A stretch of 64,000 nucleotides of DNA, taken from positions 743,501 through 807,500 of the forward strand of contig OY848924.1 in the NCBI GenBank assembly GCA_963693285.1. Direction: 5' to 3'. The position numbers and the translations under genes were made by a program. Source of the DNA: Xestospongia muta. Lineage: Eukaryota; Porifera; Demospongiae; Haplosclerida; Petrosiidae. Below are positions 1-64,000 of the stretch, one piece after another. Under the pieces are notes generated by a model, which saw only the letters and a list, made by a program, of their open reading frames with translations, had not been told where the DNA came from and ran no database searches. Position 1 is the first letter of the stretch. Each line of letters opens with the position of its first letter.

Positions 1-2
1 GG

Positions 3-2399
3 AAGAGAATAGAACCAGTCTCTTTCTTCTTTGATCCTGACATTAATGAAGTGACAATTACTAATGAGTACTATGAGATCAAACCAATGATCAATCCATT
101 TCAAGTAAAGTATTTAGTTGATGTTGTGACTATTTTATTTTTACTTTATCAAAGGTTTCTAAGGAAAGCATTGATAAATGTCAACCTGATACTGCCCTCC
201 TTTACCTAAAATTTAAAGCCTTTCTTAAAGATGATGAAGATGTTACTGACCTTGAGCTTAATTTTAAAGGAATGAGAGAAGAGACAAGTTTAGTGATTGC
301 TAGTTATGATTTGAAACAAATCAAAGGTATGGAAATGAGACAATTAAAGCCTTTTTAATTAATATATGCATAATTTAATATGTAATGAATGACTTTACAA
401 GCTAAAATAATAATATATTTTTATGTAGATATACATGCTCCTACTTCAACTGCTAATACTCCTAGTTCTGTTGATAATCAATCTTCTACTAGTACTCCTC
501 CTATTGCCAGTAATCCTTCTCATTCCAGTACAAAATCTTCATGTCAACAAAATATTCCAAATGACTTGTTATGTGAGTCATTTTACTGTAAAATAAAAGT
601 TGTTATTAGACATTGTACTTTAACATTATGTAATATTATGGAAAAGCATTTTTCTTCATTAGATAAGCAACCAAAGAAACGTTACCTGATGACATTACTT
701 CACCCAATTAAGTATATGTGGAATACAATTGGTGAACAACTTGAAGTGCATTATGGTGATATAAAGTCTGCAGAGTACAATGTGGCATATGACCATACCA
801 CAAAACTATCTGAAGTCCTTCAGGTCTGGATGGATAAGAAAACTCGGCTGGTTTGTTGGCAAACAATTATTACTGTTGTAGAAGAGAGACCTGTAGAAAA
901 CAAAGCAGTAGCTGATGAGATATATCAGTTCTTAACAAGACCAGATATTCAGAATGAATATCTGTCTTCTCATCATCAGACTGGTAAAATGATTTTTATT
1001 ATTTATAAAAATGTTCTTTGTCATCACTCAAGGTCAAATGATAAGTACTTTTAATTCTCCTCCTCCAATTGTACCAAAACCTACTGAAAAGAAAGGTATA
1101 AAGTCTAATCAAATTTTAGATTAATCATCAATTTTTTTCCTTTTCTAGTGGAGATAGATGTTGATGATGAAATGGAACAAGAATCTCCTCCATTACCATC
1201 ATTTGATCCTTTTGGAGTAAGTGCTATTTTAAAAACTATCAAAATACCTTTATCTTTCTTAGTTTGCTGCTCATTGTCTTCTTAAAAAAGCTAAACAATG
1301 GGAAGAGAAAGATAATGATATGATAGTAGCTGCTAAACGAATGGCCAAACTAATGATGCAAATGTCAAAGTTTGAAAAGTAAGTGTCATAGAATGAAATG
1401 TGTACTTTAGTTAACTTATATATAAGTTTTCTTATGAACTGAATCATTTCTTTGGATTTCTATGTATAGAAAACAAGTATATCTGTAACTATAGAATTAT
1501 GTTCTGACTAATGGTCTATATCATGTTTGATGATCCTCCTTTATAGAGACGAAGCAGGTGATGTCACTTCTAAAGAAGATTTTATACAAACAGCTCACCT
1601 TATTGTCAAAGAAAGTGAAGAGGTTGTCAATATAGCAGCAAAAGTTGTTGAAGCCTGTACAGACACACAACTGAAAAATGTGAGTTAAATTGTTAAATAA
1701 TAAAATTGTACATATATAGAGTAATTTTTAAGTACTAGTAATAAATACAGAGATTGATTGATTGTATAATTTATAATTTGCTAGCATTTCTGATTATATT
1801 GATTAGTCATGACTATAAGGAAAGTCAGTTTTTTACTCCTGTATATGACTGTTTGTAAAACTTTGTTTCAACTAGTTTTGTATTTTCTTTATAGACTCTA
1901 TCACAAGTTATTGATGGTATTCCAAACTATGCTACTCAACTCAAAATTAATGTTGATGTGCATGGAAGAAGAGAAGGAGATAGTATGTTATAAATTGTGG
2001 AGTATTAGTATCCAAATATTGTTATAATCTAAGCAAATGTATAGTTCTAAATATTATATGTGAACTGCATGAGAAAGGACCTTACTAAACTGTATGAATA
2101 CATTCTGTGATATATACCAGTATATAGTTATTATATGATTAGTAGTTTATTATTATATTATAATAGTACATGTCATTGTATTATAATGTATTTTACATGT
2201 AGTGTTTATCATGTATACTTAATTTTATTTTATAGATCCAGAGGCAGATAAGGAAGGTACTAGATTGTTGACAGTTAATGCTGAGAATCTTATGTCTGCT
2301 GTGGGTGTAGTACTTAATACTACAGAGAGTGCTTTAATAAAAGTACCTCCAGAAGATCGTGCACATTTGACTGGTCTAAGTTGGATCAAAAAACAATAA
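3..2399 (+). CDS. Death domain-vinculin-tail fusion protein, 5' partial
   Basis: Nine exons read as one open frame of 486 aa after splicing: 3-104, 155-326, 429-983, 1033-1095, 1149-1216, 1263-1378, 1547-1679, 1895-1982 and 2236-2399 (TAA). All junctions are GT/AG and phases agree. The 5' end lies left of the window. Residues 1-91 are unassigned and strand-rich. Residues ~92-140 are a Ser/Thr/Pro linker. Residues ~175-264 look like a death domain (W-x2-IG near its start, later VLQVW and CWQTII) and resemble the death domain of the large gene at 27457-27768. Residues ~321-486 match the vinculin/alpha-catenin C-terminal helical bundle: EKDNDMIVAAKRMAKLM, then CTDTQLKNTLSQVIDGIP and TVNAENLMSAV align with the vinculin tail in order. 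That tail binds F-actin and lipids in known vinculins. A death domain on a vinculin tail would link death-fold assembly to the cytoskeleton; this is inference. The last exon is duplicated at 41077-41261. Confidence 0.75.
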
Positions 2400-4197
2400 T
2401 GAACTATCAAACTCAATTACTTACTATTCTGTGTGTTTATATTTTATATTACCTTTGAAGTTATTCCTGTAGTTTGTTATATATATATAATATTTTTTAT
2501 TTACTGTGTAGTTTTATTAACCATTGTAGTTATGACATATGCTATGAATTATTGTCTATTTTTGGAGAAATTGAAGCAAAAGTATAGTTCTAAATATTAT
2601 ATGTGAACTATATGAGAAAGGACCTTACTAAAGTGTATGAATACATTCTGTGGTATATACTAGTTTAGATAAGAATCAAAAGACTCAATACCTCAAATAT
2701 ATGTGAGTGGGTGGTTTGATTATCAATAATGTAGGTTGGTTGAAACTGTTAACCATGTGCTAATTGTATCATGCAGCTGCCAGCAGATTACAAGTAGGGC
2801 TCACTCAATCTCTGAAGGAATGCACAGAATTAATGGATAATACAAGTATTTGCTGTATTAGTATTGAAAGCACTTGTCCAATGGCTAATTTATTTTGAAA
2901 TTATCATTGTAAACTCAAGTTAGCATGGATCATCATCACATTATGTGAATGATTGACCCACAGCACTAGCTGTCATAAGTTCAGTATTGGTAACTTGGAG
3001 TTGAAGTGTCAGTTCAAGAGATTAGTGAGTTCACTACTATCACACAATAATAAATTAGTTAATAAAATCTTTACATATATTTTAGTGTAGTTGTACATTT
3101 GCAATCAAATTTATATTTTGATTGGCTACTATGATATCATTATAATTGTTAACATATAATTATCTCAAAAATTGTTGAGTACTATACTATCAACTATAGC
3201 TTTTCAGTATGTGACTTACACTCACTGACATGTGGTATAAAAGGTATGTGTAGTATTACTACAGTGTAAACTGTAGGTATTTAATTATTATTAAATTGTA
3301 GGAGTGTACTCAATAGAGATTCTGTCAGGTGAACACTTTCAAGCATCTGGTTGGCTGTAAGTAACACTACCCACATATCTATAATTATATATAGTGTAAC
3401 TTTCAGATAAAATCTGTTTGTATATAGACAAGTTGTCTACCATGACTGATGTCACTTCAGACTTAATAAGAAACACTGATTGATCTTTGTGCAGACTTTG
3501 GGTCTTGTTGAATTTGTGGTGCATTTGTAATCAAAAGAAATTGGTAAGTAATATACTTGTAGAATTAGTTACTGAACTGCCATCATGTGATATTACCTAA
3601 TATGAATGAAGTGATAGCTTAGTCTTTCACAATCAATAAGTGAATATAGACACTACCTCTTACACTTAGTACCATCCTATGGAGGTCTAATGACAATCTC
3701 TAGAAACTTAATGGAGTTTAAATTAGTGATAGTGATAATATGACCTCATGAATTGAACTCTATCTCTGTAGATTTTTCTTAATTCTTATTTGTCTTTGCT
3801 ATCAAGAAGGATTCAAGTAATGATCTAATTAAAGATACAGATGGAATTCACTTAAAATTTAATTACCAATAAAAAGATCATCCTCTTGACTGAACCTTTG
3901 TATGTAGTTTCCATGACAACTGGAAAAACAAATATAACTGACTTAAAATTTGAACTATACATGTATTTATTTATTCCATGTGTCCATCTTCAGTGTACAT
4001 TACATATATATGATAATCAGATATATATTTCTACTGACTTCTTATAGACTCAATTAGAGGAGGAGTTAGGACAAAGGTCACTTGATTTGTTAAGTCACTA
4101 ATCAAAAATCTGTCAGATGTACTAGTTTGACAAAGAAATCAAAGACCAACTAGTCATCTTGTGTATGTAACAAAGACTGTGATATAAAAATTGACAT
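2400..4197. other. 3' flank of the death-vinculin gene, no gene seen
   Basis: No coding exon with a domain signature is visible. Several stretches (about 2805-3060 and 3180-3640) recur at about 41525-41780 and 43250-43680, so this flank belongs to the segmental duplication. The minus-strand frame at 3339-3524 recurs at 43401-43586, which follows from the duplication and is not evidence of coding. Confidence 0.6.
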
Positions 4198-4206
4198 AAA
4201 ATCATT
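4198..4206 (+). repeat. 9-bp target-site duplication of the MULE (left)
   Basis: AAAATCATT directly precedes the element and is repeated at 7675-7683 directly after it. A 9-bp duplication is typical of the Mutator superfamily. Confidence 0.85.
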
Positions 4207-7200
4207 CGCAGTGGCTAGAGGTCCGGCAACCGGATCGAATTTTCCAGCACTACAGGTCGGTCAGTGTCATATCCGGACGTAGACGGACGCAACGCACGTG
4301 GCAGTGCACAAACTATGAAGCAGGTGGTACTATGTCCTTTACTATAGGGGATATGTTCGATTCATTCGACGAGTTACAAAGCAGAATAAAGGAATTTGAA
4401 GTAGCCAGTAACGTCCAATTGACACACAAGGATTCAAGAACCCTTACTGCAGAGAAGAAGCGGGTTCCAAAGAGAGTGGAGAAAGCAAATCAAAACTTGG
4501 TATACTTCAGTATTGACTTAACTTGTCTCTTTGGTGGAAAAGGGTATCAAGAGAAAGGGTCTGGTTTAAGACACCATAAAAGGTAGGTTTGTTTCATGTA
4601 CCATCTTTTGCTCAATGTACTCATTCATCCACTGATATATTCTTTAGTACATTCAAGCAAGGATGTTCTGCAGGTGTCAAACTTTGTCTTACAGAGGATT
4701 GTCAGAAGCTCATTGTTACAGATGTTCAGATGGAGCATAACCATGCTATATCTAAGGTAATTAAAATTTATATGGACCATAAAATGATGTTATAGTACAT
4801 GTACTGATTGTGTTTGTAGGAAGTATTCAGTCACTTACCAAAACAAAGAAAGCTTGACGATGGACGAAAAATGGAAGCACAATCCTTGCTTAAAATGAAA
4901 GTGAATAAGAAGCTGGTACAACAACACTTAACTTCTACTGGTAGAGTTGTCATACTGAAGGATATTAGTAACATGCAGACTCAAGTTAATGCAGCAAAAG
5001 GTGATGGAAATAACCTAGATGCTGTAGTTAGTCGCTTAAGAGAAATTAAAGGTAACATAAGTGATTAAAGCCAGATGATATTATTGTCATCATGTGTAGG
5101 ATCAACTGTAGAAGTTATTATAAATGAATGTGATGGGAAGAAGATTTTCACTGGTCTCTTTTTCAAGACAAGCTGATGAAATACTATTTCCAGTGCTATC
5201 CTGAGGTGCTAATGGTTGATGCAACATACAAATTGAATGAATTGTGACTTCCACTTTACTTGATGTTGGTGATCGACAGCAATGGGCAAAGTGAAATAAT
5301 TTCAATATTTCTTACATCACTGGAGACAAGAGAAGGTATCTTGAAAATGGTGAAGGCTTTTAAGGCTGCCAATTCTTCATGGAACAGGACTGGTGTAGTT
5401 ATTTCTGACAAAGATTTCACTGAGCGTGCTGTTTTCACTGAGGAGTTTCCGGGTGTTTCTATGTATATCTGTCTTTTCCATGTACTCAGAAGTTTTTGAC
5501 ATGAAATAACTTGTGATAAGTTGGGACTAAGATCTGGGGAACGAGACCATATCCTGGAACTAATAACAAAACTTGCTTATGCAAGATCTGAGGAGGAGTA
5601 TTATGAGCACTATACATCATTATTGAGTACTAACTTGCAGTCTGTTATAGCCTATTACAATGCCAATTGGCATTGTATTCATCATGAGTGGGTGGAAGCT
5701 TACAAGTCAGTCAGTTTTACCTTAGGAGAGCGAACAAACAACCACATTGAGAGTATCAACAGCAAGATAAAAGCGTTTGTTCTTGATTTGGAAGCTTATC
5801 ATGTTTCTTTGATCAATTTTTTGCTTTGTTAGCTGTTCTTCGTAACGAACGGGACCATCACACCATTATGGCTTCAGTCAAAAAGCCCATTCTTCCAGCA
5901 GATATTTCCGATTCAACTGATATTGGTTTGCTGAACCCATATGCTTGTCACTATGTCTCTAAGCAGCTTGCATTTCGAAAAAACATTGCCCTTATAGCGA
6001 CAGATAAGGATGGTCTGTACACTGCTTCTTCTAGTGAAGGTACATAATTATTATACATTATGGCTTATAACTACTAACATTACTGTGGTGTCTTGAATTA
6101 GGTACTCTGAGTGTGAGCAATGATGCATGTCAGTGCAAGTTTTTGAGTACAACGAAACTGCCTTGCAGGCACATGTTTGCAGTACATGAAAAAGAAGGTG
6201 TTTCTCTTTTGTCAGCAAGGGATATTCCTGACCATTGGAAGATGTCTTACCTTCAGCAGGTGTTTAGAATCATAAAGCAGCAGCAAATGATGAGACTTAT
6301 CAAGTAACTCCAGTAAGTTATATTATGTCAGTTAATTATATAGTTGTCTCTTAAGTGTATGTCCACAGAACAAAAGGAAACAGTGCTGTCTCAATATGAC
6401 AAATTCAGGAGAGCCAAAGCAATAATTGAGCAATTACCTTCTCTTGCTTCAGAAGTTGGAATGGATGAGTTCAAGGAGCGAATAGATGTATTGGAGCAAT
6501 TGCATAGTATATGGGAAAGAGGTGGACGGGCTGTTGTCACTGAGGAAGTAGCTTCTAGTCATCAGTGCTTTGAAATGATTGGTAAGTGTAAATATAGTAT
6601 TAGTTATACCTGATTTTAATTTTCACAAATACAGATGATAATTACAAAGACAATGAAGGTACAGACACATTACATGCATGTTTATTAGGTGTACTTTTTA
6701 GATAATCTGGATTGTCTAATACACTGCTTAAATGAAGATGTTGGATGTATCAATGATCTAGATAGTACCAGTGTTGACATCCAGAGTGAAGGTTTGTTTA
6801 CTTCCATTAATTTCGAACATCTGTTGATTACTTTCAGATAATAATGAGAACATAGCAGGTAGATCTAGTATTGGAGATACACAATGTGACTCAGATAAGG
6901 AGAACAATGGTGAGTATATGTACAGTATATGTTTACAGTTGTTATATGTAGGTAACATTATTTCAGGTCTAGATAGTGTTAAACTACCACCTAAGATGAG
7001 GAAAAGGGGAAGGCCTAAGGGAGCAGAGAAAACAGTTATAGGTCTGCCTAATAAGAAATGAAAGCTAAACAAGCCCATTACCTTCTTAAAGAAACCTCCT
7101 GTTGACAGAGAGAAGGGTATGTGACCTCTAACTGCATTCTTAACAATTAATTAATATATTTTTATAGTAGTTTTGCTCTGGTTTGTCGACCCCATTATTG

Positions 7201-7674
7201 CTGAGGCTGCCATTTCCCGTAAAGCTTTGATTAAAGAATATCAGGTGGAGATAAGGTCTGAGAAAGTGACTGCTTCTTGTTTGGATCCACAAGTGTGCCT
7301 AGAAATATGCAAGAAGTACTTCACAAGAAAAGCCTGGTTAGCAGTAGAAGACATAATTGCTATCATAAAAGGAAGCCCTCTGTGGTATTGTGGCAGATGT
7401 AGAAGTCCTATCAATGATGAAACTGAGTCATCCATACAATGTGATAGTTGCTTGATTTGGTACCATTTTAAATGTATCAACTTGCATAATCTACCAAAGT
7501 CTAAACTTTGGTTATGTAGATCTTGTCATAATAATAAATACCTGTGGTCAAGTTTGATTTTTGAAATCCAAAGTCACAGCCATGTGCATTGTGTCTGTCT
7601 ACGTCCGAATATGACACTGCTGGACCTGTAGTGCCGGAAAATTCTATCCAGCTGCCGGACCTCTAGCCACTGTG
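4207..7674 (+). mobile_element. Mutator-like (MULE) DNA transposon
   Basis: A 3468-bp element. Its left end, starting CGCAGTGGCTAG at 4207, is the inverted complement of its right end, finishing CTAGCCACTGTG at 7674. The inverted repeat runs about 85-90 bp with scattered mismatches (about 4207-4298 against 7583-7674). The flanking 9-bp duplication AAAATCATT supports genuine insertion. It carries a multi-exon transposase on the same strand, with several stops, so it is probably no longer autonomous. A truncated second copy lies at 46634-48357 with the same right flank, so that copy arose by duplication of the host region and not by a separate insertion. Confidence 0.9.
4332..7631 (+). pseudogene. 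MULE transposase, FAR1-DDE-SWIM-AT-hook-PHD, decayed
   Basis: Spliced exons begin 4332-4582, 4648-4756, 4820-5051 and 5100-6039, continuing from 6102. Order of parts: an N-terminal FAR1-like region ending in a MEHNHAIS motif (4735-4755); a MULE DDE core with VDATYKLN (first Asp, ~5210), SDKD (second Asp, ~5406) and NNHIES (Glu, ~5740); a SWIM zinc finger CQCKFLSTTKLPCRHMFA (6126-6179); an AT-hook KRGRPKG (~7003-7023); and a C-terminal PHD-type Cys/His finger (~7386-7525: CGRC, CDSC, WYHFKC, CRSC). Breaks: TGA near 5245, TGA near 5498, a one-base frameshift near 5820, and TGA near 7058 in the AT-hook exon (the second copy reads CAA there). The two DDE-core stops look like CGA-to-TGA changes. 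This FAR1/SWIM arrangement resembles ZSWIM-type MULE transposases. The PHD finger may direct chromatin targeting (inference). Confidence 0.85.
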
Positions 7675-7683
7675 AAAATCATT
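7675..7683 (+). repeat. 9-bp target-site duplication of the MULE (right)
   Basis: AAAATCATT directly follows the right terminal repeat and matches 4198-4206. The truncated second copy has the same sequence at 48358-48366. Confidence 0.85.
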
Positions 7684-7899
7684 AGTAGTCAAGTCTAGTA
7701 TAGATATCAGACTAGTATTATCAGATTTAGAGAGGGGGACTCATAATAACCATTCCTCTTAAAATAAATAAAGCAATATTACTGTTTCCAATTGCAGAGT
7801 TAAACCCAACCCAAAGTAGATTTAAAGTCTACTTGTCGAAGTAATTATAATTAAATACATTTACGTCTGCATAAGGAGTCTGAAGGTAGCCCTTGTAGT

Positions 7900-8012
7900 T
7901 AGAAAGGATTGAGCCCCACCCAAATCGCCTAATGACGTCTCAAACGTCACGTGATGGCGCTCTTTCCCAGCAAAGAAAGAGAAGTTTGTTGTATATACGA
8001 GTGACTAAGTTG
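7900..8012 (+). promoter_or_regulatory. Probable promoter and 5'UTR exon of the ANK-GTPase gene
   Basis: This short stretch is richer in CpG than its surroundings. It holds a CRE-like TGACGTC (7933-7939) and a palindromic E-box TCACGTGA (7947-7954). It ends in a good splice donor (GTAAGT at 8013), about 500 bp before the first ATG-bearing exon. Both elements and the donor are kept in the paralogue (48616-48622, 48630-48637, 48695). Promoter function and the transcription start are inferred. Confidence 0.5.
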
Positions 8013-8563
8013 GTAAGTAATATAAAGTAGAAGTTAATTAGTAGTATTGTATGTAGATAATATGAGTCATGGATCATGTTAACACTTGCAGTACTACAGT
8101 GTTTACTTGTTGACTACATACACGAGATATGTTACTTCTTATGACATTTGATTGAAGAGGAAGTACATTCTTTTCTATGACTTAGTGTATTTCTAGCTAG
8201 TTCTGGTAACAAGAGAGTATTTCAGATAATTACAAAGATAGAAGAGTTAAGGCTGTGTAAACACAAACTATGTTCATTTGTTTTTGGAGTTCCAACTTTT
8301 TAGCTCTCTATGATTGAAAAAAGTCTCTTTACTTGTTTCAATGTTTAAGATATTGTACTTGAGATGATGTTGACGTGATCATGTTGTATATGATTGTACA
8401 ATGACAATAAATGAAGATGATACAGTTTATTGTCTTTGTTATATAAAGTGATATATATAATACATTATAGTATAACTGATATATGTACATTGATATCTAA
8501 TGTTCTATTATAGAACTAGATCAACTTAACAGTACTAGTCAAGGGCTGCCAGCCCTCCAGGCA

Positions 8564-11500
8564 ATGGCAACTCAAGTGTCAGAGAGAGAGCAGGAAGATA
8601 TTGTAAGTATATTAGTAACTAATCCAGTATACTACATGTGTTAGTGTACAATCAATACATTACATATTATTATTAAGTATGGTATGGTTTATATGTAGAG
8701 AAAGACATGACAAAATGGCTGTCACACTCAATCTATTACAGTATATTGTTAATGTTCCCTCATAAATTTATTTCAACATCACTTGCCATTATTGAATATT
8801 TTACAGGTAATAAGTTCTTTGATAATGTTATAAAGAATTACTAATAAAGTGGAGAACTGGGAACTAGCTAAACAGTCAAATTGTTTCTCTTAATTCTTGT
8901 ACTTCATTTTACATAAATAGAAAAGATTACTTGGAAATAGACTACACAGCTTCTTCATAACTCAAATTGTTCATTAAGTGATAGTTTATTACAAGCTATA
9001 GACTTTAGTTGAGTGACATTATATCTGATTATCTGTGATAATTATTCACACTATTAATATTTATTAATTTACAACTGATCATGTTCATTATCACATGATA
9101 AATACTATTAGTTATGTAAACAATGGTTGTATCTACTATCATTCTATGGACCTGTCTCTATGTGTTCATAGTAGTCACTTTAATACTTGAATAATGTCCA
9201 GTTATTACTATTACTTGATCATATCACATATCAAATAAATATTAGCAACAAAAGAATGGAAAGAAGATGATTGAACTGTTTATTATTAGTTAGTGTAGTC
9301 TTGTATTTGTAGTATAGTCTAATTGTCTCTGTTAGTTATATACATAATACTAATTACATCATGTTCTTTTTATATAAATAGTGTCACTTTGTGTATTGTG
9401 TATTTGACCTGTCCTATAGTTTTATTAGTCTCATACAATACATGTAGTTGTGTATGATTTACTAGTTTTAAATGTAATGACTTGTTTTATTATTATATAG
9501 GACGATAAACTTTGGGATTCTGCTAGATATGGACATTTAGAGGGAGTCAAACAAGCCCTTCAGAAAGGAGCAAACTTGAAATGCCATAATTGGGTAAGAT
9601 TCTATTAATTTCCCTTTAACCTACTGTTATTATTTGTGTCTACTAACTTAAGTAATTAATTCAAATTATGTAGATTTAATGAGTATTAATTCATTTTAGC
9701 CACACCTAAATATTAATTAAAACCTTCAACATTTACACAATTTATTAATTATTATTCTATTTGTTAAAGTTACTGAATTAGTATCCACAATTAATAACAT
9801 ACATGATCTTTACATGTAGTATTTTTAATATTGTCTTATAATTTAATTGAATGAAATCATTATATTGTGTGATAGTAATGTCTTAATTAATGATACATGT
9901 CAATGTAAAGTAATAGCTTGTATTGTGTATACACAGATAGGTAATCAGATTTTTTTTCATATATTAAAATGTCTTTGTTTATTATATAGATTTATGATGA
10001 TAATTATTATTATTCTACACCAACAACACCTCATACTATAGCTTACATCAAAGGTCATAACACAATAGTCCAGTTCTTAGAAAATGCAGGTGCTACTCCT
10101 GATTATGTAAGTGTATACATGTATGTAGTTGAGGTCAATATTTAGTATAACTCAAGTGTTTGATTGTTACATTGATAGTATGTACATCAAAGGCGTAGGA
10201 AGCAATTTCTAAGTGCAGAGGCCAATGGGTGTAACATGTAGGCGTGGCTAGTTATTAATGGGTGGGACAGATTAATTAACTTGATTAATTATCATTAAGT
10301 GAAAATTTTCCAAAGATGGATTCTCTATGGTTTGAACCCTTGACAAAATCGTTGCCAATGTCTATTAATGACAGAGAATCAGTAAGAGATTTGTGCACAT
10401 GGAGCACCATTAAACTATTAAGTCTTGTCTGGCTCATAGTTGCTCTCAAGTAGCTTTTAACCCGACGTAAGGAGCTGAAAGATCTTTCACTAACTGCGTT
10501 TGTAGCAGGCATCACCAATATCAGCGAAGCGAACCTACAGACTTCTGGTATTAAAGAGCTTTGTGAGTCTGAAAACTCCCTTAAAAATCTAATCACTGAA
10601 GAGAAATCGTGGAGAGCGTCCTGTTGAGATAATTGGGGAAGATTGCAAGACAACACTTGTAACTGTATACTTAACTGCTCAGTGTCAAAGTCATCTTTAT
10701 AGAAATCTTTGACAAACTGTAACTCTTCATCACACTTTTGACCATTGGATGACTTGACAAGAAGAGCTTCAAGGTTAGAATAAACCTTATAGCCAGGCTG
10801 ATCAAAGCGATCTTTAATACTACTTACAAGAAGATCAAGTGCCTCAAAATATACTGTTCTGTAGAACTGGTGAGTAACTTTCTGTTGTACCACTTTCATA
10901 TCGTCTTGGCCTCTTTCGCTTTCTTGGCAGGACTGGCTCTTCTATATCTAAATCACTAGCCAAGTTCGTGACTTTACCCCAAAAGTGTTTGAAGTTGTCA
11001 TCAGATCTGATTGATTGCAGTGTACGCACAGTCATCTCAGCTAATTTCTGTCCATCAATGGCTGACATTTGAGTAGCCTGCAAGGTTTTACTGAAGTTGT
11101 CACTATGATTTAACAACAACTCTCCTAAAAGTAATCCAAAGTAGAAATCAAATGAGTTCATACATGCTGACACTCTTTGAATTCTGCTCCTCATTTCTGT
11201 CTCCTTGACAAAATCTAGACATTCGTCCCATAACTTTTGAAGTACCTCATAATTATCAATGATGCTTTTTAAAGCTTGGGCACGAACAGTCCACCTTGTT
11301 GGACACAAAACACGAATGCCAGCATGTGCAGAAGAATCCTCTGGCATTTCTGATTTTAAACGTTGGAAAGTGGCATCACGATGTGGAGATAGTTTGATCA
11401 GCTTGATGATTTCATATGAAGTATCCAAAGTGTTTCTCATTGTTTTACAAGACTTAATAGCGTCTGAGCAAGCAAGACTAAGAGCATGACCGTAACAGTG

Positions 11501-14500
11501 TGTGTATACTGCCCTAGGTTCTTCTTTCTGTATTAAAGTTGCTAACCCTCTTTGAGATCCACACATTGAAGCAGCACCATCGTAACACTGACCCCTGAGC
11601 TTGCTGGTTGAAATATTCAGCCTATGTAAAACATCATGTACCACTGCTAGTAACATTTCCGATTGAGTAGATTCAATCTGATAAAGGCCAATGAACTCTT
11701 CATGGGCTACTAAATGGTTGTCTACCCATCGGAAACAAACAACAACCTGTTCTTTGTTTGATATATCCGTAGTCTCGTCAACCATAATAGTTAGAAAAGG
11801 AGCTGTAGATAAAGACTGAACTATTTGTCGCAAGACTTGCAATGACATCACCTTAAGAACTTCATTTTGTATATCTGGTGCTATATATTTATCAGTTTTC
11901 TTCTCAATCCAGTTAACAAGTCGTATGTCAATTTCACTCTCTAGCTTTAAGAGCTGATTGAAGTTTGAATCAGACTCATCTCCATGACATCTTAAAGGAA
12001 GTCCTTGCCGAGCAAGGAATCTAATATTTGAAAGAATTTTGAGGAAGCACTGACGACTTTCTAATTTTTCTTGTTCATGTATTGCCGAAAGAGATTCTCC
12101 AACATCTTTAGTTGTGGAAGGCAATGTCATCACTTTAAGAGTTGCTTCTTTGTGACAGTTACTAGAAGAATGTTTATTAAACTTAGTAGAAGCGTCCTTC
12201 CAGTTGTGGTAACCTTTTGAAATAAATGCCATATCAAGATTAGGAGACCACTGAAGTTTTTTTTCTGAATAAGCACGAGCACAAGTATAGCACAACACAA
12301 CATCTTCATCTTCAACATAATGTAACCAAGACCATTTACTAAACCACGAAACCTGGAAGCTTCTCCTACAAACCACTTTTTTCCCAAATTCCCTTTTTGG
12401 AAATGGAAAATTAAGAGGTTGGTGTGGTTGGTTAGGCAAAGATCTGCCACTATTACCAGCGACTGCCATTGCATGCATGTGGCTTAGATTCAATGAAGTG
12501 TGAAGAAAGGGAAGAGCTATAGAGTAGTTAAGTTAATTATTATTCATTATAAATGTTTATGAATATTAATAACTATGAATATTAATGAACTAGCAGCGGT
12601 AAAAAGTGTAGCGGCCATGGCTGCTACGGTCGCTACAGCTCCTACGCCACTGTACATGTACATACTTACATTAAAATGTCTCCTATTTAATGCCCAAGTC
12701 CTTATACACATAACAATACATTTAATGGATAATTATTATGACCTTTACTGATATAATTGTTATGTACCTATGTTCTGTTTATCTCCACACTACCTTTCTT
12801 TTAATATTAGTTTCTATAGCTAGTAACTATCATTAACCCTTTATATACGAATTTAATTATTGTGGGCGTGACCGTTAATACTGAAATAATTATTGCCTAA
12901 GGATACTTCAAAGAAAGTTGCGTCTCTGTTGTGTTAGAGCGTTTTTTGTTGCTAAGCTAAGCTTTATACTTGTCCTGCAAGATGATTTAGGCGTTTATAA
13001 TAGATTGAAGACTTGAAGAACCATTTCTAGTTGTCAACATTCACGAGCGCTTGAGGTAAGTATGTTCGTTAGAATATAGCATTTTTGCTCGAGTTTATTA
13101 TTTCATAACAACTTCTGACCATTAATGCAGTTAAGAAATACTCTTATAATAGTTAAACAAGTCATTACAGGTTGCTAGAATGTACGAAGATAAGAAAATA
13201 ACTGATATATTTTGGATGTTCGTAGAAAAGAAAAGATATCCATCGATTTTAAAGGCACGCTTGGGTTGACCACTAGCAAGAAATAACTATTCACTGTATA
13301 TTTTATATTACTATACCCTATAGTTATTTAATATAAAGTTTGAGTCAGCTAGCTATAATATTTATATAGAAACAGAGAGAGAATTGTTGGACGTAAAAAT
13401 TCGTCTACCGTATTAAAGTACACTTAATTACATGGCGTTTTTTTACGTCTATCGTATATAAAGGGTTAAATCATTAGTTTAAAACATATCATATAACACT
13501 AAGATACAACAGTGTTACCAATTGACTTCATATAACATTTACAATTACATTAATTAAAGTCAAGATATATTACTGAGTGTCTTAGCACTAGGTAAATGTT
13601 TGTGTATCTGTCATGTTTAGGTATGTAATTAATTGGTTTCAGAACATGTAACCACAGGAATGTTTATTCATAACTAATAAAATTCAATAGACCTTATGTA
13701 AAGGTTAACGCCCACTTGAAGAGGTTGTAAAATGGTTTAGTGAGTTGATTTTAGTATTTCATATTTACCATGCTTTTATTTATTCTTAGTTTGGGTATCA
13801 ATTTGTTAAGACTTTTTTGAGAAGAAGATGAACTGGACTGAATGTATTTCTAATTTTCTATACTCTGTCCGAGTTGAGTTTAGCCACCCAGACATGTAAA
13901 TAACTTTGCCGTTTTACGTGCTATCCACATGGAACTTCCACCAATCAATTCAGCTCACAAACACGCATTTTATATATAAAATTTGGCTGTCTAGTGCTAC
14001 GAGAAAGTAGCAAACTAAAAAATTCCATACATTTTCAATGGCATACCTTCGGCATACTTCAAATTACACACCTTCGAGGATATAACAAAAATCGCTTTTC
14101 ACCTTTAGAAGTCAGTTGTTTGTCATGTGGCAATTCAAAATTACACAGTTGTAATTATATGAACAAATGTTCTATTATAACAATTATTATTATTAAAATA
14201 ATAATCAAGTATTGTCTTTTGCGATTTTAGGCAGCTATAAAGCCACTGTGGTTGTGAAAAAAACCTTTTAACAAAGAAGAAAGACTAAGAATATCTAGAA
14301 CTATTTGTCATCAGAGCTATCGGTAGCCTCTTGATGCTGGTACATGAAACTCTTGTGGCATCAGAGATTCGTTTAAGAGGTCCTTGAGTCTGTTGACGCC
14401 TGCTGACTTCCTCAAAATAGCCATAGACATTCGCAACAACCTCCTTTGTTTGTGATTCAGTCTTTTTTACTCTGCATTTTCACGACCACGAGAGAAAACG

Positions 14501-17500
14501 TGGTTTGTTCGCATGACATTCACCTGAACAAACAATGAATAATATTAAAATATACTCAGCGCTAATTGCACTTGATTAGGTGAGAAAATACCTCACCTTA
14601 CATTCCATGCATACAACACCTTTTTTTAATGAAGGGCCCAACTCAACTTGGACAGAGTATAGCTATCCATATTAATCCTATGGTATCACTGCAAATCTTC
14701 TATCATAAAGTAGATCTTTATCTATCTATTAGTGAATGTTAGTATTAATGTCTTGTAATCATTTCAGATAATAAAGTGTACTTTAATATGTTGGATATAG
14801 TTATATAACACTGTACATGGTCATGTACTTTATACATAGTTAATAATGGAGCTTCTGGTTGATGAAATCTGGGTCATGTGACATTTATGTACATGTGTAT
14901 TCCTAGTATATACTGTTGTATTTATTATAATGTACATTATCTGTATTTACTTATTGTGATTTCTTAGGATGAAATATTGTTAACAGCTGCTATAAGAGGA
15001 CTAGTAGATATAGTGAAAGAAGCTTTAAAGAAGAATGCTAATGTGAATGCTAAAGACCAAGATTATGTAAGTTATATCTTATTATAATAAATGACTCTTT
15101 TCTAGTAAATGATAACTCATTAATTTCACAATTATAAGTTTATTTAAAAAACAATATAATATTTTCATGAGACGTCAGATATACAAGATTTAATGTTTGA
15201 ATAATATTTTTTATCATGAAATATTCAAAACCTAATGAGCTATACTGTATATGTTATGACATTGTAATATAGAAATCAATATGATGATGAAAACACTAGG
15301 ACATTGTAATAGTTTGTGTGTAGATACCAACAATTGAAAACCAAAGTATGATACTCAAAGCCACAGTACATAGTAAGAATTCACAGTTCAATGTATAATT
15401 TGACTTCTATGTTATGAACTTACTATATCTATATACCACAATAAATAATTTTGTTGTATTGCTGTAATAGACAAGGAATTAGACTAATTCTGTCATCAAC
15501 AAAGTCAATGCTTCATCTGTGTACACATATATTTTTAAACTGTTACTAACTCTATAGTATGATGTTCAACATTGCTGTGATATCTTCACTATACTATAAC
15601 TGATTACCAGACTTAGTTATATTCTCTTACTGTAGTATTTTAAATATTGTAGTAGTCACATTTTCATTCACATTCTTTGTTGTTTTATTATTAGGATGAT
15701 AATACAGCTTTGCATATATCCTCAGATAGTGGTTACACTGAGATAGTCCAAGTTCTGCTACAGTCAAATGCAGATCCTAACATTTATAACAAGGTCAGTG
15801 TGTATTATATATAGTTTATATTTCATTTATTATCTCTACTACATGTACATATATGTAGTACTACCTGTCTAGTAGGACAGGATATAGATCAAAGTCAATG
15901 TAATGAATACAATTAAGTTAACCTTTTCATGCCATGTAATTAATTTTCAATGTAATTTGTGTGGATGGGACAAAGTAGCTTTCATTTGTTGTTTGATATA
16001 TAACAATTACTAATATGACTGGAAAATATAATAAAGCTAATATGTAAAACAATATATAAAACATTAATGTGTTCTTACATGAAATAAACCTGATCAGTCC
16101 TAAGATTGTTTTGGACCATGTGTGTATGTATATTTCTATATATGTCCACTTTAACAAGTTTAATCTATTATTATTATTAAACAATTTATTTCATTTTTTA
16201 GTTGGGACATAGTCCACTTCATTTAGCATACTGGTATGGTCGTGATAACATTGTCGAGCTCTTATGTTCTTTTGGAGGAGATATGGACCAAGTTAGAAAT
16301 GTAAGTGATAAATGTAATAATATATTTACTGTATATGATGACATGGACATAGTGATCTTATATGTTATGATATATTATAAACATGACCTAATTATATGTG
16401 GGTACATGTCACAGTTATAATATATTATTTATTTTAACAGGATGACTTACTTTTGACTTCAGCTAAAAATGGTGATATAGAAAATGTAACTCTAGCACTT
16501 ACATCAGGTGCTAATGTCAATGTTCATTATGGTGATGATAAGGTTAGTACACTGATTAAATAGTAATAAATTACTGTTGTTTGTTAATATTTACTGTTTA
16601 AAGTAATATGTTATACCGGGAGTTATTAGCGACGATAAAATTTGGCGGAATTGTAAAATTTATAATTGGCAAAATTAAATTTGACAAATTTAGCACATGT
16701 CTTGTTACCACACCCACTTTAGCCATTCAGCCACGATATTTCATGTGTACAAATAAAAAATGTGGGTGTGGCAACTGCGTAAAAAAATTTGACAGTTATT
16801 TATTTGGCAATTTTTTGAAAATCGCCAATTCGCCAAATTTTATCGGTTGCCAATAAATCCCAGTATACGGTATATTCTATAACAAAGGAGATCAATTACA
16901 AGCGTTTAAGAGATTTAGCCCCACCCACTCTTATAAACATTGTTCATCTAGAAAGCAGTTTAATCTCTCTTTTCCTATTTCCATAAGACTTCTCTATCAT
17001 TTACTTTATTGACATTGTCATACAATGTTAATGAAGAAGAAATTTTTAACCCACAACTTTAATTAATATGTATTTTTTGACATTCTGTCACATTTCCTAC
17101 TAACCTTGTACTATTAGTATAACTTTTTTTTTTTAATTTAACTACATGTAACAACTTCCAATGTAGTTAGCAACAAATGAATTTAATTTACTCTTTTTAT
17201 CTGTAATTCAACCTGAACATGTGAACAATAAAATTAATACTTGTGTACTTCCTTTAGGGTCAGCTAACATCTCTACATTATGCATCAGCAGGAGGTTACT
17301 ATGATATCGTACAACTATTGTTAAAGTCAAGTGCAGATCCTAACATTTGTAACTGGGTCAGTGTATATTGTTTGTAGAGATTACTACATGTTACTAGATT
17401 TAAATCAGTATTTAATAGATATAGAATGTTATGGGTGTGGCTGTTAGTAATTTCTACATTGACCTGTTGTTCAAATTTTTGTTAGTAAAGGATTAACAAA

Positions 17501-20500
17501 GATAGTCAGTGTCAGGTATCAGTAGGTGTGGTCTGTTATAATAGTAGTATTTATTGTTGGAGACATCTTGGTATTCACAGAGGTCCCACTAGTATGTTAT
17601 ACCATTTGTGTCAAACTGTTCTGATGATTGTAGACATTGTATCATTAACATTATACTGTACTTTTATACTGTTACTAGACTTACAGCCAAAGCTTGAATA
17701 CCAAATCCTTGAGCATAGGAAAAACATCCAGTAGTAAGCCATTTTAATTTTAATTTTGAGATAGGAGATGTACCATTCAGTCCAAACTTGAAGTTATCTG
17801 TTTCCTAGAAGTGTGGTTAAATGATGGTATAGCCATTAGTATCTTATCTGGAGCTGTCCTTAAGACATCTAAATTACCTATGGTTACTAATATAACTAGA
17901 CCCCTCCCCTTAAAAAGTTAAACCTTAACATTGATGGCATACTTGAGATATATCGCAATTGGTTACCAACAGCTTAAGATTATTGAAGAATAATCTCTCT
18001 TCTCATAGAAGGACTAGCACTATATTGCATATCAGTGGGTGTGGTTTATAAAATAATAAAGTAATATTACAATAATCAATCAGGACAGGAAACTATTTGT
18101 TAATTATTATACAAAATGACTTTATAATTAGATTTAAAAAGGTCACTTTATTTTATATTATTAATAACAAACATATAACTTTCATAATATATTACAATGA
18201 AATCTCCATAGAACATCTTCTCATTGGTTATAATACTTAGAAACCCTATACCTTTTAAATGTAGTTATAAAGTCAAGTTTAAATATTTATATCATGTTAA
18301 TAGAATTGATAATCATTATAAGTGTGGTAGTTATGATAAGTTTGTGACCTAAATGACCTAGTTTATTATTGATGACAATGTTTATAGTAAACTGATACTC
18401 ATTTAATATCTTAGATAGTTTCTATGTCTTTTTATGTTCCTGTCATTGGTCAGGTTTGACATGATAATACAATAGCTATGATTATCTGTATTGATGACTG
18501 TTATATTGACTATATAGTTTATTGTATGATAGTTCCTGTACTTTTTGTAATTGAATAACTTTTCCTCTTTTGTTTTCTAGTATGAACTAACACCAACACA
18601 TCTTGCAGCAGTGGAGGGTCATGTTAATGTTCTAAAGTTATTAATTGAAGAGGGACAAGCTGACATAAATGCTACAAATAATGTAAGTCATATTATAGTT
18701 ACTTATGAGCTATTCCTTTGAAGTATAATATTTAATATTGTCTTCAATATTGATATCAACCTCACTCATATCCAAACTGTCCAATATTTTGATAACATGT
18801 TTTTGGCAAAAGATGTTCCAAGAACAATAATCAAAAATAAAATTTTGATATTTGCCTACAATGTGTCAAACATAACCTGTTGTCATTACATCAATCAATG
18901 ACAATATTTATTAATAATCAATTAATTAATAGTCATGAATAATTAATACACAAAATTTAGCATGCTCTATGTCACCTTTATTGTGTGCTTCTTGGTGTAA
19001 CTTGTACCATAATGATGACATCACTATATGTCATGTGTTGATAATGGTAGTATAAATGTATAGTTTAGGTTTTCTGAGTTTAGAAGGTTAAGGCTTTAGG
19101 GTGCTTCTTGGTAACTTGTAACTTGTACTATAATGACATCAATATGTGTCATGTCATGATGATGTCATCATATTCGAGTTACACCAAGAACCTCTCCCTT
19201 TATTAGCCCTCCCACATATATACACATACTCTTGTGTTTTACCTGTCTGTTTGTGGCTTCAATAGTTTTTGATCCTCTGTTATAATACACTTTATGTTGA
19301 TTTTCCTATAATTGGGTAATAGCATTCTTAGGAACTTTATATATTCTAAATAGATCACCAATTTGAGGTGGAAGTACATTAACATGTGGACAAGCCATTT
19401 TGTTTATTTGTATTTATAACAAATGTTCACATGATCTAATGGACACATAGTGAGTGATACAAGGTAGCATAAGTTAGTAAAAGACAGTCTGTGCTTCTAT
19501 ATGAAAGATCATCACTACATCCAATACATACCATAACAGCCATTTTGCATTTTCACTCTCTTAACACATGCTCACATATATCTATACTTTACCTACATCC
19601 TCATTCCTGTTGTATGAGTCCTATATGTACTTGTCCCCAGACCCTTCATCTCTTAGGGAAGGGTTGGCAATGTCAGACTAATATTGGTAATCTTTATTAA
19701 CTAGTTAAAGAGGTAGTCTTTGATATGATCTCTAACATATGTACATACTTTTAGTCTTTGGACTTGTCATGTCAGTCTTCCTTGTCATTGTATAATGTAC
19801 AAGACTTTCTTTTGAAATATTTAGTCTTTTTTCTTATGACTATATACTGTTTAAAATAATATATTCTATAACAAAGGAGATCAATTACAAGCATTTAAGA
19901 GATTTAGCCCCACCCACTCTTGTAGACATTGTTCATCTAGAAAGCGGCTTAATCTCTCTTTTCCTATTTCCATAAGACTTCTCTATCATTTACTTTATTG
20001 ACATTGTCATACAATGTTAATGAAGAAGAAATTTTTTTAACCCACAACTTTAATTAATATGACTATTTTGACATTTTGGGAAACTTCCTACTAACCTTGT
20101 ACTATTAGTATAACTTTTTGCCAAATTCAAGTTTATCAAAAGACTATTATTATATTTGTAAACTAGTAGATTTGTATTTATTGATATAATCTTGTCTTTG
20201 GTCAATGATATTCATGGTCAGTGAATATCAGCTCACAAATGACATGAACACTTCTATTATTAAACTCAATGTACCTAACATTTGAAGTCTACCTATCATT
20301 AAAAGAATCCTGGTATTCATAGAAGTACCACTAGATTTCTAAAACTAGTACAAACTTGTTATCTTGTTATTAGTAAGAATTGTGGTTAGAAAATGTTGTG
20401 GTTATTATTATTAAAGAAAAAGTAGACATATTTAAAACTACTAAAAGATGTGTATAAGATGTCTAGAGCAGTGTGAAGGTGAATAATATCAAAGACAAAG

Positions 20501-23500
20501 TTGGAACCTAAGTATATAGAAATTATGTTAGAAATAATAAAGTTTACTCTATCAGGAACAGAGTAAAAATAGATATCAAAGTCACATTTATTATTAAATC
20601 TAGTATATGACTGTGTGAGGAAAACCCTGCATATCCACATATTAATTTAACATTAATTATCTATTGTGTTTCATGTCCTACATGTTACTAGATTGAAATC
20701 AGTATTTAATAGACATAGAATGTGGTTCATTTTATTATTGGTATATATTATAATATTCCATAAAATTTAATGCTATTATAATCAACAATAAATACTTGTG
20801 TACTTCCTCTAGGATCAGAAAACAGCTCTACATTATGCCTCACAAAGAGGTTACTATGATATTGTACAACTATTATTAAACTCCAATGCAGATTCCAACA
20901 TTTGTGACAGGGTCAGTGTATATCATTTGTAGAGATTACTGTAGTTCCCTGAGTAAGCACCCAAGGGCGTTTACAGTTCATTTGCAATTTAAAAGGGGTG
21001 GGCGCTTACATGCGATTTTTCAAAAACGGCTTCTAGTAAGCGCCCACTTATAAATAATTAATTATTCACCGTGAAGTTGAAGCTGTCTACATCATACATT
21101 CCGTATGTATGTATGATGTAGAAGTTGAAGCTGTCGAGACTCTGAGAATTCACCCAGAGCATAATGTATCTGTTATAGCAAAGAAGTATAGACAGAAAGC
21201 ATATTAGAGAATGGGATAAGCAGTTTGACAAGCTTCTCGACTCACAATAACGATACACTGTATAGTCAAGGACAAAAGAAGATCCTCCATTGAGCAAGGA
21301 GGTTTAGAGGTGCCTTGTGATCTGACCTTTTCAATTCCAAACGGAAGAAAAGACAACAAAATTATAATGTCTAAACTTAGAAAATTGCTAGCCTAACTTA
21401 TTTCTCTTTGCTCAACATGTGATAATAACCACAAATCTAAAAGGGTAGGGATGGGGGTGGGCACTTGCACGGGGAATTGACATTTTCCTTTAAGGACAAA
21501 ATTAAGGGGGTGGGCACCTGTTCAGGGAACTACAGTACTACATGTTACTAGATTTAAATCAGTATTTAATAGATATAGAATGTGGTTCATTTTATTATTG
21601 GTATAAATTATAATATTCTATAAAATTTAATGCTATTATAATCATCAATAAATACTTGTGTACTTCCTCTAGGGTCAGCAAACAGCTCTACATTTTGCAT
21701 CAAAAAGAGGTTTCTGTGATGTCGTACAACTATTATTAAACTCTAATGCAGATTCCAACATTTGTGGTGAGGTCAGTGTATATCATTTGTAGAAATTACC
21801 ATAGTTCCCTGAGTAAGCACCCATGGACGCTTACAGTTCATTTGCAATTTTAAAGGGTTGGACGCTTACACGTGATTTTTCAAAAACGGCTTCTAGTAAG
21901 GGCCCACTTATAAATAATTAATTATTCACCATGAAGTTGAAGCTGTCTACATAATACATTCCGTATGTATGATGTAGAAGTTGAAGCTGTCAAGACTCTG
22001 AGAATTCACCGGGAGCATAATGTATCTGTTATAGCAAAGAAGTATAGACAGAAAGCATATTAGAGAATGCAATAAGCAGTTTGACAAGCTTCTCGACTCA
22101 TAATAATGATACGCTGTACAGTCAAGGACAAAAGAAGATCCTCCATTGAGCAAGGCGGTTTAGAAGTGCCTTGTGATCTGACCTTTTCAATTCCAAACGG
22201 AAGAAAAGACAACGAAACTATAATGTCTAAACTTAGAAAATTGCTAGCCTAACTTATTTCTCTTTGCTCAACATGTGATAATAACCACAAATCTAAAAGG
22301 GTAGGGATGGGGGTGTCGCTTGCACGGGGAATTGATATTTTCCTTTAAGGACAAAATTAAGGGGGTGGGCGCTTGCTCAGGGAACTACGGTACTACATGT
22401 TACTAGATTTAAATCAGTATTTAATAGATATAGAATGTTATGGGTGTGGCTGTTAGTAATTTCTAAATTGACCTGTTGTTCAAAGTTTTGTTAGTAAAGG
22501 ATTAACAAAGATAGTCAGTGTCAGGTATCAGTAGGTGTGGTCTGTTATAATAGTAGTACACATAGTTGGCAATGATCTTGGTATTCACAAAGGTCCCACT
22601 AATATGGTGTGTACATGTCATTTGTACCTAAAGCCTAAACCCTAAACAAGTGAACATCCATAAGAAGAATAGCCAATAGTGAACCATTCTATTTTAATTT
22701 TGAGATAGACCATACTCTAGACATGTAAATCAGGTACAAGGACATTATCTGGATGTTACCAAGAGGTGTGGTTAAAAATGGTCCAGCTATTAATAATACT
22801 GGTAGTCATTAATTAATCGTGTAGATTACATATTACAGTTAAATCACTAAACCAGTTAATCGAACATCACTACTATAGTCCCAGTTGTTTCTTATGATTA
22901 AACTTTTATAAATTAATTAATATATCTGTGGTAGTTGTAGTTTGTTATTTTCATTACATGTACTTCATAGTGACAATAAGAAGATGGAGCATACATTATG
23001 GATGTTGAATAAGCTTATGTCATCCATGGATATATGTTACTCACTAGATGTTAAACTCCCTATATCCTGAATATATTAACATGTAATAGACATTGCTATT
23101 ATAATAAACTTGTGGTTACATTGAGAATACACAGTTACCCCTTAATTCTGATAGACAAAGAGTAATGTCATGGAACACTGTCTTATCTGGAGCTGTCCTT
23201 AACACATCTAAATTACCTATGGTTACTAATATAACTAGACCCCTCCCCTTAAAAAATTAAACCATAACATTGGTGGCATACTTGAGATATATCGCAATTG
23301 GTTGCCAACAGCTAAAGATTATTAAAGAATAATCTCTCTTCTCATAGAAGGACTAGCACTATATTGCATATCAGTGGGTGTGGCTTATAAAATAATAAAG
23401 TAATAGTTTCTATGTCTTTTATGTCCCTGTCATTGGTCAGGTTTGACATGATAATACAATAGCTATGATTATCTGTATTGATGACTGTTATATTGACTAT

Positions 23501-26500
23501 ATAGTTTATTGTATGATAGTTCCTGTACTTTTTGTAATTGAATAACTTTTCCTGTTTTGTTTTCTAGTTTGGTAGAACAGCAGCACATTATGCAGCAGAG
23601 GAGGGTCATGTTGATGTTCTAAAGTTATTAATTGAAGAGGGACAAGCTGACATAAATGCTACAGCTAAAGTAAGTCATATTATAGTTACTTATGAGCTAT
23701 TCCTTTGAAGTAAGACATTTAATATTGTCTTCAATATTGATATTAATATTGTTTCCAGACACTTGTCTCCTAGTCAAGGACTTTAAACAAGTTTATAACT
23801 GCTGCTCTAATTGCTTTTGTGTATAGAGCTGTTGATACACGTAACTGAGCAGCTGTAATACACAAAATTTAGCATGCTCTATGTGACCTTTATTATGTGC
23901 TTCTTGGTGTAACTTGTACCATAATGATGACATCACTATATGTCATGTGTTGATAATGGTAGTATGAATGTATGGTTTAGTTTTTTGAGTCTAGAAGGTT
24001 AAGGCTTTAGAGTGCTTCTTGGTAACTTGTAACTTGTACTATAATGATGACATCATTATGTGTCATGTTGTGATGATGTCATCATATTCAAGTTACACCA
24101 AGAACCACTCCCTTTATTAACCCTCCCACATATATACACATACTCTTGTGATTTACCTGTCTGTTTGTGGCTTCAATAGTTTTTGATCCTCTGTTATAAT
24201 ATACTTTATGTTGATTTTCCTATAATTGGGTAATAGCATTCTTAGGAACTTTATATATTCTAAATAGATCACCAATTTGAGGTGGAAGTACATTGACATG
24301 TGGACAAACCATCTTGTTCATTTGTATGTAAAACAAATATTCACATGATCTAATGGACACATAGTGAGTGATACAAGGTAGCATAAGTTAGTAAAAGACA
24401 GTCTGTGCTTCTATATGAAAGATCATCACTACGTCCAATACATACCATAACAGCCATTTTGCATTTTCACTCTCTTAACACATGCTCACATCTATGTATA
24501 CTTTACCTACATCCTCATTCCTGTTGTATGAGTCCTATATGTACTTGTCCCCAGACCCTTCATCTCTTAGGGAAGGGTTGGCAATGTCAGACTAATATTG
24601 GTAATCTTTATTAACTAGTTAAAGAGGTAGTCTTTGATATGATCTCTAACATATGTACATACTTTTTGTCTTTGGAGTTGTCATGTCAGTCTTCCTTGTC
24701 ATTGTATAATGTACAAGACTTTCTTTTGAAAGATTTAGTCTTTTTTTCTTATGACTATATATCAAAAGTATTCTTCAAAATTATTATAACCAAGTTAATC
24801 TGTTTATTTGTCATCATATTACACATGAAATATATATTATATTACTTATAACAATACAGTTGTTATTTATATTTTCACTTTTTAAATTTTAGGGTGGCAA
24901 TAATCTACTACATTTTGCCTGTGAAAGTGGCAGTGAAGAAACCATACACTACCTTTTACATAATGTCCAGTTAAATCCAGATTATCTAGTAGCTCTAAAC
25001 AATCGTCATCAAATGCCACTGGATTGTATTCCACCACGTGTATCTAGCAGTAATAGATTTCGATTACTGAAGTTGTTTCAACCATTCAAACAATGTCACA
25101 GAGACTACCTCACAGAATCATATTCTAAATTGTTTCTATGTGGAAAGACAGAAGCTGGTAAAAGTTCATTGGCTGCTGTTATCTCTTATCGTGCTAACAA
25201 GTCGTCTTTTCATGACTATGATCCAGAAGAATGTATTGAAGGTGTTGTATTACAAACCACTGGAATTGAGTACCACAGTGTTCGTAGTGAGGAAATAGGA
25301 AATGTTGTAATTTATGATTTTGCAGGACATGCAGAATATTACAGTAGCCATGCTGCAGTACTGGAAACTCTCTTGTTGAGGTCACCAGCTGTCTTTGCAA
25401 TTTTAAGCAACCTTACCGATGATGAGGAGACGATTAAGAAAGACCTGCTTTTCTGGTTTAACTTTGTTGAAAATGTAAGCATGAAGTTGATTAGCTCAAG
25501 TCAAGTACTTGTCCTTGGAAGTCACATTGATGAACTGTCCAGTGAAAAAGACTTCCAACCTTTTGTAAATGACGTAGCTAATCTGGCTGTTCATTTTCAG
25601 AATTACAAAGGGTTTTTCCCAATAGATTGTCATCGACCAGCAGGAAAAGGTGTAGAGATGTTTATGAAGAAATTAAGAGAGAGCTGTAAAGCTGTTGTGG
25701 ACAAAAATGATAAGATGAGCTACCACTGCCACTGTCTAAATTCTTACCTTCAACAGCTGGAGGAGGTTGCTATTAGCCTAGATGAGCTGTGTTCCAGATT
25801 AATGGAACTAAATGAGCCATGTCTTTTGACCGATCAGTCCATTGTGTTAGAATTTTTGACCATTCTTGGAAGTAAGGGTCTCATTTTGTTTCTGGCTAAC
25901 ACATGGGTGATTATTAACAAAAAGGCTCTCTTAACTGAGGTAAATGGTGTCTTATTTAATAAAAGCATTGATCGTGTGGGTAAACCAGTTGCCAGTAATA
26001 CTGGTATAATGGCTGTCTCTACTCTAGCTAACCTTTTCCCTAAACACAATACAGATATGCTGATTCGCTTCTTAACAAGTCTACAATTTTGTCATCAAAT
26101 GGACTCTTATGCTGTTTCTAGTATCACTAACAATGTACCATCTGATGACTTCACTATTAGTAAAGATGAGAATTTTTTATTTTTTCCTGCACTTATTACA
26201 GAAGACAAACCCACTTCAATCTTTGAAACAACAGATGGATTTGGTTGGTGCCTATGGTGTGATGTACCACAGCAATTTCTCTCCATGCGTTTTCTCCATA
26301 CTCTTCTTCATCACTTAGCTTATACTTGCTGTCCTCCTCCTCCCGAAAAAACTGGTTATATTACTGATAATCCGACAACTAAAGCATTACATCGAGTCTG
26401 TACTATGTGGAAAAGTGGTATTTATTGGAAAGAGGAAGAGAGTAATATTGAGGTGATGGTTGAAGTGACTGAAGCCAACCGATGTGTTACAATTCTTGTG

Positions 26501-29500
26501 TCTCACAGCAGTTTAATAGAAAGTTATCAACTCCGTACATCACTCATCAAAGAAGTACTTAAACTTAAAAAAGAATTATGTCCATGTACTTCAAAACAGT
26601 TTATTATTCCACCTGGTGATGTTAAGGATGTCATGGAAAAGGAACAGAGAAATCGTATCGTCTTTTCTGTTAGAGAAGTTGCTAAAGGAGTACTATTGAA
26701 AGGAACTGCTACTTCCACTTACGATGAAAAAGTTGCTGTCCATTTAGTCGTTGGTAAAAAGGAACCATACCTCTGTATTGCCCCTCTTGTGACCAAAGCT
26801 CTCTTTACCGACACCAACAAAGATCTACCACTACCAGATCACTATGTCCGACATATAGAAGACATATGTGGAGAGATCATGTCCCTCTATCCATCATCAG
26901 ATTTTACACACCACTCTGTAAGAGAACATCTCAGCAAATTCAGTATTTTTGCTGGACGTAATCCTTTGGTAAGTTTATATTATCTTAATAGTGTGTCTAT
27001 GAAATTGTTTTATCTTCTCTACATAGAGTATACCTTCTCCACCAATAAAAGATGAAGTAATACAAAGATTATCAAAACATGTTCAGACAAGAACAACAAA
27101 AGGTTCTAATTATGTCATTATTCGATTGTATTGACTTAGTTATTATTACAGATTTTATTAACCCTGTTACCAAACCTGACAAACAGATGTCATCATCTAT
27201 TACATACAATGTTGGAGGTATGTCTACATGTCAAGAAAATGTATTTAGTTCATTTATTATTTAGTTTTCATGTTTTTATATCTACTACATTTATATTTGA
27301 TTACTTTCATTAATTGTTATATATTGTTATATTACAGGTAGTAGTCAGGAGACAATATTAACAAAGGATAGTTTAACTGATGAATTCAGTCATTTCCCTA
27401 AATTATGTATGTTAGACAATCTTATATAACAGTTCTTTATCTTATTGTACTTACAGTGGAAAGACCTACAAGACGTGAACTTTTAATGCAACTAGCTTTT
27501 ATCAATTTTCAATGGCGTAACATTGGTAATGGTCTTGGAGTGAGTTACAATGACCTTCAAGGTTTGGCTGAACGTAATGATTCAAATCAAACAAGGCTTG
27601 ATCGAGTCATTCAAAATTGGTTGGACATGAATGGTCAAGGTGAAGGTGCTCCTGTCACTTGGATGACCATTATAGATGTCATCAAGGGACCACTTGTTCA
27701 GAACATAACTCGAGCAAGGAGGATATATGAGTACCTGAAACAAAGTTCTGTACAACAGGATAGTCAAAGTAAGTGGACAATATGAGTTTTAAATGCTATA
27801 ATTATATTGACTGCTAACATAATAATACGATGGTCACTAAAGAGGTAATTAATTTACTCACATCAGCCATATTGGAGGTCACTTTAGGAGACATTTTGTC
27901 ATGGCTTTGCAACTATGTTTAATTGTTATGGAACATGATAATAAAATGTTGACTATGAGATAATTGGAAAGTTTGCCTGTTAAGAAAATAAACAGTTTCA
28001 ATTTTCAAGCTATGATTTTGTACATATATTTTATTATAGGTAGTAACAGTGAACATGTTGGAGAAGAGTCCTCTAGAACTCATGATAATAATGGTACATA
28101 TATACGCTAGTATATACTATGTTCATTGTTGTAACTACAATTTTATAGGAGGTGTGGTACAAACTGACAAGAACACATGTGATGAACAAACTGATGGTAA
28201 GTTACTTTATCAATATCATTTAACCTGTACATGATTATACAATAACTCCTAATGGTAATTGTTCATGTCCTTCATAATATAGGTGTTAATAAAAGTGTTA
28301 GTGAGTCTATTACTGAGGACAGTCACAGAGTAAATGGTAAGTTTATTATTACTATAATTAGTAAATGTGGTTCATTACATCATTGTACACATACACAAAT
28401 AAATTATGAATGTATCGTATTTTCTTATTTTCTAACTGTTCACATATTATATATACTTTAATATACATGTTATATAACAATTATGTTGAAAAGCAATGTA
28501 ACTATTAACATATAATTGTCACTTTGTTCTACTCAATATTCTATAGAATTTGCTAAGAAATCAAGTGCTCCTGACTCAACTGAAGGCTCTATTTCTAACA
28601 ACTTATCAATAGAACATCAGGTATGATTTATCCTCTTATAAAGTAGATTGTATTAATTATAATCATTAACAAATTTAATTTTTTAAAATATTAAGGGTTA
28701 TTCCTCTTGCCAGTAAGTAGCTATTAACATAATAGCTTCTTTCAGTAGATTAGTGACGAGATACTCAATAGCTTAATGTGAGAAAGGGTATCTAACATAT
28801 TCATAGGTAAGATAGCAGATCTCAGTGATTGCTCAACATGATGTCAAAAGTAGTTTTCACATTAAGCAAGTGGGTGTCTTGTCCTGTGACTGAGTCTACT
28901 GAGCAGTTATATCACTATATGTAGCCACACCCATGAAGCATTCTTTGTGGTTGTGGGTTCTTAGAAGCATTCCTAAGTTTGACATAGATAGATTGATAGT
29001 TTCACTATGTGACAATAATTACTACTAACAATTACATTGTAATTCCTCACCTCCAGTCTTATCAATATTATAAACAATAGTTACATCATCAATCTTGTGT
29101 ATTATAATACTACAATACTTTACACCTCATACATTATCACTTATATCCTGTATCCAATAGCAACATTCTACTAATGAACTATCAAGTGAACACAAAGCAG
29201 ATACTCTCCCTAGTGATACTACACAACAAGGTAATATAAGACACCTAAATAATAAACACTACATATAATGTATGTGATGATTGTGTTTGTATAGAGTTAT
29301 TTTATAGTCTAGATTGTTATAGTTGACATAAGTAGTTTATATATGTTGATAAATAGACTACTTAGAGTTGTATTAGCTACCTATAACCACACAATAGAGG
29401 AAGGAGCATGCAACTTCCCTCTGACAGCTGGTACATGAAAGTTAATTAATTTGTGACAAAATCAAGTGGAGGTTAATTAGAATGTACACTTTAGGTTTTT

Positions 29501-32311
29501 AGAATATTTTGGGGTGTGGTCTAGAAACAGTAGCTAGATATTACAGGAAGTGATGTATTATAATCATGCCATTTTTAATTCATGTCCTATCAACAATAAC
29601 CACATCTTATGAAATATAGCTAATTTTACTAAATAGGTAGTGAATATGCTTTGTTTTATTATGACATCACAGTGTTACATAAACATGATTTTATCTATAC
29701 TCAGCTCCTGCTAAGCGTAAGAGATCTATTTCCTCTTCAATATCAAAGAAACTCAGACAATCTGATAACACAGATGATGATCAATTAGGTAGATATATTT
29801 TAAGTGTCACACACACACTTGTTAAATTATAATATCTACATTTACAGATAAACTTATACATCATTTTAACTTACTTTTACACTCGTATTTGGAGTTATGA
29901 TATGTTATGTTGTCTGTTTCTATAGAAACCAATCCAGCCTCTTGTAAACGTAAGCACAGTGGTAACTTTAATTCAGGTAATGGCAAACTAAGCAGTTGAT
30001 GTTTTAAGCTAAAATTAATTAGTTACATGTTATGTTATTAACATTATAACATGAGGAATTTATTTTCAATTGATAACACATACAATGCTATATAATTATC
30101 TTAAATATGAACAAATATTTTATCATTTGTCTGTCTACTTTGGAAAGTAAATGAAACTAATGTAGTTTAATTATGTTCATAACAAAGTATTAGTGAATAC
30201 ATGTTGTGTTTGATTTCTATGTATCTAATATTTAACTTATTTTAATATAATTCTTTATTTTACACAACATTAGATGATTTACCTAAAAGTAAGAAGTCTA
30301 TCCAAGAACAACAAGAGAGTAATGTCAGAGGTATATCATTATAAATATATGTATGTGTAGATTTGAGTTAACTGATGATGATACTTAATTACTTAATAAT
30401 CTTAAAGGGAACTACCAATATAAGGATACCTGTATCTTTAGTTACAATTTCAATTTCAATTACAATTTAGCTGTTCGTTGAGTTTAGGAATAGCTTACAA
30501 GTAATACTTTATAATATAATAATAATGTTGCTTTAATAGCTGCTACTGTTATATTAAAACACTTTCATTAATTAGTATATATTGTTATTATAGGACGTAT
30601 AACACAAGCAGACAAAAACACAATTGATGAACAAACTGATGGTAAGTCCATATTACTAAACCTTTGTATTACAGAATGGTTCATGGATAATGTATAGATT
30701 AGAGAAATACTCATTATATTTCTTTTAAAACAAACATATTTACTGCATTTGATACAAACGTAGGGCTCCCATTACATACTATATACTCATGTAATTTAAC
30801 AAGTATAGATTATATACCAATATAAAGGATTTATTGAACTGAGTGCCACAGGAACAAGGTTTGATAAACAAGTGTAGACCATACTAAACTGTATAACTAA
30901 CTTCTACTATAGTAAATTGCTTTAGTATTGAAAATTTGCTTATTGGTCAGTAATCAGTTCCTCTTCTTAGAACAGTAATGTGATTAACTGATCTGACATT
31001 ACACTTGACCACTTCAATGCATATTAGTATATGACACAAACATTTGCTACAACATTTAGCCTATAATATAATTGTCACTTCATTCTACTCAATATTCTAT
31101 AGAACATGCTAAGGAATCAAGCACTGTTGATTCAACTGAAGTCTATATTACTGACAACGTATCAATGGAATATCAGGTATGATTTATACACTTATATAGT
31201 AGATTGTATTAATTGTAGTCATTAATAAATTTGATTTGTTAAAAGTGTTAGGATATACATGTAATTCAAGATACCTGACACTATTATAAAGTCACTATAA
31301 TAAGTAAAATTACTGATGGATAATTTATAGCTATAATAGTAAGTTTTCCAGTTGATCCTTAGCACAGTAAAATTTAAAAACAAATGAAAGCTATAGAGTC
31401 TATACTTTATAATAAGCCAGGGTCATTAGGAACAATTCAATAATAACTCAGTAATTAGTCTTGTCATGCAGTGACTAGCTCTTAATATAAATAGTTTATT
31501 TCAGTTATTAGGAGGTATTCTTGCTAATCAGATCATTTGCTTTCTGTAAACTGTGTAGTCTCATTCCAGACACTCACTAGTTTAATGTCAAAAAGGGTGT
31601 CTGATCTATTCACAAGCAAAATGAAAAATCTCAATTGTTGAAGTAATGTGTTCCTGATAATACAAAAAGTAGTTTCTGGCATCTCGCCATGCAACTGAAT
31701 AGCCACACTCATGAAGCATTCTTTATCAATAGAACATCATAGAACATCAATAGATCATCGTTAGAAGCATTCCTAAGTTTGACATAGATAGATTGATAGT
31801 TTCACTATGTGACAATAATTACTACTAACAATTACATTGTAATTCCTCACCTCCAGTCTTATCAATAATATAAACAATAGTTACATCATCAATCTTGTGT
31901 ATTGTAATACTACAATACTTTACACCTCATATATTATCACTTATATCCTGTATCCAATAGCAACAGTGTACTAATGAACTATCAAGTGAACATAAAGAAA
32001 TATTTCTGGATTACTTTGCTGATATTTGTGATGCTATTGAAGTTAAACCCCTTCCCATTGTTAATCGACTCGTTACTGCTAGATTGATATCATGCAATTT
32101 TAAAGAAGATGTGAAAAGTATGAGTGGTGATGATTATGACAAAGCAGACAAAGTAGTTACTGAGCTACAACGACAGGTTGAAGAAAAAGGAATTGAGTTT
32201 TTAAAAGCTCTTTGTGATTTCCTTCTAAAGCAGTACCAGGAGTTAAAGGACATTGGTACAAGAATGAAAAGTCAACTAGAAAGTGAGACATTTTATCATA
32301 CAACACTATAA
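8564..32311 (+). CDS. ANK-Roc/COR-like GTPase-Death-CARD-like protein
   Basis: A 29-exon model, about 1570 aa, open throughout. A non-coding exon ends at 8012. Exon 2 (8514-8602) carries the start ATG at 8564, chosen because the paralogue keeps it (49208) and a third gene start (45987) also has a 13-codon first coding exon. Ankyrin exons: 9501-9593, 9990-10106, 14968-15066, 15695-15793, 16202-16300, 16441-16542, 17258-17356, 18581-18682, 20813-20911, 21673-21771, 23568-23669. GTPase exon: 24893-26968. Then 27027-27102, 27152-27217, 27338-27406, death exon 27457-27768, eleven tail exons to 31176 (listed under the tail entry), and 31961-32311 (TAA). Ankyrin-Roc-COR-Death is the order in DAPK1 without its kinase. 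The CARD-like end is extra. Probably a cytoplasmic signalling scaffold or receptor; the ligand is unknown. Confidence 0.8.
9501..23669 (+). CDS. Eleven one-exon ankyrin repeats (exons 3-13)
   Basis: Every exon is phase 0 at both ends, and all but two (31 and 39 codons) have 33-34 codons, so each encodes one ankyrin repeat and can be gained or lost without a frameshift. By similarity they fall into classes A to H in the order A-B-C-D-E-F-G-H-G-G-H. Classes D, E, G and H carry typical ankyrin cores (TALH, SPLH, TAAHYAA and IVQLLL-type helices). Classes A, C and F are divergent, for example DDLLLTSA. Exon 4 is 30 bp longer than its paralogue (50632-50718) because of an Asp/Tyr-rich insertion that reads IYDDNYYYST and looks like expansion of a short AT-rich repeat. 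The surface that normally contacts ligand differs between members of a class (see findings). Confidence 0.85.
10188..12652 (-). mobile_element. hAT-superfamily transposon in intron 4
   Basis: A 2465-bp insertion absent from the matching intron of the paralogue, which supplies the empty site near 50790-50805. The plus-strand left end CAAAGGCGTAGGA matches the complement of the right end, CAGTGGCGTAGGA. TACAT flanks both sides (10183-10187 and 12653-12657). Because of the repeated target sequence the duplication could be 5 to 7 bp. Most hAT elements make 8 bp, but subgroups with 5-6 bp exist. The element lies opposite to the host gene and carries one frameshifted transposase. Confidence 0.88.
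10285..12493 (-). pseudogene. hAT transposase, one frameshift
   Basis: Two minus-strand frames, 12493-10844 (549 aa) and 10899-10285 (204 aa), overlap and together make a full hAT transposase. In order: a TTF-type zinc finger region near the N terminus (WSWLHYVEDEDVVLCYTC, later a His/Cys pair in the FNKH...NCHKEA stretch); the DUF4371-type core with MVDETTD and CYDGAASM; a CPTRW motif; and the C-terminal dimerisation segment with ERSFSSLRRVKSYLRATMSQ in the second frame. The family resembles ZMYM/TTF-finger hAT transposases of animals. A single frameshift in the overlap (10844-10899) breaks it; no other stop was seen, so the insertion looks recent. Confidence 0.88.
12837..13465. mobile_element. 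Non-autonomous piggyBac-like element, TTAA target
   Basis: A 629-bp insertion bounded by perfect 14-bp inverted repeats: CCCTTTATATACGA at 12837 and its complement ending at 13465. TTAA flanks both sides (12833-12836, 13466-13469). The paralogous intron has a single uninterrupted TTAA near 50975. A CCC start with a TTAA duplication is diagnostic of the piggyBac superfamily. No transposase is seen inside. Confidence 0.87.
13859..14661. mobile_element. Inverted-repeat DNA element, unclassified
   Basis: The end TATACTCTGTCCGAGTTGAG (13859) is inverted at 14640-14661 with one mismatch. The interior of about 800 bp has no convincing coding region; the 78-codon frame at 13994-14230 does not resemble a known protein. 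The paralogous intron keeps the interior and right end (finishing at 52050), but its left end is lost. The element therefore predates the duplication. Confidence 0.7.
16612..16872. mobile_element. Palindromic MITE, family 1, copy 1
   Basis: Ends are inverted repeats: the left contains TTATTAGCGACGATAAAATT, and the right contains AATTTTATCGGTTGCCAATA and finishes CAGTATACGGTAT. Near-identical copies lie at 53200-53458 and 59120-59386, each in the intron after a class F ankyrin exon, so they were copied with the module. No coding capacity. Confidence 0.75.
18987..19192. mobile_element. MITE, family 2, copy 1
   Basis: About 205 bp with inverted ends: GCTTCTTGGTGTAACTTG on the left, AAGTTACACCAAGAAC-type on the right. 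Inside, ATGATGACATCA and its complement also pair, so the whole unit can fold on itself. Other copies: 23899-24105, 55242-55449 and 61439-61645, each in the intron after a class H ankyrin exon. Confidence 0.75.
19450..19860. repeat. Conserved intronic block (four copies)
   Basis: This block recurs at about 24360-24770, 55700-56100 and 61900-62300. A 69-codon frame starting MLLYE stays open in three copies (19491, 24405, 61946), while the fourth carries a deletion. High identity follows from recent module duplication, so the open frame is weak evidence for coding. No start context, domain or splice logic supports a protein. Confidence 0.55.
20450..20640. repeat. Dispersed repeat shared with 43798-43985
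   Basis: A stretch of about 190 bp here and at 43798-43985 is similar but clearly more diverged than the module copies. Both keep a minus-strand frame with a common core (DIIHLHTALDI against DLIYLHTALDI). It may be an old repeat or a relic of a coding exon; no family recognised. Confidence 0.45.
20939..21535 (+). mobile_element. Pogo-like TA element, copy 1
   Basis: 597 bp with perfect inverted ends CTGTAGTTCCCTGA and TCAGGGAACTACAG. TA flanks both sides (20937-20938, 21536-21537). The empty site is visible in the related intron near 17370. The interior holds a plus-strand relic of a helix-turn-helix region: HNVSVIAKKY, then after a frameshift IDRKHIREWDKQFDKL. This is the motif order of pogo-type and related DNA-binding domains. 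The minus-strand frame at 21058-21297 is antisense to it and probably not coding. Confidence 0.8.
21799..22390 (+). mobile_element. Pogo-like TA element, copy 2
   Basis: 592 bp, ends CCATAGTTCCCTGA and TCAGGGAACTACGG, flanked by TA (21797-21798, 22391-22392). It follows exon 12 just as copy 1 follows exon 11. An exon-plus-element unit of about 860 bp (20813-21672 against 21673 onward) was therefore tandemly duplicated after the insertion. Confidence 0.8.
23899..24105. mobile_element. MITE, family 2, copy 2
   Basis: Same inverted ends as 18987-19192. It lies in the intron between the last ankyrin exon and the GTPase exon. Confidence 0.72.
24893..26968 (+). CDS. Exon 14: last ankyrin unit, Roc-like GTPase, COR-like region
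   Basis: One 692-codon exon, protein residues ~384-1075. It begins with a partial ankyrin repeat (NNLLHFACESG). GTPase motifs follow: P-loop GKTEAGKS (~467-474), switch II DFAGH after a hydrophobic strand VVIY (~525-529), and a G4-like SHID (~593-596, where Ras-like proteins have N/TKxD) after VLVLG. The Asp of SHID is kept, so guanine specificity is plausible. About 440 residues follow, with the length and position expected of a COR dimerisation region plus an unassigned beta-rich part (LVVGKKEPYLCIAPLV). P-loop, DFAG and a following COR-like stretch fit the Roco family, as in DAPK1. I could not confirm the COR boundary by eye. Confidence 0.8.
27457..27768 (+). CDS. Exon 18: death domain
   Basis: Residues ~1146-1249. 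The core spans about 90 residues: LLMQLAFINFQWRNIGNGLG, then LDRVIQNWLD and WMTIIDVI, ending in RRIYEYLKQ. The W-x2-IG-x2-LG pattern followed by an NWLD helix is characteristic of death domains, which form homotypic signalling assemblies. It resembles the death domain encoded at about 679-945. Exon phase is 1 at both ends, as in the following tail exons. Confidence 0.82.
28040..31176 (+). CDS. Exons 19-28: charged, low-complexity tail with NLS-like motif
   Basis: Short exons: 28040-28093, 28149-28196, 28283-28336, 28547-28620, 29161-29230, 29705-29788, 29926-29976, 30274-30330, 30594-30641, 31103-31176. All frames and junctions agree. The peptide is rich in Ser, Asn, Asp and Lys and is probably disordered. 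Exon 24 encodes PAKRKRS, a candidate nuclear localisation signal, and exon 25 has CKRKH. Exons 20, 22 and 23 are duplicated as exons 27, 28 and the start of 29 (DEQTDG twice; CTNELSSEHK against STNELSSEHK), with their introns also similar. Alternative splicing of these small symmetrical exons is plausible. Confidence 0.7.
31961..32311 (+). CDS. Exon 29: C-terminal CARD-like helical domain
   Basis: Residues ~1455-1570. After a short stretch duplicated from exon 23, an all-helical segment of about 85 residues follows: IFLDYFADICDAIEVKPLPI, LVTARLISCNF, YDKADKVVTELQRQVEEKG, FLKALCDFLLKQY. The spacing (LxxRLxxxxLI, then a D/E-rich turn, then KADKVVxxLxxxVxxKG, then FLxAL) is the classic CARD pattern. 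The reading frame closes at 32309-32311 inside a perfect 20-bp hairpin. A donor-like GTGAGA at 32282 would allow another end. CARD assignment is by pattern only. Confidence 0.62.
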   Translation, partial: QQCTNELSSEHKEIFLDYFADICDAIEVKPLPIVNRLVTARLISCNFKEDVKSMSGDDYDKADKVVTELQRQVEEKGIEFLKALCDFLLKQYQELKDIGTRMKSQLESETFYHTTL

Positions 32312-32340
32312 TTATATTAGATAATTATAGTGTTGTATGA
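32296..32340. repeat. Perfect 20-bp inverted repeat over the stop codon
   Basis: TCATACAACACTATAATTAT at 32296-32315 is exactly complementary to 32321-32340, with a 5-base loop ATTAG. The TAA stop of the ANK-GTPase gene sits in the left arm. It may be an RNA hairpin at the start of the 3'UTR or a tiny palindromic repeat. Confidence 0.8.
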
Positions 32341-32777
32341 TTAATTATAGACAAGATTAACTGAGTCTTTAATGATGTTATAATTGAGTAATCTACTGTA
32401 TATGACAAATGTCTTTACTTTCTATGTACTGCAGGCTTAACTCCACCTACTTAGTCTCCAGTCCCCTACATTTATTACTTTGATATATTTGCCCCTGCAT
32501 ATATTTCTTTAATATAGCTGGTTAATGAATATACTTAAAACTTAGAGAGTCTAGACACTTAGTTTGTTATGTTATGGTTGCTACTGTTTTTGTTAATCCT
32601 TTTATTGTTAAAATACATGACAAATTTTATTATATCAATAACATAAAATGTGAAGTAATCCACAATTACATAACTACAATATGTCATTAAAACAATATAC
32701 ATCATTCAGTAATTGTCTAATAATTTTTCTATAACACATTTACTAACAGCAGTGAGTAGTTATCTAATGTAGTGTCT
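32341..32777. other. Region between convergent genes, no gene seen
   Basis: AT-rich sequence between the end of the ANK-GTPase gene (+) and the end of a minus-strand unit. It should hold both 3'UTRs. I see no exon with coding features. Confidence 0.5.
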
Positions 32778-33064
32778 TTATTGATGAGTAGATTGATCAA
32801 CAAGATGTTTAAAAACTAGTTGGTCAAGTTTATCTTGTACATCCTACAATAGTGACATATAACTAGAATATATAAAATAGTACTAACTTGACTAGCTAAG
32901 TATTGTTTTGTTTGTAGTATTAGTTCCACTATTTTCCAGTCATCAATCTCTCCAGGAGACACACCCTCTATTAGTTGAGGATTGAAATGAAAGAAAGGAA
33001 TAGGATCACGATATTTCTGACATGAGATAGCGAATTTGTCAGCAGTTGTCTCTGACTCACTAAT
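32778..33064 (-). CDS. Unrecognised C-terminal coding fragment, two exons
   Basis: Minus-strand exons 33064-32888 (59 codons, starting ISESETTADKFAIS) and 32843-32778 (DVQDKLDQLVFKHL to a TAA stop) join in frame across a GT/AG intron. An internal stretch YRDPIPFFHFNPQLIEGV precedes a DDWKIVELILQTKQYL helix. I do not recognise the family. It could be the last exons of the kinase relic on the same strand, since the kinase C-lobe is missing, or part of a separate gene. An acceptor lies directly before 33064. Confidence 0.45.
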
Positions 33065-33326
33065 CTATAGTAAATAAGAGATCATGTAATATATAAACTA
33101 ACAATGTTATATTATCAAACATCCTACATGGACATAATGGAACACAGTTTACATAGACAATAATTTATAACTAAGGAAGAAGGAACTATTGCCCAGCTCA
33201 TGACCATATTTGGAAGTTTGTGTACATGTGAATACAATTAACTATGTCATGAATACAATTAAACATTCCAGTCATCCACAAAGTGTTACCTACTACATAT
33301 AGTCTTTCAAAGGATAGAGGAACATA

Positions 33327-33717
33327 CCACAAAGGTACTAATTTTCGAGGGTTATTTGTTCGTATTTTTTAAATGTTGCTTTATTATTTAAATTTCGTGT
33401 TTAGTGGGTGTAAGGTATTAATTAATGGGTGTGGTATCAGACGCATGTTGTGAACACAAGCGTGATTTTTGCGAAACATAGCTAGCTATTCCTATGAATC
33501 CATGGTGAGAGGGACCATATATACAAGAAAATCTGGAAGCCAGTTGATGGAGAAGTACTTCAGTGTAAAAATAAAAGAAGTAACCAAGATGATCCCTTTG
33601 CAGTAGCCGTTATCACGTGATTATGCGTGGGTGGAATAAAAGTTAAATTTCATCTTAAAACAACAACCCACGAATACAGCAAAATTAAATCTCCCACAAA
33701 AATTTGTACCCTTATGG
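33327..33717. mobile_element. TA-flanked MITE
   Basis: 391 bp with imperfect inverted ends of ~25 bp (CCACAAAGGTACTAATTTT against the complement of AAAATTTGTACCCTTATGG), flanked by TA (33325-33326, 33718-33719). This suggests a Tc1/mariner-type non-autonomous element. No coding potential seen. Confidence 0.7.
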
Positions 33718-34471
33718 TAGTACATCATCATGAAATACTTTGAGGCTATGGACTTCTTATATCAATAGTACACATAACTGTATTTTAGAGTTCTCTTGAA
33801 GTTCAGGAAATATATTATATGTCAGTAACTAAGGTGAGGTGTCTGTGGTAATCCACCTAGTAACATCAGTACATTAAGTTAACATTGGTCAATGTGTGTG
33901 TGTGTAAGTGATTACTACACATCTTCAAATATCTATCTATCCATCAAGTTGTCAATTTATACTTTGTTACTTATTGAAATATCTCTTCAAGTTGTGCTAT
34001 TTCTCCACTTCTTTTTGAAGCAAAAAGTGGTCTATATAAAGAAATAAAATGATATATCAGTTAATACTTTTAGTATGCTAGATCCTTCTCTCTAAAAGTC
34101 TGATAAACTATATCATACTTGTTATTAAGTGGTTATTAAAGAATGGATGATTTAGTTATAATGACACAACTCACCCAAAGAAATAACAGTAAAGAGCAGG
34201 TTATATACAGTGTAGATAACAGTACATGTACATGGAGTCTCAAAGCCAGATGTTATACAAGGGGAGGTAACATCTGGACAAACTCACATTTCAATGTTGA
34301 GCAACTATGAATGTTATTATAGTTGAAGATCACATGACTTCCTGTTACACATGTACCTAGTGGTACTTTATTTAAAGGAGGTCGAGTATAAACAGTAAAC
34401 GTGTATTACGTTGCAATATTCTGAACGCTTCCGCTGGGACGGGTATTTAAGGGGTGTACCCAGGGCACAAG

Positions 34472-35230
34472 ATGGCGGGTATATTCAAAATGAAAATGGC
34501 CTCAATACTGTCAGTAGACTTATCGTATTTATCAGCACGACTACGCCTTTTCTTAATAGCTCAGTTCTCCTACGCACTATTTAACACCATGTGTTCATTA
34601 TAAACAGACAAAAAAGCATGGCAGCACGTGGTGTTTACCAAACAAAAGTAAAGTTTAGTAACTTAGTTTTTTAACAAAAAAATACACAAAAAATGATGGT
34701 TAGGTTGATATAGAGTATCACCAGGACCCTCCAACAGCATTTTTACAAGAGTTTGAGGAGCTCCTGAAAAAGTACCCTGAAATAAAAGTTGAAAAAATAT
34801 TGAAGAACAGGACCGAACCTGTCAAAAAGAAAAGAAAAGGTAATGATAAACAGATGGTACTAGTCATAAAATTGTTGGCAACATAGTTTTAAGTGAATAT
34901 GAAGATGGCGATGGCCCTACCCTCCAAGATGAAGCTGTGTGTCCACACTGTTTTCTCCATCCTTGTGTCATTTCCCACCCTCCTAGCTGGCTGAGAGGGT
35001 CCTCTGAAGCCAGCTTGAGAAATCAGTGTAAACGCTTCAAGCTTTACAAAAAGTTTTGGACCTTACTTGGTCAGTTGGGAGTCTGGAATGACTCCAGATA
35101 TTTGACCTACAAAGCAACGAAAACATCAATGATGGATCCCAGAGATGTCATGCCAGACTGTGTAGTAAACGTGAGTACATGTATTTTGACGTACCTTTTA
35201 AGTATTAATTCATGCATACAGGAAATATGA
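34472..35230 (+). pseudogene. Second gene of the TTAA transposon
   Basis: Plus-strand coding pieces: a start region at 34472 (MAGIFKMKMAS); an exon at ~34703-34839 ending in basic KKKRK before a donor; and an exon at ~34891-35170 with CPHCFLHPC and PPSWLRG. Cys-rich CPHC...C motifs of this type occur in accessory proteins of some invertebrate transposons and in the P2X7 C-terminal region. The next exon meets TGA at about 35228, with a PNPEGVDYADF motif after it in the same frame, so the gene seems broken there. Function unknown. Confidence 0.5.
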
Positions 35231-35349
35231 AGAAGATTTCCAAATCCAGAGGGTGTTGATTATGCTGACTTCAAATCATCTTATATTAGCTAAATATGAT
35301 CTACATAATGAAACTTAGTAACTACAAAAGAACTATAATAACTTCCATT

Positions 35350-37746
35350 TTATTGTGTGTCTTCCTCTTCATCAATATCTTCAGTATAGTCAAGATCCAA
35401 TTCCAGGCCATCATCAGACAAGTTTTCCTCATCGTCATCCATTTCTAAACTTGGACCTTCTAATTCTTCCAATGATCTGCATGTCTATGTAAACTTATGT
35501 CAACAAAAATGTATATATACTTATACCTTATGTCTTGGGAATTCCATTGTATGTAGTTCATCCAGACACTATCAATAAACTTGAATGACTTCTTTACTAA
35601 GACTTTCATTGGAGTTTGTCTGTCTGGTCTTCAAAGATCTTGGACATAGCATTCACTAGTAGCTCTTCTTTGTACATTCTCATTCTATAGAATACAAAGT
35701 TGTTATGAACTACATTGATATATAATAAACTAACCCAGTCCATGCAAGCTAGATTCATTCTCATGACTAAAGTATTTGTTCCAAAGTGTATACACTTTGG
35801 TATATATGTCAGAAGGTGGTGATTAAAGGACTCTACCCAGTAAGTGTCACGACACTATATAAAGCAAGTTATAAATAGAGACCAGGGCGATACATGTACT
35901 TACTCTACAATAAGATCAGCTTCTCTGTAAATTATTGTCCCCTTCAACATCTTCTCATACGCTATAACTGCAGCTGGTGTTGTTACCTTAATCTTACTGG
36001 GACAATATCCAGGACGTTTACAAGCTGACTCTTCATGGCATTTGGAATGTTCATCCTGTAAAAATATGTGATGTCATATAAACATGAATAAGAGAACCTG
36101 ATAATGTTGTATGATATTCAAGATGTTCTGACGAAGATTGTCACCAGACTGGCCACAATTCTTCATACAATAATACAAATGAATGTGCTCTTTCCTAAGC
36201 ATCCATAATCACAATATATACATGATCATATGAACTAACTTTTATCAGCTAATTCTGGAAACCAAGTTAGTCCCGCTTTCTTTACTGGTCCACAAGCAAT
36301 TGGTTTCATAACTTTAGCAACATTTTTAGTACCTGAGGAATATTGAAAGTGTATGGCTTTGTAAAGCATATCTCACCATGCCATGTATCAAAAGAGTTGA
36401 CTATGTTGAGGTCATCAATGATAAACCTCTTCACAGAAGAACAATTATCATGAGCTACTTCAACCACATTCAGTCCTAAAGAATAGTAATTTAATTGTTT
36501 GCTGTTATAAGTTGACGTAGTACCTTTTTCAATAACTTGGGGAACAACAATTTTTGTAGCTTCCAATTCCCTTGTTTGGGCTACAGCATGCTCCTTTCTT
36601 GACAGTGTCACACAGCCAACAATCCTGTGAGTACTATGCCAACATATCATAAAGCTATAGCAGCAATGCTTAATATTACCTTCCTGAAAGACAAGGTACA
36701 GTTGTGTGGTAAGCATTAGCTGTTGAGTCATGTCGTGCATCAGTTATGACCCACTGTAATCAAACTTGTGAGAGTTGTCAAAACATTATATCAATAATAC
36801 CTCTCCATTTGCTGAATACTCTGATAGGTCTTTAATTTCACAGATTGCTTTCATCATAGACTGCTCAGCACAGCATCTAACAACTTCTATACATCTTTGT
36901 GATTTATAAACTAAATCCAAACAGTCATTAGACTTGTGATTTATTATGTAATATACTTGATCTAATGTACAACTTGCCAACAGTTCCAATGCCAGAAAAG
37001 CAGCTGAAGTTAATGTACTGGCAAGGTATAATTCCAGCACATGTGAAAGCATGAACACATCTAGTACATAAAAACAATGATTATTATCAATTTTTAATAA
37101 GTACTAACTTTTGGTTGACCAAGTACCGCCCTCCAAATACTCTTGAACTAGCCCACCATTGCTTAGATCGACAAGTCTGACACTGAAACTCAACTCATAG
37201 TACATGTCCAATCTACAAGTCACAAAATCACAAATATCTTATAATACTCATGAAGCCATTGTACCTGAACTATAGATGATGTCACCCATGTTATAGCAAG
37301 ACAGTCACATGGTCACGTCAGTCCTACTACTAGCTCATGAAATGTCTTTTGCTCACAAACAAACAATGACTGATTGTCTCCATCATCACCACCAGTAAAG
37401 ATACCTATAATGTCTTAAATATTGCCAGTCATTCCTGTCATTAGATATTACCTGAATATTCCAACATTGGCTTAACAATATCCCTCTGAGCTCCACCACT
37501 ACTTTCACTGACTGTCTCATTGCCACCATCATCACCCACACCTGCCATGTCCAATAACAATCCAAGGAGCTCATGATTGTCGAGTGGTCGTGACTCTTTT
37601 GACGACATAACTGACTTCACTAATTCTAGTTGTCGAAGAAAGTTCTTTTTGTCAGCCTCACTCAAGAAATTCAGCTCCATTTGATAGCAAACTCCATGTC
37701 TCACACACTTTTTCTTGGGAGTACAAGTCTCACCAGAAGTAGCCAT
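35350..37746 (-). pseudogene. Kolobok-like transposase, nearly intact
   Basis: Minus-strand multi-exon gene. It starts at ATG 37746 (MATSGETCTPKKKCVRHGVC), with further exons near 37213-37110, 37058-36786, 36740-36306, ~36320-36237, ~36215-36120, ~36058-35905, ~35860-35740 and ~35690-35525, and a final acidic exon ending in TAA at 35350. Recognisable conserved blocks include WVITDARHDSTANAYHTTVP, VVEVAHDNCSSVKR, DTWHG, EHSKCHEESAC and YWVESFNHHLLTYIPK. The Asp-rich blocks and the W-V-E-S-F block are probable DDE residues. One in-frame TGA lies near 35637. The family is abundant but poorly characterised in invertebrates and fish; I name the superfamily with caution. Confidence 0.68.
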
Positions 37747-37836
37747 TTTAGTTTTTCAAATGAAATGACGTTCATTTGACGTCCTTAATAAAGTTGCCCT
37801 GGGCAGGGACTTTTTATACCCAACCTCCTCGTTTAA

Positions 37837-38255
<419 letters not shown>

Positions 38256-39252
38256 CTAAAGAGAGATCGAGAGAGAGAGAGAATTAAGCAATAGCTAATT
38301 ATATCAACAACAGTGTACCAGTACAAGTAGGGGTTAGTCCTACCAGGAATTCATCATTATAACAAGTAGTAGTAACAGTAACCACAAGTAGTAACTATTA
38401 TACAGTGACACTGACATAGAAACCTTCAAGAAAAATCCCCAGAACTCCAAACACTGTTAACAATCAACAATCACAAGACTAAATACAATTTACATCTAAT
38501 ACACGTAGGTTTCACAACTGTTGTAGTTTAATAGGGCAACCTGTCAAGCAATATCAACTATATACAATGTATTTCACTCTCATAGCCATATTGAGTCTAA
38601 TATTAGTTATGATAACATCATGACACTCCAACCTATATCTCCTTTATGTGGCTAGCTAGGTAACCAGACTAATAATTACTACCTCCCTTTCTAAGGTCTT
38701 CTTCCTCTAACTATTAGTACTTATTTAAACTGACAGTTGCTACCTAGCCACAAAACTTATTAGTCCTGTTTGAGATAGATCTGTGGCTGACAGTTTTAAC
38801 AGGTCAACTAGTACACTGACAACAGTTAAGGAAAAGATAGATTGATAGAAGCTCATCACAACAACTAAAAATAACTTACTACAAAATCTAGATCTATAGA
38901 TATTGGGTTTATAAGGACTAACAATAGAACACTTGTTCAATATTTAAGTATATTATTACCACATCATTATATATTAAGGACACCTCTATACTAGGACAAT
39001 TTACAAAGGCTTGAAGCACCTACATCTCATTGTACAAAAAAGGACATTTTCTTCATATATATCAGTTGTAAAGACTGCAGTGTTACAGTACTTCATAATA
39101 AAGTGAACTATCTTAATATTGCTATCCATGAGATATGTACATGTGTGTCTGTGTAATAATACTGGAAGGTTTTGTCAATACTAGTTAGACATTGTTGGAT
39201 ACTGTTATTAGACATAAGTTATTAATAGTTATATACAACATGGACAATAATT

Positions 39253-39254
<2 letters not shown>

Positions 39255-39289
<35 letters not shown>
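39255..39289. repeat. (AC)n microsatellite
   Basis: About 17 AC units in an intron of the kinase relic. Confidence 0.95.
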
Positions 39290-39291
<2 letters not shown>

Positions 39292-41076
39292 GTGTACATA
39301 TGATAGCTAACCTGTGTTGGTAGTTGTCATTAATTGCTCTAGAGAGACCAAGTCAGCAATTTTGACAACACCTTTACTGACAAGAATATTTTGTGGCTCA
39401 AGTCATGATGGATAATGTCATTAGAATGTATCCATTCAACTCCAACAAGTATCTGATGTAAATAGTTCTAAAGAGAGAATAAAATAATGATAAATATAAA
39501 AATAGTTACAGGTTAGTATAAAGGAAACTTAGATGACAACAGTTGTAATAATAGTTGAAGTGATTACAGACACATTTCTTTCACCCTCTTTCCCTTTGCC
39601 CCTGTCATTATTTACTTTAATTGTTTGTTCATCTAGTCCTCTAGGTAATGAGTGTCTAATACAACTATCTAAGTCTTGATCCATATATTCAAATACTAAA
39701 TGTACTATGAGCAGCAGACACAGTGTATCTAATATAAGAAGTGAAATGAAGCAATCTGATTGGTCAACATGATACAAGTCAATTATACACCTTGGTCTCA
39801 TTAGCTATGTACACCTCTGGTCTACAGTCATCAGTATATAAATCACATATCTACCTCAACCTCAGTGTATAATCTATACATATACTACTAGAATATGTGA
39901 ACATGATAGTATAACAGTATGTGTATGTACTACCTAGAATGTTCTATAACAATATTGTACACATTGATGAAATCAATCAAAGGACATGATGTATGTAACT
40001 TTAACAGTCAAACACAAATCATCACTTACTTTAAAGACCTGCTTGTTATCACTTGTAGAGATTATTGTAAACTTGTAATAAAATATAGAAATTGTTATTA
40101 ACAAGAAATCATAGACTCCAGGGTTTGTGTCACATATTAATATCACAATACATTGTAACACTTGTTATAGTAGAACCTCCACTACAAGTGGTCAAGTAAT
40201 TTCAATTTGCACTTATTCTAGTCAGTTGATTGAGGAATGCAATTAGTACTAATTAAAATAGGGGTGTGGTTAAACAGAAACCACATGGAAGACAACTAAA
40301 CATAATCCTACATTATTAAACTTAAAACTAGAGCAATCATAGTGAGGGAGAACAAGACATGTACACAAGATAAGCTGCTACCATATCAAGTTTATTGTAT
40401 CATTAAAGGTCATGTCTAGAGTGTCAGTAACAGATAATGTACTTTAATGGGAAATTAATACTACATACCTTAGACCCTAATCTTTAAACATTAGAACAAA
40501 AATAGATTTGGTAGGTAAGATTCAGTTATATTTGATTCAAACCCAAAAACTACCAGTCCTATTCATTGTGTATTAAACTGATCCACACCACATACACTCT
40601 TAATATTAACTATAGACAGTAAAATATGACATCACCTAAGTTATATAGCTGTGTTAACATAGTTCAATTACCTCAATCAATTTCACTCTAACTTCCTTGC
40701 CTTTAACTTGACATATATAATCATATGGTTCTCATAATATCTATTAACAACACACAATTATGACACATAACAAAGAATTATACTAATAAACATATTCGTT
40801 CATAGTCATCTGCTTTCTTTACTCGACCAACAACCATATTCCACGTGGATCACACTACCACGCCTACTAAAAATAATGAGCTCCGCCTATTAATTATCTT
40901 TATGAGCCCCACCTCTCAAATGCAAACTTATCAGATTGATTTTTCTCTCAGTGACATTGTCAAAATGAGTGATATCTACATGAAATTAAAGTAAGTAAAG
41001 TTACTAACTGTTGTTGTCAAATTACCTAGTTTAGTCCCTTATATTGTAATATTACCTATAATTCATTTTTACATAG

Positions 41077-41261
41077 ACACAAAAGCAGATCAAGAAGCCA
41101 CTCAACTGTTGACAGTCAATGCTGAGAACCTAATGCCTGCAGTGTCTGAAGTACTCAATGTTACTGAGAGTGCTATAATAGCAGTACCTCCTGAAGATCA
41201 TGCTCAACTAACTGGCCTAATAAGCTGGGTCAAAAGTTCATCTGAAGCTACACCACCTTGA
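41077..41261 (+). pseudogene. Orphan duplicate of the vinculin-tail last exon
   Basis: After an acceptor (ACATAG, 41071-41076), an open exon encodes TVNAENLMPAVSEVLNVTES and ends SSSEATPP then TGA. It is clearly homologous to 2236-2399 (shared TVNAENLM, TESA, VPPED, LTGL). No other exon of that gene lies upstream. A nearby short frame (MSDIYMKLK, 40965-40991) ends in a donor, but its phase does not fit this exon. The 3' flank also matches the first copy. Probably a truncated duplicate, unless upstream exons have diverged beyond recognition. Confidence 0.78.
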
Positions 41262-44200
41262 ATTGATTTTATATAATTTGTACCATGTCATGTTTTTATA
41301 ATTACAATATTTTATATTAACAAGTGTATTAGAGACTGCAACAGTTTTTAAGCTGAAGTTTATATATCACCAGATAATAGTTCATCCTTTTTGACATAGT
41401 TATTTACATTACCTTATATAATTCTTTATTTACCTCAATTGTTTGATATAGTTTTGAATGTTTTTTTGTGAAATTTGTGTGAGTTCTCCTCAATTCAAAA
41501 CTTTTTTAGTTCTATATATTGTACACATTGTCTGAGGGAATGCACAGAATTAATGGATAATACAAGTAGTTGCTGTATTATTATTGAAAGCACTTACCCA
41601 ATGGCTAACTTAGTTTGAAGTTATCATTGTAAACTGCACTAGGTTCAGTGTGGGTCATCACATTATGTAGATAATCAACTCACAGATATCAAAAGCTCAG
41701 CCATGAGTTTCAGTAGCAGTTCAAGAGTTTAGTGAGTTCAATATTATTATATAATAATGAATTAGTTAATTAAGGAAATATTTACATGTATATTAGTGTA
41801 GTTGTACATTTATAAACATCTTTAATATTTCATTAGCTATTATGATACCATAACTGTCATTGTTACCAAATATCTCAGTATTTCTTGTTGAAGTATGTTA
41901 GTTACCAGTATAATTCAATTGAGTTGCAGAAGGATGATTGTCCCTTACAAATACAGCTGGTAAGAGAATTAGCTGTTTGCTAACATTGGAATGAATCTTC
42001 CATAGTAGTAGTTAATCAGTTCTAGAAGGACCTACTATAAAGAAAATTGCATCATTTACTGATAATAATTCAGCCTTTACATTATATGGTATTATAGAGA
42101 GATACTGAAGTATACTGTCCTTAAAAGAGCTATACTGAGGTATCTTCGTACCAATGGAAAAAAATGCAGTGTCATTCATACAACAGTCCTCCTCTAGTTG
42201 ATATTACTGAAGTGTTATCAATTACTGAGGTTGATCAACTAGAAAGGACTACATGAAACAGCTGTTGATTTTACAAGTGAAATGAACACATGAAACAACC
42301 AAACTACAGTCACTGTCACTGAAGTCTTACGTCAGCTGAAAAGAGATAGTGCCTGGCTATACTCAAATTCAAATCTACTGCTTCTATAACATAGAAGTTT
42401 AGAATGTATATTCCAACATGGATGTCAATTTTTCATAAATATCTGTTGTTAATTGCATAACATTCTAAACAGAGGGTTCTACTCCAAAATCAACAATGGT
42501 GGTTAAGTTCATGGAAAATATTTAATTATTAGACTCTTTTAAAAGGGAACTTTCTACCTAGTTTTGCAAGACCAAACCCTTCTGCTAACCTTGTGAAACA
42601 ACCACTAAAATTCACCATCAGCCAACTTAGCATTCATCAAATTGATTACTATAGCCTTAGAAATCATAGTATCAGAAAAAACTGTATAAAACGTATAGGG
42701 AGTTGTATAAGTTATTTATTGTACTGAAAAATAGAGCAATCTGATTGGTCAATTAAGGCATAACATGCTACAACTGTAAACATTTTCTGTCTCTATCAAA
42801 TACATTGACCACATCATCCTTATTATATGTATATTGAACTGTGATACTTTTGTTAAACCCGAGACAGCAGTACACCACAATATTAACTGAACCCAGTTAC
42901 TAAAAATAGACAAGTAGTTACTATAAATAGTTACAGTCATTATGACATAATGACATCATACAGTCTTAAATACTAACTATATCTTGTTAGTTCAGTTGTA
43001 TATTATTTTGTCCCTTCTCTATTTAATATCTATTATTAATATCCATATGTCATGTAATATAATTAATATTATTTATTATATAATATTATTATATATTGGT
43101 ATATATATCTTTAGAAATTTGATAAGAAGTCTTTACTTTTTGATCAGGACACTAACCTCCTAATATAATCATTAATTTTATACCTAATAAATTATAGCAA
43201 ATACGGCCATAAACTATTTTGTTGTAATTTCCTTTAAGCAAATCAGTTGAACTACTATAGCTTTTCAGTGTGTGACTTACACTCACTAACATGTGGTATA
43301 AAAAGTATGTATAGTATTACTACAGTGTAAGCTGTAGCTATTTTAATTATTATTAAATTGTAGGAGTGTACTCAATAGAGATTCTGTCAGGTGAACACTT
43401 TCAAGCATCTAGTTGGCTGTAAGTAACATCACCCACATATCTATAATTATATATAGCGTAACTTTCAGATAAAATTTGTTTGTATATAGTCAGGTTGTCT
43501 ACCATGACTGATGTCACTTCAGACTTAATAAGAAACACTGATTGATCTTTGTGCAGACTTTGGATCTTGTTGAATTTGTGGTACATTTGTAATCAAAAGA
43601 AATTGGTAAGTAATATACTTGAAGAATTAGTTACTGAACTGCCATCATGTGATATTACATAATATGCATGAAGTGATAGCTTATATAGTCTTACACAGTC
43701 AAACTTTAGAGATTGAATGTGATAACTCTCAGTGGTAAGTGCTGTATCCACTGGTATTCAAAAGATGCTTGTTTGAGCTGAGTAGCTGCTACAAATTGTA
43801 ATATCTAGAGCAGTATGAAGATAAATAAGATCAATGACTAAGTTAGAAGCTATGTATACAGAAGTTATGTTATAAATACTAAAGTTTACAATTATCCTGG
43901 ACGGACTAGAGATCAAAGCCATATTTATCATTAAATCTAGTATAACACTACATGAGACAAACCCTCCGTATGCATGTATTCTTAGTATAATTGGACATTC
44001 ACAAAACAGAATCAATGAAAGGCACTAAAGTGCCGAACCTCGCTGTAGTTTCTAAGTTATTTATAAATTCTATGCCAGCTTAGGCCCAGCTATGATGTTG
44101 TTATTGCAAGAAAATTTATTAACATTCCAGAAGGTGTGGTTATAAAATGGTAATTTTTGTCATTCTGTATATGCTCATTAATTGTTGCTTGATTTCTAGC

Positions 44201-44792
44201 TTTGCCATGTTTGTGAAGCAGTAACTGAGTAAGTGATAGTATCATTCAATTGCCAAGCAAGATTAAGTGCTAATTTCTGATGAAAAGTTTCTCTGAGTCT
44301 TTACATGACCCTTTAAAATGTATCAATATTTCATATATAAAATTTATTGTAACTTGAAGATGAAATGTTCTTTGGTAACGTCCCGTAGTACAAATATAAA
44401 TCGATATATTATCTAATAGTAGCAGTCTTCTCAGTGCTTGGAGACGTTTCCTGAATGCGTTACTTCGCTCCAAGTCCACAAAACATTTTTCAGAACTTTT
44501 CTAACGATTACTTCGACCAACAGCCTTCTATCTTGCTGATCCGTATTCCTCTGAGATTGTTTACAACATACTAAAAAATCTCCACGTTAAGTTTTTTTAC
44601 TTTTCGAGAAACGGCACTTGACCTCTGCAGCCTGAAAATTCTTTTGCGAGTTTTAAGCTTCTGTTTTCCTTGACGATGTTCTTGATACTACTGTTGTAAA
44701 GTCCACATGTTTTTCTATTCGTTGCTAAACGTTGGTAGCTGCTAATGCTTCGGTTGCCAAGTTATAGCAGTTCAAAAAAAACAGGCAGTGCA

Positions 44793-44831
<39 letters not shown>

Positions 44832-45986
44832 ACTACAGTACCCTCGCTATGCGCCCACGCACAGCGAGGTTAATAATTATGAGGGCATAGCCCTAGGGAT
44901 TGTTGATATTGCTAAGTGTATTTCCAATACATTCAACTTAGAGATGTTGTAAGTGTCATAAGATGAACACATTACATAGTTACCAAATATATCAGACCTA
45001 AGTACATACAATGTAGTAATTAGACAGTACAATAATAAACATTATAGCACTTTGTGGTGATGGGCAAGAATTAATAGAAATAGATGTGAAAAAGAACATT
45101 CATGTATACCAGCTAAGAAGTACTTGAAATATTACATTAAATATGTATTGACCTTTCACTGATGGCTATTATAATTATCACAGCTACAATGAGTAAAATT
45201 ATTATAAGAAACAAACCAACACTATGAACAGTATGATTGATGTACATTCCCTCATAGATAAGAGTGTGATGTTTACATCTAATAAGTAGTGTGTATTTTT
45301 ATATACTCTATCTGAGACTTAATACATCATTTGTTTTTATAATGTACTTGAGGGAAAGCACATTTATCACAACTTGCTTTATTTGTTATCATAATTTCAC
45401 TCATAGTAGCTATGATAGGATATCTATTGGGACAGTATGTTATGTTTATTGTAGTTTCCAAAGGTTGTACATGTATGTCTTCAGATTTTTTTCTCTGGCA
45501 GCGAAGGTATTTGAGGAGGGATCATGATGATATAGATTGGGTTTAATTTATTTTGTGTGTTAATAATCATCACGTTTTTAATATACAGAGAGGTTCATTT
45601 TTGCAAAAGTAATGAGTCTGTCATAGTAAAAATGCACAAAGTAAATGTTCATACATTTTAATTTTGAGGCTGCTGGTAACAAAGATTTGTGAGAAAGAAG
45701 GAAAAAGCAAATACAAGTCATTACTAACTGGGTTTTCAGTACCATTACTAATTATTAAGAGAATCTCTTCTTAAGACATGTTTATTGTCTTGTGATACTG
45801 TTTACAGTGAATTATATCAGTAAAGAGAAAGTACAAAGTACATCATGCAATTGTTGTTATTGCTAAAGGAAAATATACTTTAAAATAGTACAATGTTTAG
45901 AACTAAGACACTTTTAACCTTCAGACTTTTATTTGGAGAAGTTATTCTGTAGGAACACATCAAAACTTTATATCAAGTCTTGAAAT
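41262..45986. other. Duplicated flank and repeats, no intact gene seen
   Basis: Parts (41525-41780, 43250-43680) match the flank of the first vinculin-tail gene. About 43798-43985 is a dispersed repeat shared with 20450-20640. Minus-strand frames at 43401, 43758 and 44270 show no recognisable motif. I see no convincing protein-coding exon. Confidence 0.5.
44036..44871. repeat. Element with AACCTCGCTGT inverted ends
   Basis: AACCTCGCTGT (44036-44046) is inverted at 44861-44871. The interior is richer in CpG than its flanks and holds an (AC)n run at 44794-44826. No transposase seen; class unknown. Confidence 0.5.
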
Positions 45987-46485
45987 ATGGCTAATATACA
46001 AATCTCTTCTGATAAAAGGAATCATGTGAGTTTGTATTTAGTATATGTACTATATAGTGTAGTCCAAACATTTTATATTATTGTTATCAATGGACACAAA
46101 GTTATCTCTTGTAGAATATGTACATTAGTAAGGTTACTTATAGTATATAACAATGTATAGGGTCCAATAGTCTAATGGTAGACAATTGTCCACTGCATAT
46201 TATTAGTATATTAGAGTAGAGATGGCAAAACAACAAAGTAAGTGAATGTAGAATAATTCCTAAGAAATGGAGACAGGAAATAGTTATTACTATTAATACC
46301 TTATTGGATCTTTGTTTTAACCATTGAAGAGACAACCTCGATTGAAAATTATCTATATCTTATAAATCTATATCTTACTATTTCAGAGCTATGATTTACC
46401 ACTTTTCAATGCTGCTAAAGATGGAGACCTAGAGAGATTGATGTCAGCTCTTAAGAATGGAGCAGATGTAAATTATAAAGATGAG
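45987..46485 (+). CDS. 5' fragment of a third ankyrin gene
   Basis: Exon 45987-46025 encodes MANIQISSDKRNH before a GTGAGT donor. Exon 46387-46485 follows an acceptor TTTCAG and encodes 33 codons of an ankyrin repeat (YDLPLFNAAKDGDLERLMSA, GADVNYKDE) before a GTTAGT donor. The layout, 13 codons then a 33-codon phase-0 exon, is that of the two full ankyrin genes. No further exons follow before the truncated MULE begins at 46634. It may be a broken paralogue or an alternative first-exon pair that splices into the downstream gene (phase 0 would fit). Confidence 0.65.
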
Positions 46486-46633
46486 GTTAGTTTTAAATAA
46501 TAATTTTGTTTCTGGTATAAATGTCATTCAATAAAATTAGCAAGAATACTTAATACATGTACTTATTACGGAAAAGTGACATAAAAATAATTAATGACAT
46601 CTCAAACTAGCAATGTTAATTGTGAATTTAAAT

Positions 46634-48357
46634 CTTGTCACTATGTCTCTAAGCAACTTGCATTTCGAAAAAACATTGCCCTTATAGCCACAGACAAGGA
46701 TGGTCTGTACACTGCTTCTTCTAGTGAAGGTACATAATTATTATATATTATGGCTTATAACTACTAACATTATTGTGGTGTTTGAATTAGGTACTCTGAG
46801 TGTGAGCAATGATGCATGTCAGTGCAAGTTTTTGAGTACAATGAAACTGCCTTGCAGGGACATGTTTGCAGTACATGAAAAAGAAGGTGTTTCTCTTTTG
46901 TCAGCAAGGGATATTCCTGACCGTTGGAAGATGTCTTACCTTCAGCAGGTGTTTAGAATCATGAAGCAGCAGCAAATGATGAGACTTATCAAGTAACTCC
47001 AGTAAGTTATATTATGTCAGTTAATTATATAGTTGTCTCTTAAGTGTATGTCCACAGAACAAAAGGAAACAGTGCTGTCTCAACATGACAAATTCAGGAG
47101 AGCCAAGGCAATAATTGAGCAATTACCTTCTCTTGCTTCAGAAGTTGGAATGGATGAGTTCAAGGAGTGAATAGATGTATTGGAGCAATTGCATAGTATA
47201 TGGGAAAGAGGTGGACTGGCTGTTGTCACTGAGGAAGTAGCTTCTAGTCATCAGTGCTTTGAAATGATTGGTAAGTGTAAATATAGTATTAGTTATACCT
47301 GATTTTAATTTTCACAAATACAGATGATAATTACAAAGACAATGAAGGTACAGACACATTACATGAATGTTTATTAGGTGTACTTTTTAGATAATCTGGA
47401 TTGTCTAATACACTGCTTAAATGAAGATGTTGGATATGTCAATGATCTAGATAGTACCAGTGTTGACATCCAGAGTGAAGGTTTCTTTACTGCCATTAAT
47501 TTCGAACATCTGTTGATTACTTTCAGATAATAATGAGAACATAGCAGGTAGATCTAGTATTGGAGATACACAATGTGACTCAGATAAGGAGAACAATGGT
47601 GAGTATATGTACAGTATATGTTTACAGTTGTTATATGTAGGTAACATTATTTCAGGTCTAGATAGTGTTAAACTACCACCTAAGATGAGGAAAAGGGGAA
47701 GGCCTAAGGGAGCAGAGAAAACAGTTATAGGTCTGCCTAATAAGAAACAAAAACTAAACAAGCCCATTACCTTCTTAAAGAAACCTCCTGTTGACAGAGA
47801 GAAGGGTATGTGACCTCTAACTGCATTCTTAACAATTAATTAATATTTTATAGTAATTTTGCTCTGGTTTGTTGACCCCATTATTGCTGAGGCTGCCATT
47901 TCCCGTAAAGCTTTGATTAAAGATCAGGTGGAGATAAGGCCTGAGAAAGTGACTTCTTCTTGTTTGGATCCACAAGTGTGCCTAGAAATATGCAAGAAAT
48001 ACTTCACAAGAAAAGCCTGGTTAGCAGTAGAAGACATAATTGCTACCATAAAAGGAAGCCCTCTGTTGTATTGTGGCAGATGTAGAAGTCCTATCAATGA
48101 TGAAACTGAGTCATCCATACAATGTGATAGTTGCTTAATTTGGTACCATTTTAAATGTATCAACTTGCATAATCTACTAAAGTCTAAACTTTGGTTATGT
48201 AGATCTTGTCATAATAATAAATACCTGTGGTCAAGTTTGATTTTTGAAATCCAAAGTCACAGCCATGTGCATTGCGTCCGTCTACGTCCGGATATGACAC
48301 TGCCGGACCTGTAGTGCTGGAAAACTCAATCCAGCTGCTGGACCTCTAGCTGCTGCG
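46634..48357 (+). mobile_element. Truncated second MULE copy
   Basis: This copy matches the first element from about 5944 to its right end, including the right terminal repeat and the following AAAATCATT (48358-48366). The left half is missing, and the left junction (CTTGTCACTATG) joins unrelated ankyrin intron sequence. Confidence 0.9.
46639..48314 (+). pseudogene. MULE transposase C-terminal half
   Basis: It keeps the SWIM region (the last pair reads CRDM where copy 1 has CRHM, so the zinc-binding His is lost), the AT-hook KRGRPKG (intact NKKQK here) and the PHD finger (47859-48314). A TGA at about 47167 replaces the CGA seen in copy 1 at about 6478. The DDE core is absent. Confidence 0.85.
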
Positions 48358-48579
48358 AAAATCATTAGTAGTCGAGTCTAGTATAGATATCAGACTAGTA
48401 TTATCAGATTTAGAGAGGGGGACTCATAATAACCATTCCTCTTAAAATAAATAAAGCAATGATACTGTTTTCAATTGCAGAGTTGAACCCAACCCAAAGC
48501 AGATTTAAACTCTACTTGTGGAAGTATTTATAATTAAATACATTTACGTCTGCATAAGGAGTCTGAGGGTAGCCCCTGT

Positions 48580-48694
48580 AGTTAGAAAGGATTGAGCCCC
48601 ACCCAAATCGTCTAATGACGTCTCAAACGTCACGTGATGGCGCTCTTTCCCAGCAAAGAAAGAGAAGTTGTTGTATATACGAGTGACTAAGTTG
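48580..48694 (+). promoter_or_regulatory. Probable promoter and 5'UTR exon of the second ANK gene
   Basis: Same elements as at 7900-8012: TGACGTC (48616-48622), E-box TCACGTGA (48630-48637), and a donor GTAAGT at 48695. Conservation is expected from recent duplication, so it does not by itself prove function. Confidence 0.48.
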
Positions 48695-49207
48695 GTAAGT
48701 AATATAAAGTAGAAGTTAATTAGTAGTATTGTATGTAGATAATATGAGTCATGGGTCATGTTAACACTTGCAGTACTACAGTGTTTACTTGTTGACTACA
48801 TACACGAGATATGTTACTTCTTATGACATTTGATTGAAGAGGAAGTACATTCTTTTCTATGACTTAGTGTATTTCTAGCTAGTTCTGGTAACAAGAGAGT
48901 ATTTCAGACAATTACAAAGATAGAAGAGTTAAGGCTGTGTAAACACAAGCTATGTTCATTTGTTTTTGGAGATCCAACTTTTTAACTCTCTATGATTGAA
49001 AAAAGTGTCTTTAGTTGTTTGAATGTTTAAGATATTATACTTGAGATGATGTTGACATGATCATGTTGTATATGATTGAACAATGACAATAAATGAAGAT
49101 GATACAGTTTATAGTATAACTGATATATGTACATTGATATCTAATGTTCTATTATAGAACTAGATCAACTTAACAGTACAAGTCAAGGGCTGCCAGGCCT
49201 CCCGACA

Positions 49208-52200
49208 ATGGCAACACAACTATCAGAGAGAGAGCAATGGAGAATTGTAAGTATATTAGTAACTATTCCAGTATACTACATGTGTTAGTGTACAATCAAT
49301 ACATTACATATTATTATTAAGTATGGTATGGTTTATATGTAGAGAAAGACATGACAAAATGGCTGTCACACTCAATCTATTACAGTATATTGTTAATGTT
49401 CCCTCATAAATTTATTTCAGCATCACTTGCCATTATTGAATATTTTACATGTAATAAGTTCTTTGATAATGTTATAAAGTATTACTAATAAAGTGGAGAA
49501 CTGGGAACTAGCTAAACAGTCAAATTGTTTCTCTTAATTCTTGTACTTCTTTTTACATAAATAGAAAAGATTACTTGGAAATAGACTACACAGCTTCTTC
49601 ATAACTCAAATTGTTCATTAAGTGATAGTTTATTACAAGCTATAGACTTTAGTTGAGTGACATTATATCTGATTATCTGTGATAATTATTCAGACTATTA
49701 ATATTTATTAATTTACAACTGATCATGTTCATTATCACATGATAAATACTATTAGTTATGTAAACAATGGTTGTATCTACTATCATTCTATGGACCTGTC
49801 TCTATGTGTTCATAGTAGTCACTTTAATACTTGAATAATGTCCAGTTATTACTATTACTTGATCATATCACATATCAAATAAATATTAGCAACAAAAGAA
49901 TGGAAAGAAGATGATTGAACTGTTTATTATTAGTTAGTGTAGTCTTGTATTTGTAGTATAGTCTAATTGTCTCTGTTAGTTATATACATAATACTAATTA
50001 CATCATGTTCTTTTTATATAAATAGTGTCACTTTGTGTATTGTGATTTGACCTGTCCTATAGTTTTATTAGTCTCATATAATACATGTAGTTGTGTATGA
50101 TTTACTAGTTTTAAATGTAATGACTTGTTTTATTATTATATAGGAGAAGAAACTTTTGGAGTCTGCTGAAGATGGACATTTAGTTTTAGTCAAACAAGCC
50201 CTTCAGAAAGGAGCAGACTTGAAATGTCATAATTGGGTAAGATTCTATTAATTTCCCTTTAACCTACTGTTATTATTTGTGTCTACTAACTTAAGTAATT
50301 AATTCAAATTATGTAGATTTAATGAGTATTAATTCATTTTAGCCACACCTAAATATTAATTAAAAACTTCAACATTTACACAATTTATTAATTATTATTC
50401 TATTTTTTAAAGTTACTGAATTAGTATCCACAATTAATAACATACATGATCTTTACATGTAGTATTTTTAATATTATCTTATAATTTAATTGAATGAAAT
50501 CCATTATATTGTGTGATAGTAATGTCTTAATTAATGATACATGTCAATGTAAAGTAATAGTTTGTATTGTGTATACACAGATATGGATTAGATTTATTTC
50601 ATGTATTAAAATGTCTTTTTTCATTTTATAGGGTATAACTCCTCATACTATAGCTTACATCAAAGGTCATAACACAATAGTCCAGTTCTTAGAAAATGCA
50701 GGTGCTACTCCTGATTATGTAAGTGTATACATGTATGTAGTTGAGGTCAATATTTAGTATAACTCAAGTGTTTGATTGTTACATTGATATTATGTACATG
50801 TACATACTTACATTAAAATGTCTCCTATTTAATGCCCAAGTCCTTATACACATAACAATACATTTAATGGATAATTATTATGACCTTTACTGATATAATT
50901 GTTGTGTACCTATGTTCTGTTTATCTCCAGACTACCTTTCTTTTAATATTAGTTTCTATAGCTAGTAACTATCATTAAATCATTAGTTTAAAACATATCA
51001 TATAACACTAAGATACAACAGTGTTACCAATTGACTTCATATAACATTTACAATTACATTAATTAAAGTCAAGATATATTACTGAGTGTCTTAGCACTAG
51101 GTAAATGTTTGTATATCTGTCATGTTTAGGTATGTAATTAATTGGTTTCAGAACATGTAACCACAGGAATGTTTATTCATAACTAATAAAATTCAATAGA
51201 CCTTATGTAAAGGTTAACGCCCACTTGAAGAGGTTGTAAAATGGTTTAGTGAGTTGATTTTAGTATTTCATATTTACCAGGCTTCTATTTAGTCTATCCT
51301 CATGGAACGTGCTATCCTCATGGAACTTGCACCAATCAATTCAGCTCATAAACACGCATTTTATATATAAAATTTGGCTGTCTAGTGCTACGAGAAAGTA
51401 GCAAACTAAAAAATTGCATACATTTTCAATGGCATACCTTCGGCATACTTCAAAATATACACCTTCGAGGATATAACAAAAATCGCTTTTCACCTTTAGA
51501 AGTCAGTCGTTTGTCACGTGGCAATTCAAAATTACAGTTCTAATTATATGAACAAATGTTCTATTATAACATTTATTATTATTAAAATAATAATCAAGTA
51601 TTGTCTTTTGCGATTTTAGGCAGCTATAAAGCCACTGTGGTTCTGAAAAAAACCTTTTAACAAAGAAGAAAGACTAAGAATATCTACAACTATTTGTCAT
51701 CAGAGCTATCGGTAGCCTCTTGATGCTGGTACATGAAACTCCTGTGACATCAGAGGTTTGTTTAAGAGGTCCTTGAGTCTGTTGACGCATGCTGACTTCC
51801 TTGAAATAGCCATAGACATTCGCAACAACCTCCTTTGTTTGTGATTCAGTCTTTTTTACTCTGTATTTTCACGACCACGAGAGAAAACATGGTTTGTTTG
51901 CATGACATTCACGTGAACAAACAATGAATAATATTAAAATGTACTCAGCGCTAATTGCACTTGATTAGGTGAGAAAATACCTCACCTTACATTCCATGCA
52001 TACAACACCTTTTTTTAATGAAGGGCCCAACTCAACTCGGACAGAGTATAAACAATGACTAAATTGTCTTTGACTAGCTATCCATATTAACCCTATGGTA
52101 GCACTGTAAATCTTCCGTCATAAAGTAGATATTTATCTATCTATTTGTGAATGTTAGTATTAATGTCTTGAAATTATTTCAGATAAATAAAGTGTACTTT

Positions 52201-55200
52201 TATATGTTGGATATAGTTATATAACACTGCACATGGTCATGTACTTTATACATAGTTAATAATGGAGCTTCTGGTTGATGAAATCTGGGTCATGTGACAT
52301 TTATGTACATTTGTATTCCTAGTATATACTGTTGTATTTATTATAATGTACATTATCTGTATTTACTTATTGTGATTTCTTAGGATGAAATATTGTTATT
52401 AGCTGCTGCAGAAGGACTAGTAGATATAGTGAAAGAAGCTTTAAAGAAGAATGCTAATGTGAATGCTAAACACCAAAATTATGTAAGTTATATCTTATTA
52501 TAATAAATGAATACAATTAAGTTAACCTTTTCATGCTATGTAATTAATTTTCAATGTAATTTGTGTGGGTGGGACAAAGTAGATCTCATTTGTTGTTTGA
52601 TATATAACAATTACTAATATGACTGGAAAATATAATAAACCTAATATGTAAATATTAATGTGTTCTTACATGAAATAAACCTGATCAGTCCTAAGATTGT
52701 TTTGGACCATGTGTGTATGTATATTTCTATATATGTCCACTTAAACAAGTTTAATCTATTATTATTATTAAACTATTTATTTCATTTTTTAGTTTGGACA
52801 TAGTCCACTTCATCTAGCATACTGGAATGGTCATGATAACATTGTTGAGCTTTTATGTTCTTTTGGAGCAAGAGATATGGATCAAGTTAGAAATGTAAGT
52901 GATAAATGTAATAATATATTTACTGTATATGATGACATGGACATAGTGATCTTATATGTTATGATATATTATAAACATGACCTAATTATATGTGGGTACA
53001 TGTCACAGTTATAATATATTATTTATTTTAACAGGATGACTTACTTTTGACTTCAGCTGAAAATGGTGATATAGAAAATGTAACTCTAGCACTTACATCA
53101 GGTGCTAATGTTAATGTTCATCATGGTTATAATAAGGTTAGTACACTGATTAAATAGTAATAAATTACTGTTGTTTGTTAGTATTTACTGTTTAAAGTAA
53201 TACCGTATACCAGGATTTATTAGCGACGATAAAATTTGGTGGAATTGTAAAACTTATAATTGGCAAAATTAAATTTGACAAATTTAGCACATGTTTTGTT
53301 ACCACACCCACTTTAGCCATTCAGCCACGATATTTTATGTGTACAAATAAAAAATGTGGGTGTGGCAACTGCGTAAAAAAATTTGACAGTTATTTATTTG
53401 GCAATTTTTTGAAAATTGCCAATTTTATCGGTTGCCAATAAATCCCAGTATACGGTATATTCTATAACAAAGGGGATCAATTACAAGCATTTAAGAGATT
53501 TAGCCCCACCCCCTCTTATAGACATTGTTCATCTAGAAAGTGGTTTAATCTCTCTTTTCCTATTTCCACAAGACTTCTCCATCATTTAATTTATTGACAT
53601 TGTCATATAATGTTAATGAAGAAGGAATTATTTAACACACAACTTTAATTAATAGACTATTTTGACATTTTGTCACACTTCTTGCTAACCTTGTACTATT
53701 AGTATAACTTTTTTTTTTAAATTTAACTACATGTAACAACTGCCAATGTAGTTATCAACAAATGAATTTAATTTACTCTTTTTATCAGTAATTCAACCTG
53801 AGCATGTCAACAATAAAATTAATACTTGTGTACTTCATTTAGGATCATCAAACAGCTCTACATTATGCATCAGAAGGAGGTTACTATGATATCGTACAAC
53901 TATTGTTAAAGTCAAGTGCAGATCCCAACATTTGTGACATAGTCAGTGTATATTGTTTGTAGAGATTACTACATGTTACTAGATTTAAATCAGTATTTAA
54001 TAGATATAGAATGTTATGGGTGTGGCTGTTAGTAATTTCTACATTGACCTGTTGTTCAAATTTTTGTTAGTAAAGGATTAACAAAGATAGTCAGTGTCAG
54101 GTATCAGTAGGTGTGGTCTGTTCTAATAGTAGTACATATAGTTGGAGACATCTTGGTATTCACAGAGGTCCCACTAGTATGTTATACCAATACCATTTGT
54201 ATCAAACTGTTCTGATGATTGTAGACATTGTATCATTAACATTATACTGTACTTTTATACTGTTACTAGACTTGTAACCAAAGCTTGAATACCAAACCCT
54301 TGAGCATAGGAAAAACATCCAGTAGTGAGCCTTTTTAATTTTAATTTTGAGATAGGAGATGTACCATTCACTAGACGTATAAATCAGGTCCAAACTTGAA
54401 GTTATCTGTTTCCTAGAGGTGTGGTTAAATGATTGTATAGCCATTAGTATCTTATCTGGAGCTGTCCTTAACACATCTAAATTACCTATGGTTACTAATA
54501 TAACTAGACCCCTCCCCTTAAAAAGTTAAACCATAATATTGATGGCATACTTGAGATATATCGCAATTGGTTGCCAACAGCTTAAGATTATTGAAGAATA
54601 ATCTCTGTTCTCATAGAAGGACTAGCACTATATTGCATATCAGTGGGTGTGGTTTATAAAATAATAAAGTAATAGTTCTATGCCTTTTTATGTCCCTGTC
54701 ATTGGTCAGGTTTGACATGATAATACAATAGCTATGATTATCTGTATTGATGACTGTTATATTGACTATATAGTTTATTGTATGATAGTTCCTGTACTTT
54801 TTGTAATTGAATAACTTTTCCTCTTTTGTATTTTAGAATGGACAAACAGCAGCACATTATGCAGCAGAGAAGGGTGATGTTGATGTTCTAAAGTTATTAA
54901 TTGAAGAGGGACAAGCTGACATAAATGCTACAGATTATGTAAGTCATATTATAGTTACTTCTGAGCTATTCCTTTGAAGTATGACACTTAATATTGTCTT
55001 CAATATTGATATCAACCTCACTCATATCCAGACTGTCCAATATTTTCATAACATGTTTTTAGCAAAAGACATTCCAAGAACAATAATCAAAAATAAAATT
55101 TTGATATTTGCCTACAATGTGTCAAACATAACCTGTTGTCATTATATCAATCAATGACAATATTTATTAATAATCAATTAATTAATAGTTATGAATAATT

Positions 55201-58200
55201 AATACACAAAATTTAGCATGCTCTGTGTGACCTTTATTGTGTGCTTCTTGGTGTAACTTGTACCATAATGATGACATCACTATATGTCATGTGTTGATAA
55301 TGGTAGTATGAATGTATGGTTTAGTTTTTTGAGTTTAGAAGGTTAAGGCTTTAGGGTGCTTCTTGGTAACTTGTAACTTGTACTATAATGATGACATCAA
55401 TATGTGTCATGTCATGATGATGTCATCATATTCAAGTTACACCAAGAACCACTCCCTTTATTAGCCCTCCCACATATATACACATACTCTTGTGATTTAC
55501 CTGTTTGTTTGTGGCTTCAATAGTTTTTGATCCTCTGTTATAATATACTTTATGTTGATTTTCCTATAATTAGGTAATAGCATTCTTAGGAACTTTATAT
55601 ATTCTAAATAAATCATCAATTTGAGGTGGAAGTACATTACATGTGGACAAGCCATTTTGTTCATTTGTATGTAAAACAAATATTCACATGATCTAATAGA
55701 CACATAGTGAGTGATACAAGGCAGCATAAGTTAGTAAAAGACAGTCTGTGCTTCTATATGAAAGATCATCACCACATCCAATACATACCATAACAGCCAT
55801 TTTGGATTTTCACATGCTCACATCTATGTATACTTTACCTACATCCTCATTCCTGTTGTATGAGTCCTATATGTACTTGTCCCCAGACCCTTCATCTCTT
55901 AGGGAAGGGTTGGCAATGTCAGACTAATATTGGTAATCTTTATTAACTAGTTAAAGAGGTAGTCTTTGATATGATCTCTAACATATGTACATACTTTTTG
56001 TCTTTGGACTTGTCATGTCAGTCTTCCTTGTCATTGTATAATGTACAAGACTTTCTTTTGAAAGATTTAGTCTTTTTTCTTATGACTATATACTGTTTAA
56101 AATAATATACCATAATTAGCTTTTTTTTTGTTGTGAAATATGTTTGTTTCACCCTTGATAAACGAAATTTTTGCTAATTGAAAATTTCTATTTAATGTCT
56201 GTTTCTAATAACTACTACAGCATACCTATCAACAGGATTTGTTGGTTGTTTCACACAAGTTAGCTGCTCACTAATAGCCGCTATCCATATGGCCTTATAG
56301 ACATGGTATCCCCTTGTGCAACAGGGCACGTTATTCTTTATTACTTGAGCCATTACAACATGTGGTCTCACCTTTGTATAAAAATTTCACTTTAGCAAAA
56401 TTTTCGTTTAATTAGAGTCGGACGAAAATTTAGCAACACGAAATTATTTGAAATGAATATTTTAAGAACAAAATAAAATCTAATTACGGTATTCTATAAC
56501 AAAGGAGATCAATCACAAACATTTAAGAGATTTAGCCCCACCCACTCTTGTAGACATTGTTCATCTAGAAAGCAGTTTAATCTCTCTTTTCCTATTTCCA
56601 TAAGACTTCTCTATCATTTACTTTATTGACATTGTCATACAATGTTAATGAAGAAGGAATTTTTAACCCACAACTTTAATTAATATGACTATTTTGACAT
56701 TTTGGGAAACTTCCTACTAACCTTGTACTATTAGTACAAATATTTGCCAAATTTAATTTTATCAAAAGACTATTATTATATTTGTAAACTAGTAGATTTG
56801 TATTTATCGATATAATCTTGTCTTTGGTAAATGATATTCATGGTCAGTGAATGTCAGCCCAGAAATGACATGAACACTTCTATTATTAAATTCTATGTAC
56901 CTAACCTTTGAAGTCTACTTAGTTTGTGGACTAACAATATAGTAGGTAATCATTAAAAGAATTTTGGTATTCACAGACGTACCACTATGTTTGTAAAACT
57001 AAAGTCTGATCGCATTCACCTTGCTGATAGAAAAATTATCATAACTTTCTAATAACTCAACCAAATTCAAAAGTTCAAAGTCAGGTGGTCTCCTGATGAC
57101 CATCCGGTTCTTTTGATGTCATTATCTATATAACACAACCCACAAGAACAAAATTTGTTGTATTTTCCATAAGCAAAGTATAGGAGATGCCATTGACCAC
57201 GAGGAATGTGATCTCATGAATTTGTTAATCAATGAAATGGCTGGCACTTAAAGAGACAATCCAGTACGGTAAGAAATACATTCTAACTGTAAAAGTTTAG
57301 TCATATAGTTTCAATAAAGTATTCTGAGCTCATTTGGTGATGATAGTCTGCTGAGTTTATCTTAGATCTAAAAACCAAGTCTGTACCAGGAACCCAACCT
57401 TCCACTCAACCAGCTTGAACCACAATAAACTGTTGACTTTTCCCACTTGGCACCTTCCATTTTCCTTTACCATCAACATCTACCCAAATATGTTCTTTAC
57501 AGTGATGTGTGTTTGTTTACCCATGTTTCGTCAGTATAGATTATTGTCCTCTTGTCATTTCTTAGTTTACGTATTGTTTGCAAGTATGTATGTCTTTGTT
57601 CCAGTATATTATGTTGTTTGTATATGTATTGTTTATTGTCTCTTTTCTTGTATGAAAACCCCAACTCTTGCAGAACCTTCCATAAACAAAACCTACCACC
57701 TCCAAAAATTCCATCCCCTTTTAATTTAGCTAAAGTAGTAGTCAGTGTTAGATATTGTCATTGTGTGTAAAAGCTATAAACAGTATGTCATATTACTTCT
57801 TTATTAAAAGAGTCTGGATTCATGCATACCCTAGATGTTATGTATCGTTTAACATGAGTCAGTAATTTTCTTTCTCGAGAAACATATTCGTTATGAATGT
57901 TATGCACACTTCTTATTGATACACCTGTAGCCTCTGTTGTATGTATGTACAATAAACAATGTTGTTGTATTGCTGTAATAGACAAGGAATTAGACTAATT
58001 CTGTCATTAACAAAGTCAATGCTTCATCTGTGTACACATATATTTTTAAACTGTTACTAACTCTATAGTATGATGTTCAACATTGCTGTGATATCTTCAC
58101 TATACTATAACTGATTACCAGACTTAGTTATATTCTCTTACTGTAGTATTTTAAATATTGTAGTAGTCATATTTTCATTCACATTCTTTGTTTTTTTATT

Positions 58201-61200
58201 ATTAGAATGATGATACAGCTTTGCATTTAGCCTCACATAATTGTCACACTGAGGTAGTCCAGTTGCTGCTACATTCAAATGCAAATCCTAACATTTATAA
58301 CAAGGTCAGTGTGTATTGTATATAGTTTATATTTCCTTTATTATCTCTACTACATGTACATATATGTAGTACTACCTGTCTAGTAGGACAGGATATAGAT
58401 CAAAGCCAATGTAATGAATACAATTAAGTTAACTTTTTCATGCCATGTAATTAATTTTCAATGTAATTTGTGTGGGTGGGACAAAGTAGCTCTCATTTGT
58501 TGTTTGATATATAACAATTACTAATATGACTGGAAAATATAATAAACCTAATATGTAAAACAATATATAAAACATTAATGTGTTCTTAGATGAAATAAAC
58601 CTGATCAGTCCTAAGATTGTTTTGGACCATGTGTGTATGTATATTTCTATATATGTCCACTTTAACAAGTTTAATCTATTATTATTATTAAACAATTTAT
58701 TTCATTTTATAGTGGGGACATAGTCCACTTCATATAGCATACTGGTATTATCATAATAACATTGTTGAGCTCTTATGTTCTTTTGGAGGAGATATGGACC
58801 AAGTTAGAAATGTAAGTGATAAATGTAATAATATATTTACTGTATATGATGACATGGACATAGTGATCTTATATGTTATGATATATTTTAAACATGACCT
58901 AATTATATGTGGGTACATGTCACAGTTATAATATATTATTTATTTTAACAGGATGACTTACTTTTGACTTCAGCTGTAAAAGGTGATATAGAAAATGTAA
59001 CTCTAGCACTTATATCAGGTGCTGATGTCAATGTTCATCATGGTGGTCGTTATATGGTTAGTACACTGATTAATTAGTAATAAATTACTGTTGTTTGTTA
59101 GTGTTTACTGTTTAAAGTGATACCTTATACCGGGATTTATTAGCGACAATAAAATTTGGCAGAATTGTAAAATTTATAATTGGCAAAATTAAATTTGACA
59201 AATTTAGCACATGTCTTGTTACCACACCCACTTTAGCCATTCAGCCATGATATTTCACGTGTACAAATAAAAAATGTGGGTGTGGCAACTGCATAAAAAA
59301 TTTGGCAGTTATTTATTTGGCAATTTTTTGAAAATCACCAATTCGCCAAATTTTATCAGTCGCCAATAAATCCCAGTATACGGTATATTCTATAACAAAG
59401 GAGATCAATTACAAGCATTTAAGAGATTTAGCCCCACCCACTCTTATAGACATTGTTCATCTAGAAAGCGGTTTAATCTCTCTTTTCTTATTTCCATAAG
59501 ACTTCTCTATCATTTACTTTATTGACATTGTCATACAATGTTAATGAAGAAGGAATTATTTAACCCACAACTTTAATTAATAGACTATTTTGACATTTTG
59601 TCACACTTCCTACTAACCTTGTACTATTAGTATAACTTTTTTTTTTTAATTTAACTACATGTAACAACTGCCAATGTAGTTAGCAACAAATGAATTTAAT
59701 TTACTCTTTTTATCAGTAATTCAACCTGAGCATGTCAACAATAAAATTAATACTTGTGTACTTCCTTTAGGAACATCAAACAGCTCTACATTATGCATCA
59801 GAAAGAGGTTACTATGATATCGTACAACTATTGTTAAAGTCAAGTGCAGATCCCAACATTTATAACATGGTCAGTGTATATTGTTTGTAGAGATTACTAC
59901 ATGTTACTAGATTTAAATCAGTATTTAATAGATATAGAATGTTATGGGTGTGACTGTTAGTAATTTCTACATTGACCTGTTGTTCAAATTTTTGTTAGTA
60001 AAGGATTAACAAAGATAGTCAGTGTCAGGTATCAGTAGGTGTGGTCTGTTATAATAGTAGTATTTATTGTTGGAGACATCTTGGTATTCACAGAGGTCCC
60101 ACTAGTATGTTATACCATTTGTGTCAAACTGTTCTGATGATTTTAGACATTGTATCATTAACATTATACTGTACTTTTATACTGTTACTAGACTTCCAGC
60201 CAAAGCTTCAATACCAAACCCTTGAGCATAGGAAAAACATCCAGTAGTGAGCCATTTTAATTTTAATTTTGAGATAGGAGATGTACCATTCACTAGATGT
60301 ATAAATCAGGTCCAAACTTGAAGTTATCTGTTTCCTAGAGGTGTGGTTAAATGATGGTATAGCCATTAGTATCTTATCTGGAGCTGTCCTTAACACATCT
60401 AAATTACCTATGGTTACTAATATAACTAGACCCCTCCCCTTAAAAAGTTAAACCTTAACATTGATGGCATACTTGAGATATATCGCAATTGGTTGCCAAC
60501 AGCTTAAGATTATTGAAGAATAATCTGTCTTCTCATAGAAGGACTAGCACTATATTGCATATCAGTGGGTGTGGTTTATAAAATAATAAAGTAACATTAC
60601 AATAATCAATCAGGACAGGAAACTATTTGTTAATTATTATACAAGATGACTTTATGATTACATTTAAAAAGGTCACTTTATTTTATATTAGCAATAACAA
60701 ACATATAACTTTCATAATATATTACAATGAAATCTCCATAGAACATCTCATTGGTTATAATACTTAGAAACCCTATACCTTTTAAATGTAGTTATAAAGT
60801 CAAGTTTAAATATTTATATCATGTTAATAGAATTGATAATCATTATAAGTGTGGTAGTTATGATACGTTTGTGACCTAAATGACCTAGTTTATTATTGAT
60901 GACAATGTTTATAGTAAACTGAGACTCATTTAATATCTTAGATAGTTTCTATGCCTTTTTATGTCCCTGTCATTGGTCAGGTTTGACATGATAATACAAT
61001 AGCTATGATTATCTGTATTGATGACTGTTATATTGACTATATAGTTTATTGTATGATCGTTCCTGTACTTTTTGTAATTGAATAACTTTTCCTCTTTTGT
61101 TTTCTAGGTTGGTATAACAGCAGCACATTATGCAGCACAGAAGGGTCATGTTGATGTTCTAAAGTTATTAATTGAAGAGGGACAAGCTGACATAAATGCT

Positions 61201-61209
61201 ACAGATAGA
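49208..61209 (+). CDS. Second ANK gene, paralogue of the ANK-GTPase gene, 3' incomplete
   Basis: Start ATG at 49208 in exon 49158-49246 (MATQLSEREQWRI). Ankyrin exons: 50144-50236, 50632-50718, 52384-52482, 52793-52894, 53035-53136, 53843-53941, 54837-54938, 58206-58304, 58713-58811, 58952-59056, 59771-59869, 61108-61209. All are open, phase 0, with good splice sites. Class order A-B-C-E-F-G-H-D-E-F-G-H differs from the first gene: the D exon is missing after C, and a D-E-F-G-H block is added. The final 1 kb of the window matches 22437-23455, just upstream of the first gene's last ankyrin exon. The next ankyrin exon is therefore expected about 110 bp past the window, with the GTPase exon roughly 1.3 kb after that. 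The hAT and piggyBac-like insertions of the first gene are absent here. Confidence 0.82.
51297..52050. mobile_element. Left-truncated copy of the 13859-14661 element
   Basis: It matches the interior and right end of that element (final AACTCAACTCGGACAGAGTA-type end at 52050) but lacks the left inverted repeat. It lies in intron 4 of the second ankyrin gene, at the same place as in the first. Confidence 0.68.
53200..53458. mobile_element. Palindromic MITE, family 1, copy 2
   Basis: Same family as 16612-16872. Its left end is better preserved (ATACCGTATACCAGGATTTA) and mirrors the right end TCCCAGTATACGGTAT. Confidence 0.75.
55242..55449. mobile_element. MITE, family 2, copy 3
   Basis: Same inverted ends as 18987-19192, in the intron after the class H exon at 54837-54938. 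Confidence 0.72.
56107..56492. mobile_element. MITE, family 3, copy 1
   Basis: Short inverted ends ATACCATAATTAG and CTAATTACGGTAT. The interior also mirrors itself (GTTTCACCCTTGATAAACGA... against ...AATTTCACTTTAGC). Second copy at 62317-62701. No coding potential. Confidence 0.65.
57300..57985 (-). pseudogene. Tc1/IS630-type DDE transposase relic
   Basis: Read on the minus strand. 57985-57788 gives an N-terminal helix-turn-helix piece (ATGVSIRSVHNIHNEYVSRE, then NPDSFNKEVI), and the same frame runs through two TGA stops into LQELGFSYKKRDNKQYIYKQ and IIYTDETWVNKH (first catalytic Asp within YTDETW). After a frameshift near 57500 it continues WVDVDGKGKWKVPSGKSQ, VEGWVPGTDLVFRSK and SADYHHQMN. 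This order is that of DDE_3-type (IS630/Tc1-like) transposases. The C-terminal DDE block is missing. It sits in the long intron between exons 54837-54938 and 58206-58304 and is absent from the equivalent intron of the first gene. Confidence 0.78.
59120..59386. mobile_element. Palindromic MITE, family 1, copy 3
   Basis: Same family and same position relative to a class F exon as 16612-16872 and 53200-53458. Confidence 0.75.
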
Positions 61210-61438
61210 GTAAGTCATATTATAGTTACTTCTGAGCTATTCCTTTGAAGTATGACATTTAATATTGTCTTCAATATTGATATCAATATTGTTTTCAGAC
61301 ACTTGTCTCCAAGTCAAGGACTTTAAATGAGTTTATAACTGCTGCTCTAATTGCTTTTGTGTATAGAGCTGTTAATACACGTAACTGAGCAGCTGTAATA
61401 CACAAAATTTAGCATGCTCTATGTGACCTTTATTATGT

Positions 61439-61645
61439 GCTTCTTGGTGTAACTTGTACCATAATGATGACATCACTATATGTCATGTGTTGATAATGGT
61501 AGTATGAATGTATGGTTTAGTTTTTTTGAGTTTAGAAGGTTAAGGCTTTAGGGTGCTTCTTGGTAACTTATAACTTGTACTATAATGATGACATCACTAT
61601 ATGTCATGTCATGATGATGTCATCATATTCAAGTTACACCAAGAA
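61439..61645. mobile_element. MITE, family 2, copy 4
   Basis: Same inverted ends as 18987-19192, in the intron after the exon at 61108-61209. Confidence 0.72.
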
Positions 61646-62316
61646 CCACTCCCTTTATTAGCCCTACCACATATATACACATACTCTTGTGATTTATCTG
61701 TCTGTTTGTGGCTTCAATAGTTTTTGATCCTCTGTTATAATACACTTTATGTTGATTTTCCTATAATTTGGTAATAGCATTCTTAGGAACTTTATATATT
61801 CTAAATAGATCACCAATTTGAGGTGGAAGTACATTGACATGTGGACAAGTCATTTTGTTCATTTGTATGTAAAACAAATATTCACATGATCTAATGGACA
61901 CATAGTGAGTGATACAATGTAGCATAAGTTAGTAAAAGACAGTCTGTGCTTCTATATGAAATATCATCACTACGTCCAATACATACCATAACAGCCATTT
62001 TGCATTTTCACTATCTTAACACCTGCTCACATCTATGTATACTTTACCTACATCCTCATTCCTGTTGTATGAGTCCTATATGTACTTGTCCCCAGACCCT
62101 TCATCTCTTAGGGAAGGGTTGGCAATGTCAGACTAATATTGGTAATCTTTATTAACTAGTTAAAGAGGTAGACTTTGATATGATCTCTAACATATGTACA
62201 TACTTTTTGTCTTTGGACTTGTCATGTCAGTCTTCCTTGTCATTGTATAATGTACAAGACTTTCTTTTGAAATATTTAGTCTTTTTTTCTTATGACTATA
62301 TACTTTTTAAAATAAT

Positions 62317-62701
62317 ATACCATAATTAGCTTTTTTTCGTTGTGAAATATTTTTGTTTCACCCTTGATAAACGAATTTTTTGCAAATCGAAAATTTCTAT
62401 TTAATGTCTGTTTCTTATAACTGCTACAGCATACCTATCAACAGGATTTGTTGGTTGTTTCACGCAAGTTAGCTGCTCACCGACAGCCGCTATCCATATG
62501 GCCTTATAGACATGGTATCCCCTTGTGCAACAGGGCACATCTTTCTCCATTACTCGAGCCATTAAAACATGTGGTCTCACCTTTGTGTAAAAATTTCACT
62601 TTAGCAAAATTTTTGTTTAGTTAGAGTTGGACGAAAATTTAGCAAAACGAAATTTTTTGAAATGAATATTTTGAGAACAAAATGAAAACTAATTACGGTA
62701 T
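62317..62701. mobile_element. MITE, family 3, copy 2
   Basis: Same ends as 56107-56492 and the same position in the module. Confidence 0.65.
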
Positions 62702-62762
62702 TCTATAACAAACGAGATCAATTACAAGCATTTAAGAGATTTAGCCCCACCCACTCTTGTAG

Positions 62763-62832
62763 TATTCATATTTTCATTCACATTCTTTGTTGTTTTATTA
62801 TTAGGATAAAATACTGCTTTGCATTTAGCCCC
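62763..62832 (+). pseudogene. Broken class D ankyrin exon fused to an intronic repeat
   Basis: The acceptor region TTTGTTGTTTTATTATTAG and about 26 bases of a class D exon (GATAAAATACTGCTTTGCAT, compare 15695 and 58206) are present, with one base lost. The sequence then switches at TTAGCC into the repeat unit also found at 16910, 53500 and 59425. The switch point shares TTTAGCCxCAC with both partners, which suggests recombination between short similar sequences. Confidence 0.7.
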
Positions 62833-62977
62833 ACCCAGTCTTGTAGACATTGTTCATCTAGAAAGCGGTTTAATCTCTCTTTTCTTATTTCCATAACACT
62901 TCTTTATCATTTACTTTATTGCCATTGTCATACAATGTTAATGAAGAAGAAATTTTTTTAACCCACAACTTTAATTA

Positions 62978-64000
62978 TGGGTGTGGCTGTTAGTAATTTC
63001 TACATTGAACTGTTGTTCAAAGTTTTGTTAGTAAAGGATTAACAAAGATAGTCAGTGTCAGGTAATAGTAGGTGTGGTCTGTTATAATAGTAGTACATAT
63101 AGTTGGTAATGATCTTGGTATTCACAAAGGTCCCACTAATATGGTGTGTACATGTCATTTGTACCCAAAGCCTAAACCCAAACAAGTGAACATAAGAAGA
63201 ATAGCCAATAGTGAACCATTCTATTTTAATTTTGAGATAGGGGATGTGCCATACTCTAGACATGTAAATCAGGTACATGGACATTATCTGGATGTTACCA
63301 AGAGGTGTGGTTAAAAATGGTCCAGCTATTAATAATACTGGTAGTCATTAATTAATCATGGAGGTTACATATCGTGGTTAAATCACTAAACCAGTTAATC
63401 GACCATCACTACTATAGTCCCAGTTGTTTCTTATGATTAAACTTTTATAAATTAATTAATATATCTGTGGTAGTTGTAGTTTGTTATTTTCATTACATGT
63501 ACTTCATAGTGACAATAAGAAGAATGGAGCATACATTATGGATGTTGAATAAGCTTATGTCATCCATGGATATATGTTACTCACTAGATGTTAAACTCCC
63601 TATATCCTGAATATATTAACATGTAATAGACATTGCTATTATAATAAACTTGTGGTTACAGTGAGAATACACAGTTACCCCTTAATTCTGATAGACAAAG
63701 AGTAATGTCATGGAACAATGTGTCTTATCTGGAGCTGTCCTTAACACCTCTAAATTACCTATGGTTACTAATATAACTAGACCCCTCCTCTTAAACAGTT
63801 AAACCGTAACATTGATGGCATACTTAAGATATATATCACAATTGGTTGCCAACAGCTTAAGATTATTGAAGAATAATGTCTCTTCTCATAGAAGGACTAG
63901 CACTATATTGCATATCAGTGGGTGTGGTTTATAAAATAATAAAGTAATAGATTCTATGTCTTTTTATGTCTCTGTCATTGGTCAGGTTTGACATGATAAT
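62978..64000. other. Intron of the second ANK gene, matches 22437-23455
   Basis: The final kilobase is nearly identical to the first gene's intron before its last ankyrin exon (23568-23669). No exon of its own is seen. The window ends about 113 bp before the expected acceptor. Confidence 0.65.

Follow-up and report, generated by a model that had tools for sequence, protein, structure and literature searches.

Variation at presumed ligand-contact codons in the ankyrin exons of a putative ROC-COR and death-domain gene family of the sponge Xestospongia muta

Large, diversified repertoires of intracellular sensors are well known in the form of NLRs, and a repertoire based on ROCO proteins has been proposed in brown algae. 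Among ROCO proteins, DAPK1 carries ankyrin repeats. The group named after it is exclusive to metazoa and combines ROC-COR with a C-terminal death domain, without LRR (PMC6337361; this and the other reports given by PMC number are cited from excerpts). The brown-algal LRR-ROCO genes have one LRR per exon, undergo exon shuffling and carry positively selected sites on the concave face, and are proposed to encode immune receptors (PMC11378527, through which Zambounis et al. 2012 is also cited). In fungal ANK NLRs, positive selection on the ankyrin repeats falls mainly on the concave face and the hairpin, and concerted evolution is considered possible (PMC4986451). In an early-branching animal, the sea anemone genes NG1 (LRR, ROC/COR, TIR_2) and NG3 (kinase, death, TIR, ROC/COR) join ROC/COR to immune-type domains and were proposed as novel immune genes (PMC5094078). 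Sponges have huge, lineage-specific families that join death-fold domains to repeats, among them the TRADD-N expansion of Amphimedon, where death-like domains often occur with ankyrin repeats or with SH3 and LRR (PMC8195603), and the sponge NLRs (PMC12909245).

The 64,000 nt of X. muta DNA analyzed here (C8:743501-807500, the window) hold, according to our exon models, one nearly complete gene and the first part of a second, both from a large tandem family in which an ankyrin array is followed by a ROC-COR GTPase and a death domain. As in the brown-algal genes, ROC-COR stands behind symmetric-phase, one-repeat exons with selection on the presumed ligand face, but the algal proteins are LRR-ROC-COR with LRR in 72-bp, phase-2 exons (PMC11378527), whereas the sponge repeats are ankyrins in 99–108-bp, phase-0 exons and a death domain is present. 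The fungal proteins share the pattern of selection on ankyrins but have a NACHT/NB-ARC core, other effectors and within-locus variation in repeat number (PMC4986451), in place of the ROC-COR, death domain and tandem multigene family found here. In DAPK1, the only human member of its group, a kinase precedes ROC-COR (PMC6337361), whereas no kinase was matched in the sponge gene, the start of which is missing from the model. The sea anemone genes have other domain combinations, and the excerpt of that report mentions neither an ankyrin array with ROC-COR nor an exon or site test (PMC5094078); the other sponge families differ in domain order and central domain, with no mention of one exon per repeat or of a site test in the excerpts (PMC8195603, PMC12909245). 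The animal version, ankyrin-ROCO-death, is a variant whose nearest precedents are the brown-algal LRR-ROCO and fungal ANK-NLR genes, and no report of such a diversifying family in animals appeared among the titles and abstract openings listed from open-licence literature.

The 158 Mb assembly (28 contigs), in which three Wnt loci agree with an animal origin, was searched for further copies, and the counts for the ROC, H, E+F and G exons are lower bounds. The ROC exon is present in at least 62 copies (C8, 49; C3, 11; C1 and C9, one each): of 395 first-look candidates 62 were scored (63 listed rows, two being parts of one exon), and all 62 matched, with identities of at least 63%. For the class H exon with its flanks, a DNA search gave 242 candidates, and the 40 that were scored all lie on C8 (92–100% identity). 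A protein search with class H gave 523 candidates (150 scored), and there were 118 for the E+F exons and 307 for the class G exon (40 scored in each case).

All features of gene 1 lie on the forward strand, and each ankyrin repeat occupies a single phase-0 exon, so that in-frame gain, loss or exchange of repeats would be possible. The ankyrin exons follow one another as class C (14968..15066), D (15695..15793), E (16202..16300), F (16441..16542, with a 3' end, corresponding to the hairpin, that is hypervariable in sequence and length among copies), G (17258..17356), H (18581..18682), G (20813..20911), G (21673..21771) and H (23568..23669). The next exon (24893..26968) carries the final ankyrin-like repeat together with the ROC-COR module, and is followed in the splice model by three linker exons (27027..27102, placed by splice sites and frame, 27152..27217 and 27338..27406) and a terminal exon with the death domain (27457..27785). 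The order ankyrin, ROC-COR GTPase, death domain depends on this splice model, and the first (start) exon was not found.

The repeats match the ankyrin families PF00023 (E 4.4e-65) and PF12796 (E 9.8e-58), the array has no Pfam LRR match, and in a PDB search the exon aligns to ankyrins and DARPins. Positions on the 33-residue repeat are numbered from the GxTxxHxAA motif, a register set by sequence. For the GTPase, the Pfam Roc score of the window protein is below threshold (21.4 bits, cut-off 27), and two homologues, P0114 (27.3 bits) and P0078 (27.1 bits), exceed it. The P-loop, GxxxxGKSSL, is invariant across 23 aligned homologues (of 120 listed, out of 806), and a COR domain lies directly 3' of ROC. 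The fold matches the ROC-COR tandems of LRRK1, LRRK2 and Roco, with query TM-scores of only 0.34–0.46, and neither NACHT nor NB-ARC was detected in the 720-residue GTPase ORF. The scanned ORFs, which include only part of those upstream, gave no kinase match. The C-terminal Pfam Death match is borderline (22.5 bits, cut-off 22.6; E 1.3e-4). In the single pair compared, the death exon is identical over its 329 bases to that of the gene at C8:869 kb (0/329 differences), and the ROC exons differ in mosaic segments (dS 0.104, dN 0.069) and are not strongly constrained (dN/dS 0.66).

Gene 2 has the same orientation. Its class C (52384..52482), E (52793..52894), F (53035..53136), G (53843..53941) and H (54837..54938) exons precede a further set of class D (58206..58304), E (58713..58811), F (58952..59056), G (59771..59869) and H (61108..61209), and its E-F, G and H exons, flanks included, share 89–96% identity with their gene 1 counterparts. 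Past the end of the window come three further class H exons, a ROC exon (C8:814015-816141) and then a death domain, and from their order and orientation the gene 2 array appears to be spliced to that ROC exon. The latter shares 44.5% identity with the ROC exon of gene 1, and the death domain, at 816511, shares 30% with that of gene 1 and 42% with the other type at 389-1054. Given such similar arrays and divergent ROC and death regions in genes 1 and 2, like sensors would precede unlike effectors.

The first-pass annotation had proposed that the ankyrin exons diverge at ligand-contact positions within nearly identical introns, a signature of diversifying selection. The exons it named are found where it placed them, all open and bounded by AG and GT, and its codon states for the four class H exons of the window (Y/F/N/V; L/R/Q/I; VE/EE/EK/QK; NN/AK/DY/DR) are correct. 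The introns around these four differ by 0–2 of 101 bases upstream and 1–4 of 55 downstream, and the exons by 6–16 of 102. Its list of hypervariable contact positions (3, 5, 13, 14 and 1-2) stands for 2, 3, 5, 13 and 14; of the last two codons, the final one (position 2) is hypervariable, and position 1 hardly varies, being Asp in 56/60 copies.

Class H copies were gathered by similarity to one window exon, a set from which more divergent copies are missing. Of 71 matches, nine with less than 85% query coverage (one L005, eight L007) were left out, and two of the 62 near full length were disrupted and removed; the other 60 are open with splice sites, and without three exact duplicates 57 copies entered the tree, linkage and bootstrap analyses. 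Nearby intron (153 upstream and 59 downstream columns) has a diversity of 0.040, far below the non-synonymous diversity of 0.412 at the five contact codons (repeat positions 2, 3, 5, 13 and 14), a ratio of 10.2 (bootstrap 8.4–12.8). At the other codons, non-synonymous diversity is 0.065 and synonymous 0.050, and non-contact residues likewise outpace the intron (1.6x). By columns, mean diversity is 0.477 over the ten bases in first and second place of the contact codons, 0.041 over the 212 columns of intron and 0.070 over the rest of the exon; in 100,000 random draws, each taking 10 columns from the 314, the contact value was never reached. The exon holds 21 of the 27 common variant columns, though it makes up just 102 of the 314, and only 2/212 intron columns exceed a diversity of 0.3. 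The contrast is repeated in the 53 copies outside the window, where non-synonymous diversity is 0.411 at the contact codons and 0.065 at the others, synonymous diversity at the others is 0.052 and the intron stands at 0.0415, and the four-copy pattern is therefore valid out of sample. It is also seen in 16 disjoint pairs with flank distances below 0.03, which differ at 38/3,350 intron sites, 90/205 contact non-synonymous and 9/35 contact synonymous sites, 70.5/1,062 other non-synonymous and 11.5/330 other synonymous sites. These results support the reading of exon divergence at binding positions as diversifying selection. A wider intron comparison, extended by 150 bases of flank (pairwise 0.100), was dropped, as divergence jumps distally, which was read as poor homology.

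Non-synonymous diversity is highest at positions 2, 3, 5, 13, 4 and 14 and is zero at 12, 17, 20 and 33, the last being Thr in 60/60 copies. At positions 3 and 5 the third bases are mostly fixed (0.10 and 0.04) and the first and second bases range from 0.52 to 0.68; third-base diversity reaches 0.49 at position 2, and position 14 is more diverse in its third base (0.226) than in its second (0.035). Most residues at position 3 use one codon, for example Phe TTT (13/13), Val GTT (9/9), Asn AAT (8/8) and Asp GAT (7/7). Contact-codon synonymous diversity is 0.260 by the ordinary count, which is raised in part because of multi-step paths; a strict count among same-residue codons gives 0.114 (interval 0.031–0.202) against 0.044 elsewhere. 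This rise may reflect locally older variation or local mutability.

A per-codon likelihood test was run on a rate grid, with the introns supplying the branch lengths. When the topology came from flanks plus exon, the shared synonymous rate is 1.0x that of the intron, and the highest non-synonymous rates are 50 at position 3 (the maximum of the grid, and not a literal value), 32 at 13, 22 at 2, 10 at both 14 and 10, and 7 at both 5 and 4. Against the synonymous rate, uncorrected p values over 34 codons are 1e-9 (position 3), 3e-4 (2), 0.003 (13), 0.007 (5) and 0.018 (14), with positions 10 and 4 non-significant (p 0.15 and 0.81). At the same uncorrected level (34 tests), p is 0.013 at position 22 and 0.033 at position 28, and at position 1 it is the synonymous rate that is in excess (p 0.029). 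A flank-only tree raises the shared synonymous rate to 2.0 and leaves the top six sites (3, 13, 2, 14, 10 and 5) unchanged. On both trees, then, the non-synonymous rate exceeds the intron and synonymous rates at 3, 5, 13, 14 and 2, where per-site ratios at or below one would have spoken against selection. The sizes of these tree-based rates are unreliable, because exon and flank distances are uncorrelated and linkage is at background past about 10 bases; the tree-free contrast between exon and intron is unaffected by this decoupling.

The classical DARPin set comprises positions 2, 3, 5, 13, 14 and 33, and five of these six are among the top 6 of 34 class H codons (hypergeometric P 1.3e-4). 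It differs in its inclusion of 33, which is invariant in class H, and DARPins are designed proteins. An artificial ankyrin library, according to the excerpt of its report, was randomized at 2, 3, 5, 10, 13 and 14 with 26 and 33 constant (PMC3308923), and its six positions are the class H top six, a post hoc comparison in that the library was met after the test. The excerpts of two further reports refer to six DARPin positions without giving numbers (PMC8683736, PMC9611651).

The same pattern had been proposed for classes G and E, which, with class F, were subjected to site tests against the intron rate only. Class G (12 copies found, of which three more divergent ones were excluded and nine used) behaves alike at positions 3, 5, 13 and 2, and departs from class H at 14, which is Gly in 8/9. 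In class E (24 copies) the likeness extends to 3, 5 and 14, and not to 13, which is Trp in 24/24; positions 10 and 21 vary besides. Sites that exceed the intron rate in class E are 3, 5, 10, 14, 21 and the residue after Gly27, and more weakly some others. Class F (24 copies; exon length 99 to 108 bases) has its excess at six of the last eight codons, which form the hairpin, and at codons 9 and 21. The shared synonymous rate relative to the intron is 3x in E, 1.4x in F and 2x in G, and over the whole class E exon the synonymous and non-synonymous rates are equal.

Exon and flank distances among class H copies are unrelated (rho -0.04), although those of the upstream and downstream flanks are weakly correlated with each other (rho 0.20), and 77 pairs with flanks about 0.8% apart have a contact difference of 0.426, the same as more distant pairs. 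Within the exon, linkage falls to background past about 10 bases; it is weak and not nil, since 5/15 pairs of the six variable codons are associated at p <0.05, and no association is seen between positions 3 and 5 (p = 0.23), which lie 6 bases apart. Exon and intron histories are separated, either by frequent exchange between copies or by recurrent change. Exchange together with selection is the likelier of the two, because the third base hardly changes at positions 3 and 5 and mostly one codon is used per residue. Swapping of whole-exon cassettes as the sole source of diversity was rejected, given the background level of linkage past ~10 bases. Adenine-directed, DGR-like mutagenesis was set aside on visual inspection of the codon table: position 5 codons keep their third A in 56/57 copies, and adenines also persist in the conserved codons nearby.

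The decoupled distances and short-range linkage would also be expected if gene conversion had homogenized introns and scaffold while contact codons retained old neutral variation, without positive selection, and the scarcity of diverse intron columns (2/212) and raised contact synonymous diversity point the same way. Free variation, however, gives non-synonymous diversity no greater than synonymous, and synonymous diversity at the other codons (0.050) is about that of the intron (0.040). Same-residue contact codons are also mostly identical at position 3, which is unexpected of old neutral variation, and we consider concerted evolution of this kind improbable. Slighter still is the chance that hypermutation aimed at the contact codons, whether germ-line or somatic, produced the pattern with ordinary selection only. 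It would account for the raised contact synonymous diversity, and the lack of association between positions 3 and 5 fits recurrent, independent change, but a mutator indifferent to the encoded residue should strike third bases and neighboring codons as well, and third bases at 3 and 5 are largely fixed and most neighbor codons conserved; nor was a base-specific signature seen in the codon table. Relaxed constraint on decaying copies can claim the 2/62 disrupted class H copies, and is scarcely credible when 60/62 have an open frame and splice sites, several scaffold positions never vary, and contact non-synonymous change exceeds the neutral yardsticks.

Selection could be real and yet serve a role other than antimicrobial defense, such as allorecognition, symbiont tolerance or the tracking of fast-evolving internal partners. 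None of the results here identifies the ligand, and fungal repeat-bearing proteins have a role in allorecognition. Comparable fungal repeat proteins are discussed in relation to non-self recognition (PMC4986451). Against this, it is typical of immune and cell-death signaling that a repeat sensor is followed by a death-domain effector. Also, microbial molecules raise ankyrin-repeat and death-domain transcripts in two sponge species, a response with no link to these particular genes (PMC6208332). On balance we regard a non-antimicrobial role as unlikely, but worth keeping in mind.

Diversifying selection on tandem ANK-ROCO-death sensors, with exchange between copies, is probably the correct explanation, and the sensors would bind non-self and signal through the death domain. 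Under this explanation, scaffold residues and introns (and the death exon, in the one pair compared) would stay alike between copies, selection would keep the ligand-facing positions 2, 3, 5, 10, 13 and 14 diverse (in class F, the hairpin tip), and exchange would shuffle the variants. The ankyrin face most likely binds variable non-self or altered-self molecules; binding may then switch the ROC-COR GTPase, and the death domain may pass the signal to death-fold adaptors. The exon layout (in the form of a splice model), the fold, the number of copies and the site-specific amino-acid excess are established, and beside them we infer ligand binding, the signaling steps and, likely from the architecture, an immune role for the family. 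If so, separate lineages would have arrived at the same solution, and the animal repertoire of ROCO, ankyrin and death-domain proteins would offer natural binding surfaces with which to search directly for ligands. The one-repeat-per-exon layout makes the origin of the repertoire testable, whether by exchange between copies, alternative splicing or both. More tentatively, and less likely than not, the family may be a natural library of ankyrin paratopes in an early-branching animal: dozens, perhaps hundreds, of germ-line genes diversified at the positions that engineers independently chose, mixed by exchange and fitted with interchangeable ROC-COR-death effectors, an anticipatory recognition system that would be a counterpart of antibodies, lamprey VLRs and plant NLRs.

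Two arrays of another subfamily on C8 vary at positions 5, 9, 10 and 13, among others. In the array at 834 kb (11 exons), contact non-synonymous diversity is 0.250 and intron 0.135, and synonymous diversity over the exon (0.264) is higher than non-synonymous (0.179), which runs counter to the reading of diversifying selection. In the array at 740 kb (5 exons), contact non-synonymous diversity is 0.418, synonymous 0.213 and intron 0.102.

The ROC-COR GTPase exon of gene 1 (24893-26968), when compared with that of the family member at 869 kb of contig OY848924.1 (C8), has synonymous distances of 0.03-0.13 except in a single block of 60 codons, where the value rises abruptly to 0.55, which points to mosaic exchange. 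Within the ankyrin array, 20940-21540 and 21800-22390 (about 600 bases each) appear near-identical by eye, and each lies behind one of two consecutive class G exons; they look like an insertion that was copied along with its exon. The exon alignment revealed 7 extra bases in the class H copies at C8:1301278 and C8:1721066, which were read as disrupted and left out of the class H set.

Regularly spaced ankyrin exons, 7 to 12 per stretch, were also seen at C8:834440-837357, C8:740609-742489 and in one further stretch (L007), where the tandem units measure about 257 or 277 bases and each exon carries a single repeat.

The whole-genome search for NACHT gave at least 98 matches (98 of the 102 scored, from 155 candidates), mainly on contigs C12, C2, C1, C3 and C4, and none of the matches listed lies on C8. 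Contigs C1 and C3 carry ROC matches as well, at different positions.

At the start of the window, sequence comparison identified a plus-strand ORF (389-1054) with a death-domain-like stretch of a type unlike that of gene 1 (about 34% identity to its death domain); the Pfam scan alone gave no match for this ORF. Similar copies occur at 734, 838 and 849 kb of C8, and the ORF is apparently the end of a gene lying upstream.

On the minus strand lie a transposase-like ORF at 10844-12532, matching DUF4371 (E 4.5e-26) and presumably hAT-like, and a putative second one at 10285-10941. Near-identical PHD-finger ORFs lie 40 kb apart on the plus strand (7155-7631 and 47844-48314), each beside an antisense ORF (6758-7150 and 47447-47839, minus strand) that is near-identical to its counterpart, and these pairs are perhaps copies of a repeated element. 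The plus-strand ORFs at 4200-4586 and 5500-5832, with matches to ZSWIM3_N (2.2e-06) and, below threshold, DUF5575_C, may be the remnant of a transposon.
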